Positions 1-64,000 of a stretch of DNA of 64,000 bases are shown one piece after another. Under the pieces are notes generated by a model. That model saw nothing but the letters and a program-made list of their open reading frames with translations. It ran no database searches and was not told where the DNA came from. The stretch comes from a virus. The position numbers and the translations under genes are program-made. Positions within the stretch are counted from its first letter, which is position 1; every line of letters begins with the position of its first letter. The stretch is taken from IMG/VR virus record IMGVR_UViG_3300032322_002195, positions 1 through 64,000 of that record. The stretch is one strand, 5' to 3'.

Positions 1-1418
1 GTAATTAAAGTTGTATTTGATGCGGTTCCACCTGTTTGTGTCCTGTATTGGAATGTACAAGGGCTAGTTCCTGATACTGATAAACTATTTGGGTTTAATT
101 TATTAGTAATATATCCAAGTCCAAGTCCGTATAAAACACCACCTGATGTATTAAAAGTTAAACTATTACCATTTGCTGACGGATATATTCCCCCATTAAT
201 TAACCTTATGGGTGTAAATATATCTCTTAATTGAGAAACTGGAGATAAAGACGAGTCAGGTTCATTAAATGCGTTTATCAAAAATTGTCTGTTTGCATGA
301 CCGAATTTTCCAAGATATAAATTTTGTCTTCTTTGTTGTGGCGTTGGGAATGTTGTTTGTTGAGTAATTGTTAACCCACTTGTAAGTAAAATGTATGTTT
401 CTGTTGCCGATGAAACATATAAAGCGGTGTTTCCTGTTGAACCAGGATATATAATAAGTTGGATTCTTGGATTCGCAGGTTCGGTTACATTATCAATAAT
501 CCACCCATCTACAGCTCCAACATTAAATGTTGTTCCAGATGGGGTGCTAATTGATAATCCACTAAATTCGAAAATACCCGTTGAGCTATTGTTTGCGGCA
601 AGTATATTGTTTTCTTGAGTTGTAATAATGGTACCCTCAATCTCATTTAATATGGCAACTTGTAATTTTCCTGAAGCCGAATTATCTATAATGTGTCCAA
701 CTTCGCATGTTCTACCTGTAAAAGAAAGACCCGAATAAGACGCAAGACCACCTGGTACTGTCTGAGATAAATAAATTTGCTCCCCAACCGTAAACCCTGT
801 TAAATTCAAATCTCTAACAACACCAAAAGTCGTCATAAATCCATACGATGAATCTGGAATATCGTGAGTTGCAATACCTGATATTTGAAATTGTACAGAA
901 TCACCCCCTGTACCAATTGCCAAGGAAACTGTTGGTGAACTTGCTGTTGCACCTGTAATGTGAAGAGCTTGTCCGTTATTAATTTGATAACCCAAATCAT
1001 TATAAATCTTTATTAAAGATTCTTGACCTATGTTTACAGTAACATCATTATTACCTGTTATGGGTTTATAAGACAAAGCATTTTCATTACTATCAAAAAA
1101 TAACGTACCACCAGTAGGTGATGGTACCGTTGGTGACGTATTAAAGTTTATGTAATCAACATCATTTATGTTACCGACATATAAACTAGACATAGTAACA
1201 TCAGACAAAAATGTAGTTGGTCCAGTCACAGTACCACCAGTAAATGTATTTTCACCAGTTGCAAATGGAACCCAATTAACAATCCCGTCTTTGTTTAAGT
1301 ATTCAATCTTACCAATAAAATCAAAATACAATGAACCAGCTGGAGATATATGCGATGGCACACCATATCCAGTCTGTATTGGTATTGGGTTTAATTTGGT
1401 TTCACGTATTAATGACAT
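1..1418 (-). CDS. tail-fibre/adhesin-like structural protein, C-terminus beyond the left edge
   Basis: The minus-strand frame is open from an ATG at 1418 to the window edge, giving about 472 residues with no stop. I checked every in-frame triplet. It opens MSLIRETKLN and is rich in Gly, Thr, Ser and Asn, with short beta-prone repeats such as TGGTVTGPTTF and a 'SPTGGTLFFDS' segment. That composition is typical of trimeric phage fibre or whisker-type proteins. Its start lies 3 bases after the stop of the S74-domain gene upstream, so the two are co-transcribed. No enzymatic motif is visible. The call rests on composition and neighbour, and the missing C-terminus may hold the receptor-binding or chaperone part. 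Confidence 0.75.
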   Translation of the reverse strand, partial: MSLIRETKLNPIPIQTGYGVPSHISPAGSLYFDFIGKIEYLNKDGIVNWVPFATGENTFTGGTVTGPTTFLSDVTMSSLYVGNINDVDYINFNTSPTVPSPTGGTLFFDSNENALSYKPITGNNDVTVNIGQESLIKIYNDLGYQINNGQALHITGATASSPTVSLAIGTGGDSVQFQISGIATHDIPDSSYGFMTTFGVVRDLNLTGFTVGEQIYLSQTVPGGLASYSGLSFTGRTCEVGHIIDNSASGKLQVAILNEIEGTIITTQENNILAANNSSTGIFEFSGLSISTPSGTTFNVGAVDGWIIDNVTEPANPRIQLIIYPGSTGNTALYVSSATETYILLTSGLTITQQTTFPTPQQRRQNLYLGKFGHANRQFLINAFNEPDSSLSPVSQLRDIFTPIRLINGGIYPSANGNSLTFNTSGGVLYGLGLGYITNKLNPNSLSVSGTSPCTFQYRTQTGGTASNTTLI

Positions 1419-1421
1419 ATA

Positions 1422-2624
1422 TTAAAAACTTTCTAAATTACTTCTTCTCCAACCACTTGCTGCTTTAACATATAAGTAATTTTCATCTATTGTTAGGTTT
1501 CCTATACTACCATTGGTATCTGTTGAACCAGATGGTGTATATGTTGGTATTGTTATACCCTTTGGTTTAAAATCATTATTTGTGGTCCAATTTCCATCCG
1601 AATCAATTATAAATTCTGCTGGTTTACCTACACCTAAAGCATGCAACACTCTAATACCACCTTCAATAGCCGTTTCTTGATTTCCACCAAAATTCAAATC
1701 TATATTATTATCTTCAGCAATAACACTTTGAGTTTCCAAGTGCGTATTTGAAACCGACACGCCACTAGTAGTTAATTCTTTTATAGCTTCAGTTAATAAA
1801 GCAACAACATCTTTATAATTTACTACTTTTAATCCATTATTATGTGTGTAAACCAGTTCTGGCACCACCTCTTCAACTTCTTGAGCAATAAACCCTATTT
1901 TTCTGTCTGAACCTCCAGCTTCTTTATCTTTCCATCTAAAATAAACACCTCGCAAATTTTTAACTTTATCTAAGGCTGAATTTATTGTTATAATATCTTC
2001 TTTTAATTGAATATCAGAAGCCGTGTTAACAACATTTCCATTTGCATCAACCCCAATATCTATAGTTGCTGGACCAGCTCCAACATTTGTTATTATTAAT
2101 TTTTCAGTTCTAGTTATTCCAGATACATCAACCCAAATAGTTCTACCACTATAATCTAGTGTCCCAGCACTATAATATGTTAAATTATTTGTATGTACGC
2201 TACCACTATACGAACCACCACTTAAGCTAATCATAGCCAATCCGACCAAATCAAAACTAATACCACTATAAGCTGTTTTATATGTATAACCATCTTGTGT
2301 AACTCCAGTTGTACTACCAGTAAAAATAGGTCCAACAAATTGCGTTGTAGCGCTAGTTGATGGTGTAATAGCTGATAAATATGGTTGACCTAAAGCCATA
2401 TTTGGGTCATACCATGTAAATATTGTTGTTCCAGAATTACCAGAAAAGGTACTTACCAAGTTTGTGTATGTTTGTGTAATACCTGTTGTTGTTAGGTCTG
2501 GACCAGTTGTTAATGCACTATAAGGCATGCCAAATTGCGTACCACCAGACAATGCAGTGAATAATTTTTCATATTGTTTTACTTGTCTATTGCTAGAAAA
2601 GTCTAATTTTGTTCTAAATGACAT
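1422..2624 (-). CDS. tail-fibre/spike-like protein with peptidase S74 intramolecular chaperone domain
   Basis: 400 residues. The first 200 are Gly/Ser/Thr-rich beta-type sequence. A peptidase S74 (endosialidase-type chaperone) domain then begins at about residue 201 with SDIQLKEDI. Ser203 and Lys208 have the spacing of the catalytic Ser-Lys dyad, followed by VYFRWKD and KIGFIAQEVEEVVPELV, which are hallmarks of the family. In known members this domain helps the fibre trimerise and then cuts itself off. About 115 residues follow the core S74 motifs, a longer tail than usual. It is the first gene of a two-gene minus-strand unit with a late-type TATTTATA box 17 bases before its ATG. Fibre or spike is inferred; the S74 domain is clear. 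Confidence 0.85.
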   Translation of the reverse strand: MSFRTKLDFSSNRQVKQYEKLFTALSGGTQFGMPYSALTTGPDLTTTGITQTYTNLVSTFSGNSGTTIFTWYDPNMALGQPYLSAITPSTSATTQFVGPIFTGSTTGVTQDGYTYKTAYSGISFDLVGLAMISLSGGSYSGSVHTNNLTYYSAGTLDYSGRTIWVDVSGITRTEKLIITNVGAGPATIDIGVDANGNVVNTASDIQLKEDIITINSALDKVKNLRGVYFRWKDKEAGGSDRKIGFIAQEVEEVVPELVYTHNNGLKVVNYKDVVALLTEAIKELTTSGVSVSNTHLETQSVIAEDNNIDLNFGGNQETAIEGGIRVLHALGVGKPAEFIIDSDGNWTTNNDFKPKGITIPTYTPSGSTDTNGSIGNLTIDENYLYVKAASGWRRSNLESF

Positions 2625-2641
2625 GTTTTCTTCTGTTTTAC

Positions 2642-2649
2642 TATAAATA
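2642..2649 (-). promoter_or_regulatory. late-type promoter box TATTTATA for the S74 gene
   Basis: Read on the minus strand the box is TATTTATA followed by GTAAAAC, and it ends 17 bases before the ATG at 2624. The same box occurs before at least eight other virion-type genes in the window at similar distances. Confidence 0.5.
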
Positions 2650-2665
2650 TTCTAGGGTTTGAATA

Positions 2666-2673
2666 TATTTATA
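2666..2673 (+). promoter_or_regulatory. late-type promoter box TATTTATA for the 2688 gene
   Basis: The TATTTATA box lies back to back with the minus-strand box at 2642-2649. It overlaps the furthest-upstream ATG (2673), which argues that translation starts at the ATG 2688, 14 bases after the box. Confidence 0.45.
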
Positions 2674-2687
2674 TGAAAAGACAAATT

Positions 2688-3188
2688 ATGGCTATAATGA
2701 CAAAAAAAGAATTTGCAGACAAAATAAATGAATTAGTCGGTGGCGATATGTTTGCTGGTGGAAATGACAGAAACCCAACAAACAACAGTGAAATTGAAAC
2801 TGGACCAGTTGTTAAAACATATGATGATGATTCTGATTACGAAAAAGGTCAAGCAACAACCAGTGATAGAGTATTTGGTAGATATAGACAAAATATCCCA
2901 TGGTTTGCTGTTTATAGTTATGGTGGAAGAAGAAGTCAGGGTGGAATTATAACGTTTGAAAGTGAAAATAAAAGTGTTATCTTAACCAAAAAAACTGTTG
3001 AAGAAAAAATTGAAGATTTAGTTAAAAAAAGCAAATCTAGTGAAGTGACCTCAAAAGATTTCAACCCAAAAGTTGCTAAAATAATGGACAGTATAAATGA
3101 TATTGATTTAACCGACAAACAACTTGAAGAACTTGAAAAAGCTATAAACGATAAAAAATTAAAAAAAGAAACAAGCAAAAAACTTTAA
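2688..3188 (+). CDS. hypothetical protein, probable virion-associated
   Basis: 166 residues from the ATG at 2688. The frame is open from an earlier ATG at 2673, but that codon overlaps a late promoter box, so I prefer 2688. The central part has SDYEKGQATTSDRVFGRYRQNIPWFAVYSYGG, with aromatic residues suggesting a small folded domain. The last 60 residues are strongly charged and helical (repeated Lys/Glu, probable coiled coil). It is the first gene of a five-gene plus-strand run ending at a terminator near 5.2 kb, with only 2 bases to the next start. I do not recognise a family. Expression with virion genes is inferred from the promoter type. Confidence 0.7.
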   Translation: MAIMTKKEFADKINELVGGDMFAGGNDRNPTNNSEIETGPVVKTYDDDSDYEKGQATTSDRVFGRYRQNIPWFAVYSYGGRRSQGGIITFESENKSVILTKKTVEEKIEDLVKKSKSSEVTSKDFNPKVAKIMDSINDIDLTDKQLEELEKAINDKKLKKETSKKL

Positions 3189-3190
3189 AA

Positions 3191-3631
3191 ATGAACTCAC
3201 AAATAAGCAAAGATATTCATAAAACAAAAGATGGTGAAGAGAAAAATCACCAAGCTTTCGCTATGGAATTGTCTAGACTTAGGAAAGCTAAAGAACTTTG
3301 TGAAACAACAAATGGATGTGAGGAATATAATAAATTGGGTGGTGAACAAAGATTTAAAGAGGTTGAAAATCTTGTTAAAACAGCAAAAGACTCTAATTAT
3401 AGAGTTAAAAAAGTTGGAATGGATGCTGGTAGAGAAAATCAATTCATTAAAACACACGAAAAAGACAGAGATAACGCAAACCCAACAAAAGTCGGTAGTG
3501 TTCCAATGGTAACCAAAGGAAGCGTAAACAGAAAAATAATGTCAAATAAAGAAGTATATAATGAAGGTTTAGAAAAAGAAATTTCTAGTATTAGATATTT
3601 AATAGAATATATGACACATAACAAAAAATAA
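3191..3631 (+). CDS. hypothetical charged helical protein
   Basis: 146 residues, rich in Lys, Glu and Asn, predicted largely helical, with no membrane segment or known motif. It contains two Cys in CETTNGCEEY. It starts 2 bases after the upstream stop and the next gene follows after 12 bases, so it belongs to the same small plus-strand unit as the genes from 2688 to 5190. Composition is like its neighbours. No function can be assigned. A virion or assembly role is only suggested by the operon. Confidence 0.65.
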   Translation: MNSQISKDIHKTKDGEEKNHQAFAMELSRLRKAKELCETTNGCEEYNKLGGEQRFKEVENLVKTAKDSNYRVKKVGMDAGRENQFIKTHEKDRDNANPTKVGSVPMVTKGSVNRKIMSNKEVYNEGLEKEISSIRYLIEYMTHNKK

Positions 3632-3643
3632 AATTAATAAATT

Positions 3644-4105
3644 ATGCCTACTTATCCTTATAATGGTGGTCAATCACCACTTGAAGACTACGCAATCAAT
3701 GGCAACCCATTGTATCCTGGTTCTGGTCGACTTGCACTTATTAACCAAACTGCAATCGGTACTGGTAAATATACCTTTCAAGGACCTTATAAAAACCCAC
3801 AAATAACTGGTAACGCTAACGATTCATATTCAGATACCAACACAAACGCACTTTCAGACAACCTTAGCCCTTATAATGGTAGAGGAACTGGTGATGGTGT
3901 ATCACAAGGTGTTTTTGGTGCCATCAATAACTACGCTGGTGGTAATATTGAAGATAGACTTGGTGTTCCTAGTATACCAGGTTCTGGTCGTAACCCACAA
4001 ATTACATTAAACGCTGCTACATGGGGTTATGGTCCTAGCCAAATTTCTGGTAATAATTACGTTTCACCTAACACGTCATTAAACATTGGACAAGTTGTAA
4101 TATAA
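3644..4105 (+). CDS. Gly/Asn-rich probable structural protein
   Basis: 153 residues, almost free of charged clusters and rich in Gly, Asn, Pro and Tyr. Two short motifs recur: 'PGSGR' at about residues 25 and 110, and 'NPQIT' at about 50 and 117. This gives a loose internal duplication. The composition resembles extended virion proteins rather than enzymes. It lies inside the compact 2.7-5.2 kb unit, 12 bases after the upstream gene and 7 bases before the next. I do not recognise the family. Confidence 0.65.
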   Translation: MPTYPYNGGQSPLEDYAINGNPLYPGSGRLALINQTAIGTGKYTFQGPYKNPQITGNANDSYSDTNTNALSDNLSPYNGRGTGDGVSQGVFGAINNYAGGNIEDRLGVPSIPGSGRNPQITLNAATWGYGPSQISGNNYVSPNTSLNIGQVVI

Positions 4106-4112
4106 TTTAGAA

Positions 4113-4559
4113 ATGAAACTTTACAATCTATATGAGGAAATTATATTAGAAGAAATTAATAGAAACCGACAACTTATAACTGAAGGGGTTTCTATTGAGG
4201 ATGTAAAAGCCGCTATAGATGGTAGATATAACGTTAATATCTTATATAGAGACTTTGAAGATGCACCGCCAAGCAAAAGGTATATTCAAGTTTATAACTT
4301 GTCAAAAACCAAAGCTGGTAATGATGCAATTAGAGCGTTTCAAATTTTTGGAGGTTCTAAAAAAGGAGAAAAAAATGGATTCTGGAAAATTTTTAGATTA
4401 GACAGAATCGAAGGATGGTACCCAACAAAGGTTAAATGGACAAAAGCTGTTTCTGATGTTGAACCTTCAGTACCAAAATATAACACAACGGGTGACAGAA
4501 GCATGTCACAAGTTTCATATAAGGTTAATTTAATAAGACCACCACAAGAAACAGTATAG
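4113..4559 (+). CDS. hypothetical protein with a possible WYL-like fold
   Basis: 148 residues. The N-terminus (LYEEIILEEINRNR) is a short amphipathic helix. Residues about 40-110 read as a small beta barrel, with an aromatic 'RLDRIEGWYPT' strand that resembles the RxxRIxxw signature of WYL ligand-sensing domains. There is no DNA-binding domain, so if it is WYL-like it is not a classical regulator. It is co-transcribed with the neighbouring virion-like genes (1 base to the next ATG). The fold assignment is tentative. Confidence 0.6.
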   Translation: MKLYNLYEEIILEEINRNRQLITEGVSIEDVKAAIDGRYNVNILYRDFEDAPPSKRYIQVYNLSKTKAGNDAIRAFQIFGGSKKGEKNGFWKIFRLDRIEGWYPTKVKWTKAVSDVEPSVPKYNTTGDRSMSQVSYKVNLIRPPQETV

Positions 4560-4560
4560 T

Positions 4561-5190
4561 ATGGAAACACCAGCACCAGTAGACCTAAGTAAATTAAAAG
4601 CTATCTTGGGTAATGCTAAAAAAGTAATGAAAGCGGTTGAAGAAAAATCACCGACAAAAAAATCTAATGATTCTGTTAATGAATCATACTCTAATAGTTA
4701 TTCAGAATCATCAACACCTATTTATAGTGAGGCTGATGAAAGGGAACCAAATTACGGAATTGATTATAGCCAATATACAACTGAAGCTCCATCACAAGGT
4801 ATTCAGCATAGAGATTACACTGAAGAAGATGTTATGAACTCAAAATTGCCTCCTATAATAAAGGAAGCTATGCTTAAAAATCCAATCCCTAAAGCAAGTA
4901 TGTCTTTTTCTAAATTTAGTTTAGAAGGATTAGAAGATTTGATTGAAAAACCTGTTAAAAAACCAGTCCAACAATTTAAATCACCTGGTGTTCCGTTAAG
5001 GGAATCAGCTGGTGGTGATAATACGCAACAAATGATAACTATTAGTTTACCAGAACTAAACAAATTAATAGAAAACAAAGTAAATGAAATGTTAGCTAAG
5101 CAATTTGTTAAAATGATATCTGAACAATCAATCAAGAAGACAATAAACACCTTGATTAGTGAAGGTAAATTACCAAACAAGAAAAAATAA
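4561..5190 (+). CDS. hypothetical Ser/Pro-rich protein with C-terminal coiled coil
   Basis: 209 residues. Residues 1-100 are disordered in appearance (Ser, Asn, Tyr, Pro, Glu). A basic 'EKPVKKPVQQFKSPGVP' stretch follows, then from about 155 a helical segment with ITISLPELNKLIENKVNEML that could oligomerise. This layout is seen in scaffold or neck-type virion proteins but is not specific. It is the last gene of the 2.7-5.2 kb unit, followed 8 bases later by a strong terminator hairpin. Family unknown. Confidence 0.65.
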   Translation: METPAPVDLSKLKAILGNAKKVMKAVEEKSPTKKSNDSVNESYSNSYSESSTPIYSEADEREPNYGIDYSQYTTEAPSQGIQHRDYTEEDVMNSKLPPIIKEAMLKNPIPKASMSFSKFSLEGLEDLIEKPVKKPVQQFKSPGVPLRESAGGDNTQQMITISLPELNKLIENKVNEMLAKQFVKMISEQSIKKTINTLISEGKLPNKKK

Positions 5191-5198
5191 AAAAAATT

Positions 5199-5219
5199 GG
5201 GGCTATGAGCCCCTTTTTT
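5199..5219 (+). terminator. rho-independent terminator
   Basis: GGGGCT, a three-base loop ATG, and AGCCCC are followed directly by six T. It closes the plus-strand unit from 2688 to 5190 and insulates the glycosyltransferase gene that follows. Confidence 0.85.
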
Positions 5220-5267
5220 ATTTACTAATTTTTTAAAACACATATATTGGTGTTCTAAACAAAAAAT

Positions 5268-7664
5268 ATGAAAAACAAAAAAATTAAAATACTAGTTGTT
5301 CCATCAGACCGTACTGGGGTTAGCTATTTTCGTTCTACAAATCCACACCTAGCGTTAGAAAATAATTATCCAGATGAATTTCATGTAGATATTGATTATG
5401 AACCACAGTTAAATAATGATGAGTGGTTAAAACAATACGATATTATTCACTACCATAGAACACTTGGACCATATGAAAATATGGAAATGTTAAATAAAAG
5501 ACTAGAAAAACTAGGGATTGTATCAATTATGGATATTGATGATTATTGGGCCCCAGGTTCACATCACCCAGCATATTTTATTATAAAAAACGCTAAATTA
5601 GATGAAAAAATAAAGGATAACGTAAGGTTTGCCAATTATGTAACAACCACAACCGATATTTTTGCTGAAGAAATTAGAAAATTTAACAAAAATGTTTACG
5701 TTTTGCCAAATGCTATTGACCCAACTGAGACTCAATTTGTTCCTAAATTAGAAAAATCTGATAAAATTAGAATTGGCTGGCTAGGTGGAAGTTGTATGAC
5801 TCCAGACACTGAAATTTTAACCAACGAAGGTTGGAAAAGATTTGATATGTTAGACCAAACTGAAACTGTTGCGACATTAAACCCTAACACAAATGAATTA
5901 GAGTATCATAAACCAACTGGGTATATATGTGAACCATTTGATGGTGAATTAAACTGTGCTAAAAATGGTTTGGTTGAATATGAAGTTACACCAAATCATA
6001 ACATGTATGCTTCACTTTCTAAATCACTAACACATAAAAAATTAAATCTAGAATTAATACAATCTGAAAAAATACATGGTAAAAATTTTCACATAAAAAA
6101 AGACGCTGTATGGGTTGGAAAAGAAGAAGAATATTTTATCTTACCAATGTTAAATGAATACGCTGAATTAGAAGAAAATGAAAGCTATATTGATAAATTA
6201 ATTTCTAAAAAACGTTACAATATGTTATCAGAAAAATATGGTTCAGATAGATATATCAATATGGATGATTGGTTAGAATTTTTTGGTTTTTGGATGGCTG
6301 AAGGTTGGACTAGTAAAACAAAAGGTTTACATCAAGTAGGTTTTGCACAAACAAAGGATAACGGATATCTATCATATATGTATGAATTATTGATTAAAAT
6401 GGGGTTCAATCCAACATATACTAAAGATAAAAAACAGATTAGAGTTTTTGATAAACAATTATGGAATTATTTATCAAATTTTGGTTACGCTAATGATAAA
6501 TTTATACCTAAAGAAGTTTTAAACTTATCACAAAGACAGTTAACAATTTTTTTAGAATGGTTCATTAAAGGTGATGGTCATGTTGAAAATAATAAATATA
6601 CTAGAACTAGAGCATTTACTTGTTCGCCATCATTAGCAGATAACTTACAAGAAATTGCGTTAAAAATTGGTATTTCAGCCACAATAACGAATAAAGGAAA
6701 AAGAACTACTAAAATTAAAAGCAGAGCGATTAAATCACAATATGATGCACTGGTTGTTAATTTTACTAAACATCCTAGTGTTAGTAAACACAATAAAAAC
6801 AATCCATTAATAAAAAAAGATGACCAATATAATAGATACTATAAAGGTAATGTTTATTGTGTTGAAGTTCAAAATCATATTATTTATGTTAGAAGAAATG
6901 GTAAAGCCATGTGGATTGGTAATTCGCACTTAAAAGATTTAGAAATTTTAAATGGTGTTGTTAACAAACTACAAAATGATGGATTGTTAAATAAAGTACA
7001 GTTTGTGCTTTGTGGATTTGATACAAGAGGTTCACATACGGAGATAGACCAAAAAACTGGTCAACAAAAAGTAAGACCAATCACACCAATGGAAAGTGTT
7101 TGGTATCAATATGAAAAGATTTTTACAAATAACTATAGTATTGTTAGCCCTGAATACAAAGACTTTTTGATGAAATTCACTCAAGAAGAATTCCCTAATA
7201 TTCAAAATGAATCTTATCGTAGAGTTTGGACCAAACATATTTCAACATATGCTACCAATTATAATTTGTTTGATATTTCATTGGCACCGCTAGCTGAGAA
7301 TACTTTCAATAAAGTAAAAAGCCAGCTAAAAGTTATTGAAGCTGGGTTCCATAAGAAAGCTTTAATAGCTCAAAATTTTGGTCCTTATCAAATAGACCTT
7401 AAAAATGCTGTTAAATTTGGTGGTGGTTTTGATGAAACTGCAAATTCTATTCTTGTGGACACCAATAAAAACCATAAAGATTGGTATGATTCAATTAAAA
7501 AACTTGTTAAAAATCCAGAAATAATAACCGTTTTACAAGAAAATTTACATAATACTGTTAAAGACACTTACTCTTTAAATAAAGTAACTGAAAGCAGAAG
7601 AGAGTTATATTTTACTCTTGTTGCAAAAATAAAAGAAAATAAATTACAACCATTAACCATTTAA
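5268..7664 (+). CDS. GT4-like glycosyltransferase interrupted by an intein
   Basis: 798 residues as translated; 421 after removal of a 377-residue intein (residues 176-552). The N-terminal extein (1-175) has a Rossmann-like start (KIKILVVPSDRTGVSYFR) and a 'MDIDDYW' segment seen in GT-B glycosyltransferases. The C-terminal extein continues with SHLKDLEIL, later SLAPLAENTFNKVKSQLKVIEAG, the GT4 donor-binding region. The intein splits the conserved IGWLGGS/SHLKDLE loop, so unspliced protein should be inactive. The gene stands alone after a terminator and is followed 2 bases later by a small coiled-coil gene. The substrate is unknown. A role in glycosylating virion or surface glycans is inferred from the sugar locus further on. 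Confidence 0.85.
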   Translation: MKNKKIKILVVPSDRTGVSYFRSTNPHLALENNYPDEFHVDIDYEPQLNNDEWLKQYDIIHYHRTLGPYENMEMLNKRLEKLGIVSIMDIDDYWAPGSHHPAYFIIKNAKLDEKIKDNVRFANYVTTTTDIFAEEIRKFNKNVYVLPNAIDPTETQFVPKLEKSDKIRIGWLGGSCMTPDTEILTNEGWKRFDMLDQTETVATLNPNTNELEYHKPTGYICEPFDGELNCAKNGLVEYEVTPNHNMYASLSKSLTHKKLNLELIQSEKIHGKNFHIKKDAVWVGKEEEYFILPMLNEYAELEENESYIDKLISKKRYNMLSEKYGSDRYINMDDWLEFFGFWMAEGWTSKTKGLHQVGFAQTKDNGYLSYMYELLIKMGFNPTYTKDKKQIRVFDKQLWNYLSNFGYANDKFIPKEVLNLSQRQLTIFLEWFIKGDGHVENNKYTRTRAFTCSPSLADNLQEIALKIGISATITNKGKRTTKIKSRAIKSQYDALVVNFTKHPSVSKHNKNNPLIKKDDQYNRYYKGNVYCVEVQNHIIYVRRNGKAMWIGNSHLKDLEILNGVVNKLQNDGLLNKVQFVLCGFDTRGSHTEIDQKTGQQKVRPITPMESVWYQYEKIFTNNYSIVSPEYKDFLMKFTQEEFPNIQNESYRRVWTKHISTYATNYNLFDISLAPLAENTFNKVKSQLKVIEAGFHKKALIAQNFGPYQIDLKNAVKFGGGFDETANSILVDTNKNHKDWYDSIKKLVKNPEIITVLQENLHNTVKDTYSLNKVTESRRELYFTLVAKIKENKLQPLTI
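5793..6923 (+). mobile_element. intein with LAGLIDADG endonuclease domain in a glycosyltransferase
   Basis: The insert begins at Cys176 (CMTPDTEILTNEGW, splicing block A) and ends at Asn552 (AMWIGN), followed by Ser553 as the +1 nucleophile. Block B is seen as YEVTPNHNMYAS. Two LAGLIDADG-type motifs, FFGFWMAEGW and FLEWFIKGDGH, mark a homing endonuclease domain. The penultimate residue is Gly instead of the usual His, a known but less common variant. Joining residues 175 and 553 restores an uninterrupted glycosyltransferase motif. Boundaries are read from motifs and should be exact to within a residue. Confidence 0.88.
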
Positions 7665-7665
7665 T

Positions 7666-8037
7666 ATGAACAGACAGCAAGATGTTATTATGTTATTCGA
7701 TTTTTTAATCGAATTATTAAAAGAAAGAAACACCGTAGTTGAAGCTAAACAAGAAACCACAATCAGCACACCAGAAACAAACACACAAGTTGAAGAAACA
7801 ACTGATAATTTCGGTGCGTCACACATTTTGGAACTTATGAGAAAAGTTGATTCAATATCTAAACAAAAAGCTCAAATACAATCCGAATTAAAAGAACAAG
7901 AAAAAAGCTTTGATAAAGAAATCAAAAGACTTAAAGAAGAACACGAAAAAAAAATAAAAGATATGGAATCCGTTTTGAACACTGATTTAGACACACCCCA
8001 AAATAATATTGTGGGTTTTGAATTAGAAAAAGATTAA
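7666..8037 (+). CDS. hypothetical coiled-coil protein
   Basis: 123 residues. The N-terminal helix (VIMLFDFLIELLKERN) is amphipathic, a Thr/Glu-rich linker follows, and residues about 65-105 form a strongly charged coiled coil with heptad spacing. It starts 2 bases after the intein-containing glycosyltransferase and is probably co-expressed. It could be a small scaffolding or partner protein. No family is recognised. Confidence 0.65.
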   Translation: MNRQQDVIMLFDFLIELLKERNTVVEAKQETTISTPETNTQVEETTDNFGASHILELMRKVDSISKQKAQIQSELKEQEKSFDKEIKRLKEEHEKKIKDMESVLNTDLDTPQNNIVGFELEKD

Positions 8038-8042
8038 ACCAC

Positions 8043-8073
8043 TTGCTAGTTTGAAAAGAATTTTGTATCTTTG
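8043..8073 (+). promoter_or_regulatory. Bacteroidota-type promoter for the HD/dut/gua genes
   Basis: TTG at 8043-8045, exactly 20 bases, then TATCTTTG at 8066-8073. This matches the Bacteroidota vegetative pattern (TTG ... TAnnTTTG). It sits 33 bases before the ATG at 8107, in a 69-base intergenic gap. Confidence 0.75.
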
Positions 8074-8106
8074 TAAAAAATAACAATTCTTTTAAACTAG
8101 TAAGAA

Positions 8107-8676
8107 ATGTCTTTAGACCAAGCAAAAATTATTGCCAATACAAAAAAATATTTTGAAACGGCAACCAAAAACGGTTTCATGAACGATGAACTTATGTCTT
8201 TTTTAGGTGAAGATTTCATCAAGGCTCCAGCATCAAGTATGGCAGATTACCATAACGCCTTTGAAGGTGGTTTGATTGACCATTTATTAAAAGTGGCTTC
8301 TTATGCTGTAAAAATAAACAATACATTACCAGATGATGAAAAGGTTGACCAAACTTCATTATTAAAAGTATGTTTTCTTCATGGTATAGGTAAAGCCAAG
8401 CTGTACAAACCATGTACGTCAGAATGGCATCGCAAAAACCAAGGTAAAATGTATGAATTTAACGATGACTTGGTGTCTATGCGTGTTGGTGAACGTAGTG
8501 CTTACTACATTTTATCACATGGAATAAAACTTACGGAAGAAGAATATTCAGCTATTTTGTTTTTTGACAAAGTTGACGATAGAATGTCTGATTACCATAA
8601 CTCTATGGTTGGTGAATTACTTAAAATGGGTAATATTTTGGCAATAAAAAACGCACAAAAAAATAGAAATGTATGA
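8107..8676 (+). CDS. HD-domain-like protein with altered HD pair
   Basis: 189 residues resembling the HD phosphohydrolase fold of YhaM/exoribonuclease type. HNAFEGGLIDH (His49, His59) and FLHGIGK (His92) align with the first His and the HD pair. The Asp of the HD dyad is replaced by Gly93 (HGIGK instead of HDIGK), which removes a metal ligand. A later YILSHGIKLTEEEY segment matches the usual downstream His motif. It is the first gene after a host-type promoter and overlaps the dUTPase start by 4 bases, so an early nucleotide-related role is likely. Activity is doubtful because of the Gly. Confidence 0.75.
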   Translation: MSLDQAKIIANTKKYFETATKNGFMNDELMSFLGEDFIKAPASSMADYHNAFEGGLIDHLLKVASYAVKINNTLPDDEKVDQTSLLKVCFLHGIGKAKLYKPCTSEWHRKNQGKMYEFNDDLVSMRVGERSAYYILSHGIKLTEEEYSAILFFDKVDDRMSDYHNSMVGELLKMGNILAIKNAQKNRNV

Positions 8677-9263
8677 TACAAGAACTATACGATAAAATGA
8701 AAGAAAGACTTCTTCAAGTATCAGACCCAAATGATGCGTATTCTTATGAAGATTTTGAAAAAGAATTTTCAAATATCGATTATACCAAATCGAGTGAAAA
8801 CCCTGACTTCTTTAAAGTAAAACTTGGATTTTCAAACAAATCTACAAACCCAGACCCAGAATATGCGACTGCTGGTTCATCTGGTTTTGATTTTAGAGCT
8901 AATTTAACAGAACCAATGGTTTTAAAAGTTGGTAAAAGAGCGATGGTGCCAACTGGGTTGTTTTTTGAATTGCCAGAAAACTTTGAAATCCAAGTTCGTC
9001 CTCGTAGCGGTTTGGCCGCAAAGAATGGAGTTACAGTATTGAACACACCAGGTACCGTTGACTCTGATTATCGTGGTGAGATTAAAATCATCCTAATTAA
9101 TTTAGGTGACGAAGATTTTATTATAAATCATGGTGACAGAATAGCCCAAGGTGTGTTAGCTTCAGTAACTGCCAAAAATGTTGTTAAACTGGAAAAGCTT
9201 GAAGATATAACATTAAATACTGAACGTGGTTCAGGTGGTTTTGGAAGTACTGGGAAAAATTAA
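8673..9263 (+). CDS. dut: dUTP diphosphatase (trimeric dUTPase)
   Basis: 196 residues. It hydrolyses dUTP to dUMP and diphosphate, keeping uracil out of phage DNA and feeding thymidylate synthase. All five trimeric dUTPase motifs are visible: GSSGFDFRA, RPRSGLAAKNG, TPGTVDSDYRGE, GDRIAQ and the C-terminal Gly-rich arm ERGSGGFGSTG. About 60 extra N-terminal residues precede the core, which normally is near 140 residues; this extension is helical and charged. The ATG overlaps the stop of the HD-like gene (ATGA), so translation is probably coupled. It pairs functionally with thyA at 58.5-59.8 kb. Confidence 0.95.
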   Translation: MIQELYDKMKERLLQVSDPNDAYSYEDFEKEFSNIDYTKSSENPDFFKVKLGFSNKSTNPDPEYATAGSSGFDFRANLTEPMVLKVGKRAMVPTGLFFELPENFEIQVRPRSGLAAKNGVTVLNTPGTVDSDYRGEIKIILINLGDEDFIINHGDRIAQGVLASVTAKNVVKLEKLEDITLNTERGSGGFGSTGKN

Positions 9264-9264
9264 A

Positions 9265-9429
9265 ATGCAAAACGATAGAAAAGAAAAAATTGAAAAGCGT
9301 ATTAAATGGTTAGTAGTCGAATTAACCCAAGAAGTTTATTTGGATGGATATAGCATCATCAAATACAAAGAAGAATTAAACAAACTATTAATAGAACTAG
9401 AAACAATACGAAGCAAAGAAAATGATTGA
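9265..9429 (+). CDS. small hypothetical helical protein
   Basis: 54 residues from the ATG just after the dut stop. The frame is open further upstream, but that region lies inside dut. It is highly charged and helical (KEKIEKRIKWLVVELTQEVY), with a likely two-helix hairpin. It overlaps the start of the next gene by 8 bases, the pattern of a real gene in this operon. Function unknown. Confidence 0.6.
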   Translation: MQNDRKEKIEKRIKWLVVELTQEVYLDGYSIIKYKEELNKLLIELETIRSKEND

Positions 9430-10414
9430 AAAATTTGACTTTAATGACATTTTAATTGAGCCAGCCACCGTTTCAAGAATAAGCAGCCGAAAAGATATAA
9501 ATCCATATTATAATGGGTTTTTGCCTTTGATAACAGCTCCAATGGATACTGTTATTAGTACAGATAATGAAAAAATATTCCACGACCTTAAAATTAACAC
9601 ATGTCTACCAAGAGGTGAGCATTCAAATTTAGGTTTTAATTCATATTCCTTGAATGAAATGTTAACGAATTTGGAGAATATAATAAACCCGAATGGTTAT
9701 TATTTGATAGACATTGCAAATGGACATATGGATTCTTTGATAACCACAACAAAATCAATCAAAGATAAATACCCTAACTTAACACTCATGGTTGGTAATA
9801 TCGCTAATCCTGAAACATATGCTTTGTTATCTGAAGCTGGTGCGGATTATGTTAGAGTTGGTATAGGAAATGGAGGTGGTTGTTTAACAACTTTTAGCAC
9901 TGGTGTTGGTTATCCAATGGCATCTTTAATTAAAGAATGTCATGAAAAATCCTTGGGTTTAAAAAAACCAGCGAAAATTGTTGCTGATGGTGGAATGCAA
10001 ACGTATAGTGATATTATAAAAGCTATAGCCCTAGGTGCTGATTATGTAATGGTCGGTAGTATATTCAATAAAGCAATTGAATCGTGTGGTGACAATTATC
10101 TTTGGGGTAAAGTAAAAGTTCGTCAAGATATTTCTGAATTTGCTTATGCTAATGGAATTCCTGTTTATAAAAAATTTAGAGGTATGAGTACGAAAGAGGT
10201 TCAGAAAAAATGGGGTAAAGAAGTATTGACAACTTCAGAAGGTGTAGTTAGATTTAGAAAAGTTGAATATAACCTTGCTAAATGGGTTGATAATTTTGAA
10301 GCGTATTTACGTTCAGCCATGAGCTATACTAATTCAAAAACTTTGTCTGATTTCATTGGGAATGTTGGAACTATCAACATAACAGATAACGCTTATAATA
10401 GATATAAAAAATAA
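9422..10414 (+). CDS. IMP dehydrogenase / GMP reductase family protein
   Basis: 330 residues forming a TIM-barrel of the GuaB/GuaC family, which interconverts IMP with XMP or GMP. The N-terminal FDFNDILIEPATVS and TAPMDTV match the family start. The catalytic loop is VGIGNGGGCLTT, with Cys154 as the nucleophile. The phosphate-binding KIVADGGMQTYSDIIKAIALGADYVMVGS motif follows. The CBS pair of most IMP dehydrogenases is absent and the length fits GMP reductase, but which reaction it catalyses cannot be decided by eye. It ends with TAATG shared with the following glycosyltransferase. The role is probably purine nucleotide or GDP-sugar supply. Confidence 0.88.
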   Translation: MIEKFDFNDILIEPATVSRISSRKDINPYYNGFLPLITAPMDTVISTDNEKIFHDLKINTCLPRGEHSNLGFNSYSLNEMLTNLENIINPNGYYLIDIANGHMDSLITTTKSIKDKYPNLTLMVGNIANPETYALLSEAGADYVRVGIGNGGGCLTTFSTGVGYPMASLIKECHEKSLGLKKPAKIVADGGMQTYSDIIKAIALGADYVMVGSIFNKAIESCGDNYLWGKVKVRQDISEFAYANGIPVYKKFRGMSTKEVQKKWGKEVLTTSEGVVRFRKVEYNLAKWVDNFEAYLRSAMSYTNSKTLSDFIGNVGTINITDNAYNRYKK

Positions 10415-12435
10415 TGATATCAGTAGTATATTGCACTAGGCAATCAAACCAAGAACACAAAGAACACTTAATAAAATCTTCTGGTTTAGGTAAGAATATT
10501 GAAATAATTGAGATTGTAAACAACGGTGAATCATTAACTACATGTTACAATCGTGGACTAAAACAAGCAAAACATAATATTATTGTTTACTGTCACGATG
10601 ATTTGGTTATTGAAACAAAATCATGGGGTGATAAATTAATTAAATTATTTAAAAGAAACCCAGAGTTTGGTATTATTGGAGTGGCTGGAACAAAATATCT
10701 TTCACAAAGTGGAAAATGGTGGGAAAACCCTAAGAAAATGTATGGTAGAGTAGCTCATACTCATGAAGGTAAGACTTGGTTATCAACTTATTCAGCAGAT
10801 TTGGGTCACGAATTAGAAGAAGTAGTTGTGTGTGATGGTGTTTGGTTTGCAGTAGATAAAACCAAAATCAAAAAAACGTTTAACGAAAACGTAGAAGGGT
10901 TCCATTTTTATGATGTAACATTTTCATTTGAAAATTATATAGCTGGTTCTAAAGTTGGTGTAACAACTGCAATACGTATCAACCATAAATCAATTGGCAT
11001 GACCAATGAAGCATGGGAAAAAAATAGGGTTGATTTTTCAGAAGCATACCAAGAACATCTTCCAATAGATATAAAAAAAGTTTTAAAAAAAGGTCAGAAA
11101 TATAAAATTTTAATAGCTGATGTTAGCCTTGTTAGTAATTCTCCAGAAGAAATTTTTATAATTGATTTGATTAAAAAATTAAAAAAAGAAAATCATGACA
11201 TTAGTTTTGTTGGTGGATTAGACAAAAAAAATGAAAACATTTTAAAACAAGCTGGTGTTAAAATTTTTTCAGCACAAGAACCGCCAGGGTTTAAATTAGG
11301 CGATGGAAAGTGGCTTTTAAAAACTCAACAAGGCGATATAACATCACAAATAAATACGTTATATAAAGTTAAAGATGTATCATTTGACATGTTATATATT
11401 GGGAAAAAACCAATGACTGAACATTTATTAAGGTTATACCCAGACACTGAAATAACGTCAGTAATATATTCAACTGACGTTCATTTGGACGAACCAGTGA
11501 TAAATAAAATGATTGTCAAATATATAGCTATTAATGAAAATATCAAACAAAATTTGATACATATTAATATGATAAATGAAGGTATGGTTGAATTATTTTC
11601 CGAATCAAAAACAGAAATAAAAATTAAAAATAAACCAAGGTTGAAAAGGGGACCTATTAAGATTATGACTGGATGGTCAGATAAAGGTGGTTCAACAAAT
11701 GCTTTTATTTCATTAACAAATACTTTAAATAGCTATGGTTATGATGTGACATTATATGGTCCACATAATTGGCACTTGGACAAATGTAAATCTGGTTTGC
11801 TAAACCAAGTTACGGTTAACCCTAAAGATAGATTAATAGTACATTTTTTAAAATTACCTAACAGACCTAATGCTGGTAAAGTTATTTTAGCTTGTCACGA
11901 GAAAAATTTATACGAAGTTGGAGAAACCAAACAATTTTGGGATGAAGCTGTTTTTTTAAATCAAAGACACAAAGATTACCATAGCAAATATACTGGTAAT
12001 TTTACGATTATTCCAAACCTAAAAACTCCTTTAATAAAAAGAAATAAAAATGGTTTTGAAAAAATAGCTGGTGTTATTGGTTCATTTGACGAAAACAAAC
12101 AAACGCATGTATCAATCGAAAGAGCTTTATCTGATGGTTGTGAAAAAATTTATTTGTTTGGTGAACCATACGGTTCTTATTATGAGGATTTTATTAAACC
12201 ACTGCTTAGTGATAAAGTAATATTAAAAGGGTTCTTAGAAGATAAACAAGCTATTTACGATATGATTGGGTGTGTTTATCATTCGTCTAAGAGCGAAGTT
12301 GCAACTTTAGTTAAAGATGAATGTGAATCAGCTGGTGTTATATTTAATGGAAATGAAGCCACTGAAAATCAACCAGTTTTATTAACAAATGATGAGATAA
12401 TACAAAAATGGTTAAAAATTTTGGATTTAGATTAA
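10414..12435 (+). CDS. two-domain glycosyltransferase (GT2-like plus GT4-like)
   Basis: 673 residues. Residues 1-220 form a GT-A domain (ISVVYCTRQ start, 'IVYCHDDLVI' acidic motif, later CDGVWFAVDK). A middle stretch of about 170 residues is Rossmann-like. From about 415 a GT-B domain begins with KIMTGWSDKGGSTNAF and ends in a DECESAG segment near the donor site. Two catalytic modules in one chain suggest addition of two sugars in succession. It opens the long sugar locus, starting within the stop of the GuaB-like gene (TAATG), and the next gene starts within its own stop. Donor and acceptor are unknown. Confidence 0.8.
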   Translation: MISVVYCTRQSNQEHKEHLIKSSGLGKNIEIIEIVNNGESLTTCYNRGLKQAKHNIIVYCHDDLVIETKSWGDKLIKLFKRNPEFGIIGVAGTKYLSQSGKWWENPKKMYGRVAHTHEGKTWLSTYSADLGHELEEVVVCDGVWFAVDKTKIKKTFNENVEGFHFYDVTFSFENYIAGSKVGVTTAIRINHKSIGMTNEAWEKNRVDFSEAYQEHLPIDIKKVLKKGQKYKILIADVSLVSNSPEEIFIIDLIKKLKKENHDISFVGGLDKKNENILKQAGVKIFSAQEPPGFKLGDGKWLLKTQQGDITSQINTLYKVKDVSFDMLYIGKKPMTEHLLRLYPDTEITSVIYSTDVHLDEPVINKMIVKYIAINENIKQNLIHINMINEGMVELFSESKTEIKIKNKPRLKRGPIKIMTGWSDKGGSTNAFISLTNTLNSYGYDVTLYGPHNWHLDKCKSGLLNQVTVNPKDRLIVHFLKLPNRPNAGKVILACHEKNLYEVGETKQFWDEAVFLNQRHKDYHSKYTGNFTIIPNLKTPLIKRNKNGFEKIAGVIGSFDENKQTHVSIERALSDGCEKIYLFGEPYGSYYEDFIKPLLSDKVILKGFLEDKQAIYDMIGCVYHSSKSEVATLVKDECESAGVIFNGNEATENQPVLLTNDEIIQKWLKILDLD

Positions 12436-13373
12436 TGAAAAAAATAAAAAAATGGTTTGATGAAAAACTAACTATTTTATCATTGACCATGTCTAATGTA
12501 GAAAAAAACGCTTTAGGGCAGGTTTCTGAGCCTTTGAATAGCGATGTCGGTCAATTTAGAAGAATAACACAAGGACAATTAGCCGATTCATTGATTAATG
12601 GGGAGGTAACGCAAGAAGTTTTAGATTTAAAATGGAGAACATATAAAATACTAAGAGAAACGGATGGTTTGACTTCTGAAATAACTGGTTATGACGAGAG
12701 TGGTATGCCTATTGTTTTAACAAAAAAAATAGACAAGAATAAAGCTTTAAAAAAGGTAAAATTAGACAATTATGATAGTTATGAACTAGAAATGGTTATT
12801 GACAATTCACCAATAGCTTTAAGTGTTAATGATATTATGTCTAGCAATTATATTGAAGCAAATGAAAAACCAATAATTATATCTGGTGACACAGCATCAT
12901 TAGGAGAAATATCTGGTGAAAAATATTTTGGAACTTACAGGACACATTTACCCATAAGAATTTTTAGGGAAACCATACCAAAATTTGATATTGAAACGTA
13001 TGTTAAAAAATTAAATATCAGAACAATTGATGAGGACACTAAATTATTGGAATTTTGTGTTAGTAAATACCCAGACCCAGATAATAAAAGAAGTATCTTG
13101 TTTTTAAAAGAAATTGAAAAAGCAAAGACGAACCCTAGAGTGTGTACTATGTTAGAAATAAAAAAAGTTAGTTTTATAACTTATAAATGCTTAGGTGTTT
13201 CTGATTTTTTAGAGTTTGAATATGATATAACATCTTTTGATAAAATCATAGAATTTAATGGTACTTATGTTATAAAATTCATAGCTAAAACAACTAAAAA
13301 CGGAGATGATGTTTTTGAAAAACATAAACAAAAAGACCTTGATGAAAAATACCAACAAAAACTTAAGAAATGA
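12435..13373 (+). CDS. hypothetical protein within the sugar locus
   Basis: 312 residues starting at the ATG of TAATG. It has no glycosyltransferase signature. The middle contains IIISGDTASLGEISGEKYFGTYRTHLPIRIF, and the rest mixes beta segments with charged helices. The N-terminus KKIKKWFDEKL is a basic amphipathic helix that could bind membrane or nucleic acid. It is tightly packed between two glycosyltransferases (4-base overlap with the next start). It could be a structural protein carried in the cluster and a possible acceptor of the glycans. That is speculation. Confidence 0.65.
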   Translation: MKKIKKWFDEKLTILSLTMSNVEKNALGQVSEPLNSDVGQFRRITQGQLADSLINGEVTQEVLDLKWRTYKILRETDGLTSEITGYDESGMPIVLTKKIDKNKALKKVKLDNYDSYELEMVIDNSPIALSVNDIMSSNYIEANEKPIIISGDTASLGEISGEKYFGTYRTHLPIRIFRETIPKFDIETYVKKLNIRTIDEDTKLLEFCVSKYPDPDNKRSILFLKEIEKAKTNPRVCTMLEIKKVSFITYKCLGVSDFLEFEYDITSFDKIIEFNGTYVIKFIAKTTKNGDDVFEKHKQKDLDEKYQQKLKK

Positions 13374-14116
13374 AACAAAAACCAATAGTACATGCTTTTT
13401 TTATTTGTTTTAACGAAGAAAACATATTACCACATTTAATAAAATACTATTCTACTTTTTGTGAAAGAATAACGATATTAGACAATAACTCAACCGATAG
13501 AAGTTGTGAAATCATTCAATCGTTTCCTAACACTGAAATAATTCCTTTCAATTCTAATGAGGAGTTTCATGATGGTGTTCATATTAAATTAAAGAATCAT
13601 GTTTGGAAATCTAGCGTTGGTTATGCTGATTTTGTTATATTAGGTGATGCTGATGAATTTTTGTACCATGAAAATATGGTTGATTTTTTAATAGAATCAA
13701 AAGAAAAAGGTATTAGTTTTTTTAAACCAGAAGGATACCATATGATTGGTGATGAAGATTTGGAATTAACAGCTGATGACAATATTTTTGAAAAAGTTAA
13801 ATATGGTGTTAGAACACCTGTATTGGATAAACCAATGATGTTTGACTGCAATAAAATTATAAACATAAATTATGGTTTTGGATGTCATACTGCAAATCCT
13901 GTTGGAACTGTTGTACCATCAATTTATAATGGTTTAAAAATGATACACTATAAATTTTTAGGGTTAAAAGATTACTTGTACAAAAATAAAATTAGAGCTG
14001 AAAGATTAAGCAAATTTAACAAAGAAAATGGTTTTGGTTTGTACTATATGTTTACTGAAAATGAACACATAATTGATTATAAATCCTATATTGATAGGAG
14101 AACTAAAGTTTTATAA
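13370..14116 (+). CDS. glycosyltransferase, GT-A fold (GT2/GT92-like)
   Basis: 248 residues. The start PIVHAFFICFNEENILPHLIKYY and ITILDNNSTDRS fit the Glyco_tranf_2_4 group, in which the nucleotide-sugar donor is held by a DxD motif, here GDADEFL near residue 90. Late residues NGLKMIHYKFLGLKDYL match the usual C-terminal lid. It overlaps the preceding gene by 4 bases, and the next ATG follows after 1 base. It is probably a retaining or inverting hexosyltransferase acting on the phage-encoded glycan. The sugar cannot be told from sequence. Confidence 0.8.
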   Translation: MKQKPIVHAFFICFNEENILPHLIKYYSTFCERITILDNNSTDRSCEIIQSFPNTEIIPFNSNEEFHDGVHIKLKNHVWKSSVGYADFVILGDADEFLYHENMVDFLIESKEKGISFFKPEGYHMIGDEDLELTADDNIFEKVKYGVRTPVLDKPMMFDCNKIININYGFGCHTANPVGTVVPSIYNGLKMIHYKFLGLKDYLYKNKIRAERLSKFNKENGFGLYYMFTENEHIIDYKSYIDRRTKVL

Positions 14117-14117
14117 A

Positions 14118-14798
14118 ATGATAATAGGTAATGGATTATTAGGTAGTGCTTTTATAACTAAGAAACAAGATTACGAAAAATTTGTAATCTTTGCTTCTGG
14201 TGTTTCTGATTCATTACACTCCAATGAGTTATCTTTTGAACGAGAAAAATTATTGGTTTTAAAAACTATAAACGACTACAAAGATAGTAAATTTATCTAT
14301 TTTAGTAGTGTTTTGGCTGGAATATTTGATAACGATTACTATAACCATAAAATAGAAATTGAAGAACTTATCAAAAGCAACTCAAATAATTACATTATTT
14401 TCAGAGTCCCTCAAATAATAGGGAGTAGAGGGAATAAACATAATCTAGTTAACCACATTAAAAATTTAATTTTAAAAAATGAAGAAGTAGTGGTTTATAA
14501 AAATGTTTATAGAGCTTTGCTTGATGTTGACGATTTGGTTAAACTTGTTGATTATTTTAAAGATACAACACTATGTGAAACAATATACATATCAAACATA
14601 GAAAAAATAAATGTTTTGGACATCGTTAATATCATCTCTAACCAATTAAAAATAAAAGCTAAAATTAAAATGGTTGATTCTGAAAACAATAATTGGTTTC
14701 ATGAAAATGATATGGTTGTTGATGATGCCATATCTAAAATAGGAATAGTAAGGTCTGGATATACAAATAACGTTATTAAAAAATACATAAACAACTAA
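14118..14798 (+). CDS. NAD-dependent epimerase/reductase-like protein (short-chain dehydrogenase type)
   Basis: 226 residues from the ATG after the preceding stop. The Rossmann dinucleotide motif stands at the very start (IIGNGLLGSAF), and FSSVLAG with YYNHK gives the Ser and YxxxK catalytic pair of extended SDRs. FRVPQIIGSRGN continues the pattern. It is short for the family (usually 290-330 residues), so the substrate domain is reduced. It resembles RmlD-like reductases and the N-terminal half of the 18193 gene. It probably reduces or epimerises a nucleotide-linked keto sugar. Confidence 0.78.
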   Translation: MIIGNGLLGSAFITKKQDYEKFVIFASGVSDSLHSNELSFEREKLLVLKTINDYKDSKFIYFSSVLAGIFDNDYYNHKIEIEELIKSNSNNYIIFRVPQIIGSRGNKHNLVNHIKNLILKNEEVVVYKNVYRALLDVDDLVKLVDYFKDTTLCETIYISNIEKINVLDIVNIISNQLKIKAKIKMVDSENNNWFHENDMVVDDAISKIGIVRSGYTNNVIKKYINN

Positions 14799-14799
14799 A

Positions 14800-15522
14800 A
14801 TGATAATACTAACTGGTTTCTACAACGCTGAACAATATGTTGAAAGATGCATAGCGTCTATTATGGGACAATCATTTACCGATTTTAAGTGCTATATTAC
14901 ACATGATTTATCAACTGATAATTCAGTTAAATTGGTCAAAGAAATGATTGAAGGGGATGATAGATTTATTCTTATTGATGATAACGAAAAAAAACTATAT
15001 CAGGCTGGTAATTTTGATAAAGTGATTAGAAATAACCCAAACATAGCTGACGATGAAGTTTTGGTAGAGGTTGATGGTGATGATTATTTGCCAGATGGTA
15101 ACGTTCTGAAAAGAATAAACGAATTATATAAAGACCAAAACATTTGGATTGCTAATGGTAGTTTTAAATACCATAATGGACCTGTTGGTTTTTCATCTAA
15201 ACAAACCAATTTCCATAGTTTAAGAACATCTAACTTTACCGCTTCACATATTCGTACATGGAGAGCTTTTTTATGGAGAAACATAAAAGAAGAGGATTTA
15301 AAAGATGAAAACGGTAATTACTGGCAATGGAGTGGTGATTTATGCTTTATGTTTCCTATGTTAGAAATGGCTGGTGAGGAACACTACAGTTTTATGACAG
15401 ATATAAATTATGTTTACAACGCTGAGAACCCAATAAACGAACATAAGGTGGATATGTCAATGGTCACCAACCATGCAACAAGAATTAGAAATAAACAACC
15501 TTACCAAAAATTAATTAGATAA
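14800..15522 (+). CDS. family 2 glycosyltransferase
   Basis: 240 residues with a clear GT2 layout: IILTGFYNAEQYVERCIASIMGQ start, ITHDLSTDNSV, then the donor-binding VDGDDYL near residue 92. The C-terminal part contains WQWSGDLCFMFPMLEMAG, where a catalytic Asp is expected. It sits 1 base after the epimerase-like gene and overlaps the fucosyltransferase-like gene by 1 base (TAATG). It acts in the cytoplasm on nucleotide sugars; the specificity is unknown. Confidence 0.85.
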   Translation: MIILTGFYNAEQYVERCIASIMGQSFTDFKCYITHDLSTDNSVKLVKEMIEGDDRFILIDDNEKKLYQAGNFDKVIRNNPNIADDEVLVEVDGDDYLPDGNVLKRINELYKDQNIWIANGSFKYHNGPVGFSSKQTNFHSLRTSNFTASHIRTWRAFLWRNIKEEDLKDENGNYWQWSGDLCFMFPMLEMAGEEHYSFMTDINYVYNAENPINEHKVDMSMVTNHATRIRNKQPYQKLIR

Positions 15523-16289
15523 TGATAACTTGTAAACTACAAGGTGGTTTAGGTAATCAAATGTTTCAAATAGCCGCTACATATGCATTGGCACTAAGAA
15601 ACAACGATACCTGTGGTTTTAATTTTAATCAATGTTATACACCATTACAAGGTAACCCGTCTAGCAAATACAAGAAAAATATTTTTGCTAAAATAACTGA
15701 ATCTAATGACTACAAATTTAGAGTCGGATACACTGAACCTAGATTTGGTTATGAAGAATTACCATATGCTCCAGATTTAATGTTGGTTGGATTTTTTCAA
15801 AGTGAAAAGTATTTCTCTGATTATGAAGATGATATCAAAAATATGTTTTCAATAGATATAACCAATGCTGATAAATTTATCAATTCAATAAGAAAACCTA
15901 ATACACCAATTACATCAATTCATATTAGACGTGGTGATTATGTAGGGTTATCCGATATGCATAGTTTGTGTTCTTTGGAATATTACAATATGGCGATGTC
16001 ATCTATCGGTGACTCAACATTTGTTATTATCTCAGACGATATACAATGGGCCAAAGAAAACATACAAGGTGATAACATTTATTATTCACCATTTGAAAAT
16101 GAAATAGATGACTTTGCTATGATGACAGTTTGCAACAATAACATAATCGCAAATAGCAGCTTTAGTTGGTGGGGTGCCTACTTGAATCAAAACAACGATA
16201 AAAAAATAATAGCCCCTAAAATATGGTTCGGTCCAAGAGGTCCAAAAGATACTGAAGATATTATTCCTATAAATTGGGAAAAAAAGTAA
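15522..16289 (+). CDS. GT11 alpha-1,2-fucosyltransferase-like protein
   Basis: 255 residues. The start KLQGGLGNQMFQIA is the GT11 signature, HIRRGDY at 134-140 is the GDP-fucose-binding HxRRxD motif, and NSSFSWWGAYLN near the end is also typical. GT11 enzymes move L-fucose from GDP-fucose, usually in alpha-1,2 linkage. A remnant of GDP-mannose 4,6-dehydratase, the first enzyme of GDP-fucose synthesis, lies at 27.6-27.9 kb. The gene ends the first block of the sugar locus, and a promoter follows it. A variant paralogue is at 25742. Confidence 0.9.
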   Translation: MITCKLQGGLGNQMFQIAATYALALRNNDTCGFNFNQCYTPLQGNPSSKYKKNIFAKITESNDYKFRVGYTEPRFGYEELPYAPDLMLVGFFQSEKYFSDYEDDIKNMFSIDITNADKFINSIRKPNTPITSIHIRRGDYVGLSDMHSLCSLEYYNMAMSSIGDSTFVIISDDIQWAKENIQGDNIYYSPFENEIDDFAMMTVCNNNIIANSSFSWWGAYLNQNNDKKIIAPKIWFGPRGPKDTEDIIPINWEKK

Positions 16290-16295
16290 AAACCA

Positions 16296-16324
16296 TTGAC
16301 ATTATCATATTTTTTCGGTATAAT
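16296..16324 (+). promoter_or_regulatory. promoter TTGACA-17-TATAAT before the 3-dehydrase gene
   Basis: TTGACA at 16296-16301, 17 bases, TATAAT at 16319-16324. This equals TTG-N20-TA, the same geometry as the Bacteroidota-type promoters elsewhere in the window, but with a perfect sigma70 consensus. It lies 13 bases before the ATG at 16338, in the only sizeable gap of the locus's first half. Confidence 0.75.
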
Positions 16325-16337
16325 TAAATAAAAATTT

Positions 16338-17639
16338 ATGGAAAATATTGACGAAATATTATCAGCTTTGACTTCTTACCTAAAAGAAAATAAGCCTAAA
16401 TACCTTTACAATCAAACATTCATACCCAACAAAAGTCAAGTGCTATATTCTGGCCCTTATTGGGATGAAGAAGAAATAATGGCTGGTATCAAAACTTTTA
16501 TAACTGGTAAATGGGTTGTAGCTGGTGAAAATGTGCACAAGTTTGAAAGAGAATTCGCTAAAACCTTTGGTGTTAAGTTTGCTCAAATGGTTAATTCTGG
16601 TAGCTCTGCTAATTTGGTGTTAATAGCCGCACTTAAAAAATATTTTGGGTGGAATAATGGTGATGAAATCATTGTGTCACCAGTTGGTTTTCCAACAACC
16701 ATATCAACGATTGTACAAAATAATCTAGTTCCTGTATTTGTTGACATAGAATACGACACACTTAATTTTGATATTAATAAAATCGAAGAAAAAATAACCG
16801 ATAAAACCAAAGGTATTTTTGTGTCACCAGTATTAGGTAATCCTCCAGATATGGATTTTTTAACAATGTTGTGTGAGAAACATGACCTTAAATTAATTGG
16901 TGATAGTTGTGATAGCATTGGTTCTAAATGGAACGGTAAACATCTATCAGATTACTATGTTGCGTGGTCATCTTCTTTTTATCCAGCTCACCATATATCA
17001 ACAGGTGAAGGCGGTATTGTTTGCACAAACATTGCTGACTTAAAAAAATTATTCACTAGTTTTTCATGGTGGGGTAGAGATTGTCATTGTGTTGGTTCAG
17101 CCAATTTGCTTTCTTGTGGTACATGTGGAAATAGATTTGACAAATGGCTTGATTCTTATGATGGTATAATTGACCATAAATATGTGTTCACCAATATGGG
17201 TTATAATCTTAAACCTATGGATTTGCAAGGTTCAATTGGTTTGGTACAATTAACCAAATTTAATGAAATTGATAAAAGAAGAAAAGAAAGTAAAGCTAGA
17301 ATTGAAAGCATTATCTTAAAGCACGTTAAAGGTGTTAAAAATGTTAATATGTTAGATAAATCCGATACTTGCTGGTTTGGAACGCCTTTTATCTGTGAAA
17401 ACAAAGTAATTAAAGATAAATTGGTTGCTTTTTTAGAAGAAAATAAAATACAAACTAGAAACTACTTTGCTGGTAATATTTTAATGCATCCAGGTTATAA
17501 ACACTTGGACAATTTAAACAAATATCCTAATGCTAATCAAGTATTGGATAAAGTATTCTTTTTGGGTGCCGCACCACATTATAACGATGATGTTTTTAAT
17601 TTTGTTGAAAATGTCTTTAAAGAAAAATGGGAAAATTAA
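16338..17639 (+). CDS. RfbH/DdhC (E1)-type nucleotide-sugar 3-dehydrase
   Basis: 433 residues, DegT/StrS fold. It matches E1, the PMP- and iron-sulfur-dependent enzyme that removes the C-3 hydroxyl of CDP-4-keto-6-deoxyglucose to give 3,6-dideoxy sugars. The active-site Lys of aminotransferases is replaced by His219 in FYPAHHISTGEGG, as in E1. Cys249, Cys251, Cys260 and Cys263 (RDCHC ... SCGTCG) lie where E1 holds its [2Fe-2S] cluster. Length agrees with E1 (about 437). Its E3 reductase partner and a CDP-glucose dehydratase are not in the window, so the host or other phage genes must supply them. It has its own promoter, and rmlC follows after 6 bases. Confidence 0.9.
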   Translation: MENIDEILSALTSYLKENKPKYLYNQTFIPNKSQVLYSGPYWDEEEIMAGIKTFITGKWVVAGENVHKFEREFAKTFGVKFAQMVNSGSSANLVLIAALKKYFGWNNGDEIIVSPVGFPTTISTIVQNNLVPVFVDIEYDTLNFDINKIEEKITDKTKGIFVSPVLGNPPDMDFLTMLCEKHDLKLIGDSCDSIGSKWNGKHLSDYYVAWSSSFYPAHHISTGEGGIVCTNIADLKKLFTSFSWWGRDCHCVGSANLLSCGTCGNRFDKWLDSYDGIIDHKYVFTNMGYNLKPMDLQGSIGLVQLTKFNEIDKRRKESKARIESIILKHVKGVKNVNMLDKSDTCWFGTPFICENKVIKDKLVAFLEENKIQTRNYFAGNILMHPGYKHLDNLNKYPNANQVLDKVFFLGAAPHYNDDVFNFVENVFKEKWEN

Positions 17640-17645
17640 TAGAAT

Positions 17646-18191
17646 ATGAATGTAATAGAAACTAAATTAGAAGGGCTATATCTAATAGAACCAAAAGTTT
17701 TTGAAGATGCTCGTGGTTATTTTTTGGAATCTTACAATGAACAAACTTTTAAAAAAAATGGTATTGATGTTAACTTTGTTCAAGATAATCAATCCCTTTC
17801 ATGTAAAGGAACGCTAAGAGGGTTACATTTTCAAAAACCACCTTATGCACAAGCTAAATTGGTTAGAGCCATAACAGGTTCAATTTTAGATGTTGTTGTC
17901 GATATACGAAAAAACTCAAACACTTACGGTGAATATTTTTCAATTGTTCTAAGTGGCGAAAATAAACGTATGTTATATATACCAGAAGGTTTTGCTCATG
18001 GCTTTTTAGCTTTGGAAGACAACACTCTAATTCAATATAAATGTTCAAATTTTTATAATAAAGAAACTGAAGGTGGTCTTATTTGGAATGACCCAGATAT
18101 CAATATTAATTGGGGTATTGGTTATGAACCAATTATTTCAGACAAAGATAAAAATAATGTTTCTTTAAAAAATTTAAACTCAAGTTTTTAA
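17646..18191 (+). CDS. rmlC: dTDP-4-dehydrorhamnose 3,5-epimerase-like (RmlC)
   Basis: 181 residues, the family's normal length. It has a cupin fold with the RmlC landmarks DARGYFLESYNEQTF, FVQDNQSLS, GTLRGLHFQKPP (catalytic His), VVVDIRKNS and YIPEGFAHGFLAL, ending in WNDPDINI. It epimerises C-3 and C-5 of dTDP-4-keto-6-deoxyglucose on the way to dTDP-rhamnose. In a cluster with E1 it might instead act on a related keto sugar, such as in ascarylose synthesis, where the epimerase works on the E1/E3 product. RmlA and RmlB are absent from the window. The RmlD-GT2 fusion starts 1 base later. Confidence 0.92.
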   Translation: MNVIETKLEGLYLIEPKVFEDARGYFLESYNEQTFKKNGIDVNFVQDNQSLSCKGTLRGLHFQKPPYAQAKLVRAITGSILDVVVDIRKNSNTYGEYFSIVLSGENKRMLYIPEGFAHGFLALEDNTLIQYKCSNFYNKETEGGLIWNDPDININWGIGYEPIISDKDKNNVSLKNLNSSF

Positions 18192-18192
18192 A

Positions 18193-19587
18193 ATGAAAAA
18201 AATAAAAAAAGTTGTAATATTAGGTGATGGATTATTAGGTAAAGAAATTCATAATCAAACCAATTGGGAAGTTTTATCTAGAAAACAAACCAATTTTGAC
18301 ATAACTGATTTGGTAAAATCATTTCCAAAAGATGTTAAAATAGATGTTATAATTAATTGCATTGCAAATACCGATACATACTCAAAAGATAAAAAATCTC
18401 ATTGGGATGTTAATTTTGCATTTGTAAGTGATTTGATAAAATATTGCAATTCCAATCTGATAAAATTGGTGCACATATCTACTGATTATGTGTACGCACA
18501 ATCGATAGAAAATGCTTCAGAAAATGATGTTCCTGTTCATTGTAATAATTGGTATGGATACACCAAATTACTTGCAGATGGACTTGTACAGTTAGAGGCG
18601 AATCAACATCTTTTGATTAGATGCACACACAAACCTAAACCATTCCCTTACGAAAAAGCTTGGGAAGACCAAGTTGGTAATTTTGATTATGTTAATATTA
18701 TTGCGTCAAAAATAATCAGATTAATTAAAAAAAATGCCATTGGTATGTATAATGTTGGTACTGAAACAAAAACAATGTTTGACTTGGCTTCTAAAACAAG
18801 TAAAGTAGAACCAATTAAAGCACCATTACATGTACCTCATAATACCAGTATGGATATTTCAAAAATGCAAACATTTTTTAATGAAAGTGTTAAAAAACCG
18901 TTTTTTTCGATTGCTATACCAACCTATGGTTATAATGGGAAAGGTGTTGAATTTATAGACCATAGTTTAGAAATTCTTAGTAAACAAACATTTAAAGATT
19001 TTGAAGTTGTTATTTCAGACCATAGCATTGATGATACTATAAAAACTATTTGTAATAAATGGAATGATAAGTTGGTGATAAAATACTTTAGAAACGAAAA
19101 TGGTCGTGGAGTCATCTCACCAAATATTAATAATGCTATGGTTAATTGTACTGGTAAATGGATTAAAATCTTATTTCAAGATGATTATTTATTTGGTGAG
19201 GAATCATTGGCGAAACACTATAGTTTTATTGAAAATAATGAAGATGTCATTTGGTTTGCGGTCAACACGCATGTAACCAGTGATGGTAAAACTATTGATT
19301 GGTCATTCAGACCAAAGTGGGTTGATAATATATGGACTGGTAATAATCAATTAGGATGCCCAACTAATATAACAATAAAAAATGAAAATTTACTTTATTT
19401 TGATGAAGACTTAAATTGGTTAATGGACGTGGATTATTATATGAAAATGTATAGAAATTTTGGTCCTGTTAAAATATTAGATGAATTTTTATTAGTTAAT
19501 AGAGTTTCACCAGAAAGACTAACAAATAATTTATCAGAAAGTGAAAAACTATCTGATTTAGAAAAATTAACAAAACGATATGCTTAA
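18193..19587 (+). CDS. fusion of RmlD-like reductase and family 2 glycosyltransferase
   Basis: 464 residues. Residues 1-235 are an extended SDR of RmlD type: VVILGDGLLGKEI Rossmann start, NCIANTDTY, HISTDYVYA and WYGYTKLLAD with YxxxK. Residues about 237-464 are a GT2 domain: FFSIAIPTYGYNGKG, DFEVVISDHSIDDT, then LFQDDYLFGEE as the acidic donor motif. RmlD reduces dTDP-4-keto-rhamnose to dTDP-rhamnose, so fusion to a transferase suggests direct handover of the finished sugar. It follows rmlC by 1 base and overlaps the next gene by 8 bases. There is no sign of frameshift; the junction is continuous. Confidence 0.85.
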   Translation: MKKIKKVVILGDGLLGKEIHNQTNWEVLSRKQTNFDITDLVKSFPKDVKIDVIINCIANTDTYSKDKKSHWDVNFAFVSDLIKYCNSNLIKLVHISTDYVYAQSIENASENDVPVHCNNWYGYTKLLADGLVQLEANQHLLIRCTHKPKPFPYEKAWEDQVGNFDYVNIIASKIIRLIKKNAIGMYNVGTETKTMFDLASKTSKVEPIKAPLHVPHNTSMDISKMQTFFNESVKKPFFSIAIPTYGYNGKGVEFIDHSLEILSKQTFKDFEVVISDHSIDDTIKTICNKWNDKLVIKYFRNENGRGVISPNINNAMVNCTGKWIKILFQDDYLFGEESLAKHYSFIENNEDVIWFAVNTHVTSDGKTIDWSFRPKWVDNIWTGNNQLGCPTNITIKNENLLYFDEDLNWLMDVDYYMKMYRNFGPVKILDEFLLVNRVSPERLTNNLSESEKLSDLEKLTKRYA

Positions 19588-20281
19588 ATTAGAAAATATT
19601 ACTTTAGTGGCTGTGACATCAGTAAATATTGATGCACATGTAAAGGCTTTAGAATATAGTTGTAAAGATATAGAATTTGGTGCTGTAAAACTACTATCAG
19701 ATGTTTGTCCAGATAACCTACCAAGTTATATTAAACATGAAAAAATAGACAAACTAACTCATCCAATTGGTGAAAATCTTGGTGGTGGTAAAGACCAATG
19801 GAATTATTTTATGGTTTATAAACTTGGCAGTTTTATTGAAACTGAATATGCTATAATAATCCATCATGATGGATTTGTTGTAAACGCTTCTTCATGGAAC
19901 CCAGATTTCTTAAATTATGATTATATTGGGTCACCATGGTTTTTACCTCACGATAATTTTTCTTACAGAGACGTTAACGGAGAAATAATTAGAGTTGGAA
20001 ATAGTGTTGGCCTTAGAAGTAAAAGGTTGATGGATTTGCCTAGTAAAATAGATATGGAATGGAAACCATTTCATGGTTATTGGAATGAAGACGGATTTAT
20101 AAGTGTGAATAATAGACATATATTTATGCAACATGGTATGCGTTTTCCAGATTTGAATGTCGGTAAATCGTTTTCACATGGATGCATGATTCCAGAAGTA
20201 CTTGAAGATGCTATGAATGGCATTAAACCTTTTATGTTTCATCGATATGATGGGACAAACGCTCATTACCCTAAATTTTAA
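19580..20281 (+). CDS. DUF5672-like putative glycosyltransferase
   Basis: 233 residues. The pattern NYDYIGSPWFLPHD, RVGNSVGLRSKRLMDLPSK and HGYWNEDGFISVNNRH resembles the DUF5672 family, which is found in sugar clusters and thought to be glycosyltransferases. An 'IIIHHDGFVVN' segment stands where a DxD motif would lie (HHDG). It overlaps the RmlD-GT2 fusion gene by 8 bases. The assignment is by motif only and the substrate is unknown. Confidence 0.7.
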   Translation: MLKLENITLVAVTSVNIDAHVKALEYSCKDIEFGAVKLLSDVCPDNLPSYIKHEKIDKLTHPIGENLGGGKDQWNYFMVYKLGSFIETEYAIIIHHDGFVVNASSWNPDFLNYDYIGSPWFLPHDNFSYRDVNGEIIRVGNSVGLRSKRLMDLPSKIDMEWKPFHGYWNEDGFISVNNRHIFMQHGMRFPDLNVGKSFSHGCMIPEVLEDAMNGIKPFMFHRYDGTNAHYPKF

Positions 20282-20292
20282 AAAAAAAACAT

Positions 20293-20964
20293 ATGAACAT
20301 ATTAAAAACAATACTTAAAGATGGTTATTTGGTTTTTGATGTTGGATGCAACATCGGAGAAAAAGCAAATTATTATTTACAACTAAACACAAAAGTTGTG
20401 GGTTTTGAACCACAACCAAAATGCGTAAATGCGTTACTTAAACGTTTTAAAGACAATGATAACATAGTAATCGAACCGATTGGGCTAGATAAAGAAAAAG
20501 GTGTTTCGGTTATATACGAAGCTTCACATGATACTATTTCATCAATGTCTTTAGATTTCATAAACACAGTTAAAAAAGAAAGATTTTCTGGTTATAATTG
20601 GGGTGAAAAAATTGATATTAATATCGACACCTTAGATAATATGATTTTAAAACATGGTAAACCTAACTATATTAAAATAGATGTGGAAGGATATGAATTA
20701 AATGTTTTACAAGGTTTAACAACACCTATCGATATCATTTCTGTTGAATTCACTCCAGAATTATGTCAATCATCAGTTGATTGTGTTAATTACATTGAAA
20801 GTATAAATGGAGAATGTGTATACAATTATGGTTATAGAGAAGATTTGGATTTTAAATTTGATACTTGGTTAAATAAACAAGATTTGCTTTCTTATATAGA
20901 ATCTGTAAAAGATTTTAGCTTTGAATTCGGAGACATATATGTAAAGATAAAAGATAAAAAATAA
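20293..20964 (+). CDS. FkbM-family SAM methyltransferase
   Basis: 223 residues. FDVGCNIGEKANYYL is the SAM-binding motif I, GFEPQPKCVNALLKRF and IEPIGLDKEKG follow, and INIDTLDNMI with YIKIDVEGYELNVLQGL is the FkbM signature. FkbM enzymes usually O-methylate sugars or polyketides. Capping a glycan by methylation is the likely use here. It starts 11 bases after the DUF5672-like gene and is followed by two further methyltransferases. Confidence 0.87.
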   Translation: MNILKTILKDGYLVFDVGCNIGEKANYYLQLNTKVVGFEPQPKCVNALLKRFKDNDNIVIEPIGLDKEKGVSVIYEASHDTISSMSLDFINTVKKERFSGYNWGEKIDINIDTLDNMILKHGKPNYIKIDVEGYELNVLQGLTTPIDIISVEFTPELCQSSVDCVNYIESINGECVYNYGYREDLDFKFDTWLNKQDLLSYIESVKDFSFEFGDIYVKIKDKK

Positions 20965-20970
20965 TTAATT

Positions 20971-21615
20971 ATGGGACTAATAAACGACCTCTGTATAAAA
21001 TATGGTACAGACAAAAGCGACAACTTGCACAATTACGCTGAAAAATATGAAAAATACTTTTCAGCTTACAAAGATAAAGAATTGAAAATTTTAGAAATCG
21101 GTATTTTTAATGGGTTTTCGCTAAAAACTTGGGAAGAATATTTTGTAAAATCAAAAATATACGGTATAGATATTCTTGACTGTTCAAGAATGAATACTGA
21201 TAGAATTAAAACGTTTGTTTGTGACCAAACAAATTTAGAAGAGCTAAAAAAAATTAATGATATGTATGGTCCATTTGATATTATTATTGATGATGGTTCA
21301 CATAAAAGCAAAGACATGAAAAAAACGTTTGATTTTCTATTTCCATTACTAAACAACAATGGTTTATATGTAGTTGAAGATTTGCATTGTTGTTATTGGG
21401 ATATCTTCAGCCCAAATGAAACTGATTTTATGGATAGGCTTAAAGAACTATTAGATATCGTTAATTCTAACGGTAAATGTGGTTTAGCTGAATTAAAAAA
21501 CATATCCAAGGACCATTTCTATCAAGATAAAGTTTTAGGTGAAATGACTTGGTTTGAAATGAATGTAGCATTTATTAACTTATATAAAAGCATTGTTTTT
21601 ATTGGTAAAAACTAA
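20971..21615 (+). CDS. class I SAM methyltransferase, sugar-modifying type
   Basis: 214 residues. LKILEIGIFNGFSLKTWEEYF holds the SAM motif, YGIDILDCSRM the ribose-binding acidic residue, and FDIIIDDGSHKSKDM the conserved IDDGSH seen in cephalosporin-hydroxylase/TylF-like and glycan methyltransferases. It lies 6 bases after the FkbM gene. The gene at 21650 shares its key motifs (EIGI.. GxSL, IYGIDI, FDIIIDDGSH), so the two are diverged paralogues. It probably methylates a sugar; the position is unknown. Confidence 0.83.
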   Translation: MGLINDLCIKYGTDKSDNLHNYAEKYEKYFSAYKDKELKILEIGIFNGFSLKTWEEYFVKSKIYGIDILDCSRMNTDRIKTFVCDQTNLEELKKINDMYGPFDIIIDDGSHKSKDMKKTFDFLFPLLNNNGLYVVEDLHCCYWDIFSPNETDFMDRLKELLDIVNSNGKCGLAELKNISKDHFYQDKVLGEMTWFEMNVAFINLYKSIVFIGKN

Positions 21616-21649
21616 ATAACATAATAACAAAAATAAAAAGAAAAAACAG

Positions 21650-22267
21650 ATGAAAATAGCTGAAATTTTATTAAAGTACAAGACAGACAAAAATTATGGA
21701 ACAATTAAAAATATCTATGATGATTTATATAGATGGAATATTGTTGATAACCCAGAACCTTGTATCGGTCATTCATATGGTTTATCGTATGATGAAATAT
21801 TCGAAAAATTTGATAGAAACGCCCCAATTAATTTTTTAGAAATTGGTATACAAAAGGGTGGTAGTTTATGTGCGTGGAAAGACTACTTCCAAAATGGAAA
21901 TATATATGGTATTGATATTATAGATTGTATATTAGATGAATATAGAAGACCAGATTTTAATTATATAATTTCTGACATCAAAAACCCTTCACTTAAAGAA
22001 ACACTTAAAGATGTAATGTTTGATATTATTATTGACGATGGAAGTCATCATCTAAATGATGTTATGTTTGTAGTTAACAATTATTTAGATAAACTTAATA
22101 AAGGAGGTTTTTTAATAATAGAAGATTGTCAACAACCAGAACATTGGCTTAGTTATGTAAAACCTTTGATACCTAATGGGTATGAGCTTACAACTAGAGA
22201 TTTAAGACATGATACGCAGTATTCTTCTTACGATAACTTTTTAATAGTAATTGAAAGAAAGGCATGA
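21650..22267 (+). CDS. class I SAM methyltransferase, paralogue of 20971
   Basis: 205 residues. NFLEIGIQKGGSLCAWKDYF is motif I, IYGIDIIDCILDEYRR the acidic motif, and FDIIIDDGSHHLNDVMF the catalytic-region signature. Compared with its neighbour it has a different N-terminus (IAEILLKYKTDKNYG) that resembles a sugar methyltransferase lid. A 34-base A-rich gap precedes it, and it overlaps the next gene by 4 bases (ATGA). Confidence 0.83.
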   Translation: MKIAEILLKYKTDKNYGTIKNIYDDLYRWNIVDNPEPCIGHSYGLSYDEIFEKFDRNAPINFLEIGIQKGGSLCAWKDYFQNGNIYGIDIIDCILDEYRRPDFNYIISDIKNPSLKETLKDVMFDIIIDDGSHHLNDVMFVVNNYLDKLNKGGFLIIEDCQQPEHWLSYVKPLIPNGYELTTRDLRHDTQYSSYDNFLIVIERKA

Positions 22268-22860
22268 AAAAATATGATGTTATCATAGCTAGATATAATG
22301 AAGATGTTTCATGGGTTAAAGAATTAGATTCAAATAAATTCAACATTAAACTTTACAACAAAGGTGAACAAAACATTGAAATTGAATCAATATCTTTGGA
22401 AAATTTTGGAAGAGATGGTCATACTTTCATAAATTATATTGTAGAAAATTATAACAATTTACCAGATTATGTTATTTTTCTACAAGGCAAACCGTTTGAC
22501 CATTGTAAAAATGTGTTTGAAATGATTAAAAATCATACCGATGAACCCTACGTATGTTTATCAGACCATGTTATTGATGAGAATATTAATGGTTGGTATG
22601 AGCATTTGGTTGAAAAAGACTCATCAATGCCATTTCCAAACATGAAAAGATTTAGATTAAAAGAAACAGCCAACGCAATTTTAGGTTCAGAAACACCAGA
22701 AAAATGTACGTTTGCTGCTGGTCAACAATACATTATTAATAAAAATTACATTTTAAATCGTTCCCATGATTTCTATAAAGTAATTCTAGAACGATTTAAA
22801 ATTGATTTCGTTTTGCCATGGCATGTTGAAAGGTTATGGTTTAACATTCTTAAATTTTAA
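22264..22860 (+). CDS. DUF3431-like protein (putative glycosyltransferase)
   Basis: 198 residues. The start YDVIIARYNEDVSWVKEL, 'YVIFLQGKPFDH' and the later CTFAAGQQYIINKNYIL resemble the DUF3431 family found beside glycosyltransferases. No DxD motif is clear. It overlaps the preceding methyltransferase (ATGA) and is followed after 7 bases by a GTG-started glycosyltransferase. It is likely part of glycan assembly; the function is not established. Confidence 0.68.
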   Translation: MKKYDVIIARYNEDVSWVKELDSNKFNIKLYNKGEQNIEIESISLENFGRDGHTFINYIVENYNNLPDYVIFLQGKPFDHCKNVFEMIKNHTDEPYVCLSDHVIDENINGWYEHLVEKDSSMPFPNMKRFRLKETANAILGSETPEKCTFAAGQQYIINKNYILNRSHDFYKVILERFKIDFVLPWHVERLWFNILKF

Positions 22861-22867
22861 AATATAG

Positions 22868-23806
22868 GTGAAAAATAATTACAAAATAGTTGCAATAACG
22901 CCATCTGGACGTAGAAATTATCTAGAAATTTTATATAAATATATGTGTAAAAACAAACACATATTAGATAGATGGGATTTATGGGTTAATACTGAAAACT
23001 CTGAGGATTTAGAGTATATGAAAAACTTATCTAATAACGATTCATTTGTTAATTTGGTTTACCCGACTTGGCCATATTATAGAGATTGTCCTAATTTATC
23101 GCTAGCACCGTTCTGGTCTAAAGCAACAGATGAAGATACAATTTATGTTAGGTTTGATGACGATGTTGTCTTTGTTGCTGATAATACAATAGAAAATTTG
23201 GTTAACTTTAGACTTGAACATGAAGAATATTTTTTTATATACCCATTTATTATAAATAACCCTTTTCATTCAAAAATTTTACAAGACAGGGGGTTGATTG
23301 ATAATAGACATGGTATTATTAGAACACATAAAGAACTAGCAATGTTAGGTCCTAGTGACCCTGTAGCGTTAACTAACCCATCTTTTGCTAGATATTTACA
23401 CGAAACCTTCATAGATAGTTATCAAAAAGGTGACTATAACAAATTTATGTGTGATGAAAAAATAGTTTTTGAAATAGGTGACACATCATATAAATACGGC
23501 ACCAACAAAACAAGCGAATTAGTCACAGATGGCGGCCCACAAGTATCAATAAATTGTGTTTGTTGGTTTGGTCATACATTCAAAAAAATATGCCCAATAA
23601 ATGATTGTTACTTTGAAGGTAACTCTGACCAGTCTGAACTGACTGATGAAGAAGCGTATTTAACCATAGTTAAAACTAAAGATTTAGGTATGCCATCATG
23701 TACCGCACCAAATACATTGGTATCTCATTTTTTATTTGGCCCTCAAAGAAGACATGATGGGATGATTGATATATTACAAAAATACAAAGACATTTCAAAT
23801 GTATGA
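22868..23806 (+). CDS. putative glycosyltransferase with GTG start
   Basis: 312 residues, beginning at GTG (preceded by ATATAG; no ATG is close). KIVAITPSGRRNYLEILYKYM and YVRFDDDVVFVADN (a DDD metal-binding motif near residue 98) indicate a GT-A fold. The C-terminal part, with NTLVSHFLFGPQRRHDGM, resembles transferases of unknown specificity in polysaccharide loci. It overlaps the UDP-galactopyranose mutase by 8 bases, which argues for co-translation and perhaps a Galf acceptor step. That link is an inference from position only. Confidence 0.72.
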   Translation: MKNNYKIVAITPSGRRNYLEILYKYMCKNKHILDRWDLWVNTENSEDLEYMKNLSNNDSFVNLVYPTWPYYRDCPNLSLAPFWSKATDEDTIYVRFDDDVVFVADNTIENLVNFRLEHEEYFFIYPFIINNPFHSKILQDRGLIDNRHGIIRTHKELAMLGPSDPVALTNPSFARYLHETFIDSYQKGDYNKFMCDEKIVFEIGDTSYKYGTNKTSELVTDGGPQVSINCVCWFGHTFKKICPINDCYFEGNSDQSELTDEEAYLTIVKTKDLGMPSCTAPNTLVSHFLFGPQRRHDGMIDILQKYKDISNV

Positions 23807-24893
23807 TTTTGTAATTGTTGGTTCTGGATTTTTTGGTGCTATTTGTGCTAGAGAATTAACAGATTTGGGTCACAAATGTTTGGTACTGGAAAATAGAAAC
23901 CATATTGGTGGTAATTGCTATACCGAGAATAGAGATGGTATAAACATACACAAATATGGTCCGCACATATTCCACACTTCAAACGAAGAAGTTTGGGGAT
24001 GGATTAACAAATATGCTGAATTTAATGATTTTACTTTTAGGCCAGTAGCAAATTATAAAGGTGAAATCTATTCACTACCATTTAATATGTGGACGTTTTC
24101 AAAATTATTTAATGTGGTGTCACCAAACGATGCTAAAAAAATAATAGAAACGCAAACAACTACAATTACTGACCCTAAAAATTTAGAAGAACAAGCCATA
24201 AAATTAGTTGGATATGACGTTTATGAAAAATTAATAAAGGGATACACAACTAAACAATGGAAAAAAGACCCGAAATTACTACCGAAAGAAATCATTAAAC
24301 GATTACCAGTAAGGTTTACTTATGATAACAATTATTTTAATGATAAATATCAAGGTATTCCTATTGGTGGTTACACTGAAATATTTAAAAAGTTGTTGGA
24401 TGGTATTGACGTTAAATTAGAAAATGATTACCTTTGTAATAAAGAATATTGGGATAATTTAGGTAAAAAAATAATCTACACAGGTCCTATTGATAAATTT
24501 TATAATTATCAATTTGGTTATTTAGAATATAAGACAACTAATTTTGAACATAAATTTTTTAATGTTGAAAATTATCAAGGTACTTCCGTTATGAATTATA
24601 CTGATTTAGATACAAAATTTACTAGAATTATTGAACATAAACATTTTGAAAAAAATGATGTTGAAAACACTTGGGTTACATGGGAATATCCTGTGGATTA
24701 TGAACCAGAAAAAACAGAACCTATGTATCCAGTTAATGATTTTGAAAACAATCTTAAATATTCAAAATATAAAGAATTAGCAAACACTGAAAAAAAAATA
24801 ATTTTTGGAGGTAGATTGGCAGAATACAAATATTATGATATGCATCAAGTAATTGAATCTGCGTTGTCTACTGTTAAAAAACTAACAAAATAA
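23799..24893 (+). CDS. glf: UDP-galactopyranose mutase
   Basis: 364 residues, the normal length. It converts UDP-galactopyranose to UDP-galactofuranose using reduced FAD. FVIVGSGFFGAICARE and the following ENRNHIGGNCY are the FAD-binding and UGM signatures. KYGPHIFHTSNEEVWGWI, LPFNMWTF, GYTTKQWKKDP and the C-terminal GRLAEYKYYDMHQVIESAL all match. I chose the ATG at 23799; an earlier TTG at 23766 lies deep in the upstream gene. It predicts that the product of this locus carries galactofuranose. The next gene starts inside its stop (TAATGG). Confidence 0.95.
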   Translation: MYDFVIVGSGFFGAICARELTDLGHKCLVLENRNHIGGNCYTENRDGINIHKYGPHIFHTSNEEVWGWINKYAEFNDFTFRPVANYKGEIYSLPFNMWTFSKLFNVVSPNDAKKIIETQTTTITDPKNLEEQAIKLVGYDVYEKLIKGYTTKQWKKDPKLLPKEIIKRLPVRFTYDNNYFNDKYQGIPIGGYTEIFKKLLDGIDVKLENDYLCNKEYWDNLGKKIIYTGPIDKFYNYQFGYLEYKTTNFEHKFFNVENYQGTSVMNYTDLDTKFTRIIEHKHFEKNDVENTWVTWEYPVDYEPEKTEPMYPVNDFENNLKYSKYKELANTEKKIIFGGRLAEYKYYDMHQVIESALSTVKKLTK

Positions 24894-25741
24894 TGGAAAA
24901 AGTTTACATCATATCTGTCTTCAACAAACACGAAGATTTTATTAAATTACAATATGATAGCATATTAAAACATGTTAAAGGTGAGTATGAATATATTATC
25001 TTTAATAATGCTTCTGATGAAATACAAGCTAACAAAATAAAAGACATTTGTGATGACTTAAACATCCAATCTTATAGAATAAAAGTTGATTATAATATGG
25101 GTCCATCTGATATAGCTGGTGAAGCACTTAATCAGTCATTTAATCATCTATCAGATAAATTAGTTTTTAAAATTGATTCAGATATGTTTTTTATTTCTGA
25201 CATTGAATTAACTAAAATATGTAACAATTATGATTTATTTTATATTGAAACTCAAAATAAATTTATGTGGTCAGCAGTTTTTTCAATTAATATGAAAAAA
25301 GTTAAAAACATAAAATTAAATTTCAGACCACATGTTATACCAAATACAGATACATTTGGTCAATCGTGTTTATTAACTGAAAATTCAGAATACACTAGAA
25401 AAAAAATGTTTTTATATTGTATTTTAACAGATGTAAACAATGAAATTAATGGGTTGATTAATAATGACTGTAGAATAACATTAAATAATTATAATTTAAC
25501 ATTTAACGAAAATTTTTTGTATGAAGATTTGTTTGAAAAATTACCAAACAAATATTCTAAAATATCTAAAACTATGGTTGATTATAATTTCCCACACCCA
25601 TATCATATTGATTTTATTACTTTAGATGATGTTGATGTTATAATACATTTTAAATCATCAAATCATGATAACATATATCGTAACTTAGAATACACTGAAA
25701 ATAAAAAAATAGCATTAACAAAATTTTTAAATGATAATTAA
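24893..25741 (+). CDS. putative GT-A glycosyltransferase
   Basis: 282 residues. KVYIISVFNKHEDFIKLQYDSI and YIIFNNASD form the nucleotide-binding half, and LVFKIDSDMFFIS supplies a DSD metal motif near residue 96. NMGPSDIAGEALNQSF is typical of the donor-site helix. It lies directly after glf, so it is a candidate galactofuranosyltransferase, but the sequence does not prove it. It abuts the GT11-like gene with no gap. Codon use is very AT-rich, like its neighbours. Confidence 0.72.
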   Translation: MEKVYIISVFNKHEDFIKLQYDSILKHVKGEYEYIIFNNASDEIQANKIKDICDDLNIQSYRIKVDYNMGPSDIAGEALNQSFNHLSDKLVFKIDSDMFFISDIELTKICNNYDLFYIETQNKFMWSAVFSINMKKVKNIKLNFRPHVIPNTDTFGQSCLLTENSEYTRKKMFLYCILTDVNNEINGLINNDCRITLNNYNLTFNENFLYEDLFEKLPNKYSKISKTMVDYNFPHPYHIDFITLDDVDVIIHFKSSNHDNIYRNLEYTENKKIALTKFLNDN

Positions 25742-26653
25742 ATGATAACAACAAATCTAACAGGTAATTTGGGTAACCACATGTGGCAATATGCTGTATG
25801 TAGAACCATAGCTGAAAAACTTGGATATGAATGGGGTATAAACCCAAGCCCAAGTCATGATTATTTTAATGGTAAAAGCCAAATGACGTTTATGAACGTT
25901 GATTTTGGTAAACCAGTTGAAGGTATAACAAAAGAATTCCATGAAACATGGAAAGTTTTTTCGCATGTTGACGATGTTAATATCACAATGCTAGACCCTA
26001 AACTATACGAAATAGAAGATAATTCAATTATGCTAGGTCATAATGGGGCCAAAGGAGGTATATACCAATCTGAAGATTACATCATAGATAGAAAAGAAGA
26101 TATTAAAAAATGGTTTGAAATTAAATCTGAATCCAAACAAACTTATGATAAAATATTAAGTGATATGGGGATTAGTTTGGATGAGAATTTATGTGTTATT
26201 AATTTTAGAGGTGGTGAGTACAGAAGCATACCTAATGTTTTACTAAGAAAAGAATATTGGAAAAACGCCATCAATCATATGTTAAATATTAACCCTAGTA
26301 TGAAATTTTTATTGATTACCGATGATGTACAATGTGCAAATAGCTTCATGCCTTTTCAAATTCAAGCAATACATGTAGATGTTGGTTTTGATTATTACGT
26401 TGTTAATCAAGCAAAATGGTTAATAATATCAAATTCAACATTTGGTTGGTGGGCAGCTTGGTTAAATGAAAAAGTTGAAAAAATAATTGCTCCTAAACAT
26501 TGGTCTAGACATAACGTTAGTGATGGTTATTGGGCGACTGGTGACGCTTACACCAGATGTTTCACATATATGGATAGAGAAGGTAATTTATCTGATTATG
26601 AAACGTGTAAAACTGAAGCAATAAATTATTATAAAAACAAAAACTTGATATGA
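25742..26653 (+). CDS. GT11-like glycosyltransferase with altered HxRRGD motif
   Basis: 303 residues. The start TNLTGNLGNHMWQYAVCRTIAEKLG and the late ISNSTFGWWAAWLN match GT11. Where alpha-1,2-fucosyltransferases have HxRRGD, this protein reads INFRGGEYR (about residues 159-167): the His and one Arg are replaced. Loss of these donor-binding residues suggests a different donor or reduced activity. It is longer than the 15522 paralogue by about 50 residues, mostly at the C-terminus. It is followed by a 4-base overlap with the GT17 gene. Confidence 0.82.
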   Translation: MITTNLTGNLGNHMWQYAVCRTIAEKLGYEWGINPSPSHDYFNGKSQMTFMNVDFGKPVEGITKEFHETWKVFSHVDDVNITMLDPKLYEIEDNSIMLGHNGAKGGIYQSEDYIIDRKEDIKKWFEIKSESKQTYDKILSDMGISLDENLCVINFRGGEYRSIPNVLLRKEYWKNAINHMLNINPSMKFLLITDDVQCANSFMPFQIQAIHVDVGFDYYVVNQAKWLIISNSTFGWWAAWLNEKVEKIIAPKHWSRHNVSDGYWATGDAYTRCFTYMDREGNLSDYETCKTEAINYYKNKNLI

Positions 26654-27510
26654 AAATATACGATGCTTTTCTATTCTTTAATGAATTAGAATTACTAGAG
26701 ATGAGAATGAATATTTTAAACGATGTTGTTGATTATTTTGTTGTTGTCGAATCAACAATAACATTTAGCTCTAAACCTAAACAATTATTATTTCATGAAA
26801 ACAGACACTTATTTGATAAGTTTAATGATAAGATAATCCATGTGATTATTGATGATTCACCAAATAGTTTTTTGAAAATAAATTATATTGATAACCCTAA
26901 AACTGATAGTGAAATATTAAAAAATAAAATTTTAAAACATGTTGATGAATCACCAAATTGGCCACGACATGAAAGTCAATGGGGTATTGAAACTTACCAA
27001 AGAGAATCAATAATTAAAGGGTTGGTTAATTGTAATGATGATGATATTGTTATTGTATCAGATGTAGATGAAATCCCAAATCCAATCGAAATAGAAAAAC
27101 TTAAAAATATTGGTTACGATGTTTTTAATTTTAATCAAAACATGTATTATTATTATGTAAACATGTTAAAAGAAAATAATTGGTCTGGTCCTAAAGCATG
27201 TTCATGGGGTAAATTAAAAACAATATCCTTAAATAGTTTAAGACAAAATAAACACACAACCAAAATGATATCTAATGGTGGTTGGCACTTTAGTTTTATG
27301 GGTGGTGAACATAAGGTAATTGAAAAAATTGAAGCTTATGCCCATCAAGAATTTAATAAACCATACTATAAAGAAAATGTTAGAAATAATATAATGTCAA
27401 ATAACGACCCTTTTTTTAGAGGTAGTCTAACACATGTAAGTATAGATGAAACATATCCTAAATATTTGCTAGAAAATTTAGAAAAATATAGTCATATGGT
27501 TAAAGAATAA
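26650..27510 (+). CDS. GT17 family glycosyltransferase
   Basis: 286 residues. The opening [20 protein letters not shown] and [10 protein letters not shown] are the GT17 signature (beta-1,4-mannosyl-glycoprotein N-acetylglucosaminyltransferase family). [24 protein letters not shown] (DVD metal motif) and [11 protein letters not shown] are also conserved. Bacterial and viral members are thought to add a GlcNAc-like sugar, but the acceptor is not known. It is the last intact gene of the sugar locus; the gmd remnant follows after 41 bases. Confidence 0.9.
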
Positions 27511-27551
27511 ATCTTTACTGTTTTATTTTTAATCATTTTTTCAATAAAAAT

Positions 27552-27863
27552 ATGAATAAACTAGCTTTAATTATAGGTGCAAACGGCCAAGATGCTTCGT
27601 ACATGGCCGAGTTTTTGGTTGAAAAAGGTTATGAACTACACGGAACTATAAGAAGAAATTCAGTACCAGAATCGCAAACAACTAGAATTGAACATAGAAA
27701 AATATATTAAAACAGATAAAAAATTTGAAAGAGCAGAAGAACTTCATTATTTAAGAGGTGATGCAACAAAGCTAAAACAATTTTAGGGTGGGAATTAGAA
27801 TATACGTTTGAAACCATGTTAGATGAAATGATAGAATATTGGCAAATTAAATTGAAAAAATAA
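27552..27863 (+). pseudogene. gmd: decayed GDP-mannose 4,6-dehydratase
   Basis: The stretch opens with an intact Gmd N-terminus ([34 protein letters not shown]), but the frame hits a stop at 27708-27710 after 52 residues. In the +1 frame the C-terminal region follows (FERAEELHYLRGDATK). One base appears missing near 27771, since the next frame reads AKTILGWELEYTFETMLDEM to a stop at 27861. A full Gmd has about 350-370 residues, so some 250 central residues, with the catalytic YxxxK, are deleted. It would have supplied GDP-4-keto-6-deoxymannose for fucose synthesis. The whole 393-base gap between 27511 and 27903 holds nothing else except a promoter box. Confidence 0.82.
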
Positions 27864-27883
27864 TTTAATGTAAAACTTTAGGA

Positions 27884-27891
27884 TATTTATT
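27884..27891 (+). promoter_or_regulatory. late-type promoter box before phoH-like gene
   Basis: TATTTATT (preceded by GGA) ends 12 bases before the ATG at 27904, matching the spacing of the other TATTTATA boxes. It restarts transcription after the sugar locus. Confidence 0.45.
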
Positions 27892-27903
27892 TATAAAAGT
27901 TGC

Positions 27904-29814
27904 ATGGCTAAAAGGACAACCTCACCTAGAGTTAAAAAACAAGAAGTAGACATTTCAGACTTCGTTTCAAGTTTCAATAACGGACTTCTTTCAAATATCA
28001 AAATAGATATAAAACACAAAAACGAAACACAAAAGAAACTCACACAAGCTATTAAAAAGAATGATGTTATCATTTGTACTGGTCCTCCAGGATGCGGGAA
28101 AGCCCAAAGTATAGATTCATTGGTTTTAACACCTAACGGTTATGTTAAAATGGGTAATATCAATATAGGTGATTATGTTATTGGTATTGATGGGTTACCT
28201 ATAAAAGTTAATGGTGTATACCCACAAGGTGAAAAAGATATCTATTTGATAACTTTTTCAGATGGTACATCGACAGAATGTTGTGGCGAACATTTGTGGT
28301 TAACTCAAAATTATGAAGAACGAAATTACAGAAAAAGAGTAAGGACTAAAGAAAATCAAAGAATTAGAATTGGTAATAAGGGAAAAGAAGGTTCTGTTAG
28401 AAATACATTAGAAATAATGAATAATTTATTTGTGGGTATAAAATCAAAAAAAATAAATCATTCAATACCAATTGTAAAACCAATTAAATTTGAGAAAAAA
28501 CAAACTGATATTGACCCATATTTACTTGGTTGTTTATTAGGAGACGGTGGTTTTACAACAGCTAGTTTAAGTTTTACAACAAACGATTTAGAAATTGTAG
28601 AAATGTTAAAAAATAAAATGCCAGATAATCACATAATTAAAGAGAGATATGAACAAAATTATGTTATTAAATCTATTGGGGTTAAAGAAAATATAATAAC
28701 AACATATTTGCGAAAAGCTAATTTATTTGGGTTAAAATCAAATGAAAAATTCATACCAAAAGAATTTTTAATAAACGACATTGAAACTAGATTAGAAATT
28801 CTTAGAGGGTTATTAGATACTGATGGTTCTGTTCATAAACAAGCTGGAACCCCTTTATTTTATTCAACGTCTGAACAATTAATTAAAGATGTTACATTTA
28901 TCGTTCAATCATTAGGCGGTATTGTTACGAAAAAAGAAAAGATAGGTAAATATAAAAAATTAAATGGGGAAATAAAAGAATGTAAAAAAATTTATACATT
29001 ATATATAAACTTACCAAATGAATATATACCATTTAAACTAAAAAGAAAAATTAATTTATTAAAAAAAAGAACAAAATATCAACCTATTAGATATATTAAA
29101 AACATAACATTGGTTGGTAAAAAAGAAGCTCAGTGTATATCTGTAGATGATAAAAAACATTTATATTTAACCAATGATTGTATTGTAACACATAACACAT
29201 TTTTATCATGTGCTCAATCTCTATTTGAACTAAAAGAAAACGATAAAATACGTAAAATAGTTTTAGTCAAATCTGTCACAACACTTAAAACAGAAGAAAT
29301 AGGTTTTTTAAAAGGTACTTTAGAAGAAAAAATGGAACCATTTATTTTTTCTTTTATAAAAAATTTTGAAAAAATTATTGGTTCAGAAACAGTAGAAAAG
29401 TTAAAAAACGAAAAATTAATCGAAACCCTTCCAATTGCCTATATGAGGGGTATTAATATTGACAATGCAATAATTATTGTTGATGAAGCACAAAACATAA
29501 CTATTGAAAATATTAGGACTATTTTAACTAGATTAGGTGAGAATAGTAAAATGATTTTATTAGGTGATTTAAAACAAATAGACCAAAAAAATAAAAACAA
29601 TAGTGCGTTAAAATTTTTAATAGATAACTTTAAAAATATCGATAATATTGAAATTATTGAATTCGGAATTGAGGATGTGGTAAGACATCCGTTAATAAAA
29701 ATAATCGAACCAATTTTTGATTCGGTTAATGTTGATAAAAATAAAAAACCAAAAGAAATCGTTAAACCTAATAAAACAAATTGGTTGAAAAAAATATTTA
29801 GTGGTTTAAAATAA
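27904..29814 (+). CDS. PhoH-like P-loop ATPase interrupted by an intein
   Basis: 636 residues as translated; 271 after excision of a 365-residue intein (67-431). The extein is PhoH-like. Walker A reads GPPGCGK/T, split exactly between Lys66 and Thr432, with FLSCAQSLFELK following. Walker B is IIIVDEAQN, then TRLGENSKMILLGDLKQID. PhoH-like ATPases of phages are linked to RNA metabolism and phosphate stress, but the role is unproven. Because the insert breaks the P-loop, ATPase activity should depend on splicing. It stands alone between the gmd remnant and a 62-base gap. Confidence 0.88.
   Translation: MAKRTTSPRVKKQEVDISDFVSSFNNGLLSNIKIDIKHKNETQKKLTQAIKKNDVIICTGPPGCGKAQSIDSLVLTPNGYVKMGNINIGDYVIGIDGLPIKVNGVYPQGEKDIYLITFSDGTSTECCGEHLWLTQNYEERNYRKRVRTKENQRIRIGNKGKEGSVRNTLEIMNNLFVGIKSKKINHSIPIVKPIKFEKKQTDIDPYLLGCLLGDGGFTTASLSFTTNDLEIVEMLKNKMPDNHIIKERYEQNYVIKSIGVKENIITTYLRKANLFGLKSNEKFIPKEFLINDIETRLEILRGLLDTDGSVHKQAGTPLFYSTSEQLIKDVTFIVQSLGGIVTKKEKIGKYKKLNGEIKECKKIYTLYINLPNEYIPFKLKRKINLLKKRTKYQPIRYIKNITLVGKKEAQCISVDDKKHLYLTNDCIVTHNTFLSCAQSLFELKENDKIRKIVLVKSVTTLKTEEIGFLKGTLEEKMEPFIFSFIKNFEKIIGSETVEKLKNEKLIETLPIAYMRGINIDNAIIIVDEAQNITIENIRTILTRLGENSKMILLGDLKQIDQKNKNNSALKFLIDNFKNIDNIEIIEFGIEDVVRHPLIKIIEPIFDSVNVDKNKKPKEIVKPNKTNWLKKIFSGLK
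28102..29196 (+). mobile_element. class 3-type intein with LAGLIDADG endonuclease in the PhoH P-loop
   Basis: The insert begins at Ala67 (AQSIDSLVLTPNGYVKM) rather than Cys or Ser and ends at Asn431 (IVTHN), with Thr432 as +1. The marks of class 3 inteins are present: Trp in the block B segment GEHLWLT, Cys in the block F segment AQCISVDDKKHLYL, and Thr in the block G segment VTHN. In that class the block F Cys replaces the missing first nucleophile. Two endonuclease motifs, LLGCLLGDGG and LRGLLDTDGS, are present. It is distinct from the Cys1 intein at 5793. Confidence 0.87.
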
Positions 29815-29876
29815 AATTTACTTTACTTATTTCATATATAGCTTAATTTTGGTATTAATAAAAATATTTTAAAATT

Positions 29877-30488
29877 ATGGCTCGTATTGGAATATCATTG
29901 AACGAAGTGCTTAGAGATTTTTTAGGGCAATTTAATTACACTTACGATAAATACATTTCTGAATCTAAAGTTAAAGAAGGAGATGTAAAATCGTTTGATT
30001 TGCTTCAATATTACGATTTTGAAGATATAAACAAATTAAATACTTTTTTATATCTGGAAGCACCTTTAGAAATTTTTGGTCATGCTGACCAACTAAGAGA
30101 CGGTTTATTCAATCGTTTAAATGAATTCATAATGGATATTGAAGATGATGAAGAACATCAAATAGAAATTGTTAGTCGTGAGGTTAACAAGTCAATCCCA
30201 TCTACCTTATTCTTTTTATCAAAAGTAGGTGCCAGACCAACAAATTTAAGATTTGTTAAAAGAAACGAAGACGAATGGGGTGATTTAGATGTTTTAATTA
30301 CAGCAAACCCAATAGCTTTAGAGACTAAACCAAACGGTAAGATTAGTGTGAAAGTTAAAGCTAGTTACAATGAAAATGTTAAAGCAGACTATGAGATAGA
30401 ATCAATATTAGATTTTATCCAAAACAACGACCTTAGAACTAAAATACTAACTAAAACAATAACAACAACATACGAAGAAATTAACTAA
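29877..30488 (+). CDS. HAD-like protein lacking the nucleophile Asp
   Basis: 203 residues. The start RIGISLNEVLRDFLGQF has the shape of HAD motif I (normally DxDxV), but the two Asp are replaced by Ser and Asn. Later VSREVNKSIPSTLFFLSK resembles motif II, and WGDLDVLITANP resembles motif IV. The protein is therefore probably a non-catalytic relative of phage HAD/5'-nucleotidases. It begins the operon that runs to the sigma factor (1 base to the next gene). Its role is unknown. Confidence 0.68.
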   Translation: MARIGISLNEVLRDFLGQFNYTYDKYISESKVKEGDVKSFDLLQYYDFEDINKLNTFLYLEAPLEIFGHADQLRDGLFNRLNEFIMDIEDDEEHQIEIVSREVNKSIPSTLFFLSKVGARPTNLRFVKRNEDEWGDLDVLITANPIALETKPNGKISVKVKASYNENVKADYEIESILDFIQNNDLRTKILTKTITTTYEEIN

Positions 30489-30489
30489 T

Positions 30490-30846
30490 ATGATTGAATA
30501 CGGTGGAATTATTTATTACATAGATTTAAATGCATTTGATAAGTTTATCACAATGACCAAACCAAATGAAAAAACAGAAACCAAAGAAACTAAAACGATA
30601 AAAGACGTTAATGGGGACATAATATCAGTTGAAGAATATCTACATATAACTGATAAACCAAAAGAAATCAACGCTCCTACTTTTGATATTTTAAGAACAA
30701 TGATTGAAATCTTATTAGACTCAGAAGATGGTGAGGACGAAGACACTACTTTAGGTGCCGACAGAGCTTTAGCAAAAAAATCATTATCATATCAACTTTG
30801 TTTTAACACATTAACAAATTATGGTATTCTAAAAGAGAAAGAATAA
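30490..30846 (+). CDS. hypothetical protein
   Basis: 118 residues. MIEYGGIIYYIDLNAFDKFI at the N-terminus is a beta hairpin, a Lys/Thr/Glu linker follows, and the C-terminal 55 residues are helical with an acidic 'DSEDGEDEDTT' patch. It has no known motif. It follows the HAD-like gene by 1 base and precedes a glycosyltransferase by 21 bases. Conserved pairing with the HAD-like gene would suggest joint function, but that cannot be tested here. Confidence 0.65.
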   Translation: MIEYGGIIYYIDLNAFDKFITMTKPNEKTETKETKTIKDVNGDIISVEEYLHITDKPKEINAPTFDILRTMIEILLDSEDGEDEDTTLGADRALAKKSLSYQLCFNTLTNYGILKEKE

Positions 30847-30867
30847 CATCATAAAAATAACTTAAAA

Positions 30868-32034
30868 ATGAAACAACAAAAAGAACAATTTGAAACTCAA
30901 ATCAGCCAAGGTAAAGCTGTTTTAGAAAAATTACAAAATAAAGATTTTACTCTTTATTTTTTTACCATCGACACCAAAGGTAATCCTACTGCTGGAATCG
31001 CTAATATTTACGAACACGTAAAAGTATTAAATGAATTAGGTTATAAAGCAGCTATACTTCATGAAAAAAATGATTATAAATTAAAAGGAGATGCTGCTGG
31101 TCAAGGTATTTTAGATTGGTTAGGTGAAGAATATGCTTCTTTACCGCACCTATCAATTGAAAGCCAAACTTTGAACATTAGTCCTAGTGATTTTATTATC
31201 ATTCCTGAAATCTTCTCTAGCGTTATGGACCAAGTTAAAGGATTCCCATGCAAAAAAATTGTTTTCTCTCAAAATTATGATTATCTTTTAGAGTTATTGC
31301 CAATTGGAAAAAGATGGAATACAGATTATGGTTTTAACGATGTTATTACAACCAGCGAAAAACAAGCTGCGTATCTAACCACTTTGTTTCCTTCAATTAG
31401 GACACATATAGTACCAGTTTCAATTCCATCATACTTTAAAACTAGTGACAAACCAAAAATACCAGTGATATCTATTTTAACTAGAAATCATGGTGATGCT
31501 GCTAAAATTGCTAAATCTTTTTATCTTCAATATCCAATGTATAAGTGGGTTACTTTTAAAGAACTTAGAGGATTACCTAGAAAACAATTTGCAACAGAAT
31601 TAGGTAAAAGCTGTTTGGCTATTTGGATTGACGACCCGTCTGGTTTTGGAACCTTCCCAGTTGAAGCAATTGAGTGTGAAACACCAGTTATTGGTAAAAT
31701 ACCAAACATGATTCCAGAGTGGATGGAAACCAAAGACACCGATGGAAATGTTATGATTAAAAACAATGGCGTTTGGACAAATACAACACTTAATATCCCA
31801 GAACTTATTGCGACATATCTTAAAGTATGGTTGGAAGACTCGGTTCCAAGCGATTTGATTGAAGGAATCAAAGAAAGCAAAGGTCAATATACAGAAGAAA
31901 GACAAAAAGAAGTCATCAAAAATGTATACGGTGAATTGTTTAAAAACAGAGAAGCTGAAATTGAATTTTTAATAAAAAATTTGGAATCTCAGTATAATGA
32001 ATTCACAGAAGAAACTAACAACTTAATTAAATAA
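30868..32034 (+). CDS. GT-B (GT4-like) glycosyltransferase
   Basis: 388 residues. After a 25-residue coiled N-terminus it shows a GT-B layout: FFTIDTKGNPTAGIANIYEHVK for the acceptor half, and IVFSQNYDYLLELLPIGKRW. The donor site is CLAIWIDDPSGFGTFPVEAIECETPVIG, the usual E(x7)E region of GT4. It lies in the middle of late and virion genes, not in the sugar locus, next to a GT2 gene. That placement suggests a virion-linked glycan. Donor unknown. Confidence 0.8.
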   Translation: MKQQKEQFETQISQGKAVLEKLQNKDFTLYFFTIDTKGNPTAGIANIYEHVKVLNELGYKAAILHEKNDYKLKGDAAGQGILDWLGEEYASLPHLSIESQTLNISPSDFIIIPEIFSSVMDQVKGFPCKKIVFSQNYDYLLELLPIGKRWNTDYGFNDVITTSEKQAAYLTTLFPSIRTHIVPVSIPSYFKTSDKPKIPVISILTRNHGDAAKIAKSFYLQYPMYKWVTFKELRGLPRKQFATELGKSCLAIWIDDPSGFGTFPVEAIECETPVIGKIPNMIPEWMETKDTDGNVMIKNNGVWTNTTLNIPELIATYLKVWLEDSVPSDLIEGIKESKGQYTEERQKEVIKNVYGELFKNREAEIEFLIKNLESQYNEFTEETNNLIK

Positions 32035-32042
32035 TATTAACA

Positions 32043-32840
32043 ATGGAAAAAACAAATATTTCGGTTATTTTAGCAGTACACGAATTAACTGATGAAACAA
32101 AAAATTTATTCACCAACGCTGTTCAAAGTGTAAAAGAACAGTTAGTAAGACCAGACGAATTGGTTATCGTTGTCCCAAAAAATAGTGACGCTGCATCATA
32201 TGTAAAAGCGTTTGATTTTGGTGATTATAAATCATCAGTTACAATTGCTGAAAATGAAGGTGAAACCGATTTCGCATCACAAACAAATTATGGTGTTAGC
32301 GTAGCAAAATCTGATTGGATTAGCTTTTTAGAAATGGATGATGAGTATGCTAAAATTTGGTTTAAAAATGCGGTTAAATATCGTGAAGCCCACCCAGAAG
32401 TTGAAATATTCATGCCTATAGTTGTTGACGTAGATTCAAACAATCAATTCATTGGTTTGACAAATGAAGCTGTTTGGGCCCAAAGTTTTTCTGATGAGCT
32501 TGGTATTTTAGATAACAACGCTCTGTTAGCTTACCAGAATTTCAATATTGATGGAATCGTAATGAAAAAATCTATTTATCAAGATTTTGGCGGTTTTAAA
32601 CCAAGCATAAAACTAACATTCATTTATGAGTTTTTGCTTCGCATGACCTTCAAAGCTATTAAAGTTATGGTTATCCCTAGATTTGGTTACAAACATATGA
32701 ATCAAAGACCAGATTCTTTATTCTCGTCTTATAAAGAGTATATGACACCAGTAGAGGCAAAATGGTGGTTGGCTCAAGCTAAAAAAGAATACTACTTCAC
32801 AAAAGATAGAAACATAACATATATAGAACAAACTGTTTAA
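32043..32840 (+). CDS. GT2-like glycosyltransferase
   Basis: 265 residues. ISVILAVHELTDETKNLFTNAVQS, PDELVIVVPKNSD and SDWISFLEMDDEYAKIWF (with DDE as the acidic motif) are a GT2 core. FGGFKPSIKLTFIYEFLLR is the catalytic-helix region. The fold is intact, but the acidic motif is MDDE rather than DxD. It lies 8 bases after the GT-B gene and 2 bases before the sigma factor, so the pair probably acts together. Confidence 0.8.
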   Translation: MEKTNISVILAVHELTDETKNLFTNAVQSVKEQLVRPDELVIVVPKNSDAASYVKAFDFGDYKSSVTIAENEGETDFASQTNYGVSVAKSDWISFLEMDDEYAKIWFKNAVKYREAHPEVEIFMPIVVDVDSNNQFIGLTNEAVWAQSFSDELGILDNNALLAYQNFNIDGIVMKKSIYQDFGGFKPSIKLTFIYEFLLRMTFKAIKVMVIPRFGYKHMNQRPDSLFSSYKEYMTPVEAKWWLAQAKKEYYFTKDRNITYIEQTV

Positions 32841-32842
32841 TT

Positions 32843-33565
32843 GTGAGAAGAGGACGCAAAAGAAAAGATGAAATGTATTTTGGTCCAAATGAGGAAGAAG
32901 CAGTAATTAAATTTTTAGAATCGACAAACGAAGAAGAAAGGAATCAAGTTTTTAACGAGTGGCTTAGAGGGCCACTCGATAAAATGATTGAATCGATAAT
33001 TAGAAGGTACAAATTATATAGAAAAGGTGAAACATTTGAAGATTTACATCGTGACACCATTTCATTTTTAATGACAAAAGTACATAAGTTTGAAAGCGGT
33101 AGAGGAAAAAAGGCTTATTCATATTTTGGAACTATTAGTAAAAATTACATATTAGGTTTATTAATAAAAGACGAAAAATATGTGAAGCAAAACGCTTCAT
33201 ATGAGGATATGTATGATGATTTAGAAGAAAGGTCTGATTTAACATATGTAATTGATGGGGACACATTTTTAATGGAAGACTTTATTTACAAAGTTACCAA
33301 TAAAATAAAAGAAGAATTAAACGATGAAAACCAACCAACAAAAAATAAATTAAACGAAAATGAAAAAAAAGTTGGTTATGCTTTAATTGATATTCTAGAA
33401 AATTGGGAAACAGCTTTTCAATCTATGGATGGTGGCTCCAAATACAATAAAAATTCTGTCTTAGAAACCATGCGTAACTATACCAATTTATCAACCAAAG
33501 ATATTCGGTTGGCAATGAAACGTTATAAAGAACTTTATGAATTGTTAAAAAATAATGGTTTGTAA
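32843..33565 (+). CDS. gp55-like late-transcription sigma factor
   Basis: 240 residues from a GTG start. The central part (about residues 45-105) reads MIESIIRRYKLYRKGETFEDL, ISFLMTKVHKFESGRGKKAY and SYFGTISKNYILGLLIKDEK. This matches the sigma region 2 of T4 gp55, in which an NFDE..KNPHAYI segment holds the -10-binding helix. T4 gp55 (185 residues) recruits host polymerase to the TATAAATA late box. This protein is a likely partner for the TATTTATA boxes mapped in the window. The N-terminal RRGRKRK is basic. The start could also be the Met at about residue 11. Confidence 0.75.
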   Translation: MRRGRKRKDEMYFGPNEEEAVIKFLESTNEEERNQVFNEWLRGPLDKMIESIIRRYKLYRKGETFEDLHRDTISFLMTKVHKFESGRGKKAYSYFGTISKNYILGLLIKDEKYVKQNASYEDMYDDLEERSDLTYVIDGDTFLMEDFIYKVTNKIKEELNDENQPTKNKLNENEKKVGYALIDILENWETAFQSMDGGSKYNKNSVLETMRNYTNLSTKDIRLAMKRYKELYELLKNNGL

Positions 33566-33594
33566 AAAATAACAATAAAAACCTTTATTAGAGG

Positions 33595-33602
33595 TATTTA
33601 TA
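33595..33602 (+). promoter_or_regulatory. late-type promoter box for the virion genes from 33618
   Basis: TATTTATA followed by GTAAAAC, 15 bases before the ATG at 33618. The seven-base tail GTAAAAC is identical to the one at the 2624 gene. Confidence 0.5.
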
Positions 33603-33617
33603 GTAAAACATACAATC

Positions 33618-34013
33618 ATGCCTAGGAAAAGAAAACAAGATGTAAAAGTAAACGATACAGAATCATTAGAAGGTCTTATGCAAGAGACTTATAATGATGC
33701 TTGTTTACAAATTAATGATGCTCAAAGAACTATAAATGAGCTTGCCACCAGCGCCACACCAACTGATGTTGACGATTTGACAAAGATTGCTAAAGAAAAA
33801 GGTGGTTTACTTAAAATAAAAGATTCGGCCATAAGAATCAAATTAGAATTAGCAAAACTACAAAGTGATATAATCAAAAATCGTGGTGATGCTGATACTG
33901 CTATTTCTGAAAGAACTAGCGGTTCCGCTTCTTTAAGCGATTTCAAATCTATTAGAGAAATGCTTAAAAACACCACTAAAGAAAATGATAATGAATCTGA
34001 AATAGAATTTTAA
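33618..34013 (+). CDS. coiled-coil protein, possible small terminase (gp16-like)
   Basis: 131 residues, all helical. A central part, about residues 25-95, reads as two long helices (YNDACLQINDAQRTINELAT and IRIKLELAKLQSDIIKN) with a TPTDVDDLTKIAKE turn. T4-like small terminases (gp16) have such an oligomerising helical hairpin and charged tails, and the basic N-terminus PRKRKQD would suit DNA binding. The large terminase is far away on the other strand, so this is weak. It abuts the next gene (1-base overlap). Confidence 0.6.
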   Translation: MPRKRKQDVKVNDTESLEGLMQETYNDACLQINDAQRTINELATSATPTDVDDLTKIAKEKGGLLKIKDSAIRIKLELAKLQSDIIKNRGDADTAISERTSGSASLSDFKSIREMLKNTTKENDNESEIEF

Positions 34014-35440
34014 TGGCTGTTATAAATAAAAAGAAAAAAGTTTTTGGAAAAATAGCTGCGGCAAAAACTTTAGTTGATGGTATGCCAAAACTAAAGTTAA
34101 GCTCGTCTATGCCATCTATTAATAACAATGGCGATGCAATTACTTTTTTAACAGACCTTATAAAAGTTTTAGTCGGTTTTCAAGCTTTGGTCACAACCGT
34201 AGTTGAAACTTTAACTAATTCATTACCTAAAATAGAATTAGCCATAAAAAAAGCTTTAAAAATTGAATTAAAATCAATTGTAAGTTGTGGCGTTGACCCT
34301 AGTATCCCACCTTGGATTCAATCAAATGGTACTGGTATTGTAATTGAAGTCAGAAAGATAGACTTTTTAGATATGCTTAGAACAGACCCTAATTCTGTTG
34401 CTGGTAGATTAATGTATAATGATGTAACAACACCGCTTACAATTAGTACAGACTTAAACACTTTTTTATATGAGGTTATACAAAACCCAGGAATTCCTTA
34501 TCAATGGCCACAACTAAACCCTATTCTTGATATTACATTTAATGAATTAAGTACTGGTAACCCTAATAATACGTTGACAATAACAGCAACGTTACCATAC
34601 AATACACAAACATTAACAGACCTAAACAATGATTTTATTGATTCATTACAATTGTTAAATTCAGCTAATGTTTTGAATAAAATAATGGATATTATCTATG
34701 GTGCTGTTTCTTCAGTAGCAGGTATTTCTCAAAAAGTATTAGAAACTGAACAAAAAATTAATGGTGTTGTTGATAAAATGGTTAACAATGTTAACGAAGG
34801 ACCAATAAATGATTCTGCTTTTTCTTTTTCAAACGAAGAAACATTAAAACAACAAGCTGAAGCTGCTGCTAGAAAAAGAGGTGTTAAAAATATAAAAACA
34901 ACCAACGATATTCCATCATCAGTTCCTATTTCTAGTCTAACAAATTATAATCAACAATTATCAACAGCAACATCATTAATTCAAACTAAAAATGTTATAT
35001 CGTCTAATTTGAACAATATGGCTAATTTAAGTGTTATAAATGTTCCAAACCCTGTTGATATAGCCTCATCGAAACTTAACTTTATACAACAGATTATAAC
35101 TTCTATAATCAAGTCTATAGTTGGTATAATTCTATCTCCAAAAGTAATTCTTGTTTTCTTGATAAATTATAAAATAGTGTATGGGCAAGCAGCAACTTTT
35201 AGCGACCCAATAGATTTTATAAGAAGAAATAAAAACTTGATTAACGAGATAATGAAAGTTATTGCAGTTGAATTAATCAAGATACTATTGACAATTGCAT
35301 TAAAAGAAATATCTATTCTTGTAGCACAAGCTATTGCTAAAAAACAAATAGAAAAAAACACTAATAAATTAGCACAATTACAATCTTTGATTGGAATTTC
35401 ACCTAACTTAATAAGAAATTTACTAGATAATTTATTATAA
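34013..35440 (+). CDS. virion structural protein, unrecognised
   Basis: 475 residues. The basic start KKKKVFGKIAAAK is followed by long alternating beta and helix sequence. The C-terminal 150 residues contain several strongly hydrophobic stretches (SIIKSIVGIILSPKVILVFLIN; IKILLTIALKEISILVAQAIAKK) that could be membrane-inserting or buried helices. The gene lies between the coiled-coil gene and small baseplate-type genes, with 1-base overlaps on both sides. A tail or baseplate role, perhaps with DNA passage or membrane contact, is a guess from position and hydrophobicity. Confidence 0.7.
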   Translation: MAVINKKKKVFGKIAAAKTLVDGMPKLKLSSSMPSINNNGDAITFLTDLIKVLVGFQALVTTVVETLTNSLPKIELAIKKALKIELKSIVSCGVDPSIPPWIQSNGTGIVIEVRKIDFLDMLRTDPNSVAGRLMYNDVTTPLTISTDLNTFLYEVIQNPGIPYQWPQLNPILDITFNELSTGNPNNTLTITATLPYNTQTLTDLNNDFIDSLQLLNSANVLNKIMDIIYGAVSSVAGISQKVLETEQKINGVVDKMVNNVNEGPINDSAFSFSNEETLKQQAEAAARKRGVKNIKTTNDIPSSVPISSLTNYNQQLSTATSLIQTKNVISSNLNNMANLSVINVPNPVDIASSKLNFIQQIITSIIKSIVGIILSPKVILVFLINYKIVYGQAATFSDPIDFIRRNKNLINEIMKVIAVELIKILLTIALKEISILVAQAIAKKQIEKNTNKLAQLQSLIGISPNLIRNLLDNLL

Positions 35441-35871
35441 TGGCAGACATAAAACCAATACCAACATCTGGCTTCAATTTCTCATCAATAAATGGAGTTT
35501 TAAATTTAATTCTAAGTGCATTCTCAACTCCTGAGCCACCAATTGAACCATTACCACCACCATTAATAATGATTGGTGCAAAACTAAGACCTGGGATTTC
35601 AGCACAAAGCATAGCATCCGAAATAATAAGTAAACAATCAGATTCTGGTAGGGTTGTTGGTGATGTGTTTGCCGATGGACCAAATGTTGAAGAAGCTATG
35701 GAATTAATAAGAGTTCAACAAATAGTAAGCACCATATTAAATGAAGCTAAAGTTGATGTCGTAATCCCTCCAGGTATTGCCATAACAGCTGTTGGTGGTA
35801 ATGCAGGTGGTCCAGTTGTTTGTCAAGGTTTTACTACCAGCATGGGTATAGGTGATGGTATAATTCGTTAA
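35440..35871 (+). CDS. hypothetical virion-like protein
   Basis: 143 residues. It has a Pro-rich 'TPEPPIEPLPPPL' segment at about 29-41 and a Gly-rich C-terminus (AVGGNAGGPVVCQGF, IGDGIIR). It starts inside the stop of the large virion gene (TAATGG). It is probably a small structural component; no family is recognised. Confidence 0.6.
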   Translation: MADIKPIPTSGFNFSSINGVLNLILSAFSTPEPPIEPLPPPLIMIGAKLRPGISAQSIASEIISKQSDSGRVVGDVFADGPNVEEAMELIRVQQIVSTILNEAKVDVVIPPGIAITAVGGNAGGPVVCQGFTTSMGIGDGIIR

Positions 35872-35885
35872 AAAAATTTAATATT

Positions 35886-36062
35886 ATGAATGACTTAGAA
35901 AATATGTCAAACAATGAAATTTTGTTTGAAATTAAAAAAATGGAAGCCGACCACGAAGCTTTAAAATTAAAAATGATTCAAGATTTTGATAAATTGATTG
36001 AAATTGAAAAACGCTTTGATGATGCCAATAAAATATTAATTAAAAGATTAAAAGGGGATTAG
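35886..36062 (+). CDS. small hypothetical coiled-coil protein
   Basis: 58 residues, beginning MNDLENMSNNEILFEIKKM and ending KRLKGD. It is almost wholly helical with heptad-like Leu/Ile spacing. It starts 14 bases after the previous stop, and its stop is followed after 1 base by the baseplate gene. A purine-rich AGGGGA within its end would serve as ribosome-binding site for that gene. It is short but in frame, coding-like and fills the gap exactly. Confidence 0.65.
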   Translation: MNDLENMSNNEILFEIKKMEADHEALKLKMIQDFDKLIEIEKRFDDANKILIKRLKGD

Positions 36063-36063
36063 T

Positions 36064-37065
36064 ATGCTTAATAGTTCTAATAAAACACAAAGAAATGAAG
36101 GTAGTGTTTATGATGGTATAAATGCTGGTACGAATATAAAATATGGTGTTGTAAGAGTATTAGAAGACGAAACTGGACCAGAACAAAATAAAGGTTTAGG
36201 TAGAATAAAAGTATATATAAAAGGCCCTATAGCAACTGGTGGTGACGCTGATAGGACTGACGCTGAATTACCATGGTGTTTTCCTTTCCTTCCAAAACAT
36301 TTACAAGTTCAACCTAAAGTAGGTGAAGCTGTTATGATTTTAACTTTTAGCAACCAACAACAACACGCAGATAGATTGTATATTGGTCCAATAGTTTCAC
36401 AATTACCTCTTTTAGATAAAGACCCTTATTTATATTCAGCTTTAAATGGTTTTACATTTGCGCTTTCTTCACCATCAATAAACCCATCACAAATAGCTGA
36501 ATTAAATGGTGTATTTCCAAAACCAGACGATGTTTCAATACAAGGTAGATATAACACAGAAATAACTCAAAAAAGGAATGAAGTAGTTATTAGAGCTGGT
36601 AAATTTGTTGAATCAACCCCAAATAAAAACAATCCTTACTCTTTCAAATATAACCCAACAACCCAAGCTTACATTCAATTAAAAAATGATGTTGTAACAA
36701 ACCCAGCAACTAATCAACAAGCTGCTCTTAGAGGTACGGTAGCCAATATAGTTGCAAATAAGATTAATCTTATTACACATAGAGATGGAAGCCCTAGATT
36801 TAATATAACAGACCCAGACATTCTTATAACTGACGATGAATTAACCAAAATACTATCAGAAGCCCATCAAGTTCCTTTTGGGGATGTTTTATTACAATAT
36901 TTAAGACTACTTAAAGACGCATTTTTATCACATGTTCATAATGGCAGCGGAAACCCAGCAACAGATTTAACGATATCAGGAAACAAACAAGCTGTTGCTT
37001 TATTTAAAACAAAAGCAGATGATTTAGAAAAGTCAATGTTATCGAAAAATGTGCGTATTAATTAA
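36064..37065 (+). CDS. gp5-like baseplate hub/central spike protein (OB-fold)
   Basis: 333 residues. Residues about 24-110 (IKYGVVRVLEDETGP, GRIKVYIKGPIATGGDADRTD, ELPWCFPFLPKHLQVQPKVGEAV) match the OB-fold of T4 gp5 and VgrG-type hubs. The C-terminal half has an 'SHVHNGSGNPATDLTI' metal-binding-like loop typical of spike tips. No lysozyme domain is present, unlike T4 gp5. It is transcribed with the small virion genes from 33.6 kb and ends 30 bases before a late promoter box. Confidence 0.8.
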   Translation: MLNSSNKTQRNEGSVYDGINAGTNIKYGVVRVLEDETGPEQNKGLGRIKVYIKGPIATGGDADRTDAELPWCFPFLPKHLQVQPKVGEAVMILTFSNQQQHADRLYIGPIVSQLPLLDKDPYLYSALNGFTFALSSPSINPSQIAELNGVFPKPDDVSIQGRYNTEITQKRNEVVIRAGKFVESTPNKNNPYSFKYNPTTQAYIQLKNDVVTNPATNQQAALRGTVANIVANKINLITHRDGSPRFNITDPDILITDDELTKILSEAHQVPFGDVLLQYLRLLKDAFLSHVHNGSGNPATDLTISGNKQAVALFKTKADDLEKSMLSKNVRIN

Positions 37066-37075
37066 TGTTTTAGAA

Positions 37076-37083
37076 TATTTATA
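37076..37083 (+). promoter_or_regulatory. late-type promoter box for 37096
   Basis: TATTTATA, preceded by GAA and followed by an A-rich stretch, 12 bases before the ATG at 37096. Confidence 0.5.
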
Positions 37084-37095
37084 ATAAAAACAAAG

Positions 37096-38502
37096 ATGGT
37101 AATTCATACATTTTTCGATAAAAATAATACTATTGTCAGCAACCAATATGTTAATACTGGATTAAACCCAGTTACTGAATTATTTTATGGTGGCGCAATA
37201 GGCGAACAAAAATATAGCCGATTCTTATTTCATTTTGATGAAACTAGATTAAGAGCTTTATATACTGGTGGTACGTTTACTGATTTAAGTAAATTAAAAC
37301 ATACATTAAGACTTACAAATACAGGTTCTTTTGATACCGAATTGTTAAATGGAACAATGGCTGGCATGGATAGAACCACATCTTTTGATTTACTTCTATT
37401 CAAAATAAATCAAAATTGGGATAACGGAGTTGGTTACGATTATAATGTACCAATATTAGTAACTGGTGAAGGCGCTTACTACAACGGACCTTCAAATTGG
37501 ATTGAACCTAGGACTGGTGAATTTTGGTCTGGTGGTTCTGGTGTTTATTCTGGTTCAGCGTCTGCAATTACCGTAACAACACAACATTTTGATAAGGGTA
37601 ATGAAAATATTGAAATGGATATCACAAATTATGTGAATGGCTTATTAACAGGTAATACAAACTATGGTTTAGGAATAGCTTATACCAGACCATTTGAGTT
37701 GATGAACACAACTAGATTACAATATGTTGGTTTCTTCACAAACAACACACAAACGTTCTATGAACCATATGTTGAAAGCATCTATGATAATCATATAAAA
37801 GACGATAGAAATAACTTTTTTCTAGACAAACCAAGTAAATTATATTTATACGTAAATATAGCTGGAAACCCAACAAATCTAGATACAAAACCATACGTCA
37901 ATGTGTATAATAATGATGGTAATTTGTTTTCAGCATATACACCTTCAAATGTTAAACATGTAACGTTAGGTGTTTATTCAATTGATATATTGGTTCCAAC
38001 TTCAGCATCAAATATAGAGACAATGTATAATGATGTATGGACTGGTATTACTTTAAATGGGGTGGCAAGACCAAATATAAACCTTTATTTTGTTGTTAAA
38101 GATTCTATGGGATATTATAACATAGGTGATAATGATATGCTACCCAAAAAAGTAGCTGTTAATGTAAGCGGAATTCAAAATAAAGAAAAAATAAAACGTG
38201 GTGATATTAGAAAAGCTATTGTTTCGGCTAGAATACCATTTACTGTTGAACAAACCCAAAATATCAATAATTTACAATATAGGATATATGTTTTAGAAGG
38301 TAGTAACGAATTAACAGTAATAGATTATCAGCCAGTAGAAATGTCTAACAACTATTATTATTTCTTAATAGACACACTAAGTTTTATACCAAACACATAT
38401 TATATAGATATTCTAGCTTATTCAAATCTAGAAGTAACTACACTTAAAAATGTTTTAGAATTTGAAATAATAAATCAAGTAGAATTGCGTAAGTCCCAAT
38501 AA
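37096..38502 (+). CDS. large virion structural protein
   Basis: 468 residues, beta-rich, with many Asn, Gly and Tyr and no Cys. Repeated jelly-roll-like segments (YSRFLFHFDETRLRALY; NIEMDITNYVNGLLTGN; YGLGIAYTRPFEL) resemble DNRLRE/carbohydrate-binding-like modules used in baseplate or tail-fibre proteins. The C-terminal 150 residues look like two beta sandwiches (KIKRGDIRKAIVSARIPF). It has its own late box and is followed 5 bases later by the ParB-like gene. A virion role is likely; the precise part is unknown. Confidence 0.75.
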   Translation: MVIHTFFDKNNTIVSNQYVNTGLNPVTELFYGGAIGEQKYSRFLFHFDETRLRALYTGGTFTDLSKLKHTLRLTNTGSFDTELLNGTMAGMDRTTSFDLLLFKINQNWDNGVGYDYNVPILVTGEGAYYNGPSNWIEPRTGEFWSGGSGVYSGSASAITVTTQHFDKGNENIEMDITNYVNGLLTGNTNYGLGIAYTRPFELMNTTRLQYVGFFTNNTQTFYEPYVESIYDNHIKDDRNNFFLDKPSKLYLYVNIAGNPTNLDTKPYVNVYNNDGNLFSAYTPSNVKHVTLGVYSIDILVPTSASNIETMYNDVWTGITLNGVARPNINLYFVVKDSMGYYNIGDNDMLPKKVAVNVSGIQNKEKIKRGDIRKAIVSARIPFTVEQTQNINNLQYRIYVLEGSNELTVIDYQPVEMSNNYYYFLIDTLSFIPNTYYIDILAYSNLEVTTLKNVLEFEIINQVELRKSQ

Positions 38503-38507
38503 TTAAT

Positions 38508-39230
38508 ATGAAACAATTTATCAAGCATAGAATTAGAACTATTCTGGAATCAATGGCAGATGAACATCTAGGAACTATTTCAATGAATATACCATTTAGT
38601 TCATTAATTTTGGACAGAGTTAATTTAGGGTGGGCTATTGAAAACATAAAAGAAAAAAGACCATCTAGAAGCAAAGCCAAGCCTATGCAAGTGGCTATGA
38701 GTTATGATAGGAAATATTATTTACTAGACGGTTATCACAGATTGGTTGAAGCTGTTTTAGCTGGAGAAACATCAGCCAAAGTTATGTTACTAAATAAGAC
38801 CTATGAAAATTTAAAAAAGAACAATCAAATCGGTGTTGCTTGTAATGGCGGTTCTGGTGATGAATTTTGTAATAATTTTAAAACACTAGGGTCCATTGAT
38901 ATGATTAAACAAGAATTGAATGAAGAAATGATTGATGGACAAAACATGACACCAGCAATGAAATTTGCTTGTAATAAAATGACAATTGGTAGTTATGAAG
39001 AAGCCCTAAAACTTACAAAAGCAGCTATTGCTCATTTGGATGATGAAACAAAAAATAAAATAATGATGAAACTCCATAAACCACTTGAAAGTTTAAGACA
39101 AGAAGAAATTCAATTAGACGATGAAGTGACTAGATATCATATGACTGTAGATTCATTACCAGATGAAGCTGATACTTATTGGCACCAAATTCAATCAACT
39201 ATTTGCGAATTAGGACCCAGTTTTCAGTAA
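38508..39230 (+). CDS. ParB/sulfiredoxin-fold-like protein
   Basis: 240 residues. Residues about 25-100 (VNLGWAIENIKEKRP, PMQVAMSYDRKYYLLDGYHRLVEAVLAGETSAKVML) match the ParB N-terminal fold, where DGxHR binds a nucleotide. Downstream are a small Cys-containing loop (GVACNGGSGDEFCNNF) and a helical C-terminus. Phage proteins of this type are often found among virion genes; a role in DNA packaging or modification has been suggested but is unproven. It starts 5 bases after the structural gene and ends before a 140-base leader. Confidence 0.68.
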   Translation: MKQFIKHRIRTILESMADEHLGTISMNIPFSSLILDRVNLGWAIENIKEKRPSRSKAKPMQVAMSYDRKYYLLDGYHRLVEAVLAGETSAKVMLLNKTYENLKKNNQIGVACNGGSGDEFCNNFKTLGSIDMIKQELNEEMIDGQNMTPAMKFACNKMTIGSYEEALKLTKAAIAHLDDETKNKIMMKLHKPLESLRQEEIQLDDEVTRYHMTVDSLPDEADTYWHQIQSTICELGPSFQ

Positions 39231-39236
39231 AAACAC

Positions 39237-39370
39237 TTGACAAAAAATCTTTTATTAGTATATTTATTATTGCGTTAACTACGTATTAGCCCCGACCATT
39301 AAAACGGTTTAGAGTTGTTTAGGCAACAAAGGTGTTGGTACAATAACAATAAAATTAAAAGTTAATAAAA
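39237..39370 (+). promoter_or_regulatory. promoter and about 100-base untranslated leader of the zinc-ribbon gene
   Basis: TTGACA at 39237 is followed after 16 bases by TATATTTA at 39259-39266, which also contains a late-type TATTTAT. The ATG is at 39371, so the leader is about 100 bases, unusual for this window. It contains short inverted repeats (CCG..CGG near 39291; GTTG-TTTAGG-CAAC near 39315) and an A-rich end. No known riboswitch is recognised. No ORF fits. Confidence 0.5.
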
Positions 39371-40261
39371 ATGAAAAAAACCTACTGGACAGAAACTGTT
39401 CCAACAGCTTACATTGCTGTAAACAAGAGCAGACTTAAGCTCTACGACAAAGATGGCGAGATGCCAACTTTCTATTTATCAAAACAAACGGAATTTCAAA
39501 TTGAAATCTTCAACCCAACATCAGATGTAATTTTAGCAAAAATTCATTTAAATGGCAAAGCCATATCTCAAGGTGGTTTGGTGTTAAACCCAGGACAACG
39601 TGTATTCCTAGACCGTTATTTTGATGTTGCAAAAAAATTCTTATTTGACACATATGAAGTTGAAAATACTAATGGAGTTAAAAAAGCTATTGAAAATAAT
39701 GGTGATTTAAAAGTAGAATTTTATAAGGAACGTATAGAAACTCTACCACTTATAACAACACCAGATTGGACTTATAGACCATATATCTATTACAATAATA
39801 CTAATAATTTGGGTAATTATAATATTGGTACTGACCCTAAGTATTTACGCAGCACCACATATGGCACAGCATCAATTAAAACTTTGGGTTTATTTGATAC
39901 CACATCAGTATCTTCATCTTTTCAAGATACAACTAGCAATACTTTTAAATATGATGCTACAATAGATTCTTCTTTAAATTTTGATGATTTAGATAATGTA
40001 AAAAACCAACCAAGAAGTAAAAAATCTAAATCAATTGAAACTGGTAGAGTTGAAAAAGGTTCGAATTCAAACCAAGAATTTAAGACAGTAAACAAAAGTT
40101 TTGAATATATTCCATTCCACGTAATTGAATACAAATTATTACCAATTTCTCAAAAAATAAACACATTAGAAGATGTTAATATTAAAAGATATTGCACAAA
40201 TTGTGGTCACAAATTGGGAAAGACTGACAAATTTTGTGGTCAGTGTGGGACTAAAGCCTAA
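39371..40261 (+). CDS. virion-like protein with C-terminal zinc ribbon
   Basis: 296 residues. The first 120 are a beta domain (SRLKLYDKDGEMPTFYLSK, QTEFQIEIFNPTSDVILAKI) like decoration or collar proteins. Residues about 195-235 are low complexity (Asn, Ser, Lys). The last 25 form a zinc ribbon, with CTNCGHKLG and FCGQCGTKA holding two CxxC pairs. The long leader and the terminator right after it suggest high-level, separately controlled expression. It is probably a structural or assembly protein. Confidence 0.75.
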   Translation: MKKTYWTETVPTAYIAVNKSRLKLYDKDGEMPTFYLSKQTEFQIEIFNPTSDVILAKIHLNGKAISQGGLVLNPGQRVFLDRYFDVAKKFLFDTYEVENTNGVKKAIENNGDLKVEFYKERIETLPLITTPDWTYRPYIYYNNTNNLGNYNIGTDPKYLRSTTYGTASIKTLGLFDTTSVSSSFQDTTSNTFKYDATIDSSLNFDDLDNVKNQPRSKKSKSIETGRVEKGSNSNQEFKTVNKSFEYIPFHVIEYKLLPISQKINTLEDVNIKRYCTNCGHKLGKTDKFCGQCGTKA

Positions 40262-40291
40262 AAAATAAATTAAAAGTTAACGCAAAAAAAA

Positions 40292-40320
40292 CCTGAAGAA
40301 CTTGCATCTTCGGGTTTTTT
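40292..40320 (+). terminator. rho-independent terminator overlapping a promoter
   Basis: CCTGAAGA, a loop, and TCTTCGGG (one G-T wobble) are followed by six T. It ends the zinc-ribbon transcription unit. The -33 box of the next promoter lies in its loop. Confidence 0.85.
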
Positions 40321-40332
40321 ATTGTATATTTG
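40302..40332 (+). promoter_or_regulatory. Bacteroidota-type promoter for 40346, inside the terminator hairpin
   Basis: TTG at 40302-40304 in the terminator loop, 20 bases, TATATTTG at 40325-40332, then the ATG at 40346. The spacing matches the other host-type promoters exactly. Confidence 0.7.
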
Positions 40333-40345
40333 TGAAAAAAATATT

Positions 40346-40540
40346 ATGGAAAAAGAATTATTAGAGGCATTCTTATTAGATGTTAAGCAAATGGTTACAA
40401 ATAACCCTAATGATGTTGATTTGGGTAAAACACTTAGAATTTATTTTAACAATTTACCAAATTTAATTAAAGATTTTAAACAACAATTAGATAAAGATTA
40501 TTATCTTGGTCCTTTAGATGATTTATCTAATAATAGTTAA
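40346..40540 (+). CDS. small hypothetical protein
   Basis: 64 residues from the ATG after a host-type promoter. The open frame extends to a TTG at 40322, which lies inside the promoter, so the ATG is preferred. It is helical and acidic (EKELLEAFLLDVKQMVTNN). A bidirectional-looking hairpin follows, before the convergent capsid gene. A host-type promoter suggests early expression. Function unknown. Confidence 0.65.
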   Translation: MEKELLEAFLLDVKQMVTNNPNDVDLGKTLRIYFNNLPNLIKDFKQQLDKDYYLGPLDDLSNNS

Positions 40541-40562
40541 TAAAGTCAAGTATATAAAACAA

Positions 40563-40588
40563 AAAAGGTGGAATAAATCCCACCTTTT
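40563..40588. terminator. bidirectional terminator between convergent genes
   Basis: AAAAGGTGG, a short loop, and CCACCTTTT lie between the plus-strand gene ending at 40540 and the minus-strand capsid gene ending at 40610. The A and T runs on both sides allow termination in both directions. Confidence 0.8.
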
Positions 40589-40609
40589 AAGTTTATAGTT
40601 TAGAAAAGA

Positions 40610-42517
40610 TTATCTCAATTCAGCAACATTGAATGTAGGTACACCGTCTACTCTAACATGCCCGTAGAACCTGTTGTTTACGACCTTCTTAGCGTAACGA
40701 GTCATGATACCTTTAACTGGAGCAAAGTTGAAAGGATTGTACATAGTTGGTGTAAGTTGCAAAGGCACGTATGGTGCGTAGATGTAACCAGTATCCAACA
40801 ATGATTTACCTTTATGACCGATGATTACAGAGTAAGCTGGTGCATATGGGTCACGGAATACTTGATAACGTCCACCCAATGTACCGATTCTTTCGATACC
40901 CATGTTATATTGGTCTTGCTCAGGGTTAGCATCAGACACGTGGAAGTATTCTAAATCATCGAATACAGCTGAAATTTCAGAAGATACAACGATAAAGTTA
41001 GCACCACCACGAAGTGTTGATTTGTGGATTTGAGCAGAGATTTGGTTAATCTTAGTGATAAGAGTTTGGTTCCAGTCCTTTTGAGTGTAAGGGCTAGCAG
41101 CAGAAGAAGCTCTTCTCCATCCGTTGTAGTCCCAACGCAATTGCCATGCAGCAGCTTTACGAAGGTCTCTAAGGATTTCACGGTCAATTTCCGCAGCAAC
41201 TTGCTCTGACAACATAGCTGTCAATTCAGCTTCAGCGTCAATGTTGTGGAATGCACTAACATCTTGAGCCAATTCTGGTGACCAAGTAGCACGTAATTTT
41301 CTTTCTTCAACGGCAACAACAACTTCATCAAGTCTGAAAGAAACTTCATTCAATTCAGTTTCCAATTCTAGAGAAGCGTATTCAGCCCATGCAAATACAA
41401 AGTTATAAGCAGTAACAGCTGATACAGTTGAAGCTGAAGCACCTATATAACCATCATAAGTAGCTGTACCAGCAGCAGCAGCACCAGTTCCAGCAGTAGT
41501 ACCTACAGGGTGAGTCAAGTCAAGCTCAACATACATAACACCATTAGGAGTAGTCAATACAGGATAAGTTTGACCATTAGATGTAAAAGTATTTGTTGTT
41601 TGAACAATACCTTGACCGTATTTTTGAGTAACCAAACGGAATGGAACTTCTTGGTTAGCAGCGATAATGGTATTACCGTTAGCGTCAAGGATAGCATTTG
41701 TAGTTACGCAATGCAAAGAAGCTAAGAATGATTCAGTATCCATTACGTTACCATCAGGACCAGTCAATACTTCACGACCACCACCACTATTAGTTGGGTT
41801 GAAACCACTCATGCTAAACATAGCGTATCTCAATGAACCATCATTAGCAGTTGGGAAAGAAGTCGTTCCAGCAGGGCTTAGAACAACAAACTGACCATCT
41901 GAATTTAATCTAACAGCGTTGTTGTTAGCTAAAGTATAAGTTCTGATAGTAAGTGTACCTTTAGATTGGTCAAACATACCATCGTTGTAGAAAATATCAT
42001 ATAAGTTCTTAGCCATAAATGGAGTTGTAGCGCATGAACCATTAGCTGGAAGAACGCAAGATGGAATGCCAGTAGAAGCAAATGATGTGTGAGCTGAATA
42101 CTGAGTAAGATAAGTATCGTTAGTTGGGCTAGTACCAGCATAGTCATTACCAGCAACAGGAGGTGTAGAACCGTCTACACGGCTAGATGTAAGAGGTACG
42201 AAATAGAACAATTTACCGATAGGCATGTTCATAGCTTGAACAGACACGATGTCGTTAGCTAATAATTTAGAGAAAACACGTCTTACGATAGGGAATACTA
42301 CTGTTTCGAATGAACCAGAAGAAGTTGAAGTTGTAGTCTCAGTCAACAAAGTTGAAGCTTGGTTTTCATACAACTGAGCGATGTTTTCTTTTACGTGGCC
42401 TTTAAGACCTTCAAGGAAGCCTAAGCTTTCCCATTTTGATTGGGTTTCTTTACGGATAGCCTTCATGTGGTTTAATCCGATGTTACCCACTTGTCCAGAT
42501 GTTAATAAATGTGACAT
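40610..42517 (-). CDS. major capsid protein, gp23-like
   Basis: 635 residues. It forms the head shell. The gp23 core is plain: EERKLRATWSPELAQDVSAFH, AELTAMLSEQVAAEIDREIL, and at the end QLTPTMYNPFNFAPVKGIM followed by TRYAKKVVNNRFYGHV. The N-terminal 60 residues probably include a processed propeptide. A long insertion of beta type, about residues 105-360, is larger than in T4 gp23 (521 residues) and may be an insertion domain similar to gp24's. Base composition is richer in GC and codon use is more selected than in its neighbours, as expected for a very abundant protein. It follows the scaffold gene in transcription. Confidence 0.95.
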   Translation of the reverse strand: MSHLLTSGQVGNIGLNHMKAIRKETQSKWESLGFLEGLKGHVKENIAQLYENQASTLLTETTTSTSSGSFETVVFPIVRRVFSKLLANDIVSVQAMNMPIGKLFYFVPLTSSRVDGSTPPVAGNDYAGTSPTNDTYLTQYSAHTSFASTGIPSCVLPANGSCATTPFMAKNLYDIFYNDGMFDQSKGTLTIRTYTLANNNAVRLNSDGQFVVLSPAGTTSFPTANDGSLRYAMFSMSGFNPTNSGGGREVLTGPDGNVMDTESFLASLHCVTTNAILDANGNTIIAANQEVPFRLVTQKYGQGIVQTTNTFTSNGQTYPVLTTPNGVMYVELDLTHPVGTTAGTGAAAAGTATYDGYIGASASTVSAVTAYNFVFAWAEYASLELETELNEVSFRLDEVVVAVEERKLRATWSPELAQDVSAFHNIDAEAELTAMLSEQVAAEIDREILRDLRKAAAWQLRWDYNGWRRASSAASPYTQKDWNQTLITKINQISAQIHKSTLRGGANFIVVSSEISAVFDDLEYFHVSDANPEQDQYNMGIERIGTLGGRYQVFRDPYAPAYSVIIGHKGKSLLDTGYIYAPYVPLQLTPTMYNPFNFAPVKGIMTRYAKKVVNNRFYGHVRVDGVPTFNVAELR

Positions 42518-42547
42518 AGTTTTTTGTATTTATTTTTTTGGTTATTG

Positions 42548-43864
42548 TTATTTGTTTTCAACTCTTTGAATCAAATCAAGGATTCTTTTAGTTGATGGGT
42601 CAACATAGGCAGTGCTTTCGTTTAATTGTTTAGAGCTGCCAGTGGTACCCTCTTTTATTATTTTTCTTTCTATTGCTTCAGTGATTGGCTTTCTAGAAGC
42701 TAATTCATTTGCAATAGTTCTGTATAACTTTTTAGACTCCTTAAGGTTTGTAACTCCTTCATCAAATCTTTTGATGATACTTTGTTTTTCAGCCTTGGTT
42801 GTCGCATGTTCCATAAACAATCTTGTTACGTAAGTCAAGTTGCTATTGAACACTACTGTTTCTACCAACTTTGTTCTAAATTCTTTTAAAGCTTTTCTAA
42901 ACTCTTCGTTTTCAGTTTTTAATTTTTTAGACTCAGTCAATAAAGTATTGTATTTTTTTGCAGTTTCAGAAACTAGTTTTTTAGCGATTACAGATTCTTT
43001 AAGATTATCAGCGCCAGCACCTTTAGGTTGACCTATGTTTGCTTTTCCTGGTAATCTATGAGCTTGACCAGAACCAACAGGGATGGCCTCTTCAATAGTT
43101 TCTTCCTCCTCGCCTTTTTCCTCTTCACCTTCTTCGTCATCTACATCAGATAAATCAGAAGGTTCACCTTCTTCATCATCCATTTCAATTTCGTAGTCTA
43201 CGTCATCACCACCTTCAATGTCATCAACATCAATGTCAACATCTTCAACATTACCAGCCATTTCATCATCCATGTCATCACCCATGTCTAGGTCTGAAGT
43301 TTTGATTACGTATTCTCCTGGTTCAGAGACAGTTAGGTGAATTTCGTCACCTACGATTTCGATTTCGTCATCACCGCTTAATTTTTTGTAAACTGCGATT
43401 ACGTCATCGTCAGACGCTTGGGTCATGTCCAATTCTTCTGATGCCATTGCATCCATTCCTTCTTCGTACATACCTTCTTCCATTTCTTCTTCGTACATAC
43501 CTTCGTACATACCTTCTTCCATTTCTTCTTCGTACATACCTTCTGTTGGCATTTCACCTTCGGTCATTTTTGATTCAGATTTGGTTTCTGATTTTTCTTT
43601 TTTCTCAGTACCACCTTTGCCATGTTCTTTCTTTTCCTCCGCTGGAGTTTCAGATTTCTCATGTTCTTCATGTGATACTTCGTTTAAAGAGTCTTCAACC
43701 TCTTCTTCCACATAAGCCTCTTTAGTTAGAGACTCTTTCACCACACCATCAATTTCTTCTTTAGCTACGCTACGAAGTATTTCTTTAGTGTTGGCATTGA
43801 GAGCACTTTGAATATTTTTAATATCCAAAAGAGCTTCTTCAAGTATTGATTTTTTGTCTGCCAT
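42548..43864 (-). CDS. prohead core scaffold, gp22-like
   Basis: 438 residues, highly acidic. Residues 1-60 and about 290-438 are coiled coil, and the middle is an acidic, disordered stretch containing tandem copies of MYEEEMEEG near residues 108-135. Length and position between the protease and the capsid gene match T4 gp22, which fills the prohead and is then destroyed by gp21. 'LLTESKKLK' and 'QLNESTAY' look like protease-site candidates, but that is a guess. It has a weaker late-type box upstream (43893-43900). Confidence 0.82.
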   Translation of the reverse strand: MADKKSILEEALLDIKNIQSALNANTKEILRSVAKEEIDGVVKESLTKEAYVEEEVEDSLNEVSHEEHEKSETPAEEKKEHGKGGTEKKEKSETKSESKMTEGEMPTEGMYEEEMEEGMYEGMYEEEMEEGMYEEGMDAMASEELDMTQASDDDVIAVYKKLSGDDEIEIVGDEIHLTVSEPGEYVIKTSDLDMGDDMDDEMAGNVEDVDIDVDDIEGGDDVDYEIEMDDEEGEPSDLSDVDDEEGEEEKGEEEETIEEAIPVGSGQAHRLPGKANIGQPKGAGADNLKESVIAKKLVSETAKKYNTLLTESKKLKTENEEFRKALKEFRTKLVETVVFNSNLTYVTRLFMEHATTKAEKQSIIKRFDEGVTNLKESKKLYRTIANELASRKPITEAIERKIIKEGTTGSSKQLNESTAYVDPSTKRILDLIQRVENK

Positions 43865-43892
43865 TTTGTGTTTGTTTGTGTTTTATTATTAG

Positions 43893-43900
43893 ATAAATAA
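43893..43900 (-). promoter_or_regulatory. possible late-type box before the scaffold gene
   Basis: Sense-strand TTATTTAT, 28 bases before the ATG at 43864; longer spacing and one mismatch to the usual box. The 119-base gap here holds no ORF. Confidence 0.3.
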
Positions 43901-43983
43901 TACAATATCTATCTTATTTGATAATAAATATGTCTAGTTTTACGAAAAGACAAGCTATATAAAAAAATTTATAAAAAAAATGC

Positions 43984-44706
43984 TTATTCTGATAAAAAAT
44001 TGTCTAATTTATCTTTTAAGCTTTCTTTAATTATACTAGATTTTTTTTCGATGCTTTCAACATAAGGTTTAGCTTCAGTCACATCTCTAAAAATCCAAGC
44101 GTCTGGTGTTGATGGTGCTGTAACAACATCCCAACAAATTATTTCAAAATCATCTTGAACAATTTGTTCACCACTTTTTCCCTCTTTAAGAGAACCAACA
44201 CCTCTAGATGAAACACCAATTTTAATTCTATTTCTTAAAAGATTCGCAACTTCATCACCTTTGGTGGAAACGATACCATAGTTTATAAAACCAGGTGTCA
44301 TCAGAATTTCCATTTTACCCATAAGAGTTTTACCTTCCCACCATGTTTCAATAATATTGTGTGAAATTCTATCACCAGCGATAATGCTAGATTCTGGATG
44401 GTCTAATTCACCAACCGCACTACGTTCTCTAATAGCTTTTTGGTATATTTCGTTTTGTTTTTTTAAAACTTGTTCTGGATATACCCTACCATTACGATTA
44501 AGAACACCGTATTTTTGTAAAATAACATAAACTACCAAAGGTTCTGCTATTATTATTTTTCCGCTGTCAAGTTTTTTTATTTCATTTATGAACGCTTGGT
44601 TCCTAGGTTCATCAGGACTAATATAACCAGCGTCATGTTCGATTAAATAACCGAAGCCAGTTTCTCCACGTCTAAGCGTTTTTATTTTATTATAATTTAT
44701 ATCCAT
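43984..44706 (-). CDS. prohead core protease, gp21-like
   Basis: 240 residues, close to T4 gp21 (212). It cuts scaffold and capsid propeptides during head maturation. The family marks are NRNGRVYP near residue 70, GELDHPES with His103, and IGVSSRGVGSL with Ser167 as the probable nucleophile. WDVVTAPSTPDA follows. A late-type box sits 17 bases before the ATG, and a terminator separates it from the gene upstream. Confidence 0.93.
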   Translation of the reverse strand: MDINYNKIKTLRRGETGFGYLIEHDAGYISPDEPRNQAFINEIKKLDSGKIIIAEPLVVYVILQKYGVLNRNGRVYPEQVLKKQNEIYQKAIRERSAVGELDHPESSIIAGDRISHNIIETWWEGKTLMGKMEILMTPGFINYGIVSTKGDEVANLLRNRIKIGVSSRGVGSLKEGKSGEQIVQDDFEIICWDVVTAPSTPDAWIFRDVTEAKPYVESIEKKSSIIKESLKDKLDNFLSE

Positions 44707-44723
44707 ATTTGCTAGCTTATAGA

Positions 44724-44731
44724 TATAAATA
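44724..44731 (-). promoter_or_regulatory. late-type promoter box for the protease gene
   Basis: Sense-strand TATTTATA (preceded by CGA), 17 bases before the ATG at 44706. Confidence 0.5.
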
Positions 44732-44743
44732 TCGTATGTAAAT

Positions 44744-44768
44744 AAAAAAACCCCAGAATTATCTGGGG
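44744..44768 (-). terminator. rho-independent terminator
   Basis: On the minus strand CCCCAGA, loop TAAT, TCTGGGG, then seven T. It ends the transcript of the 44778-45212 gene before the late box of the protease. Confidence 0.85.
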
Positions 44769-44777
44769 TCTTTATTT

Positions 44778-45212
44778 TTATCGTTTTCTTTTATAAAAGT
44801 CAAATGTATCACATTGCTCAAAAACCTTATCAATCAATTCTTGAGCAACGTTATTTAAGTTTGTTTTCATTTCTTCAGAATTTACTGGTATTTCAACATT
44901 TAAATAAAATGTTACTTCACAACTCATGAAGCTTCTCTTTCCTTTTCTTATACCAGATTCTCTCAAATCTAAATCAACAATTGTCATTTCTTTGTTTAAA
45001 TTTAAATTTGATGAATAATTAAATAACGTTTGTTTTATTTTCTTGATTAAATTTCTAATAGCTCTGTTGTAATTTCCGTCACAATCTTCTTTTGGTTGGG
45101 ACCATGCAGAAACGTTTAAATAAACTGATTTTGGGTTTTTGTTATTTACGCTCCCAAAAATAACGTTAAAGTCGTTAAAAATACTAGATTTTATTTCTTT
45201 TCCTGTTTTCAT
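44778..45212 (-). CDS. hypothetical protein with its own host-type promoter
   Basis: 144 residues. It mixes beta and helix and has two Cys in the middle (KEDCDGNYNRAIRNLIKKI, SFMSCEVTFYLNVEIP). The strand pattern at 60-120 looks like a compact alpha/beta fold. It is insulated: a host-type promoter upstream and a hairpin terminator downstream, amid late head genes. That suggests early expression and a regulatory or takeover role. Family unknown. Confidence 0.7.
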   Translation of the reverse strand: MKTGKEIKSSIFNDFNVIFGSVNNKNPKSVYLNVSAWSQPKEDCDGNYNRAIRNLIKKIKQTLFNYSSNLNLNKEMTIVDLDLRESGIRKGKRSFMSCEVTFYLNVEIPVNSEEMKTNLNNVAQELIDKVFEQCDTFDFYKRKR

Positions 45213-45234
45213 ATTTACCTGGTTTTTTATAACA

Positions 45235-45265
45235 CAAGTATAATGAAAAAAAATGAATGTGTCAA
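45235..45265 (-). promoter_or_regulatory. host-type promoter TTGACA-17-TATACT
   Basis: Minus strand TTGACA, 17 bases, TATACTTG: TTG-N20-TATACTTG, the same spacing as at 8043, 40302 and 61155-61219. It ends 22 bases before the ATG at 45212. Confidence 0.75.
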
Positions 45266-45269
45266 GCGA

Positions 45270-45608
45270 TTATTTTAGCTTATCCCACAAAGCAATTGTA
45301 ATACCGATTGCTATTTGAACAAATGTAATTATAGCTATTGCAGCTGCCCAACGATTCTTTTGCCTATATATTTCGTCTTTAGCCTCTTTCATTTGACTAG
45401 GAGACCAAACATCATTAACCTTTTCAATCCATTTAGCATGTGTATCTACTTTTCCTTCAACATTTTTAACCTCAGTAAGTTTTTGGTTCAACTCAGAAAA
45501 ACGAGTATCCATGTCAGTTCTCATTCTGTCATAGTTTTCATTAAGCCTCTCAAGTTCTTTTAAAACTAGCTTACTGTAATCACCCCAAGTTCCTGTTTCT
45601 TCACTCAT
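45270..45608 (-). CDS. coiled-coil protein with C-terminal membrane anchor
   Basis: 112 residues. Residues 1-70 are a coiled coil (LKELERLNENYDRMRTDMDTR). One transmembrane helix at about 87-107 (WAAAIAIITFVQIAIGITIA) is followed by WDKLK. This resembles XhlA-type haemolysin/holin-accessory proteins, which tether lysis machinery to the membrane. A lysis role is plausible but no endolysin is seen in the window. It overlaps no neighbour and lies 2 bases after the small gene upstream in transcription. Confidence 0.72.
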   Translation of the reverse strand: MSEETGTWGDYSKLVLKELERLNENYDRMRTDMDTRFSELNQKLTEVKNVEGKVDTHAKWIEKVNDVWSPSQMKEAKDEIYRQKNRWAAAIAIITFVQIAIGITIALWDKLK

Positions 45609-45610
45609 GA

Positions 45611-45829
45611 TTATAATTTAACGTTGTTTAGTATATTAGTTATTTTTAAACACATTTTTTCGTAACACTTTATTTTAGTTACTGATGATTTTGATTCCGA
45701 TATTTCATCTTTACCTTCTTCAATGATATTTTTTAATTCTTTTAAAATTAAAAAATTTTCATCTTTATGAGTTGTTTCACAAATTTTTTGTGTTAATTCT
45801 CTTAATTTTAAAATATTTTCATTATACAT
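45611..45829 (-). CDS. small hypothetical helical protein
   Basis: 72 residues, helical, Lys/Glu-rich, with two Cys near the C-terminus (KCYEKMCLKITNIL). It lies 8 bases after the next upstream gene's stop in transcription order and 2 bases before the membrane-anchored protein. No family is recognised. Confidence 0.6.
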   Translation of the reverse strand: MYNENILKLRELTQKICETTHKDENFLILKELKNIIEEGKDEISESKSSVTKIKCYEKMCLKITNILNNVKL

Positions 45830-45837
45830 TGGCGTTA

Positions 45838-46629
45838 TTAATTTTCTTTTAAAGTATTCTTAAGGTCTATAATTTTAGAAATATTTTTTATAAAATCCTC
45901 GTTTATTTCTTGTTTATCATTTAATAATCTGTCTTTAACCCTTAAAAGTTTGTCTTTTGTTTCTAAATCAGAACCATCTAGTTTCTCATTAATCAAATCA
46001 ATACACTCTCTTACAACTTTACCATAAACCTCTTTTTTCTGTTCATCAGTAGATTCGATTATAACTTTAAGAATTTGTTTTTCTGATTTATCCAAAGTGC
46101 TGTATTTTTGATTGTATTTCTCGACCATGATAGTAGTCAACATACTATTAGGTAATTCTATACTTTCAGAAATTACTTTTTCTTTGTTATTTACGATATA
46201 ATCAATTATTTTGCTAGTTGCTTCAACAATCACATCAATATTCTCTGGAGATTTACTTGTGAATATAAGAGTAGAAATACTTTCATAAAGTTCTTTTTTA
46301 TCGTCTAGTACATCTTTTTCAAATAAAAGATTTTGCACCAATTTTGAATTTGCTTCAAATATTTCTTTTTTATCGTATTTAGAAAACAAATCAATATTTT
46401 CTTTTACAAACATATTAGCTTTATTGATATCTTTTTCTACTTTTTGCTCAATGTTGGTGTAAACTAAAAATTGAGTTTTAAGTATCTCGTTTTCTTTTAA
46501 AGACTTAACATAGTTTTTAAACAAGTCTTTTTTTGGCTTATCCTCTGACATAACGCTTTCGGCCAAAAGTGTGTTATAAACACTTTTTATGTGACCAAAA
46601 TTTTTTGTTATTTGACTTAAATTTGTCAT
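45838..46629 (-). CDS. hypothetical helical protein of the head module
   Basis: 263 residues, almost all helix, with repeated Lys/Glu heptads. The start SQITKNFGHIKSVYNTLLAESV resembles the start of scaffold-type proteins. It lies between portal and protease genes, where T4 carries small prohead-core genes (gp67, gp68), so a prohead-core or head-completion role is possible. A late-type box precedes it by 15 bases. Confidence 0.65.
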   Translation of the reverse strand: MTNLSQITKNFGHIKSVYNTLLAESVMSEDKPKKDLFKNYVKSLKENEILKTQFLVYTNIEQKVEKDINKANMFVKENIDLFSKYDKKEIFEANSKLVQNLLFEKDVLDDKKELYESISTLIFTSKSPENIDVIVEATSKIIDYIVNNKEKVISESIELPNSMLTTIMVEKYNQKYSTLDKSEKQILKVIIESTDEQKKEVYGKVVRECIDLINEKLDGSDLETKDKLLRVKDRLLNDKQEINEDFIKNISKIIDLKNTLKEN

Positions 46630-46644
46630 ACCTTTAATTTACTT

Positions 46645-46652
46645 AATAAATA
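46645..46652 (-). promoter_or_regulatory. late-type promoter box for 46629
   Basis: Sense-strand TATTTATT, 15 bases before the ATG at 46629. Confidence 0.4.
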
Positions 46653-46674
46653 TTGTTATTTTATGCAAAAGAAT

Positions 46675-48759
46675 TTATTCTCCTAACATTTTATCGATTC
46701 CATTTATCATGTCATCAACATCTTTGTTTATTTTTACGTTTTTGTCGTAAATTTTTACTCTTTCGTTAATTTCTTTTTTTATCGGGTTTATAGATTCTAG
46801 CAAAGCATCAACAAATCTACCTTGATAATGTTTGGTTCTATCATCTAACTTTTTAGCTAACATTTTTTTCTGTTCTTTCAATATTTTATTAACCTTTTTA
46901 ACAGATTCAGTTACTTCAGTTGGAGCAGCCTCTTCAGCTCCAGCCTCTGTACCAGCTTCTTCAGCTCCAGCTATTTCAGCACCTGTTTCGGCTTCACCCC
47001 CAGCTTCGGTAGCGGCTTCACTTTCACCACCTTCTTCACCACCAAAATCTAAGTCTTCACCACCTACTCCTCCACCACCAAAAGAGCCACCTAATCCTCC
47101 ACCACCGCCAGTTGAACCACCAGATTCACCTTCAGCCCCACCAGCAGCCTCACCACCTTCTCCACTACCACCTTTAAGTGCTAATTTAAAATCACCGTAA
47201 ACTCTATCCACGATATCAAACATACCAGTATGTTTGATAACATTTGCTGAATTGGCCAATTCAGCAGCAGCAGCTTTTTCAAGCCTTTGTTCTAACAAAT
47301 CTTTTTTGATTTCATCATCAGACATACCAAGAACATCTCTTTTTGCACGAGTCATTGACATCGCAGCAAAGCCATTACCAGCATCAGAAACTGCGTCTTT
47401 ATAAAGAGTAACTTTGCTTTGTAAGTGTTCTACTTTAAGCATTTCTGCTTGAGTAGATGGATTATTAAGAGTAAGTGTAAAGTTATCAAAATCTTCGTCA
47501 AAACCTAACAAATACAAATGAATAATAGCTATCTTATTAAGTTCTTGAAGCATTGATTGTTGTATGCGATTAATAGTCCTTGAAAAACGTATATCTTGCA
47601 ATGCAAGGTTTTTACCTTCACCAGCTGTCTCATCAAAACCTAAAAATGGTTTTGGAACACGCAAAGCAGTGAATAGATTATTCCTCAAATATTCAATATC
47701 AGCAATTTGGTCCAAGTTAGAAGCACCAGGAAGTGTATCAATTGGATTTGGTGCATCTTCAGTACGAACAGGGATGAAAAAATCTTGGTCATTTGATAAC
47801 TGATTGTATCTAAGGTCCATTTGACCAGTTTGTGGGTCGGTAATTGGAATTCGTTTAAACCTATCAGCTATTTCATTTACATATGCTGGTACGTCTGCGT
47901 CTTCAATATTACCAACATATATTTTATAAACACGTCTTTCTGGTGCACGAGTAACACGATATACCAACATAGAGTCTTCTGATAAAATAAGTTGTTTCCA
48001 AATACGTCTGGCTTTCTCTAACATACTCGTACCATAAGGCAAACGTCTATCATCACCAGTTAATCTAAAGTGAGCTATTTGCCAAGAATTAAATTCAACA
48101 TCACGACCTCTCCAATAAAATTTTACTTTATCAGCAACCGCAACATTTCCGTTTGGTGTTTCTCTACCAGTAATCATATCAAACAAACCGCTTTCCCTTC
48201 TTTCCATTTCATAGTTTGGCATTTGTTTTCCGCCAGTTACTCCGTGAACATCATCAATATTTAAAAACACAAAGTTATCACCATATTTTACAGTATTCCT
48301 TGTCCACATTGGTAACGATGTATGTATATCTAATCTATTAAAAAATAAATCTTCTAATATCCCCTTAACACGACTACTATCAGAATAAACATTCAATACT
48401 TTTCCCTTGTCATTAAGAGTTGTTGATTCTTCAGCCATTATATCTAATGCAGCAGCAATAATTGGATAAAACTCCATAGCCTCAAAATCTGAGTAAGAAC
48501 CAATACGAGTTGTTTCATAGTTTATTGATTGTTGAAAAAGTCCGCTCTCAACCTTTTTCCACATCTGAGACAAATACTTGTTTTGTTGCGCTTGCAACTT
48601 AGCTCTTTCAAAATCAACTTTATTATCTGTTTTAAGCAACACATCGTTACCCATATTGTAACGTTGTGGTTGTGGTTGACTTTGGTTTAGTTTTGCTGAA
48701 TCAGGACCTAATATTTGTCCCAATCTTTGAAATATAGTTAAATTTTTATTTTCTGCCAT
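46675..48759 (-). CDS. portal protein, gp20-like
   Basis: 694 residues. It forms the dodecameric DNA entry vertex. RIGSYSDFEAMEFYPIIAAAL, DIMAEESTTLNDKGKVLNVYS, LPMWTRNTVKYGDNFVFLNI and FRLTGDDRRLPYGTSML are gp20 marks. Residues about 530-615 are a low-complexity Gly/Glu/Ala insertion (GGGGGLGGSFGGGG, EDLDFGGEEG) not present in T4 gp20 (524 residues), followed by a helical tail. The insertion is probably flexible and could be a scaffold contact. The segment LDFGGEEG recurs in the 55518 gene. Confidence 0.93.
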   Translation of the reverse strand: MAENKNLTIFQRLGQILGPDSAKLNQSQPQPQRYNMGNDVLLKTDNKVDFERAKLQAQQNKYLSQMWKKVESGLFQQSINYETTRIGSYSDFEAMEFYPIIAAALDIMAEESTTLNDKGKVLNVYSDSSRVKGILEDLFFNRLDIHTSLPMWTRNTVKYGDNFVFLNIDDVHGVTGGKQMPNYEMERRESGLFDMITGRETPNGNVAVADKVKFYWRGRDVEFNSWQIAHFRLTGDDRRLPYGTSMLEKARRIWKQLILSEDSMLVYRVTRAPERRVYKIYVGNIEDADVPAYVNEIADRFKRIPITDPQTGQMDLRYNQLSNDQDFFIPVRTEDAPNPIDTLPGASNLDQIADIEYLRNNLFTALRVPKPFLGFDETAGEGKNLALQDIRFSRTINRIQQSMLQELNKIAIIHLYLLGFDEDFDNFTLTLNNPSTQAEMLKVEHLQSKVTLYKDAVSDAGNGFAAMSMTRAKRDVLGMSDDEIKKDLLEQRLEKAAAAELANSANVIKHTGMFDIVDRVYGDFKLALKGGSGEGGEAAGGAEGESGGSTGGGGGLGGSFGGGGVGGEDLDFGGEEGGESEAATEAGGEAETGAEIAGAEEAGTEAGAEEAAPTEVTESVKKVNKILKEQKKMLAKKLDDRTKHYQGRFVDALLESINPIKKEINERVKIYDKNVKINKDVDDMINGIDKMLGE

Positions 48760-48805
48760 AATATTGTTTTATTATAATTTAAGTTTTAATTCTAAAAAAT
48801 AAAGA

Positions 48806-49039
48806 TTACTGCACGTAATCACATTCTACGTATGCTAATCTTTCTTGCTCACCAATAGGACTAACTGCTAAAGTATAAACATAATTGGTTATCCAATCTT
48901 GACCTTGACTTCCTGATATTGCATTACAGAAAAACGGTTTTTTTGTAATGTTTTGTTTTTTTATGATATTTGATTGAATTGGTGACCATTTATAAAGTAT
49001 TGGACCATATGTTTTAAGTACAAATGTATTTTTTGCCAT
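48806..49039 (-). CDS. small hypothetical protein
   Basis: 77 residues, beta-rich, with KPFFCNAISGSQGQDWITNYVY and two Cys. It is transcribed between terminase and portal. It ends 47 bases before the portal start and lies 11 bases after the terminase stop. It may be a small head protein; no family is recognised. Confidence 0.62.
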   Translation of the reverse strand: MAKNTFVLKTYGPILYKWSPIQSNIIKKQNITKKPFFCNAISGSQGQDWITNYVYTLAVSPIGEQERLAYVECDYVQ

Positions 49040-49050
49040 TTTATTTAGAT

Positions 49051-50832
49051 TTATTTCATTCCATTAAATAACCACATGTATTGACCTAAAGGGTCTTGCA
49101 TATTTTTAGAAATAGCTGGGTTAAATTTAGGTTTTGGCGTTGTCGCCTTATTTCTGTTTTCTTTGCTAACAAAACTACCAGAAGCTGGTTCTTCTTTTAC
49201 CGATGGTGAACCAACCACCCAACTACTTAGCATAGCTTTGTTTTGTTTTTCTAATCTTTCTAGATTTTTAAAAGAATGTTCTACAACCCATAAACACATA
49301 GCCATTGCCATTAGCAAATCGTCATGATAACCATCCATGTGGTCTGGTCTACCATTTTTGTAAATAAATGTTTTCATCTCAGATGTCATTCTAACCGAAC
49401 GAATTTTAACAGCGTCCGTTCTAATTTTAAATTCTAAGTTTGAAATCATTGGTAGACGAACTGATGTTGCGTGAAAACCTGGTATTTTATTATCTTTATT
49501 ATAACTAGTTAATTCTCTTTGTTTAGAAGATAAAACTTTTCCATTTTGGCTATCATAGTGTAATCTTTTATAATTAAATTCTAGTAATTTAAGAATAGTT
49601 GAAACACCCATACCACCAGTTGCATCCACCACAGTGTAAGCCTTGTATAAATTTCCATATTCTTCAACAATTTGAGCCAATAAATCTGGTTGTATCTTTC
49701 CTTGATATTCTACGACTTGCTCCATGGTTGTAAAATCCAATATAACCATTGTTGAAGAATCCTCTCCATCACCTCTGGATACGTCCACACCCATTATGTA
49801 TTGATGTCCCTCTTGTGGCTCATCCCAAATCCATATTTCACCCTCTGGGCCAGCGGTATATAACGGTTCTCTTACGTTGTTTTTGTTTTGGAATTCAATG
49901 TGTTCTTCGTCAATAACGTTACCACCTGAACCAATGAAAGACACGTCCAATTCTTGTGCAATCATCTTAGCATCATTATTCATACCACGACACATTTCTT
50001 CATACCATGAAGATGTTGGTTTCCAACCTCCCAAAATTCTTTTTTCGTAAGAATTAAAAGTAAATTCAACCTCATCTTCTGTCACTTCATCTTTGACCCA
50101 ACGTAAATCTTTATTGTAACGCAAGTCTTCATACCATTTCATTTCAATAATATTGAAATTGTTTTCCTTTTTCCTAGCTTGGTCATATGTTTTGTAATAA
50201 AGTGCGTCCATACCACGAGGTGTTGATATAAGAGTTGCTTTGCCACCAGTACCCAAAGCCGTCAAAGCAGCACCAAATACTTCGGCACCATTATCAATAT
50301 ATGCGGCTTCATCCATAACTAAGTAAGTTGGAGTGAAACCACGCAACGCATCTTTAGATGTAGCAACCGCTTTTACACGACTACCATTAGGTAATTTTAT
50401 TTCTTTTTTAGAGTCAGTAAGGAATATTGACTTTTCTTCATTTTTTTGATTACCATAGTATTCAGAACCCCAAACCCATCTTGGTAATTGAGAAACAAAC
50501 TCTTTAATTTTTGCCAAAAATTCAAACGCCAACTCTTGTTTGTTGGCAATGATAAGAACAGCTTCTGGGTTTTCAGCATCAGCAAAACCAACCTTTATTG
50601 CCATATAAGCTGCCGTTGTCGTTGATACCCCAGCCTGTCTTGGTTTTGTGATTAAATTAAACCTATGCTTTTCATAAGCATAGATTATTTCTTTTTGTCT
50701 TGGGAATAGCTTAAACGGTACAAACCCTTCTTGAGTTTTATCAAATGTTTCCAAATAAGTCTCAATACCATATATCGGACTTGTTAAACATTTGGCATAT
50801 TCTTTAAATATTTCTGTTTTTGTTAATAGCAT
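49051..50832 (-). CDS. terminase large subunit, gp17-like
   Basis: 593 residues, near T4 gp17 (610). It powers and cuts DNA during packaging. Walker A at 62-71 reads TKPRQAGVST, Walker B is YLVMDEAAYI with Asp174-Glu175, and STPRGMDALY gives the coupling motif. The nuclease domain is seen as MGVDVSRGDGEDSST, VVDATGGMGVS and DGYHDDLLMAMAM. The C-terminal 60 residues are disordered, with a tail LGQYMWLFNGMK. A late-type box lies 11 bases upstream. Confidence 0.96.
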   Translation of the reverse strand: MLLTKTEIFKEYAKCLTSPIYGIETYLETFDKTQEGFVPFKLFPRQKEIIYAYEKHRFNLITKPRQAGVSTTTAAYMAIKVGFADAENPEAVLIIANKQELAFEFLAKIKEFVSQLPRWVWGSEYYGNQKNEEKSIFLTDSKKEIKLPNGSRVKAVATSKDALRGFTPTYLVMDEAAYIDNGAEVFGAALTALGTGGKATLISTPRGMDALYYKTYDQARKKENNFNIIEMKWYEDLRYNKDLRWVKDEVTEDEVEFTFNSYEKRILGGWKPTSSWYEEMCRGMNNDAKMIAQELDVSFIGSGGNVIDEEHIEFQNKNNVREPLYTAGPEGEIWIWDEPQEGHQYIMGVDVSRGDGEDSSTMVILDFTTMEQVVEYQGKIQPDLLAQIVEEYGNLYKAYTVVDATGGMGVSTILKLLEFNYKRLHYDSQNGKVLSSKQRELTSYNKDNKIPGFHATSVRLPMISNLEFKIRTDAVKIRSVRMTSEMKTFIYKNGRPDHMDGYHDDLLMAMAMCLWVVEHSFKNLERLEKQNKAMLSSWVVGSPSVKEEPASGSFVSKENRNKATTPKPKFNPAISKNMQDPLGQYMWLFNGMK

Positions 50833-50843
50833 ATTATTTTAAC

Positions 50844-50851
50844 TATAAATA
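50844..50851 (-). promoter_or_regulatory. late-type promoter box for terminase
   Basis: Sense-strand TATTTATA followed by GTTAAAAT, 11 bases before the ATG at 50832. Confidence 0.5.
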
Positions 50852-50872
50852 TGCCAAAACACAATAAAAACA

Positions 50873-50900
50873 ATTAAGACCCCAATTGGAGCCTTAATTC
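50873..50900 (-). terminator. probable terminator after the 50912 gene
   Basis: On the minus strand AATTAAGGCTCC, AATT, GGGGTCTTAATT with two mismatches, then TGTTTTTATTG. It is weaker than the other hairpins but placed right after the operon's last gene. Confidence 0.55.
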
Positions 50901-50911
50901 ATTTGTTTTTA

Positions 50912-52174
50912 TTATTTAAACAAGTCTTCAAAATCAAACCCTTCATCCAAATCATCATCTGGCTTACCACCCATTAACTCGTCCAAATCAAAGCCTTCGT
51001 CTTTTATTTCATGATGAGTGTTTATTTCATTCATCGCTTCGTTAAATTCATCGTTTTGTATTTCTTTTTTGATTTCTTTAACAATGGTTTCTATTATAAT
51101 TTTACCCTCTTTGGTACCAGCCATAATTTCTCTCATCTTTGTATTGAACTCTTTAACAGGCAAAGCCGCTAAATCGCAGTAAATTTGATGTTTTAAATGA
51201 AAATCATCTGGCTCAATCATTGAAGCAAATCGACCCCATAGACTTGGACCTAGCCTCATATCCCATGGCTCAGCTGCTAAAAAATCAGCTTTATTTATAA
51301 CATATTCACCAATTCTTTTTTCTTTTGGTAAACCATGTGCCGATATAAGTTCCATAACACCCTTTACTAATTCATGAATAAGAACTGGAAATACCATTGC
51401 TTGAGCATATATTACTGCTTTTGGGTTTGATTGAGTTGGAAATTGAACTCTTACAACACCACCGTTAACACCATTATCCATTTCTGGTATAATATAATAC
51501 ATATAGTCAGCAGCGGACATCATTTTAGCGTATTTGTTTGGTAAGCGTGGGTCAAAATTAGTCAATTCATCATCAACCATATGGTACATGTGGTTGGTTT
51601 TTTTAGCAGCACCTTGTATCATTGCATTCAAAAACCTACGCTTATAAACTTCTTCGTTAGCGCCAACCATTTCATCATGATTCATAAACTCAACTTCCAT
51701 GGCCATTGGTTTTGGATTCTTTTTGGTTCCAACCATAGTTATCTCTGTTGTCAATTCAGCATGAATTTCAACAATATCTTCACTCATATCAAACTCTTCA
51801 CGAATCATTTTTTCAGCCAATTTCTCCAAAGCTTTTTTATGTTTTGCTTCTATACCGATGGTTTCATATACCATCGGCATCATTTCTTTCAAAACATTTG
51901 AATTATTTATTACATCAACATCGTGAGCTCTTTTATAGCGATTGGCAACTTCTTTAAAACGTTCACCCATTATTTTCTCTTCAAAAGTAGATTCATCATT
52001 TTCTGGGAAAATAGGGTGTTTACCCAAAGAATGTTTTCTCAAAACCAAATCTTCTTCAAGTTTTGGGTGCATTCTTTCAGTTAACCCTTCTGGATATAAA
52101 ACACCCTCGTTTAACGTTTTAGGTTTGTTACTTTGTTTAAGTGCGTTTTCAACTATTTTTCTGTAGTTACTCAT
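50912..52174 (-). CDS. conserved-looking head-module protein with HE motif
   Basis: 420 residues. Highly charged helical N-terminus, then a folded middle. Notable is VFPVLIHELVKGVMELISAHG near residue 265, which has an HExxxG arrangement but not the full HExxH of metalloproteases. The last 40 residues are an acidic tail (GGKPDDDLDEGFDFEDLFK). It lies just before terminase and after the cysteine-module genes, overlapping its upstream neighbour by 8 bases. It could be a virion internal protein; no function is assigned. Confidence 0.68.
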   Translation of the reverse strand: MSNYRKIVENALKQSNKPKTLNEGVLYPEGLTERMHPKLEEDLVLRKHSLGKHPIFPENDESTFEEKIMGERFKEVANRYKRAHDVDVINNSNVLKEMMPMVYETIGIEAKHKKALEKLAEKMIREEFDMSEDIVEIHAELTTEITMVGTKKNPKPMAMEVEFMNHDEMVGANEEVYKRRFLNAMIQGAAKKTNHMYHMVDDELTNFDPRLPNKYAKMMSAADYMYYIIPEMDNGVNGGVVRVQFPTQSNPKAVIYAQAMVFPVLIHELVKGVMELISAHGLPKEKRIGEYVINKADFLAAEPWDMRLGPSLWGRFASMIEPDDFHLKHQIYCDLAALPVKEFNTKMREIMAGTKEGKIIIETIVKEIKKEIQNDEFNEAMNEINTHHEIKDEGFDLDELMGGKPDDDLDEGFDFEDLFK

Positions 52175-53078
52175 TATTTATATTTTTTACTTTGATAATT
52201 CTTTTTGTTTTACCCTCAGATAATTGAGCGTTTTGTTGTTCTGGTTTAACTTTAGACATGTCTTTTAATCCACTTATTAATTGTGATAAACCATTTCTAG
52301 GCACACCAATCATTTCAGCAAAAGCTGCTATAACCTCTCTTTTAGCTACTGGTGTTTTTATAGTTGTAATAACATTTGAAGGAATTCTTTTTTGTATTAA
52401 ATCCATTAATTTTTTTGCTTTGATATTCATTTCTTCATCACTTTCCTCACCAGTTGGCGTAACTTCGTTTACAACATGTTTTTTAGGTCCAAATACCTTT
52501 CCTTCAAAGTATTTTTTAAACTCCCTAATTCCCATGTATCTCTCCTCGTCAAGCATATTTGCTTTAGCCAATTCTTCTATTGTTTTAAACTTTCTAAATT
52601 TTCCAGTTTTCTCATTAACAATATAATGCCTGAATTCACCAAGACCTAATGTTTTATTTTCATTGGCTGTTTCTTCTTTTACCTCCATCGCCTCTTTCAT
52701 AGGTTTTGCAATATTTTCTTCAAAATATTGCATATCATGAATTATATTGTCACCATTATCATCAACGTCATCATAACAATAAACCGCTAAAACAACTTCT
52801 TTATTTGGCATTAACCCTCTAACCATTTGATATCTTTTATCACCGATAGAAAATGGTTGTGATATTTCACCAGTTTTAGAATCTTTAACATTTGATAAAT
52901 ATTGTATTGTTGATTGGTCTTGTGGTTGAATAACGTTATCGATTTCAGTTATTTTTTTATCTATAGGTAGAATATTAACTTTTTGACCTTTTAAATCAGA
53001 AATAGTTTGTTTTAGTTCTGATTTAGGAATCATAATAGTTGGCGTTTCAACTTCTTTTATTTTATTTTGTTTCTCCAT
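52167..53078 (-). CDS. hypothetical protein of the virion operon
   Basis: 303 residues. The first half has KRYQMVRGLMPNKEVVLAVYC and DVDDNGDNIIHDMQYFEE. The second half is helical and basic, ending SEGKTKRIIKVKNINNE. The middle carries a stretch GEFRHYIVNEKTGKFRKFKT resembling a beta hairpin. It overlaps both neighbours, so it belongs to the operon from 58111 to 50912. No family is recognised. Confidence 0.65.
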   Translation of the reverse strand: MEKQNKIKEVETPTIMIPKSELKQTISDLKGQKVNILPIDKKITEIDNVIQPQDQSTIQYLSNVKDSKTGEISQPFSIGDKRYQMVRGLMPNKEVVLAVYCYDDVDDNGDNIIHDMQYFEENIAKPMKEAMEVKEETANENKTLGLGEFRHYIVNEKTGKFRKFKTIEELAKANMLDEERYMGIREFKKYFEGKVFGPKKHVVNEVTPTGEESDEEMNIKAKKLMDLIQKRIPSNVITTIKTPVAKREVIAAFAEMIGVPRNGLSQLISGLKDMSKVKPEQQNAQLSEGKTKRIIKVKNINNE

Positions 53079-53475
53079 GATATTGTTGGTTATAATTTAA
53101 TATTAGGTCTTTTTCATATAACTTTTCTTCAACTTCTTTTATTTTTTCTCCAAATTTAAAACAAAGTCTTTTTTCTGGATATGAGTCATAAGCATTAATG
53201 TTTTCCCATGCCAATGCAATAACACCATCAACAGCATCCCATACGGCAAATGTGTCACTGTTTTGAATAACATCTAATTTTAATTCAGACTCCAAACGTC
53301 CAACTTTTTTAATAAAATTGTCATGAGGGGCTTGTGGTCTACCAGAAGCTGGAAAAGTATCCCATTCTTCACCATCAATATTTTTACTTGTATCTGAAAA
53401 TATAAATTCAAACAAGTAATTACCTTGATAGTTTTTGCCAACCATGTTAACATATATGAGATACAAATCTTTCAT
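53062..53475 (-). CDS. hypothetical protein
   Basis: 137 residues. DLYLIYVNMVGKNYQGNYLFEFIF and DGEEWDTFPASGRPQAPHD at the start, later DTFAVWDAVDGVIALAWE. It looks like a compact alpha/beta domain; conserved Trp and Asp suggest a real fold. It overlaps both neighbours in the operon (1 base upstream, 17 bases downstream). Function unknown. Confidence 0.65.
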   Translation of the reverse strand: MKDLYLIYVNMVGKNYQGNYLFEFIFSDTSKNIDGEEWDTFPASGRPQAPHDNFIKKVGRLESELKLDVIQNSDTFAVWDAVDGVIALAWENINAYDSYPEKRLCFKFGEKIKEVEEKLYEKDLILNYNQQYHGETK

Positions 53476-55061
53476 TATTTTTCAGCTTTTGGGTCTGGTT
53501 GAACGTTAGGCATTGGAAGAAAAGGTTTATTTTTTCTACTTGGTATGTTTGGTTCACTAGGTTTGGTTTCAGGTGTTACTTTAGGTTTGACAACTGGTTC
53601 AATAGTAGGCTCTATCATAATATCATCTTCTCTGAATGTTTCTCTTAACATATTTTTAATAATGTTTTTAGGTTCAAATATACTTAAATTTTCTGATATA
53701 GACAAGTTCTCGTTGCTCTTTTTCCCCCAACTTTTACCTTTTTTAGGTGTACCACATGCTGAAGGTGTTGGCCTACAAGCTGGATATTTTCTATTTTCAC
53801 CTTCTTTTCTACCACAAGGTTTGCATTTTTTCCTACCAGTTTTCTCATCTGTTCTACATGTGTTGCAATCTACCCAACCTTGTGATTTTCCTTCACCACC
53901 TTGTCTAGAAAACCACCCATGAAGACCCTGTTCTTTTTCTTTAGAAAAATCAGTCTTTTTAGACTCATTCATTTTTTCATCTTTGGCTAAAAATGCATCA
54001 ATCCACGCTTGCAATTCATGAACATCTGGCGCATATTCCTTTCCCTTTTTTCTAGTGATAGCACTATGAGCCAAATTAATTAATTCTTTGGTGTATTCTT
54101 CAGATTCATTTGTTTTTTTTCTACCTTGACAATGTGCTCTTTGGCTAAATCCTTTTGGATTGTTGCAATCTATGCTTCTTTTGTATTTTTCAGACCATTT
54201 TTCTTCAATTGAGGCTTCTTTCAAAACAGAGATATCGTCATAATCTGAATTTAAAATTTTTATTTGTGTGTTTTTAGCAATTACATTATGTTTATCATCA
54301 ACATAAATAAAAGGACTAGTCCATAAAATTAAATCCCCTAAATACATCACCATTTGGAAATGATTTGTTGGATTTTTAGATTTATTTTTAAACTCCACTT
54401 CTTCAACCCCACCAACTAAATCATTTGATATCTGATATAATAAATGACGAGCCACGTTTTCATTTATATCAGCCAAATTATCATCATAGTCAATTTTCCA
54501 CATAGGAATCCACTCTGTTTTCATTCTTTCATTGAATTTTTTGAATGGGATTTTATATGATTTTATTTTTTCAATTATTCCTTTTATTGTTTCATCTTCA
54601 GACTCATTGGTTTTATTTCCCCAATTAGCAGCACCGACCTTACGACATTGAACTAGCGAACCTGAACCGTAGGCACTTGGCCATACATCATATCTAGCTC
54701 TAACTTTATAATAACAAGCGTCTTTTTTACCTTTTTTCTTTTTTCCTTCTTCAATTGCTTCATAAACAACCAAATCATCATCAAACTTTGTTTCAATAAT
54801 TTCCACCATCAAATCACCAGAACCCTTAATAACTCTATGAAAAGTATTCTTAGGAATAAAAAATTCTTCATTAACATTTAATTTTTTTGGTAACTCATTG
54901 TCAAATTGTACCAACCAATCGTTTTCATTTAAAGGAATTACAATTCTGTCTTCTTTATCACGATGCCATACCAATTCATCACTTTCAACAAGATTTGAGA
55001 AAGTTCTTCTAATCACATTACCATTTTTTTCTTCACTATATGGTTTCATATTACTTTTCAT
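53475..55061 (-). CDS. cupin plus Cys-module virion-associated protein
   Basis: 528 residues built of recognisable parts. Residues about 15-95 are a cupin-like barrel (ELVWHRDKEDRIVIPLNEN, FIPKNTFHRVIKGSGDL). At about 112-145 is a small basic module ACYYKVRARYDVWPSAYGSG followed by LVQCRKVGAANWG. At about 370-445 comes a second module with repeated Cys (GLHGWFSRQGGEGKSQGW, CNTCRTDEKTGRKKCKPCG, YPACRPTPSACG). The C-terminus is Pro-rich. The two Cys modules recur in proteins of other T4-like and jumbo phages, as far as I recall. It lies in the virion operon and overlaps both neighbours. Confidence 0.72.
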   Translation of the reverse strand: MKSNMKPYSEEKNGNVIRRTFSNLVESDELVWHRDKEDRIVIPLNENDWLVQFDNELPKKLNVNEEFFIPKNTFHRVIKGSGDLMVEIIETKFDDDLVVYEAIEEGKKKKGKKDACYYKVRARYDVWPSAYGSGSLVQCRKVGAANWGNKTNESEDETIKGIIEKIKSYKIPFKKFNERMKTEWIPMWKIDYDDNLADINENVARHLLYQISNDLVGGVEEVEFKNKSKNPTNHFQMVMYLGDLILWTSPFIYVDDKHNVIAKNTQIKILNSDYDDISVLKEASIEEKWSEKYKRSIDCNNPKGFSQRAHCQGRKKTNESEEYTKELINLAHSAITRKKGKEYAPDVHELQAWIDAFLAKDEKMNESKKTDFSKEKEQGLHGWFSRQGGEGKSQGWVDCNTCRTDEKTGRKKCKPCGRKEGENRKYPACRPTPSACGTPKKGKSWGKKSNENLSISENLSIFEPKNIIKNMLRETFREDDIMIEPTIEPVVKPKVTPETKPSEPNIPSRKNKPFLPMPNVQPDPKAEK

Positions 55062-55503
55062 TTTTTTCTTGCCATTTATATGAAATAGAATCTTCTTTAA
55101 TAGGTCCTCCTTTAGCCCATGTTCTACAGCTTCTAGCCGAATGACACTTAAAATGATGCATCCAACAATACCCTAATCTTCCATCTTCATCAGAAACTGG
55201 CCCTGGCATGCAATCATCCATTCTCGGAGATATATCAAAAGCAACGCAATTTCCACATTTAGATTCCATAGCTGCTTCAACGCTAGTATTCCAATGGTCG
55301 GCTATCTTTTCCCAAAAATCAGCTGGTTCATCAACATTTAATGGACCATACTGAATATGTGGTTCGTTTATCGCAGCATCTCTATTTTTGGTGTTTAATT
55401 CCAAATCTTGAGTTGCTTCAGGACATTCCATTTCTGGTTTGCCCAAAAGTTGTCTGTTTTTACGTTCAATTAAACGTTGTTTTTGTTTTGATATTCTGTT
55501 CAT
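55051..55503 (-). CDS. Cys-rich small protein, putative metal or iron-sulfur binder
   Basis: 150 residues from the ATG at 55503; an in-frame ATG at 55527 lies inside the end of the upstream gene, so the later one is preferred. The C-terminal half has KCGNCVAFDISPRMDDCMPG, then LGYCWMHHFKCHSARSCRTW. This gives six to seven Cys in C-x2-C and spaced pairs, plus WAKGGPI. The spacing fits a small metal- or Fe-S-binding domain, similar to proteins conserved in T4-like phages. It shares 11 bases with the next gene. Confidence 0.72.
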   Translation of the reverse strand: MNRISKQKQRLIERKNRQLLGKPEMECPEATQDLELNTKNRDAAINEPHIQYGPLNVDEPADFWEKIADHWNTSVEAAMESKCGNCVAFDISPRMDDCMPGPVSDEDGRLGYCWMHHFKCHSARSCRTWAKGGPIKEDSISYKWQEKNEK

Positions 55504-55517
55504 AATTAATATTTTTT

Positions 55518-57059
55518 TTACCACCATGTACCACCACCAGCTAAACCTAATGATTTAGCATATCTTGGTAAACGACATGCCCAGTAGCCTGGAGATGTTC
55601 TATCAGTCTTTGAAGGACAGTTATGTCTATCAGAAAAAGCTTTTCTAGCTTTAGGGTCTCTTAATTTAACAGCCAAGTTACCACCACCAGATTTAGCACC
55701 GAAAGAAACTTTTTTAATGTTACCAGACTGAGGGTCTCTTACATAAACATAAAATTTCTTTGAACCACCTCTTTTAGGTTTACCTAGTTGAACTTTTTTA
55801 CCTTTGTACTTGGCTTCATTTAAAGTTCTATTATTCTCATAATTTTTTAAATCGCCAATAACAACATGTTTACCGTTTTCAGCATTATATTTAACTATAA
55901 GCGTTTCATTCCCTTTATCATCATCACCTATAAAATAGTTTACATTATCATTGCTCAAACTAAAATATAAATTTCTACCATAATCGTCTTCTTCACCTGT
56001 CATTACTTTATCCCCAGACGCTGATTCGATAGCTGATTTAATCCAGTCAAAACTCTCCTCAAACTCTTCATAAATAAAGTTCATTTTTATCTTCTTACCT
56101 TCAATTATGATATATTGATTATCAAATTCGTTAACAATAAAACCATCATTCTCATTAAGTTTGATTAAACCTTTTGAATATAAAGCTTTAACTTCTTTAA
56201 TTAAATTGAAAAATTTTTCAGAACCAATTCTATATATCGTTTCATTCAAAGGTATTTCATTTTCAATATGGTATTTTAAATCATCTGAAATTGGTGTTTC
56301 TGTATGCAATTCCATTGGTGCCGACCATTCATCTTCTGAATCTACGTGATAATCGTTCAATCTACCCTCAATAAAGTGATAAACTTCTTCAACATCATCA
56401 GCTGAAGTCGCTATGTGGTCCAAAGCCCAACCATGTCCATCTGATAATAAAGCATCAACCTCATCATAATTCATTTTTAATAATTCACCAGCAGCGTGAT
56501 GGATTGTTTTTAGATTTTGCCAAAACATGTAATTGTTTGATTCTCTTTCAATTGGATTGTGTGTTTTTTGATATTCAGCCTCTTCGCTACCTTCTGGCGC
56601 AAATATGCTTAATTTTTTAGGGTTTATTGTCATCATATTTTCTTCAATCCCCTCTTCTCCACCAAAATCTAAATTTTCATCATCCGATGGCTCTTCTGCT
56701 GGTTGCTCATCATCCATAGGCTCTTCCGCTGGTTGTTCATCATCCATAGGCTCTTCTGCTGGTTGCTCAGATGACATATCATCATCTTTACCAGAAGATT
56801 TAACTTTATTAATAATGTCTTTTTGGTCTTCAGCATCCATTTCAGACGTATGGGTAGCTGATAATAACGAGTTAATTGCAAATTTTTCTAATTCAAAATC
56901 TGGTTGACCTTGTTCCTCATTATATTTTCTGAGTGATTGACCTAACTTTCCAGTTAGTTGTTGGATAAATTTCTTTGGGTCTGATTCCTCGTCTGCCTCA
57001 ACACCAGCATCAAATGGCTCATCATCAAATGGTTTATCATTTGATTTAGGTTGCTCCAT
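55518..57059 (-). CDS. acidic virion-associated protein, probably the second half of a frameshifted product
   Basis: 513 residues from the ATG at 57059. The frame, however, stays open upstream to 57221 with coding-like sequence (KLPASSQPDVEASVEEPAE and PAEA repeats) and no start codon. It contains three tandem copies of EQPAEEPMDD near residues 98-127 and LDFGGEEG. A C-terminal basic module follows (KKFYVYVRDPQSGNIKKVSF, KARKAFSDRHNCPSKTD, SPGYWACRLPRYAKSLGL) ending in GGGTWW. The module is a Cys-containing type seen in other large phages. Translation may come from the A10 slip site at 57206-57220. Confidence 0.75.
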   Translation of the reverse strand: MEQPKSNDKPFDDEPFDAGVEADEESDPKKFIQQLTGKLGQSLRKYNEEQGQPDFELEKFAINSLLSATHTSEMDAEDQKDIINKVKSSGKDDDMSSEQPAEEPMDDEQPAEEPMDDEQPAEEPSDDENLDFGGEEGIEENMMTINPKKLSIFAPEGSEEAEYQKTHNPIERESNNYMFWQNLKTIHHAAGELLKMNYDEVDALLSDGHGWALDHIATSADDVEEVYHFIEGRLNDYHVDSEDEWSAPMELHTETPISDDLKYHIENEIPLNETIYRIGSEKFFNLIKEVKALYSKGLIKLNENDGFIVNEFDNQYIIIEGKKIKMNFIYEEFEESFDWIKSAIESASGDKVMTGEEDDYGRNLYFSLSNDNVNYFIGDDDKGNETLIVKYNAENGKHVVIGDLKNYENNRTLNEAKYKGKKVQLGKPKRGGSKKFYVYVRDPQSGNIKKVSFGAKSGGGNLAVKLRDPKARKAFSDRHNCPSKTDRTSPGYWACRLPRYAKSLGLAGGGTWW

Positions 57060-57202
57060 AGGGGCGCTATCAACAGATGCTGGCTCTTCAGCTGGGGCTT
57101 CAGCTGGGGCTTCAGCTGGTTCTTCAACTGAAGCCTCTACATCTGGTTGACTAGACGCTGGTAACTTTAATTTGTATTTTGTTTCTTCGTCTAAATTACT
57201 TT

Positions 57203-58111
57203 TTAGACTTTTTTTTTTACTTCACCTTCGGTAAGTCTATCAATGATTGCGTCCATATTTTTAAGTGCGTTAAAAATACTTAGTTTGGATTCTTTAACCT
57301 CACTTTTTTTTGCACCAGCAATCTTATCAGCGTAAGTAATTTTGTCTTTTGGTTCAGCTAAAGCTGCAAATTCTTTTTCTTTTGCAGTCATTTCTTCGCC
57401 TTCTCCCATATCAATCATCTCATCAATAGCTTTTTCAGCTTCAGTCATTTCAACCTCATCCATATAAGCTTCTTCATACATAGATTCATACATAGATTCG
57501 TCCATTGCTTCATCCATCCCATTTTTTTTCTTAACGTCCATTACACATGCTTCATACTTGTCTTTGTTTTCTCTACCAACACTAGCTGTGCAAATAGCCC
57601 ATGGATTATTTTTCTTTTTTGCCTCATCCATATACATTTCATCCATAGGGGTGTTTTCTTCCAAATTTCCATGACCTGTAAACCCATTGCCTTTCATTTC
57701 AGAAAAACCACCAGCCATAGGCATGTTTTCAGTCAAAAGATTGTCATTTAAAAAAACATTTATTTCACCATCATAGTTATACGCTTCAGCAAGACTTCTG
57801 AACTTAAGATTCAAATGCTTTATAGCTTTTGCGTAAGAAGGATAAGCTTCTTGTTTTTTATTTTGTAAACCGCCAATATACTTGAAATCTTCAGCAACCA
57901 AATTTTTGATTTTATCAGATTTTTTAATATACCATTCGTGGTTTTCTCTTACAATAGCATAAGCATTCCCATCTGGTCCAACCTTTGTCAATTCCACTAC
58001 GATATTAGATTTGTTTTCATTGATTGGTTTTATCCCCATCAATTGTTTCATACGCTCATTTATTTCATGACCCTTTAACCCTATTGGATTAATTAGTATA
58101 TTTTTTTTCAT
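57203..58111 (-). CDS. acidic virion-associated protein with a Cys module, upstream half of the frameshift pair
   Basis: 302 residues. Helical start (LKGHEINERMKQLMG), then a beta part. A Cys module KKNNPWAICTASVGRENKDK, YEACVMDVKKKNG at about residues 160-195 resembles the small 'PWAICTASVG' domain of other phage proteins. The repeat MDESMYESMYEEAYMDE follows. The frame ends at TAA 57203 right after an A10 run, while the downstream frame is open through the same run. It heads the operon that runs to 50912. Confidence 0.78.
   Translation of the reverse strand: MKKNILINPIGLKGHEINERMKQLMGIKPINENKSNIVVELTKVGPDGNAYAIVRENHEWYIKKSDKIKNLVAEDFKYIGGLQNKKQEAYPSYAKAIKHLNLKFRSLAEAYNYDGEINVFLNDNLLTENMPMAGGFSEMKGNGFTGHGNLEENTPMDEMYMDEAKKKNNPWAICTASVGRENKDKYEACVMDVKKKNGMDEAMDESMYESMYEEAYMDEVEMTEAEKAIDEMIDMGEGEEMTAKEKEFAALAEPKDKITYADKIAGAKKSEVKESKLSIFNALKNMDAIIDRLTEGEVKKKV
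57206..57220 (-). promoter_or_regulatory. putative -1 ribosomal frameshift (slippery) site
   Basis: On the minus strand the sequence is GTA, ten A, then GTC TAA in the upstream frame. Slipping back one base at the A run gives AGT CTA and continues in the open frame of the next gene for over 560 codons. The A AAA AAA G core resembles known -1 slip sites. Polymerase slippage at A10 would give the same product. Confidence 0.6.
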
Positions 58112-58142
58112 ATTTTTAAGTCTATTTTTATCTTTTATTTTA

Positions 58143-58150
58143 AATAAATA
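58143..58150 (-). promoter_or_regulatory. late-type promoter box for the 58111-50912 operon
   Basis: Sense-strand TATTTATT, preceded by AGA, 31 bases before the ATG at 58111; longer spacing than the other boxes. Confidence 0.4.
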
Positions 58151-58168
58151 TCTTATCTTTTTTAAAAA

Positions 58169-58438
58169 TTATCTAACATCAGTGTCTCCATACCTATCAA
58201 CAACAGAGCTTCCTTGATAAACATCATTTTTATCACCCAAAAGAAAACATCCAGTCCCACCACTTATACTTCTTACCAAGATTGATACTGTTGATGAAGC
58301 ACCGACAGATACGCTGGTTCCGTTTACAACAACTGAGCACCCAGCATTTCCACCATATATCTCACTATATGTGTGTGCACTAAAAATAGGTGTTTGAGCA
58401 GGTACGATTATTGAATATACATTATTAAATTTTGGCAT
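58169..58438 (-). CDS. small virion-like protein
   Basis: 89 residues, beta-rich. YSIIVPAQTPIFSAHTYSEI leads into VVNGTSVSVGASSTVSILVRS and ISGGTGCFLLGDKNDV. The Gly/Ser/Val pattern with two Cys resembles small decoration or tail-tip proteins. A late-type box sits 16 bases before it, and a terminator just upstream isolates it from thyA. Confidence 0.7.
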   Translation of the reverse strand: MPKFNNVYSIIVPAQTPIFSAHTYSEIYGGNAGCSVVVNGTSVSVGASSTVSILVRSISGGTGCFLLGDKNDVYQGSSVVDRYGDTDVR

Positions 58439-58454
58439 ATTTAAAATATTTTCT

Positions 58455-58462
58455 TATAAATA
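58455..58462 (-). promoter_or_regulatory. late-type promoter box for 58438
   Basis: Sense-strand TATTTATA, preceded by AGA, 16 bases before the ATG at 58438. Confidence 0.5.
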
Positions 58463-58473
58463 TCTGTAAAAAT

Positions 58474-58500
58474 AAAAAAGCACCTAAATTAGGTGCTTTT
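58474..58500 (-). terminator. terminator after thyA
   Basis: GCACCT, AATTT (loop, minus strand), AGGTGC are flanked by A and T runs on both strands. It ends the nucleotide-gene transcript before the late gene at 58438. Confidence 0.85.
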
Positions 58501-58533
58501 AAAAAATATCATACAATTATTTTTACAAAATGT

Positions 58534-59769
58534 TTAATTAGATAAAGGTAAATTTATTTTTGGGTGAGATTTATAATTTTCAAGGGTAAAATCTGTATTA
58601 TCTAAATGTGTTATTAAACTTAAATCCTCAGTTAACGATTTGAAAAAGGAATCCGTTTTACCAAAAATCAATTTTGGTAGTGGGTATGGTTCTCTAGTTC
58701 TTTTCGGAACGTTCAAATTATCAAATAAATCATGTGACGGAAAAGTTACGTTTAATAAACGTTTAGTGTCTTTTTCGTTTATTTCATACATCCGTTCAAT
58801 TCGCTCATCCAAAGTCAACTTCCTACCAATCTGTTCTTTTAACCCGTCTATATGATTTAAATATATATGACAATCACCTAAATTACCAATTAATTCGTCA
58901 GGAACCATGTTTACCATCTTCGCAATTATTTCTAATAGCAAACCATAACTAGCTATATTAAAAGGTAGACCAAGACCTGTATCCACTGAACGTTGATTCC
59001 ACATTAAAGAGATTGCTCTAGTTGGAATTTCACAATCATTCATTATTTTAATGTTCAAATCTTTTATATATGAATTTGTTTCAGTTCTAAAATTCTTAGT
59101 ATTGGGTTTAAATATATCGCATCTTTCTTCATAACTCAACTCTCTTGTATAAAATTGAAAAAAGTTATGACAAGGTGGAAGTACGCATTGGTCTAATTCT
59201 CCAACATTCCAAGCTGATACAAGAAGTCTCCTAGAATCTGGGTTTGTTTTAATTTCATTGATTAGGTTTGCGATTTGGTCTATCGAATATTCGTCATAGA
59301 CTCCATTCACTTTTGTATTACTCTCGTAACCAGTCCAATTTCTCCACTGCTTACCATAAATTGGACCTAATTCACCCCACTTTTTAGCAAACTCATCATC
59401 TGTTTTGATTTTGTTGATGAACTCTTCTTGAGATAACGGATTGATATAAATAGGTCCTTCACCAATAGGTTTCCAATTATTAAACCAATTCTTATATGCG
59501 TCACCCACCCAAATAGTATTACCTTGTTCTAACAACCATTTTAAATCAGTTCTACCTTGTAAAAACCAAAGCAACTCAGTTACTACTGATTTGAAATGAA
59601 TTTTCTTGGTTGTAAGCAATGGAAAGCCATCTTTCATAGAATGTCTTATCTGTCTACCGAATACAGATAGAGTGTCACCATTTCTTGTTTCTTTTTTAGT
59701 ACCATTATCAAGAATGTCTTGACATAGTGCTAAATAATCTTTATCTAATTTATTATTCATAACTTCCAT
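58534..59769 (-). CDS. thyA: thymidylate synthase with insertions
   Basis: 411 residues against about 264 for E. coli ThyA. It makes dTMP from dUMP with methylene-tetrahydrofolate. Conserved parts: SVFGRQIRHSMKDGFPLLTTKK, ELLWFLQGRTD, LGPIYGKQWRNW, the catalytic Cys200 in VLPPCHNFFQFY, and NQRSVDTGLGLPFNIASYG and DCHIYLNHIDGL. Extra segments lie at about 104-130 (PLSQEEFINKIKTDDEFAKKW) and about 209-245 (ELSYEERCDIF onwards). Similar pieces occur in the 136-residue neighbour at 59997. An in-frame second ATG at 59760 is an alternative start. With dut it forms a dTTP supply route. Confidence 0.95.
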   Translation of the reverse strand: MEVMNNKLDKDYLALCQDILDNGTKKETRNGDTLSVFGRQIRHSMKDGFPLLTTKKIHFKSVVTELLWFLQGRTDLKWLLEQGNTIWVGDAYKNWFNNWKPIGEGPIYINPLSQEEFINKIKTDDEFAKKWGELGPIYGKQWRNWTGYESNTKVNGVYDEYSIDQIANLINEIKTNPDSRRLLVSAWNVGELDQCVLPPCHNFFQFYTRELSYEERCDIFKPNTKNFRTETNSYIKDLNIKIMNDCEIPTRAISLMWNQRSVDTGLGLPFNIASYGLLLEIIAKMVNMVPDELIGNLGDCHIYLNHIDGLKEQIGRKLTLDERIERMYEINEKDTKRLLNVTFPSHDLFDNLNVPKRTREPYPLPKLIFGKTDSFFKSLTEDLSLITHLDNTDFTLENYKSHPKINLPLSN

Positions 59770-59800
59770 AATTTATTTTATTTTTATTTGTTTATTTATT

Positions 59801-60007
59801 TTAATAACTGTTAAGTTTTAATAGTTCGTCTTTCTCATATGATATTTCAAATTCTCTATAATTGGCACAATCATCTATTGAATTTAATTGATAAAGATAA
59901 TAATCATTTGTGTATACTGTGATTGAAATTATAATTTTAGGATTCTGTTCTTTATCGGTTTTGATATAAACATTGTCACCTATATTATATTTTGTATTAA
60001 TTTTCAT
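59801..60007 (-). CDS. small SH3-like hypothetical protein
   Basis: 68 residues. KYNIGDNVYIKTDKEQNPKI and YLYQLNS, EFEISYEKDEL read as a small five-strand barrel. Similar small proteins, with IGDxVYxKTD and FEIxxEKD, are common in Bacteroidota and their phages as I recall. It overlaps its upstream neighbour by 11 bases and precedes thyA by 31 bases. The function is unknown; a small binding adaptor is possible. Confidence 0.68.
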   Translation of the reverse strand: MKINTKYNIGDNVYIKTDKEQNPKIIISITVYTNDYYLYQLNSIDDCANYREFEISYEKDELLKLNSY

Positions 60008-60407
60008 AACTTTCTATTGTTTTATCGTTGTATGTTATTGTTATTAGTTTGGTTGGGGTTGTTGTGTAATATTCATTATCAAACTCAGGAGTATTGCTTT
60101 CATCATATTCCATTCCTGTCTCATAATTGTTTCCGAACCAAAGTTTATACCTTTCTGAATACGTTAAATTTCTTTCTTCAATTTTTAATCCCCAACTTTC
60201 AGAGAATTCTTTATTGGTTTTGATTCGGTAGATGAATTCTTCTTGAGTAAGAATAGTTAATGTTTCAGGATTACTAAACATCATATCAATATGAGGTTGT
60301 GAACCGATAATATCACCACATTCATAACCATCTTTAATCTCAGATGCATTAAGCAAAAAATTATTGTAAACTTCGTGAATAATCTGATTGTATTTATCTT
60401 TATTCAT
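59997..60407 (-). CDS. hypothetical protein sharing segments with the ThyA insertions
   Basis: 136 residues. Residues 51-73 (TILTQEEFIYRIKTNKEF) match the ThyA insertion PLSQEEFINKIKTDDEF, and NLTYSERYKLWF resembles the second insertion ELSYEERCDIF. The similarity is visible in the DNA too. The rest has no recognised motif. It may be a duplicate of the insertion modules that now acts as a separate protein. Confidence 0.65.
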   Translation of the reverse strand: MNKDKYNQIIHEVYNNFLLNASEIKDGYECGDIIGSQPHIDMMFSNPETLTILTQEEFIYRIKTNKEFSESWGLKIEERNLTYSERYKLWFGNNYETGMEYDESNTPEFDNEYYTTTPTKLITITYNDKTIESYEN

Positions 60408-60419
60408 AGTTTGCTACGG

Positions 60420-60899
60420 TTAATCGTTAGCAGATGTAGGCTCTGGGTTAGACGCTTTGTTGTATTCACCTATCCGAGCTTCAACTTTGTTCAACAAAGA
60501 AGCGTCAATTTTACCAGTTGAAATATAAGAACCAATCAATACGTTCATAGCCTCAAGCATTGTTTTGGTCTTAACTTCAGTTGAAACGCTATCCTCAGCT
60601 GCTTTCAATTCATCAACTTCTTTTAAGATTAAGGCCAAAGAAGCGTCACTTAATTTGTCAAGTTTTTCAAAAATTGTATATTTTTTCTTGATGTGAGCAT
60701 TAAAAACCGACCCGTTGCTATCAGCGGTTTCAAATCTCATGTAATCACTCGATGCAACATCAGGATACTTGTACTGACCACCATTATTGAAGATAACTGT
60801 TAGTTCTTTTGTTGCAGTATCATAAACTGAACCGCAAATAGTAGAAGACGAATACATCGCCTTAATTTTTCCGTTTTTTTCTTGTCTTTTAAGAATCAT
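60420..60899 (-). CDS. KTSC-domain protein
   Basis: 159 residues. Residues 13-75 (KAMYSSSTICGSVYDTATKE, LTVIFNNGGQYKYPDVASSD, YMRFETADSNGSVFNAHIKK) form a KTSC domain, a small beta domain found in many phages and bacteria with no proven activity. The C-terminal 85 residues are helical and probably oligomerise (LDKLSDASLALILKEVDEL). It lies between a small gene and the 136-residue gene in a unit read from the divergent promoter at 61155. Confidence 0.8.
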   Translation of the reverse strand: MILKRQEKNGKIKAMYSSSTICGSVYDTATKELTVIFNNGGQYKYPDVASSDYMRFETADSNGSVFNAHIKKKYTIFEKLDKLSDASLALILKEVDELKAAEDSVSTEVKTKTMLEAMNVLIGSYISTGKIDASLLNKVEARIGEYNKASNPEPTSAND

Positions 60900-60914
60900 T
60901 TTGTTTTAATTTAT

Positions 60915-61139
60915 TTATTGTGCATGTGTTTTGTAAGCTTCAATATCTTTTAATTGAAAAATTTTACCAGTGCTAGTCAACGAACCGTTTATTTCATCAC
61001 GCTCGTCAACCACAACGATAATGTAATCACCAGTTATCATAAGACCACAGTCATTAAAAGTTAACTTTATATTAGATAGATTATTTTTTTGACTTGCCTT
61101 AACAAGCAATTCAACTTTTCCAAATTTTGGGGCTGTCAT
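60915..61139 (-). CDS. small hypothetical protein
   Basis: 74 residues, beta-rich (KVELLVKASQKNNLSNIKL, TGDYIIVVVDERDEINGS), probably a small barrel. It is the first gene after a host-type minus-strand promoter (61155-61185), so it is likely early. It is followed after 15 bases by the KTSC gene. Family unknown. Confidence 0.68.
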   Translation of the reverse strand: MTAPKFGKVELLVKASQKNNLSNIKLTFNDCGLMITGDYIIVVVDERDEINGSLTSTGKIFQLKDIEAYKTHAQ

Positions 61140-61154
61140 TATTTACATTTTATA

Positions 61155-61185
61155 CAAAGATACAAATATTTATTCATACAATCAA
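61155..61185 (-). promoter_or_regulatory. Bacteroidota-type promoter, minus strand
   Basis: On the minus strand TTG (61183-61185), 20 bases, TATCTTTG (61155-61162). It drives the unit from 61139 downwards. Its TTG lies only 3 bases from the TTG of the opposite promoter. Confidence 0.78.
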
Positions 61186-61188
61186 GTG

Positions 61189-61219
61189 TTGTAAGTTTAA
61201 AAATAATTTAGTATATTTG
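61189..61219 (+). promoter_or_regulatory. Bacteroidota-type promoter of the clp-like gene
   Basis: TTG at 61189-61191, 20 bases, TATATTTG at 61212-61219, then the ATG at 61235. It is divergent from the promoter at 61155-61185 and nearly back to back with it. Confidence 0.78.
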
Positions 61220-61234
61220 CCAAAAGCCGAACAG

Positions 61235-63733
61235 ATGAACAGAGATGTATATCCTAAAGTAAAGATTATTATTAACGAATCTATGAAAGAAGCTAAAACC
61301 TTCAATGATTCAAAAGTAAGACCAGAACATTTGGTTTTATCTATCTTAATGGATTATGATAATGAATGTGTTAAAGCGTTAAATTTTTTAAATGTAAATA
61401 CATCAGAATTATATGATAGATTATCTGACCACCTTAAAAGAAGCGATATAAATCCTAGAATAAATGTATATTTAAAAAAAACCATTCCATTTTCAGATGA
61501 AACAAAAGTTATCATAAAATCTTTGGATGAAGAATGTGAAAAATTAAATGACAATATGATTGATACGATTCATATTATGTTGGCCATTTTGATTAAAAAA
61601 AATGAAATAAGTGAAATGTTAAATGAATTTTATGGTGTTACATATGATAGTTTTAAAAATGTTATAAAAAATATGAAAGAAGAATACAACAACGCATATG
61701 AAGGTGACGAAATAAATGATGAGAATGAATCATTCAAAAAGAAACCAAAGCAAAATGATAACAAAAGTAAAACCCCAGTTTTAGATAATTTCTGTAGAGA
61801 CGTATCAAAGGCTGTTGAAAAGGGTGAAATAGACCCAGTTGTTGGGCGTACTGTTGAAATAAAACGTGTTTCACAAATTCTTTCTAGAAGAAAAAAGAAC
61901 AACCCAATTTTGATTGGTGAACCAGGCGTAGGTAAAACCGCTATTGTAGAAGGTCTGGCTCAATTAATAAAAGATGGTAACGCACCTAGAACACTAATTT
62001 ATAAAAGAATTTTTACATTAGATTTGGCTTCATTGGTTGCTGGTACAAAATATCGTGGACAATTTGAAGAGAGGATGAAAGCCGTTTTGGAAGAATGCAA
62101 GGCCAACCCAGATATAATTCTTTTTATTGATGAATTACACACTATTGTTGGTGCTGGAAATGCTTCTGGGTCATTAGACGCTTCAAACATATTCAAACCA
62201 GCTTTAGCACGTGGTGAAATACAAATTATTGGTGCTACCACATTGGATGAATATAGAGAAAATATTGAAAAAGATGGTGCGCTTACCAGACGCTTTCAAC
62301 AAGTATTGGTTGAAGAACCTACATTGGAAGAAACAAAAACCATTCTAATGAACATCAAAGAAAAATATGAGAAACACCATAAAGTAACTTATACTGAAGA
62401 AGCTATTGATGAATGTGTTAAACTATCAGCTAGATATATAATGGATAGGTCTATGCCAGATAAAGCAATTGATGTTTTGGATGAAGCTGGTGCAACAACA
62501 AATGTTGTTTTAGAAAAACCAGAAAAAATTAAAGAATTAGAAATAAAGAAAAATCAAATTTTAGAAAAGAAAAAAGAAGTTGTCTTAAAACAAAAGTATG
62601 AAGAAGCTGCTAAGCTTAGGGATGATGAAAGGAAAACTCTAGACCAACTTCAATTAGCTATGAATGAATGGAATGAGTCTTTAGATAAAAAAACAACTGT
62701 TGTTGGTGTTGAATTAATCTCTGAAGTTGTATCAATGATGACAGGAATTCCTTTAACAAAGATTTCAATTCAAGAAAGCAAAAGATTGATTAATCTAGAT
62801 AAAGAATTAACTGGTAAGATTATAGGTCAAGATGATGCTGTTATTAAAGTAGTTAAAGCAATTAAACGTAATAGAATTGGAATCAAAGATAAAAATAAAC
62901 CTGTTGGAACCTACATTTTCCTTGGTCCCAGCGGGGTTGGTAAAACTTTATTAGCAAAATTGTTGGCTGAACATGTCTATGGGGATTCTGATGCTCTTAT
63001 TAGAATGGATATGTCTGAATATATGGAAAAACATTCTGTTTCTAGAATGGTTGGAGCCCCTCCAGGTTACGTTGGTTATGAACAAGGTGGACAATTAACT
63101 GAAAAAGTTAGAAGAAAACCTCATTGTGTTATTCTATTCGATGAAATTGAAAAAGCACATGAGGACGTATTCAACCTACTTCTTCAACTACTAGATGAAG
63201 GTCACTTGACTGATGGTTTGGGTAGAAAGATTAATTTTAAAAATGCTTTGATAATAATGACATCAAACATCGGTGTTAAAGAAGTAAACTCTTTTGGTAA
63301 AACTTTAGGTTTTGAAACGGCTGCTTCTATTGTCAACGAAGAAAATAAAGCTCGTGATATCATTGAAAAAGCTTTGAAGAAAAAATTTAGACCAGAATTT
63401 TTAAACCGTATTGATGAAGCTATTATTTTCAGGGGTTTAACTGAAGAGGATATTCATAAAATAATTTATCTAGAAGTTGAAAGTTTAGAAAAAAGATTAA
63501 ATGAATTGAATTTTAAACTTAAAATAAGTAACGAAGCTGTTGAATTTTTAGCAAAACAAGGATACGATGAAGCTTATGGTGCTAGACCCTTGGCCAGAGC
63601 AATACAACACTATGTAGAAGACGCTATTGCGGATGAAATACTAAACGAAACAATAAAAGAAGGTGAAACAATTTCAATAGGTTTAGATAAAGAAAAAATA
63701 ACGATAAAATCAATAAAATCAAAAACAAAATAA
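61235..63733 (+). CDS. ClpC/ClpA-like AAA+ unfoldase
   Basis: 832 residues from the ATG at 61235; earlier in-frame codons lie in the promoter. N-domain with two Clp repeats ([32 protein letters not shown]), D1 Walker [16 protein letters not shown] near 228, sensor-like [23 protein letters not shown]-like middle ([13 protein letters not shown]) follows, then D2 Walker [17 protein letters not shown] near 564 and [17 protein letters not shown]. An LGF tripeptide at about 691-693 lies where ClpC and ClpA dock on ClpP. No ClpP is in the window, so it probably uses host ClpP or acts as a disaggregase. It is driven by a host-type promoter. Confidence 0.92.
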
Positions 63734-63736
63734 TTA

Positions 63737-63763
63737 AGGGCCAGAATTTTCTGGCTCTTTTTT
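63737..63763 (+). terminator. rho-independent terminator after the clp-like gene
   Basis: AGGGCCAGAA, loop TT, TTCTGGCTCT, then a T run. It is a strong hairpin 4 bases after the stop. Confidence 0.87.
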
Positions 63764-63775
63764 ATATTTATTGAT

Positions 63776-64000
63776 ATGATTGAGGATATTCTAAAAGATA
63801 AGTATGGTAATTATTTAGTTGGCTTAGACATCTATGAAAATAGAGGTAGTCTTAGATTGTCTAGAATTATTATAAAACCAGAATATATGGGTAAAGGTAT
63901 TGGTAGCAAAATTATGGAAGATTTGGTAGAGTATGCTGACAATAATAAAAAAATAATCGTTCTGACCCCATCAAGTGATTTTGGCGGTAATAAAAACCGT
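63776..64000 (+). CDS. GNAT-like acetyltransferase, truncated at the right edge
   Basis: 75 residues visible from the ATG at 63776, no stop before the window ends. The part RLSRIIIKPEYMGKGIGSKI, followed by IMEDLVEYADNN and IIVLTPSSDFGG, matches motif A of GNAT enzymes (acetyl-CoA binding RxxGxG/A, here YMGKGIG). A TATTTATTG sequence lies 9 bases upstream, in the terminator's tail. The substrate cannot be told. Confidence 0.75.
   Translation, partial: MIEDILKDKYGNYLVGLDIYENRGSLRLSRIIIKPEYMGKGIGSKIMEDLVEYADNNKKIIVLTPSSDFGGNKNR

Follow-up and report, generated by a model that had tools for sequence, protein, structure and literature searches.

Phage T4 modifies hydroxymethylcytosine with only two enzymes, the alpha and beta DNA glucosyltransferases. 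Larger sets of sugar genes are already known from phages. The polysaccharide clusters of the P-SSM2 type, carried by T4-like phages, combine epimerases or reductases, other sugar enzymes and several glycosyltransferase families, include sugar kinases and nucleotidyltransferases, and are polymorphic between relatives (PMC7824862). The host recognition cluster of the pelagimyophages is a hypervariable island with glycosyltransferases at a fixed site of T4-like genomes, located between VrlC and gp14 and containing tail fibres (PMC7029224). The 2025 report on moraphages describes T4-related, mostly freshwater, Bacteroidota-linked phages of up to 307 kb with four core glycosyltransferase orthogroups, a sigma factor, PhoH, a dUTPase, a ClpA-type ATPase and variable islands, the content of which is explicitly left open there (PMC12619734). 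Chloroviruses decorate their virions with a methylated glycan containing fucose/rhamnose, and the enzymes responsible have no predicted transmembrane domains (PMC4691112).

Here, we describe a sugar-chain block of about 17 kb, of a type found in freshwater phages, in a large uncultured T4-like phage. The window analysed comprises 64,000 nucleotides of IMG/VR record IMGVR_UViG_3300032322_002195. As in P-SSM2, glycosyltransferases and NDP-sugar enzymes form a multi-gene cluster within a phage genome. The phage clade and the slot are different, however, constant glycosyltransferases flank an exchangeable cassette, a recent swap is documented, and no nucleotidyltransferase (NTP_transferase, PF00483) was found in six contigs. 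Unlike the pelagimyophage island, the present one is bounded by a gene termed g1 and by phoH, and apart from g2 it consists essentially of glycan genes. A T4-type capsid, portal and terminase occur together with PhoH, dUTPase, a sigma factor and a ClpA-type ATPase, and the clade is probably that of the moraphages; the Lys-tRNA ligase listed for these (PMC12619734; VOG00439, 24 members) was, as PF00152, absent in seven relatives. The g1-PhoH slot is not among the features described for moraphages in the available part of their report (PMC12619734), and we found no publication that describes the slot, the genes anchoring it or the recent exchange. Bacteroidota are the probable hosts of the clade.

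Gene content of the locus

The first-pass annotation had proposed a phage-carried glycan synthesis locus, and the genes and families it named are present in the window: GT2, GT11, GT17, DUF5672, DUF3431, UDP-galactopyranose mutase, RmlC, an E1-type 3-dehydrase and three methyltransferases (20293, 20971, 21650). The locus is indeed far larger than the DNA glucosylation set of T4. The annotation's decayed gene was recovered (27552-27854), while its count of 18 intact genes had to be raised to 19 (10414-27510), as g2 (12408) has to be counted in.

10414..12435, + strand: g1, GT2-like domain plus C-terminal region, left anchor (PF13712, 9.4e-33)
12408..13373, + strand: g2, conserved protein, no assigned function (21/21 slots; 80 loci)
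13370..14116, + strand: g3, GT2-type glycosyltransferase (PF13704, 1.6e-11)
14118..14798, + strand: g4, RmlD-like short-chain reductase (PF04321, 1.1e-4, under the Pfam cut-off); TTG 14073 also opens the ORF, but 14118 is the likely start
14800..15522, + strand: g5, GT2 (PF00535, 5e-15)
15522..16289, + strand: g6, GT11, fucosyltransferase family (PF01531, 6.8e-30)
16338..17639, + strand: g7, E1-type sugar 3-dehydrase (PF01041, 1.1e-72; PDB 3bcx, 2.2e-74)
17646..18191, + strand: g8, RmlC, 3,5-epimerase (TIGR01221, 247 bits, cut-off 156)
18193..19587, + strand: g9, RmlD-like reductase fused to a C-terminal GT2 half (PF04321, 7.4e-19; PF00535, 7e-11)
19580..20281, + strand: g10, DUF5672 putative glycosyltransferase (PF18922, 7.6e-10)
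20293..20964, + strand: g11, FkbM-type methyltransferase (TIGR01444, 79.7 bits, over the cut-off)
20971..21615, + strand: g12, methyltransferase (PF13578/PF13847, weak)
21650..22267, + strand: g13, methyltransferase (PF13578, 3.7e-6)
22264..22860, + strand: g14, DUF3431 putative glycosyltransferase (PF11913, 2.2e-11)
22868..23806, + strand: g15, putative glycosyltransferase (phrog_4447 glycosyltransferase, 2.4e-9; no Pfam match)
23799..24893, + strand: g16, UDP-galactopyranose mutase (TIGR00031, 402 bits, cut-off 304); TTG 23766 also opens the ORF, but 23799 is the likely start
24893..25741, + strand: g17, putative glycosyltransferase named by context (no Pfam/PHROG match; homologues in other cassettes)
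25742..26653, + strand: g18, GT11-like, weaker than g6 (PF01531, 2.2e-8; phrog_2644 glycosyltransferase, 6.3e-26)
26650..27510, + strand: g19, GT17 (PF04724, 5.2e-29)
27552..27854, + strand: decayed GDP-mannose 4,6-dehydratase, GMD (tblastn with intact homologues of relatives; PF16363 fragment)

Family assignment is weak or context-based for g4, g15, g17 and the flanking gene 30868. Chance is excluded as the source of the locus by the dense packing of its genes and by the conservation of the slot in over 80 further contigs.

A fixed slot with swapped contents

The following genes border the slot or lie close to it.

5268..7664, + strand: constant GT4-like glycosyltransferase with a LAGLIDADG intein (phrog_7162, 1.9e-39; Pfam LAGLIDADG_3)
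9422..10414, + strand: IMPDH/GMP-reductase-like protein, bordering the slot on its left side in many relatives (PF00478, 4.4e-40)
27904..29814, + strand: PhoH-like ATPase with an intein, right border of the slot (PF02562, 5.3e-53; LAGLIDADG_3)
30868..32034, + strand: constant glycosyltransferase-like protein (weak match to PDB 8xsg, a putative glycosyltransferase, E=0.0037)
32043..32840, + strand: constant GT2 (PF00535, 7.2e-9)

Comparison with related phages, proposed earlier as a way to decide between conservation and swapping, revealed a fixed slot with an exchanged filling. All 21 slots compared contained g1, as two separate ORFs in several relatives, and PhoH formed the right border in the 20 relatives, so that the boundary of g1, g2 and PhoH recurred in 21/21. 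Between these anchors, the slot spans 4.4-20 kb, and the contents of the 21 slots fell into 133 protein clusters, 64 of them singletons. An independent contig, IMGVR_UViG_3300044630_004371 (G025), carries g1-g19 in the same order and shares with the window a nearly identical segment:

18432..26965, no strand: block of about 8.5 kb, 99.8% identical to G025 (backbones about 74% identical)

Only 14 differences were counted across 18400-26600. The left end of the exchanged block lies within g9 and the right end within g19. Such identity in two independent records, set against the divergence of their backbones, points to a recent cassette exchange. Thus, related phages appear to exchange whole sugar-gene cassettes at one site.

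The same comparison bears on whether the stretch is an assembly chimera, the outcome named beforehand as refuting the locus, or a host fragment captured once and without function for the phage. Only somewhat lower GC in places and the caution voiced in the first-pass annotation speak for such an origin. It is extremely improbable, and the comparisons refute it: the slot and its borders recur in more than 80 contigs, G025 shares gene order and junctions despite its different backbone identity, the reading frames are intact, and the operon promoter is conserved. Given the constant boundary in every slot and the occurrence of g1-g19 in G025, we consider the locus genuine phage DNA.

Two layers can be distinguished. 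The first is constant and consists of 5268, 30868 and 32043, the left anchor g1 and the ever-present g2. The gene at 5268 was found in 18 of the 20 loci that extend far enough, and 30868 and 32043 were both present in 47/47 loci. An earlier suggestion that these neighbours are part of the same system holds; they are the constant glycosyltransferases or glycosyltransferase-like proteins of the clade. Searches with g1, g2, 30868 and 32043 against 50,697 phage records gave no match. The second layer is the variable cassette from g1 to PhoH. It adds enzymes that tailor NDP-sugars, more glycosyltransferases and methyltransferases, and recombination between phages replaces it, as in the window and G025. 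In the L193/G027 lineage, g1 and the cassette have been lost naturally, while g2 and the three other constant glycosyltransferases are retained (5268 is present in L193), which fits the two-layer design. What began as a descriptive finding has become a testable system: its slot is fixed and its anchors are constant, about 20 types of cassette occur in nature, one lineage has lost the cassette, and one swap is recent.

Predicted sugars, precursor supply and expression

Of the sugars predicted by the first-pass annotation, UDP-galactofuranose, through the mutase g16, and 3-dehydrase chemistry stood up, whereas the GDP-fucose route did not, since GMD is decayed in the window. The remnant retains about 48 N-terminal codons, with up to 87% identity to intact homologues of relatives (tblastn), and about 60 C-terminal codons; the middle is gone and the frame is broken. 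E1 enzymes (RfbH/AscC/DdhC), the CDP-4-keto-6-deoxyglucose 3-dehydrases, have a histidine in place of the PLP-binding lysine and four cysteines for a 2Fe-2S cluster. The best PDB matches of g7 (16338) were 3bcx/3bb8, and in an alignment to 3bcx both hallmarks were found, with His replacing the lysine and four cysteines matching those of Yersinia E1. As g7 scored 361 bits against the RfbH equivalog NF011936, below its cut-off of 423, we class it as E1-like and not as RfbH itself. A bacterial source of the cassette could not be traced through this gene: a 63% match lay on a 3.7 kb contig from an Actinomycetes bin, and all others reached 37% or lower. An E3-type reductase partner (NAD_binding_1, PF00175) gave no match in six contigs, with a positive control. 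Given the lack of E3 and nucleotidyltransferase in these contigs and the decay of GMD, sugar precursors must be supplied by the host or by genes elsewhere in the genome, outside the sequence seen.

A candidate promoter lies upstream of the operon.

8043..8106, + strand: Bacteroidota-type promoter TTG-N18-22-TAnnTTTG upstream of the HD-dUTPase-IMPDH-cassette operon

The motif occurred in 32/44 homologous upstream regions, compared with 0.3 in shuffles, and was not found upstream of dUTPase, g1, g2 or PhoH. Transcription of the operon thus seems to start at a conserved promoter of host type, which points to an early or middle phase of expression and not to a late one. We rejected ATATTTAT as a late promoter; in relatives it is over-represented ahead of PhoH and 33618, and it counts as a hint only, because its window-wide frequency is not above chance.

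The acceptor of the glycan

By a crude hydropathy test, two or more transmembrane segments were predicted in 0/594 cassette ORFs from 80 loci (0/360 in a smaller count). The E. coli controls wbbH, rfbX, wzxC and wcaJ scored 6, 9, 9 and 5 segments, respectively, and 17/44 homologues of the backbone gene 34013 scored at least two. Hence, these ORFs offered no candidate for a multi-spanning flippase, polymerase, ligase, exporter or initiating phosphoglycosyltransferase, which rules out a self-contained Wzx/Wzy- or ABC-dependent O-antigen locus. This absence speaks against a host-polysaccharide pathway that works on its own and favours an acceptor in the cytosol.

One such acceptor would be phage DNA, carrying long glycans on hypermodified bases as a protection against restriction. 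The dCMP hydroxymethylases belong to the thymidylate synthase family and have Asp in place of Asn. No enzyme of this type was found in eight large, possibly incomplete contigs, all of which carry g1 and g2 (8/8). Four of them contain no PF00303 protein at all, and the matches in the others have PFNIASY, the dTMP/dUMP type with Asn. Hydroxymethylcytosine-based glucosylation is therefore unsupported, and the likeness to T4 is confined to glycosyltransferases in a T4-like phage. A Tet/JBP search gave no match, with its positive control likewise silent. Glycan hypermodification of phage DNA does exist (Pyle et al. 2024, as cited in PMC12619734), the dUTPase shares the operon, the promoter is of an early type, and a dUMP-hydroxymethylase or a post-replicative route is possible. 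On balance, we regard DNA as an unlikely acceptor.

With neither membrane machinery in the cassette nor a hydroxymethylcytosine pathway, a soluble protein of the virion is the most likely acceptor. We put the probability at roughly 50% that such a protein is modified by a cytosolic glycan machine of two layers, of which the cassette is the exchangeable one. The constant enzymes would put the first sugars onto a constant acceptor, and the cassette would set the outer, methylated sugars, built from host NDP-sugar precursors: galactofuranose, a 3,6-dideoxy- or rhamnose-type sugar and fucose-type sugars transferred by GT11 enzymes. Glycosylation in the cytosol before or during assembly would give each phage an exchangeable particle surface. 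Soluble virion-glycan enzymes have a precedent in chloroviruses, which likewise encode glycosyltransferases without predicted transmembrane domains and their own sugar-nucleotide enzymes; these are eukaryotic NCLDVs with a known acceptor, Vp54 (PMC4691112). More tentatively, the phages may switch the glycotype of their own particles, with the constant core priming a virion protein and swapped cassettes changing the outer glycan. As in O-antigen serotype switching of bacteria, the surface would then vary against an agent that recognises or binds it. If the virion is the target, phages would possess a glycan coat that can be replaced much as bacteria change serotype, which would matter for phage ecology and for the search for new soluble glycosyltransferases that handle rare sugars.

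Early or middle expression, however, would be no less fitting for a host or DNA target than for the virion, and soluble glycosyltransferases could modify lipid-linked intermediates of the host and borrow its flippase. The cassette might thus decorate cytosolic O-antigen or capsule intermediates, which the host would export, so that superinfection by rival phages is blocked. The same has been proposed for the P-SSM2 cluster and the pelagimyophage islands (PMC7824862, PMC7029224), the enzyme families are those of O-antigen loci, and both the host-type promoter and the incomplete precursor routes, implying use of host pathways, are in line with it. This alternative is possible but somewhat doubtful, given the missing membrane functions and the retention of the constant glycosyltransferases in the cassette-less lineage.

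If the acceptor is a virion protein, g2 might be that protein, as a tail or baseplate component. It is present in every slot, adjoining g1 or PhoH, is retained when the cassette is lost, and its top-ranked PDB fold matches are mostly phage tail or baseplate proteins. However, g2 does not move with the cassette (51% identity between the window and G025). We consider this role for g2 distinctly unlikely, as the fold matches from two structure predictions (pLDDT 80.8 for AlphaFold) were all weak and not significant, with E >0.01 and low TM-scores. A known T4 tail protein was rejected, hhalign against 21 T4 virion proteins giving at most 1.1% probability. Searches of Pfam, PHROG, PDB sequences and phage records returned no match to g2. 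Its only strong structural match is the uncharacterised myovirus protein A0A8S5RZJ3.

Gene content of the locus

The interval from an IMPDH-like gene to PhoH holds nineteen intact genes, all forward and closely spaced, as well as a decayed one; the first-pass annotation had rightly recognised the decayed gene but counted eighteen intact ones. Genes are named here by start coordinate.

5268-7664, glycosyltransferase with a LAGLIDADG intein
9422, IMPDH-like gene, left boundary
10414 and 12408, forward, first and second locus genes
16338, forward, DegT-family protein
27904-29814, PhoH with a LAGLIDADG intein, right boundary
40610-42517, reverse, major head protein

UDP-galactopyranose mutase, RmlC, GT2, GT11 and GT17, all claimed earlier, are safe identifications, as is an FkbM methyltransferase; the assignments of RmlD-like 14118, 22868, 24893 and 30868 are weak or contextual. 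The proposed E1-type 3-dehydrase, 16338, indeed resembles E1: its alignment with Yersinia E1 (3bcx, 3bb8) covers its length, His occupies the position of the aminotransferase PLP lysine, and four cysteines line up with those that serve as iron-sulfur ligands in E1. As its score lies below the RfbH equivalog cut-off, the name RfbH is not applied.

The decayed gene is a GDP-mannose 4,6-dehydratase that has lost its middle. By sequence resemblance, 11 of 20 relatives have an intact copy, often directly ahead of PhoH. Because this gene is decayed and two GT11-family proteins are retained, GDP-fucose, if used, would have to come from elsewhere. NTP_transferase and NAD_binding_1 searches found no gene in six clade contigs, all possibly incomplete, with positive controls. 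Most relatives have PhoH without the intein. The thymidylate synthase of relative G019 (C1:41393-43651, reverse) is encoded in a single 761-aa open frame that contains an insertion, which is probably a further intein.

A fixed slot with variable filling

Searches of IMG/VR with the IMPDH-like protein and protein 12408 yielded well over 80 related loci; all locus counts here are of contigs, some of which share a site and are not independent. We retrieved the intervals of 20 relatives from IMPDH to o203, giving 21 slots with the window. The first-pass annotation had asked whether the locus is conserved or swapped among related phages, and the comparison reveals a slot whose anchors are fixed and whose filling varies. 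All 21 slots, the window's among them, contain genes 10414 and 12408 and end at PhoH, with 12408 either near 10414 or adjoining PhoH. All other content varies (360 proteins from a simple longest-frame script, 133 clusters, 64 singletons), and the intervals measure between 4.4 kb and about 20 kb. Downstream, the glycosyltransferases or GT-like proteins 30868 and 32043 occur in 47/47 loci reaching them; 5268 occurs in 18/20. Judged from sequence, the locus is genuine phage DNA. Phage-borne polysaccharide clusters, the kind to which this locus belongs, are known from P-SSM2 (PMC7824862) and pelagimyophages (PMC7029224); what we judge to be new here is that constant anchors frame a fixed slot, that membrane machinery is lacking and that a recent swap is demonstrated.

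The AlphaFold model of 12408 reached pLDDT 80.8 with 59 diverse sequences. An earlier 21-sequence model (pLDDT 71.2) gave the sole strong structural match, an uncharacterised myovirus protein; against PDB, both models retrieved mostly phage tail or baseplate proteins at E 0.01-0.1, which is not significant.

In five relatives (L064, L081, L125, L129, L201) an inserted ORF of 341-363 aa splits the IMPDH-like gene, which suggests an intron or endonuclease insertion. The cassette of L093 encodes a RuBisCO large-chain-like protein (2995-4173, reverse, 392 aa, PF00016 7e-34) adjoining nucleotidyltransferase-like and cupin-like genes, with homologues (cluster c76) in L196/L197. An asparagine-synthase-type protein lies amid the cassette genes of L106 and L113 (probably L106:3941-5683); the cassette representatives also include sulfotransferase families.

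Recent exchange and natural loss

Relative G025 (IMGVR_UViG_3300044630_004371) has all nineteen genes in the window's order. Proteins of genes 19580-25742 are 99.5-100% identical between the two, compared with 51% for 12408, 70% for 10414 and 74% for both o203 and the head protein. In the alignment the near-identical block spans 18,432-26,965, ending inside 18193 and 26650, with 14 differences within 18,400-26,600. By this comparison the block is a recent transfer through recombination inside shared genes; shared order, near-identical block and diverged flanks rule out an assembly chimera. The uncultured phage LR756502 (642 kb) has E1, RmlD-GT2, DUF5672, GT11 and GT17 in common (40-83% protein identity); there, a ClpA/B homologue (58% to 61127) adjoins the glycan genes.

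In relative G027 a reverse-strand array of repeat proteins fills the slot; the cassette is gone, and 10414 was not found anywhere in this 88.6 kb contig. Despite this loss 12408, 5268, 30868 and 32043 are kept, so they are independent of the cassette. This underlies a model of a constant glycosyltransferase core plus an exchangeable cassette, which would supply the outer sugars. The cassette-less slot (L193:3062-7795, reverse) holds paralogues in tandem; they begin with MNNKDLIKQYINTGNGIP and contain repeats resembling 'NPSEAVQLAAVTQNG'.

Glycan target, clade and promoters

A self-sufficient O-antigen or capsule system requires multi-spanning membrane proteins. No cassette ORF had at least two hydropathic segments, neither among 360 (21 slots) nor among 594 (80 loci; the sets partly overlap), which rejects such a system; the same script found 5-9 segments in E. 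coli flippases, polymerase and initiating transferase, and at least two in 17/44 homologues of backbone gene 34013. DNA glucosylation based on hydroxymethylcytosine lacks its hydroxymethylase: where the clade has thymidylate-synthase-family proteins, these bear the Asn motif, and among eight large contigs, each with 10414 and 12408, four lack any such protein. DNA glycosylation by a dUMP-based or other route stays conceivable. Since neither the membrane proteins nor the hydroxymethylase were found, cytosolic protein glycosylation is the most economical remaining reading, the acceptor probably belonging to the virion. The conserved part of the major head protein (phrog_138 match at 370-612) is preceded by a Thr/Ser-rich region of about 300 residues, which makes this protein a candidate acceptor.

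Counting against a virion protein is the probable timing. The HD-dUTPase-IMPDH-cassette operon is preceded by a conserved promoter of the Bacteroidota type (32/44 vs 0.3 expected), which points to early or middle expression; the promoter type also supports a Bacteroidota host.

The source is a linear IMG/VR record of 108,837 bases, whose opening 64 kb form the window. We class the genome as T4-like from its identifiable major head protein, portal, large terminase, head maturation protease and ClpA/B-type ATPase. Its closest isolates by portal protein, Microcystis phage Mel-JY01 and Flavobacterium phage immuto, reach only 38-40% identity, and 10414, 12408, 30868 and 32043 had no match among 50,697 phage records. 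The clade probably corresponds to the moraphages, for which a 2025 description (PMC12619734) gives four core glycosyltransferase orthogroups and leaves variable islands unexplained. Lys-tRNA ligase, a gene listed for moraphages, was not found in seven clade relatives searched with PF00152.

The motif ATATTTAT stands at window positions 27883, 37075, 43931, 44732, 46653, 50852 and 58463, in front of PhoH and of several virion genes. Its frequency across the whole window is not above chance; in relatives the regions preceding the PhoH and 33618 homologues are enriched in it, and it is possibly a phage late promoter.

Follow-up and report, generated by a model that had tools for sequence, protein, structure and literature searches.

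Comparative evidence for conserved −1 recoding at an A10 run between two head-region genes of uncultured tailed phages

Introduction

Programmed slippage at an A run, giving a short and a long product, has been proven by experiment for several genes of bacterial chromosomes or plasmids. These include Citrobacter rodentium tssM1 (A11), Shigella spa13 (A10) and Thermus dnaX (A9), with Thermus dnaX and Citrobacter tssM documenting two length variants from slippage at A9–A11 (PMC1088944, PMC4256274); both forms of tssM1 are needed where this was tested, and no adjacent signals for programmed ribosomal frameshifting (PRF) are reported for it. With E. coli polymerase, slippage is undetectable below eight A. 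At A runs insertion is commoner than deletion, and the documented cases of slippage in enterobacteria have runs of at least 9 A or T (PMC6260861). For the two-ORF dnaX genes with 10 A's in the GeneTack study, which are again cellular genes, transcriptional realignment was deduced from sequence (PMC3711429). Among tailed dsDNA phages, lambda gpG/gpGT and the T3/T7-type coat extensions are morphogenesis genes that give a short and a −1-extended form, in these cases by −1 ribosomal frameshifting at short slippery heptamers. In the T4 head operon the terminase, portal, protease and major head protein genes lie on the same strand, and the T4 prohead protease recognizes L/I-x-E motifs; T4 is not known to have a frameshifted pair of this kind.

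The phage gene pair described here, P1–P2, resembles each of these systems in part. Like tssM1, spa13 and dnaX it is predicted to yield a short and a long product, and slippage is proposed for it from its sequence; like the GeneTack dnaX genes, to which it is unrelated, it has a −1 register at a conserved A10. It shares with the lambda and T3/T7 genes the extension of a phage gene in the −1 direction, but it has a length-conserved A10 in place of a heptamer, and those are different genes at a different genome place, with no homology to P1 or P2 by the searches made. With T4 it shares the head genes on the same strand, a T4-type protease and L/I-x-E motifs, which occur in P1. No earlier description of a P1–P2 recoding pair was found in the literature searched. 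P1–P2 is, on comparative grounds, a new instance of real, conserved and programmed recoding in a new protein family, the kind of mechanism being already known.

Results and Discussion

The window analysed is a stretch of 64,000 nucleotides, positions 1–64,000 of an IMG/VR virus record of 108,837 bases, and its relevant features are collected in Table 1. At the junction the minus strand reads GAA GGT GAA GTA AAA AAA AAA GTC TAA. The earlier note had described a P1 frame ending just past ten A, and a long −1 frame through the same run without a start codon before 57059; both descriptions are accurate, the run being exactly 10 A with TAA 3 nt later, the −1 frame having 562–566 codons by counting point, and its first ATG, GTG or TTG being ATG 57059. 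Because the −1 frame is blocked by a stop 3 nt ahead of the run and open beyond it to 55521, and the frame-0 stop follows the run, the switch of frame is confined to 57221–57205, little more than the run itself. The predicted fusion, ...VKKKSLK..., comprises 301 + 563 = 864 aa. The C-terminal module of P2 is found without the rest of P2 in Pelagibacter, Methylophilales and Flavobacterium phages. Only one further run of at least 10 A occurs in the 64-kb window (20280–20289); it begins inside the stop codon of one gene, directly ahead of the next ATG.

Table 1. Features of the P1–P2 locus and its surroundings
Feature	Coordinates	Strand	Basis or remark
P1, frame-0 ORF, 302 aa; short product and N-terminal part of the predicted fusion	57203..58111	−	ATG 58111 to TAA 57203–57205; relatives
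A10 slippery run (T10 on the + strand), putative recoding site	57209..57218	−	exactly 10 A; A9–A12 in all 89 junctions
Frame-0 TAA stop, 3 nt past the run	57203..57205	−	stop proximity enriched
P2, −1 frame, 562–566 codons by counting point; C-terminal part of the predicted fusion	55518..57221	−	open to 55521
KYKLK codons, AAATACAAATTAAAG, −1 frame, ahead of any start codon	57165..57179	−	conserved; hairpin anchor in relatives
Most conserved P2 domain (KPFDDEPFDAGVEADEE..FIQQLTGKLGQSLRKY..DIINKVK)	56780..57035 (approximate limits)	−	family alignment
P2 C-terminal module (PHROG 7595)	55521..55820 (approximate start)	−	common to Pelagibacter, Methylophilales, Flavobacterium phages
Places homologous to the KYKLK hairpin	L007:4846–4899, L134:4028–4081, L199:4963–5016		examples
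Large terminase, downstream of the pair	49051..50832	−	context
Portal protein	46675..48759	−	context
T4-type head maturation (prohead) protease	43984..44706	−	context
Major head protein	40610..42517	−	context

Scans of IMG/VR, for which P1, P2 and their alignments served as queries, found 208 loci that contain the P2 domain; these represent 94 distinct sites, and at 89 of them the stored DNA covers both halves. P1 was found in none of the cultured phages of the collection. The −1 register is present in all 89 distinct junctions, and an in-frame fusion, a +1 register or a separate start in the same frame in none of them. The run is A10 in 80 junctions, A9 in 6, A11 in 2 and A12 in 1, with a minimum of 9. 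On a tree of 85 junctions the phase or the length of the run changes at least eight times, the −1 register and at least nine A always being retained, and in the sisters L012 (A10) and L013 (A11) the runs stand in different phase. A shift register conserved throughout the homologues (89/89) is what programmed −1 recoding predicts. The frame-0 stop lies at most 24 nt past the run in the 89 junctions, mostly at 3 or 15 nt; measured from a point 2 nt short of the end of the run, its distance has a median of 5, vs a mean of 52 at random P2 places. The earlier note had proposed that a −1 shift at the A10 run joins the two halves and that normal reading yields the short form, and had suggested asking whether orthologues have one ORF or two; they have two frames in −1 register at every junction, which strongly supports the proposal. 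In one clade (L039, L055, L059, L062, L063, L065, L073 and kin) an extra segment, ..DGMSTGLF.DEE.GY.., separates the run from KYKLK; an in-frame ATG is often present in it, yet an A10–A12 run and the −1 register are retained there as well.

Codon usage indicates what is conserved at the run. Its frame-0 lysine codons are AAA in 264 cases and AAG in 4, the latter confined to codons in which the run comes to its end, whereas the three conserved lysines of KYKLK, just downstream, are written AAG in 9/78, 48/69 and 62/78 cases. In the remainder of the P1 and P2 genes of 42 junctions AAA makes up 78% of the lysine codons, and A9 encodes one of the 38 other KKK stretches. These counts come from related, non-independent sequences, so that no single probability is given for them. 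Since the downstream lysines vary between AAA and AAG and those of the run do not, the run is kept as a homopolymer and not for its lysines. Recoding at the run, its −1 direction and selection on the homopolymer are in this way borne out by comparison of the relatives. Slippage would call for nucleotide-level selection on an A or T homopolymer of about nine or more, and a minimum of 9, a mode of 10 and the lack of any AAG interruption match this; they also fit the known behaviour of bacterial polymerases and so favour slippage.

We consider transcriptional slippage, with RNA polymerase adding an A, the probable source of the fusion, and infer the polymerase rather than the ribosome to be the agent. 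Unaltered mRNA would be read to the nearby stop and give P1, of 302 aa. In a fraction of the transcripts the polymerase would shift the pairing of the growing RNA with the ten template T's and insert an extra A, and translation of the A11 mRNA (...VKKK-SLKSNL...) would enter the −1 frame and give the 864-aa P1–P2 fusion. The ratio of P1 to P1–P2 would be set by run length, which is our proposed reason why the run stays at 9–12 and is nearly always 10. The uniform direction counts against slippage: shifts in both directions, which GeneTack looks for, are not seen, with +1 at 0/89, and in the GeneTack study a direction that never varies is read as pointing to ribosomal frameshifting (PMC3711429). 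One inserted A leads exactly to the −1 frame, however, so that an insertion bias can account for a uniform direction as well. Proximity of a stop in the +1 frame was considered as a further sign of slippage and discarded as uninformative, because +1-frame stops are dense anyway.

The main rival, possible though distinctly the less favoured of the two, is programmed −1 ribosomal frameshifting, in which the ribosome, with tRNA-Lys on AAA AAA, would move back by one base and so produce the P1–P2 fusion from unaltered mRNA; the protein products of the two routes are identical. The uniform −1 direction in 89/89 speaks for it by the criterion of PMC3711429, as do the in-frame A_AAA_AAA heptamer, of the X_XXY_YYZ form, in every run, the frame-0 stop close behind the run, and the standing of ribosomal frameshifting as the usual route in phage tail and coat genes (PMC5009743). 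The clade of the window's own phage further has an SD-like AGGTGA upstream of the run and a 7-bp hairpin (GTCTAAA..TTTAGAC) abutting it. Seven bases would suffice for such a shift, yet no run is shorter than 9, and wherever the run takes up the whole of the final lysine codon, that codon is never AAG, even though A_AAA_AAG is the classical strong site. Nor is a stimulator kept at the right spacing across the family: the zone at +3 to +9 past the run is unstructured in the relatives (median MFE −2.4), SD-like matches near the run do not exceed the same-gene background in the family, and candidates for either element are confined to the window's own clade. Stimulation by an SD-like element therefore finds no support for the family, given these background-level matches and the phage's own start codons, which make no use of SD pairing.

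The sole hairpin that is conserved comes after the KYKLK codons, at a distance from the run that ranges from 28 to >100 nt. It is stable in 37 divergent relatives (mean MFE −11.0, mean z −2.71, t −6.6, for a 33-nt window starting 6 nt before the end of KYKLK, against synonymous-codon shuffles; near zero elsewhere), is selected at synonymous sites, and is weak in the window's phage. Given its variable distance it goes with KYKLK rather than with the slip site, so that it is no classical stimulator, and the apparent structure signal that had suggested a downstream stimulator is this hairpin. RNAalifold on a gapped MAFFT alignment gave no consensus structure, and Rfam returned no match at the gathering threshold for three related loci. 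We put at an even chance the composite proposition that programmed slippage at an A10 of conserved length governs the ratio of two head proteins in a widespread lineage of T4-type phages, which have in addition a conserved downstream mRNA hairpin.

If there were no recoding, P1 and P2 would be two genes and P2 would start internally, at ATG 57059 or at a non-standard start. This is very unlikely. ATG 57059 does exist, and in many relatives the frame contains an ATG, GTG or TTG, be it at an earlier or a later point. But the −1 frame between the run and the ATG encodes KKKSL..E.TKYKLK, conserved across the P1–P2 family, and in 14/79 relatives no ATG, GTG or TTG precedes the conserved GKLGQSLR domain. 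Coding in the second frame thus begins before any start codon, as expected of programmed −1 recoding. An internal start would also leave the conserved A10 and the invariant −1 register unexplained. A start at 57059 was rejected on account of the conserved coding upstream of it; the earlier note had held that a fusion would be unnecessary if related phages had an ATG and RBS at 57059 and lacked conservation upstream, and the presence of that conservation, with the startless relatives, upholds the fusion. The sequencing indel that the note had offered, or an assembly error or a phase-variable tract caught in its off state, is scarcely credible and is excluded as a general explanation. Homopolymers are prone to such changes, but random ones would leave about 1/3 of the junctions in frame, and 89 distinct junctions from many separate assemblies, with runs of A9–A12, share one out-of-frame register and include none in frame.

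We conclude from these comparisons that programmed recoding would yield P1 together with a P1–P2 fusion, of 864 aa in this phage. Of the three explanations that the earlier note had left side by side, the sequencing indel falls away, and polymerase slippage is favoured over ribosomal frameshifting. Its picture of one long Cys-module protein holds as regards the fusion, but the Cys module of P1 is missing from many orthologues.

The P1–P2 pair lies upstream of the terminase, portal, prohead protease and major head genes on the same strand. P1 contains five L/I-x-E[ANGS] motifs vs 1.3 expected (p 0.016), and most P1 orthologues have such a motif near residue 32; P2 shows no such enrichment (4 vs 2.3, p 0.2). 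Neighbours of 528 aa, 263 aa and 438 aa are enriched too. The enriched proteins of the head cluster, at 42548–43864, 45838–46629, 53475–55061 and 57203–58111 (−), have the character expected of prohead-protease substrates. In P1 a motif content above chance is thus combined with a prohead protease encoded in the same operon, and position in the head region and motif enrichment together make it probably a head or core protein. P1 and P1–P2 would then probably be head proteins, of the core or the interior, that are trimmed by the prohead protease, and our best guess is a core or internal head protein that is partly extended by P2. The term "virion genes", used for the pair in the earlier note, is likely to be right in view of this head context.

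Searches for function gave little. P1 and P2 had no match in Pfam; in PHROG P1 had none and P2 matched only an unnamed PHROG, at its C-terminus; neither matched a tail-chaperone PHROG, and the pair lies near the terminase. PDB and PDB-fold searches returned nothing usable for the function of either. The structure models are of low confidence (pLDDT 62 and 57), and the significant viral fold matches, few in number, are to proteins without a name.

As to the host, no relatives were found in bacterial or archaeal genomes, a Bacteroidota promoter motif was not above chance, and T9SS-like neighbours were not confirmed. Start codons across the window show no Shine-Dalgarno signal, SD pairing being weaker than at random sites, and the leaders are A-rich with A at −3; such SD-less starts and A-rich leaders recall Bacteroidota hosts. 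Elsewhere in the window, 27904–29814 (+) encodes a 636-aa protein with a PhoH-like C-terminus, the N-terminal part of which matches terminase large-subunit and helicase-loader PHROGs, matches that may reflect only shared P-loop features. The thymidylate synthase ORF at 58534–59769 (−), of 411 aa, matches models in two or three pieces, and an insertion in it is possible. Glycosyltransferase-like and sugar-metabolism-like genes (e.g. Glyco_transf_11 at 15522) occupy 10414–27510 (+), an extent unusual for a phage.

Conclusions

Read by start and stop codons alone, the locus gives two ORFs, and a long protein of which both halves are well conserved is missed. The group comprises many uncultured tailed phages, and judged by their sequences, in all of which the run is kept, it is a genuine genetic switch rather than an error of sequencing. 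The members of the group provide about 90 naturally occurring versions of a single recoding site, at which slippage and ribosomal frameshifting are separable at the RNA level. If slippage is the true mechanism, the phage would tune the assembly of its particle through the error rate of RNA polymerase, and P1–P2 would be a tailed-phage morphogenesis switch run by polymerase errors and not by ribosomes.
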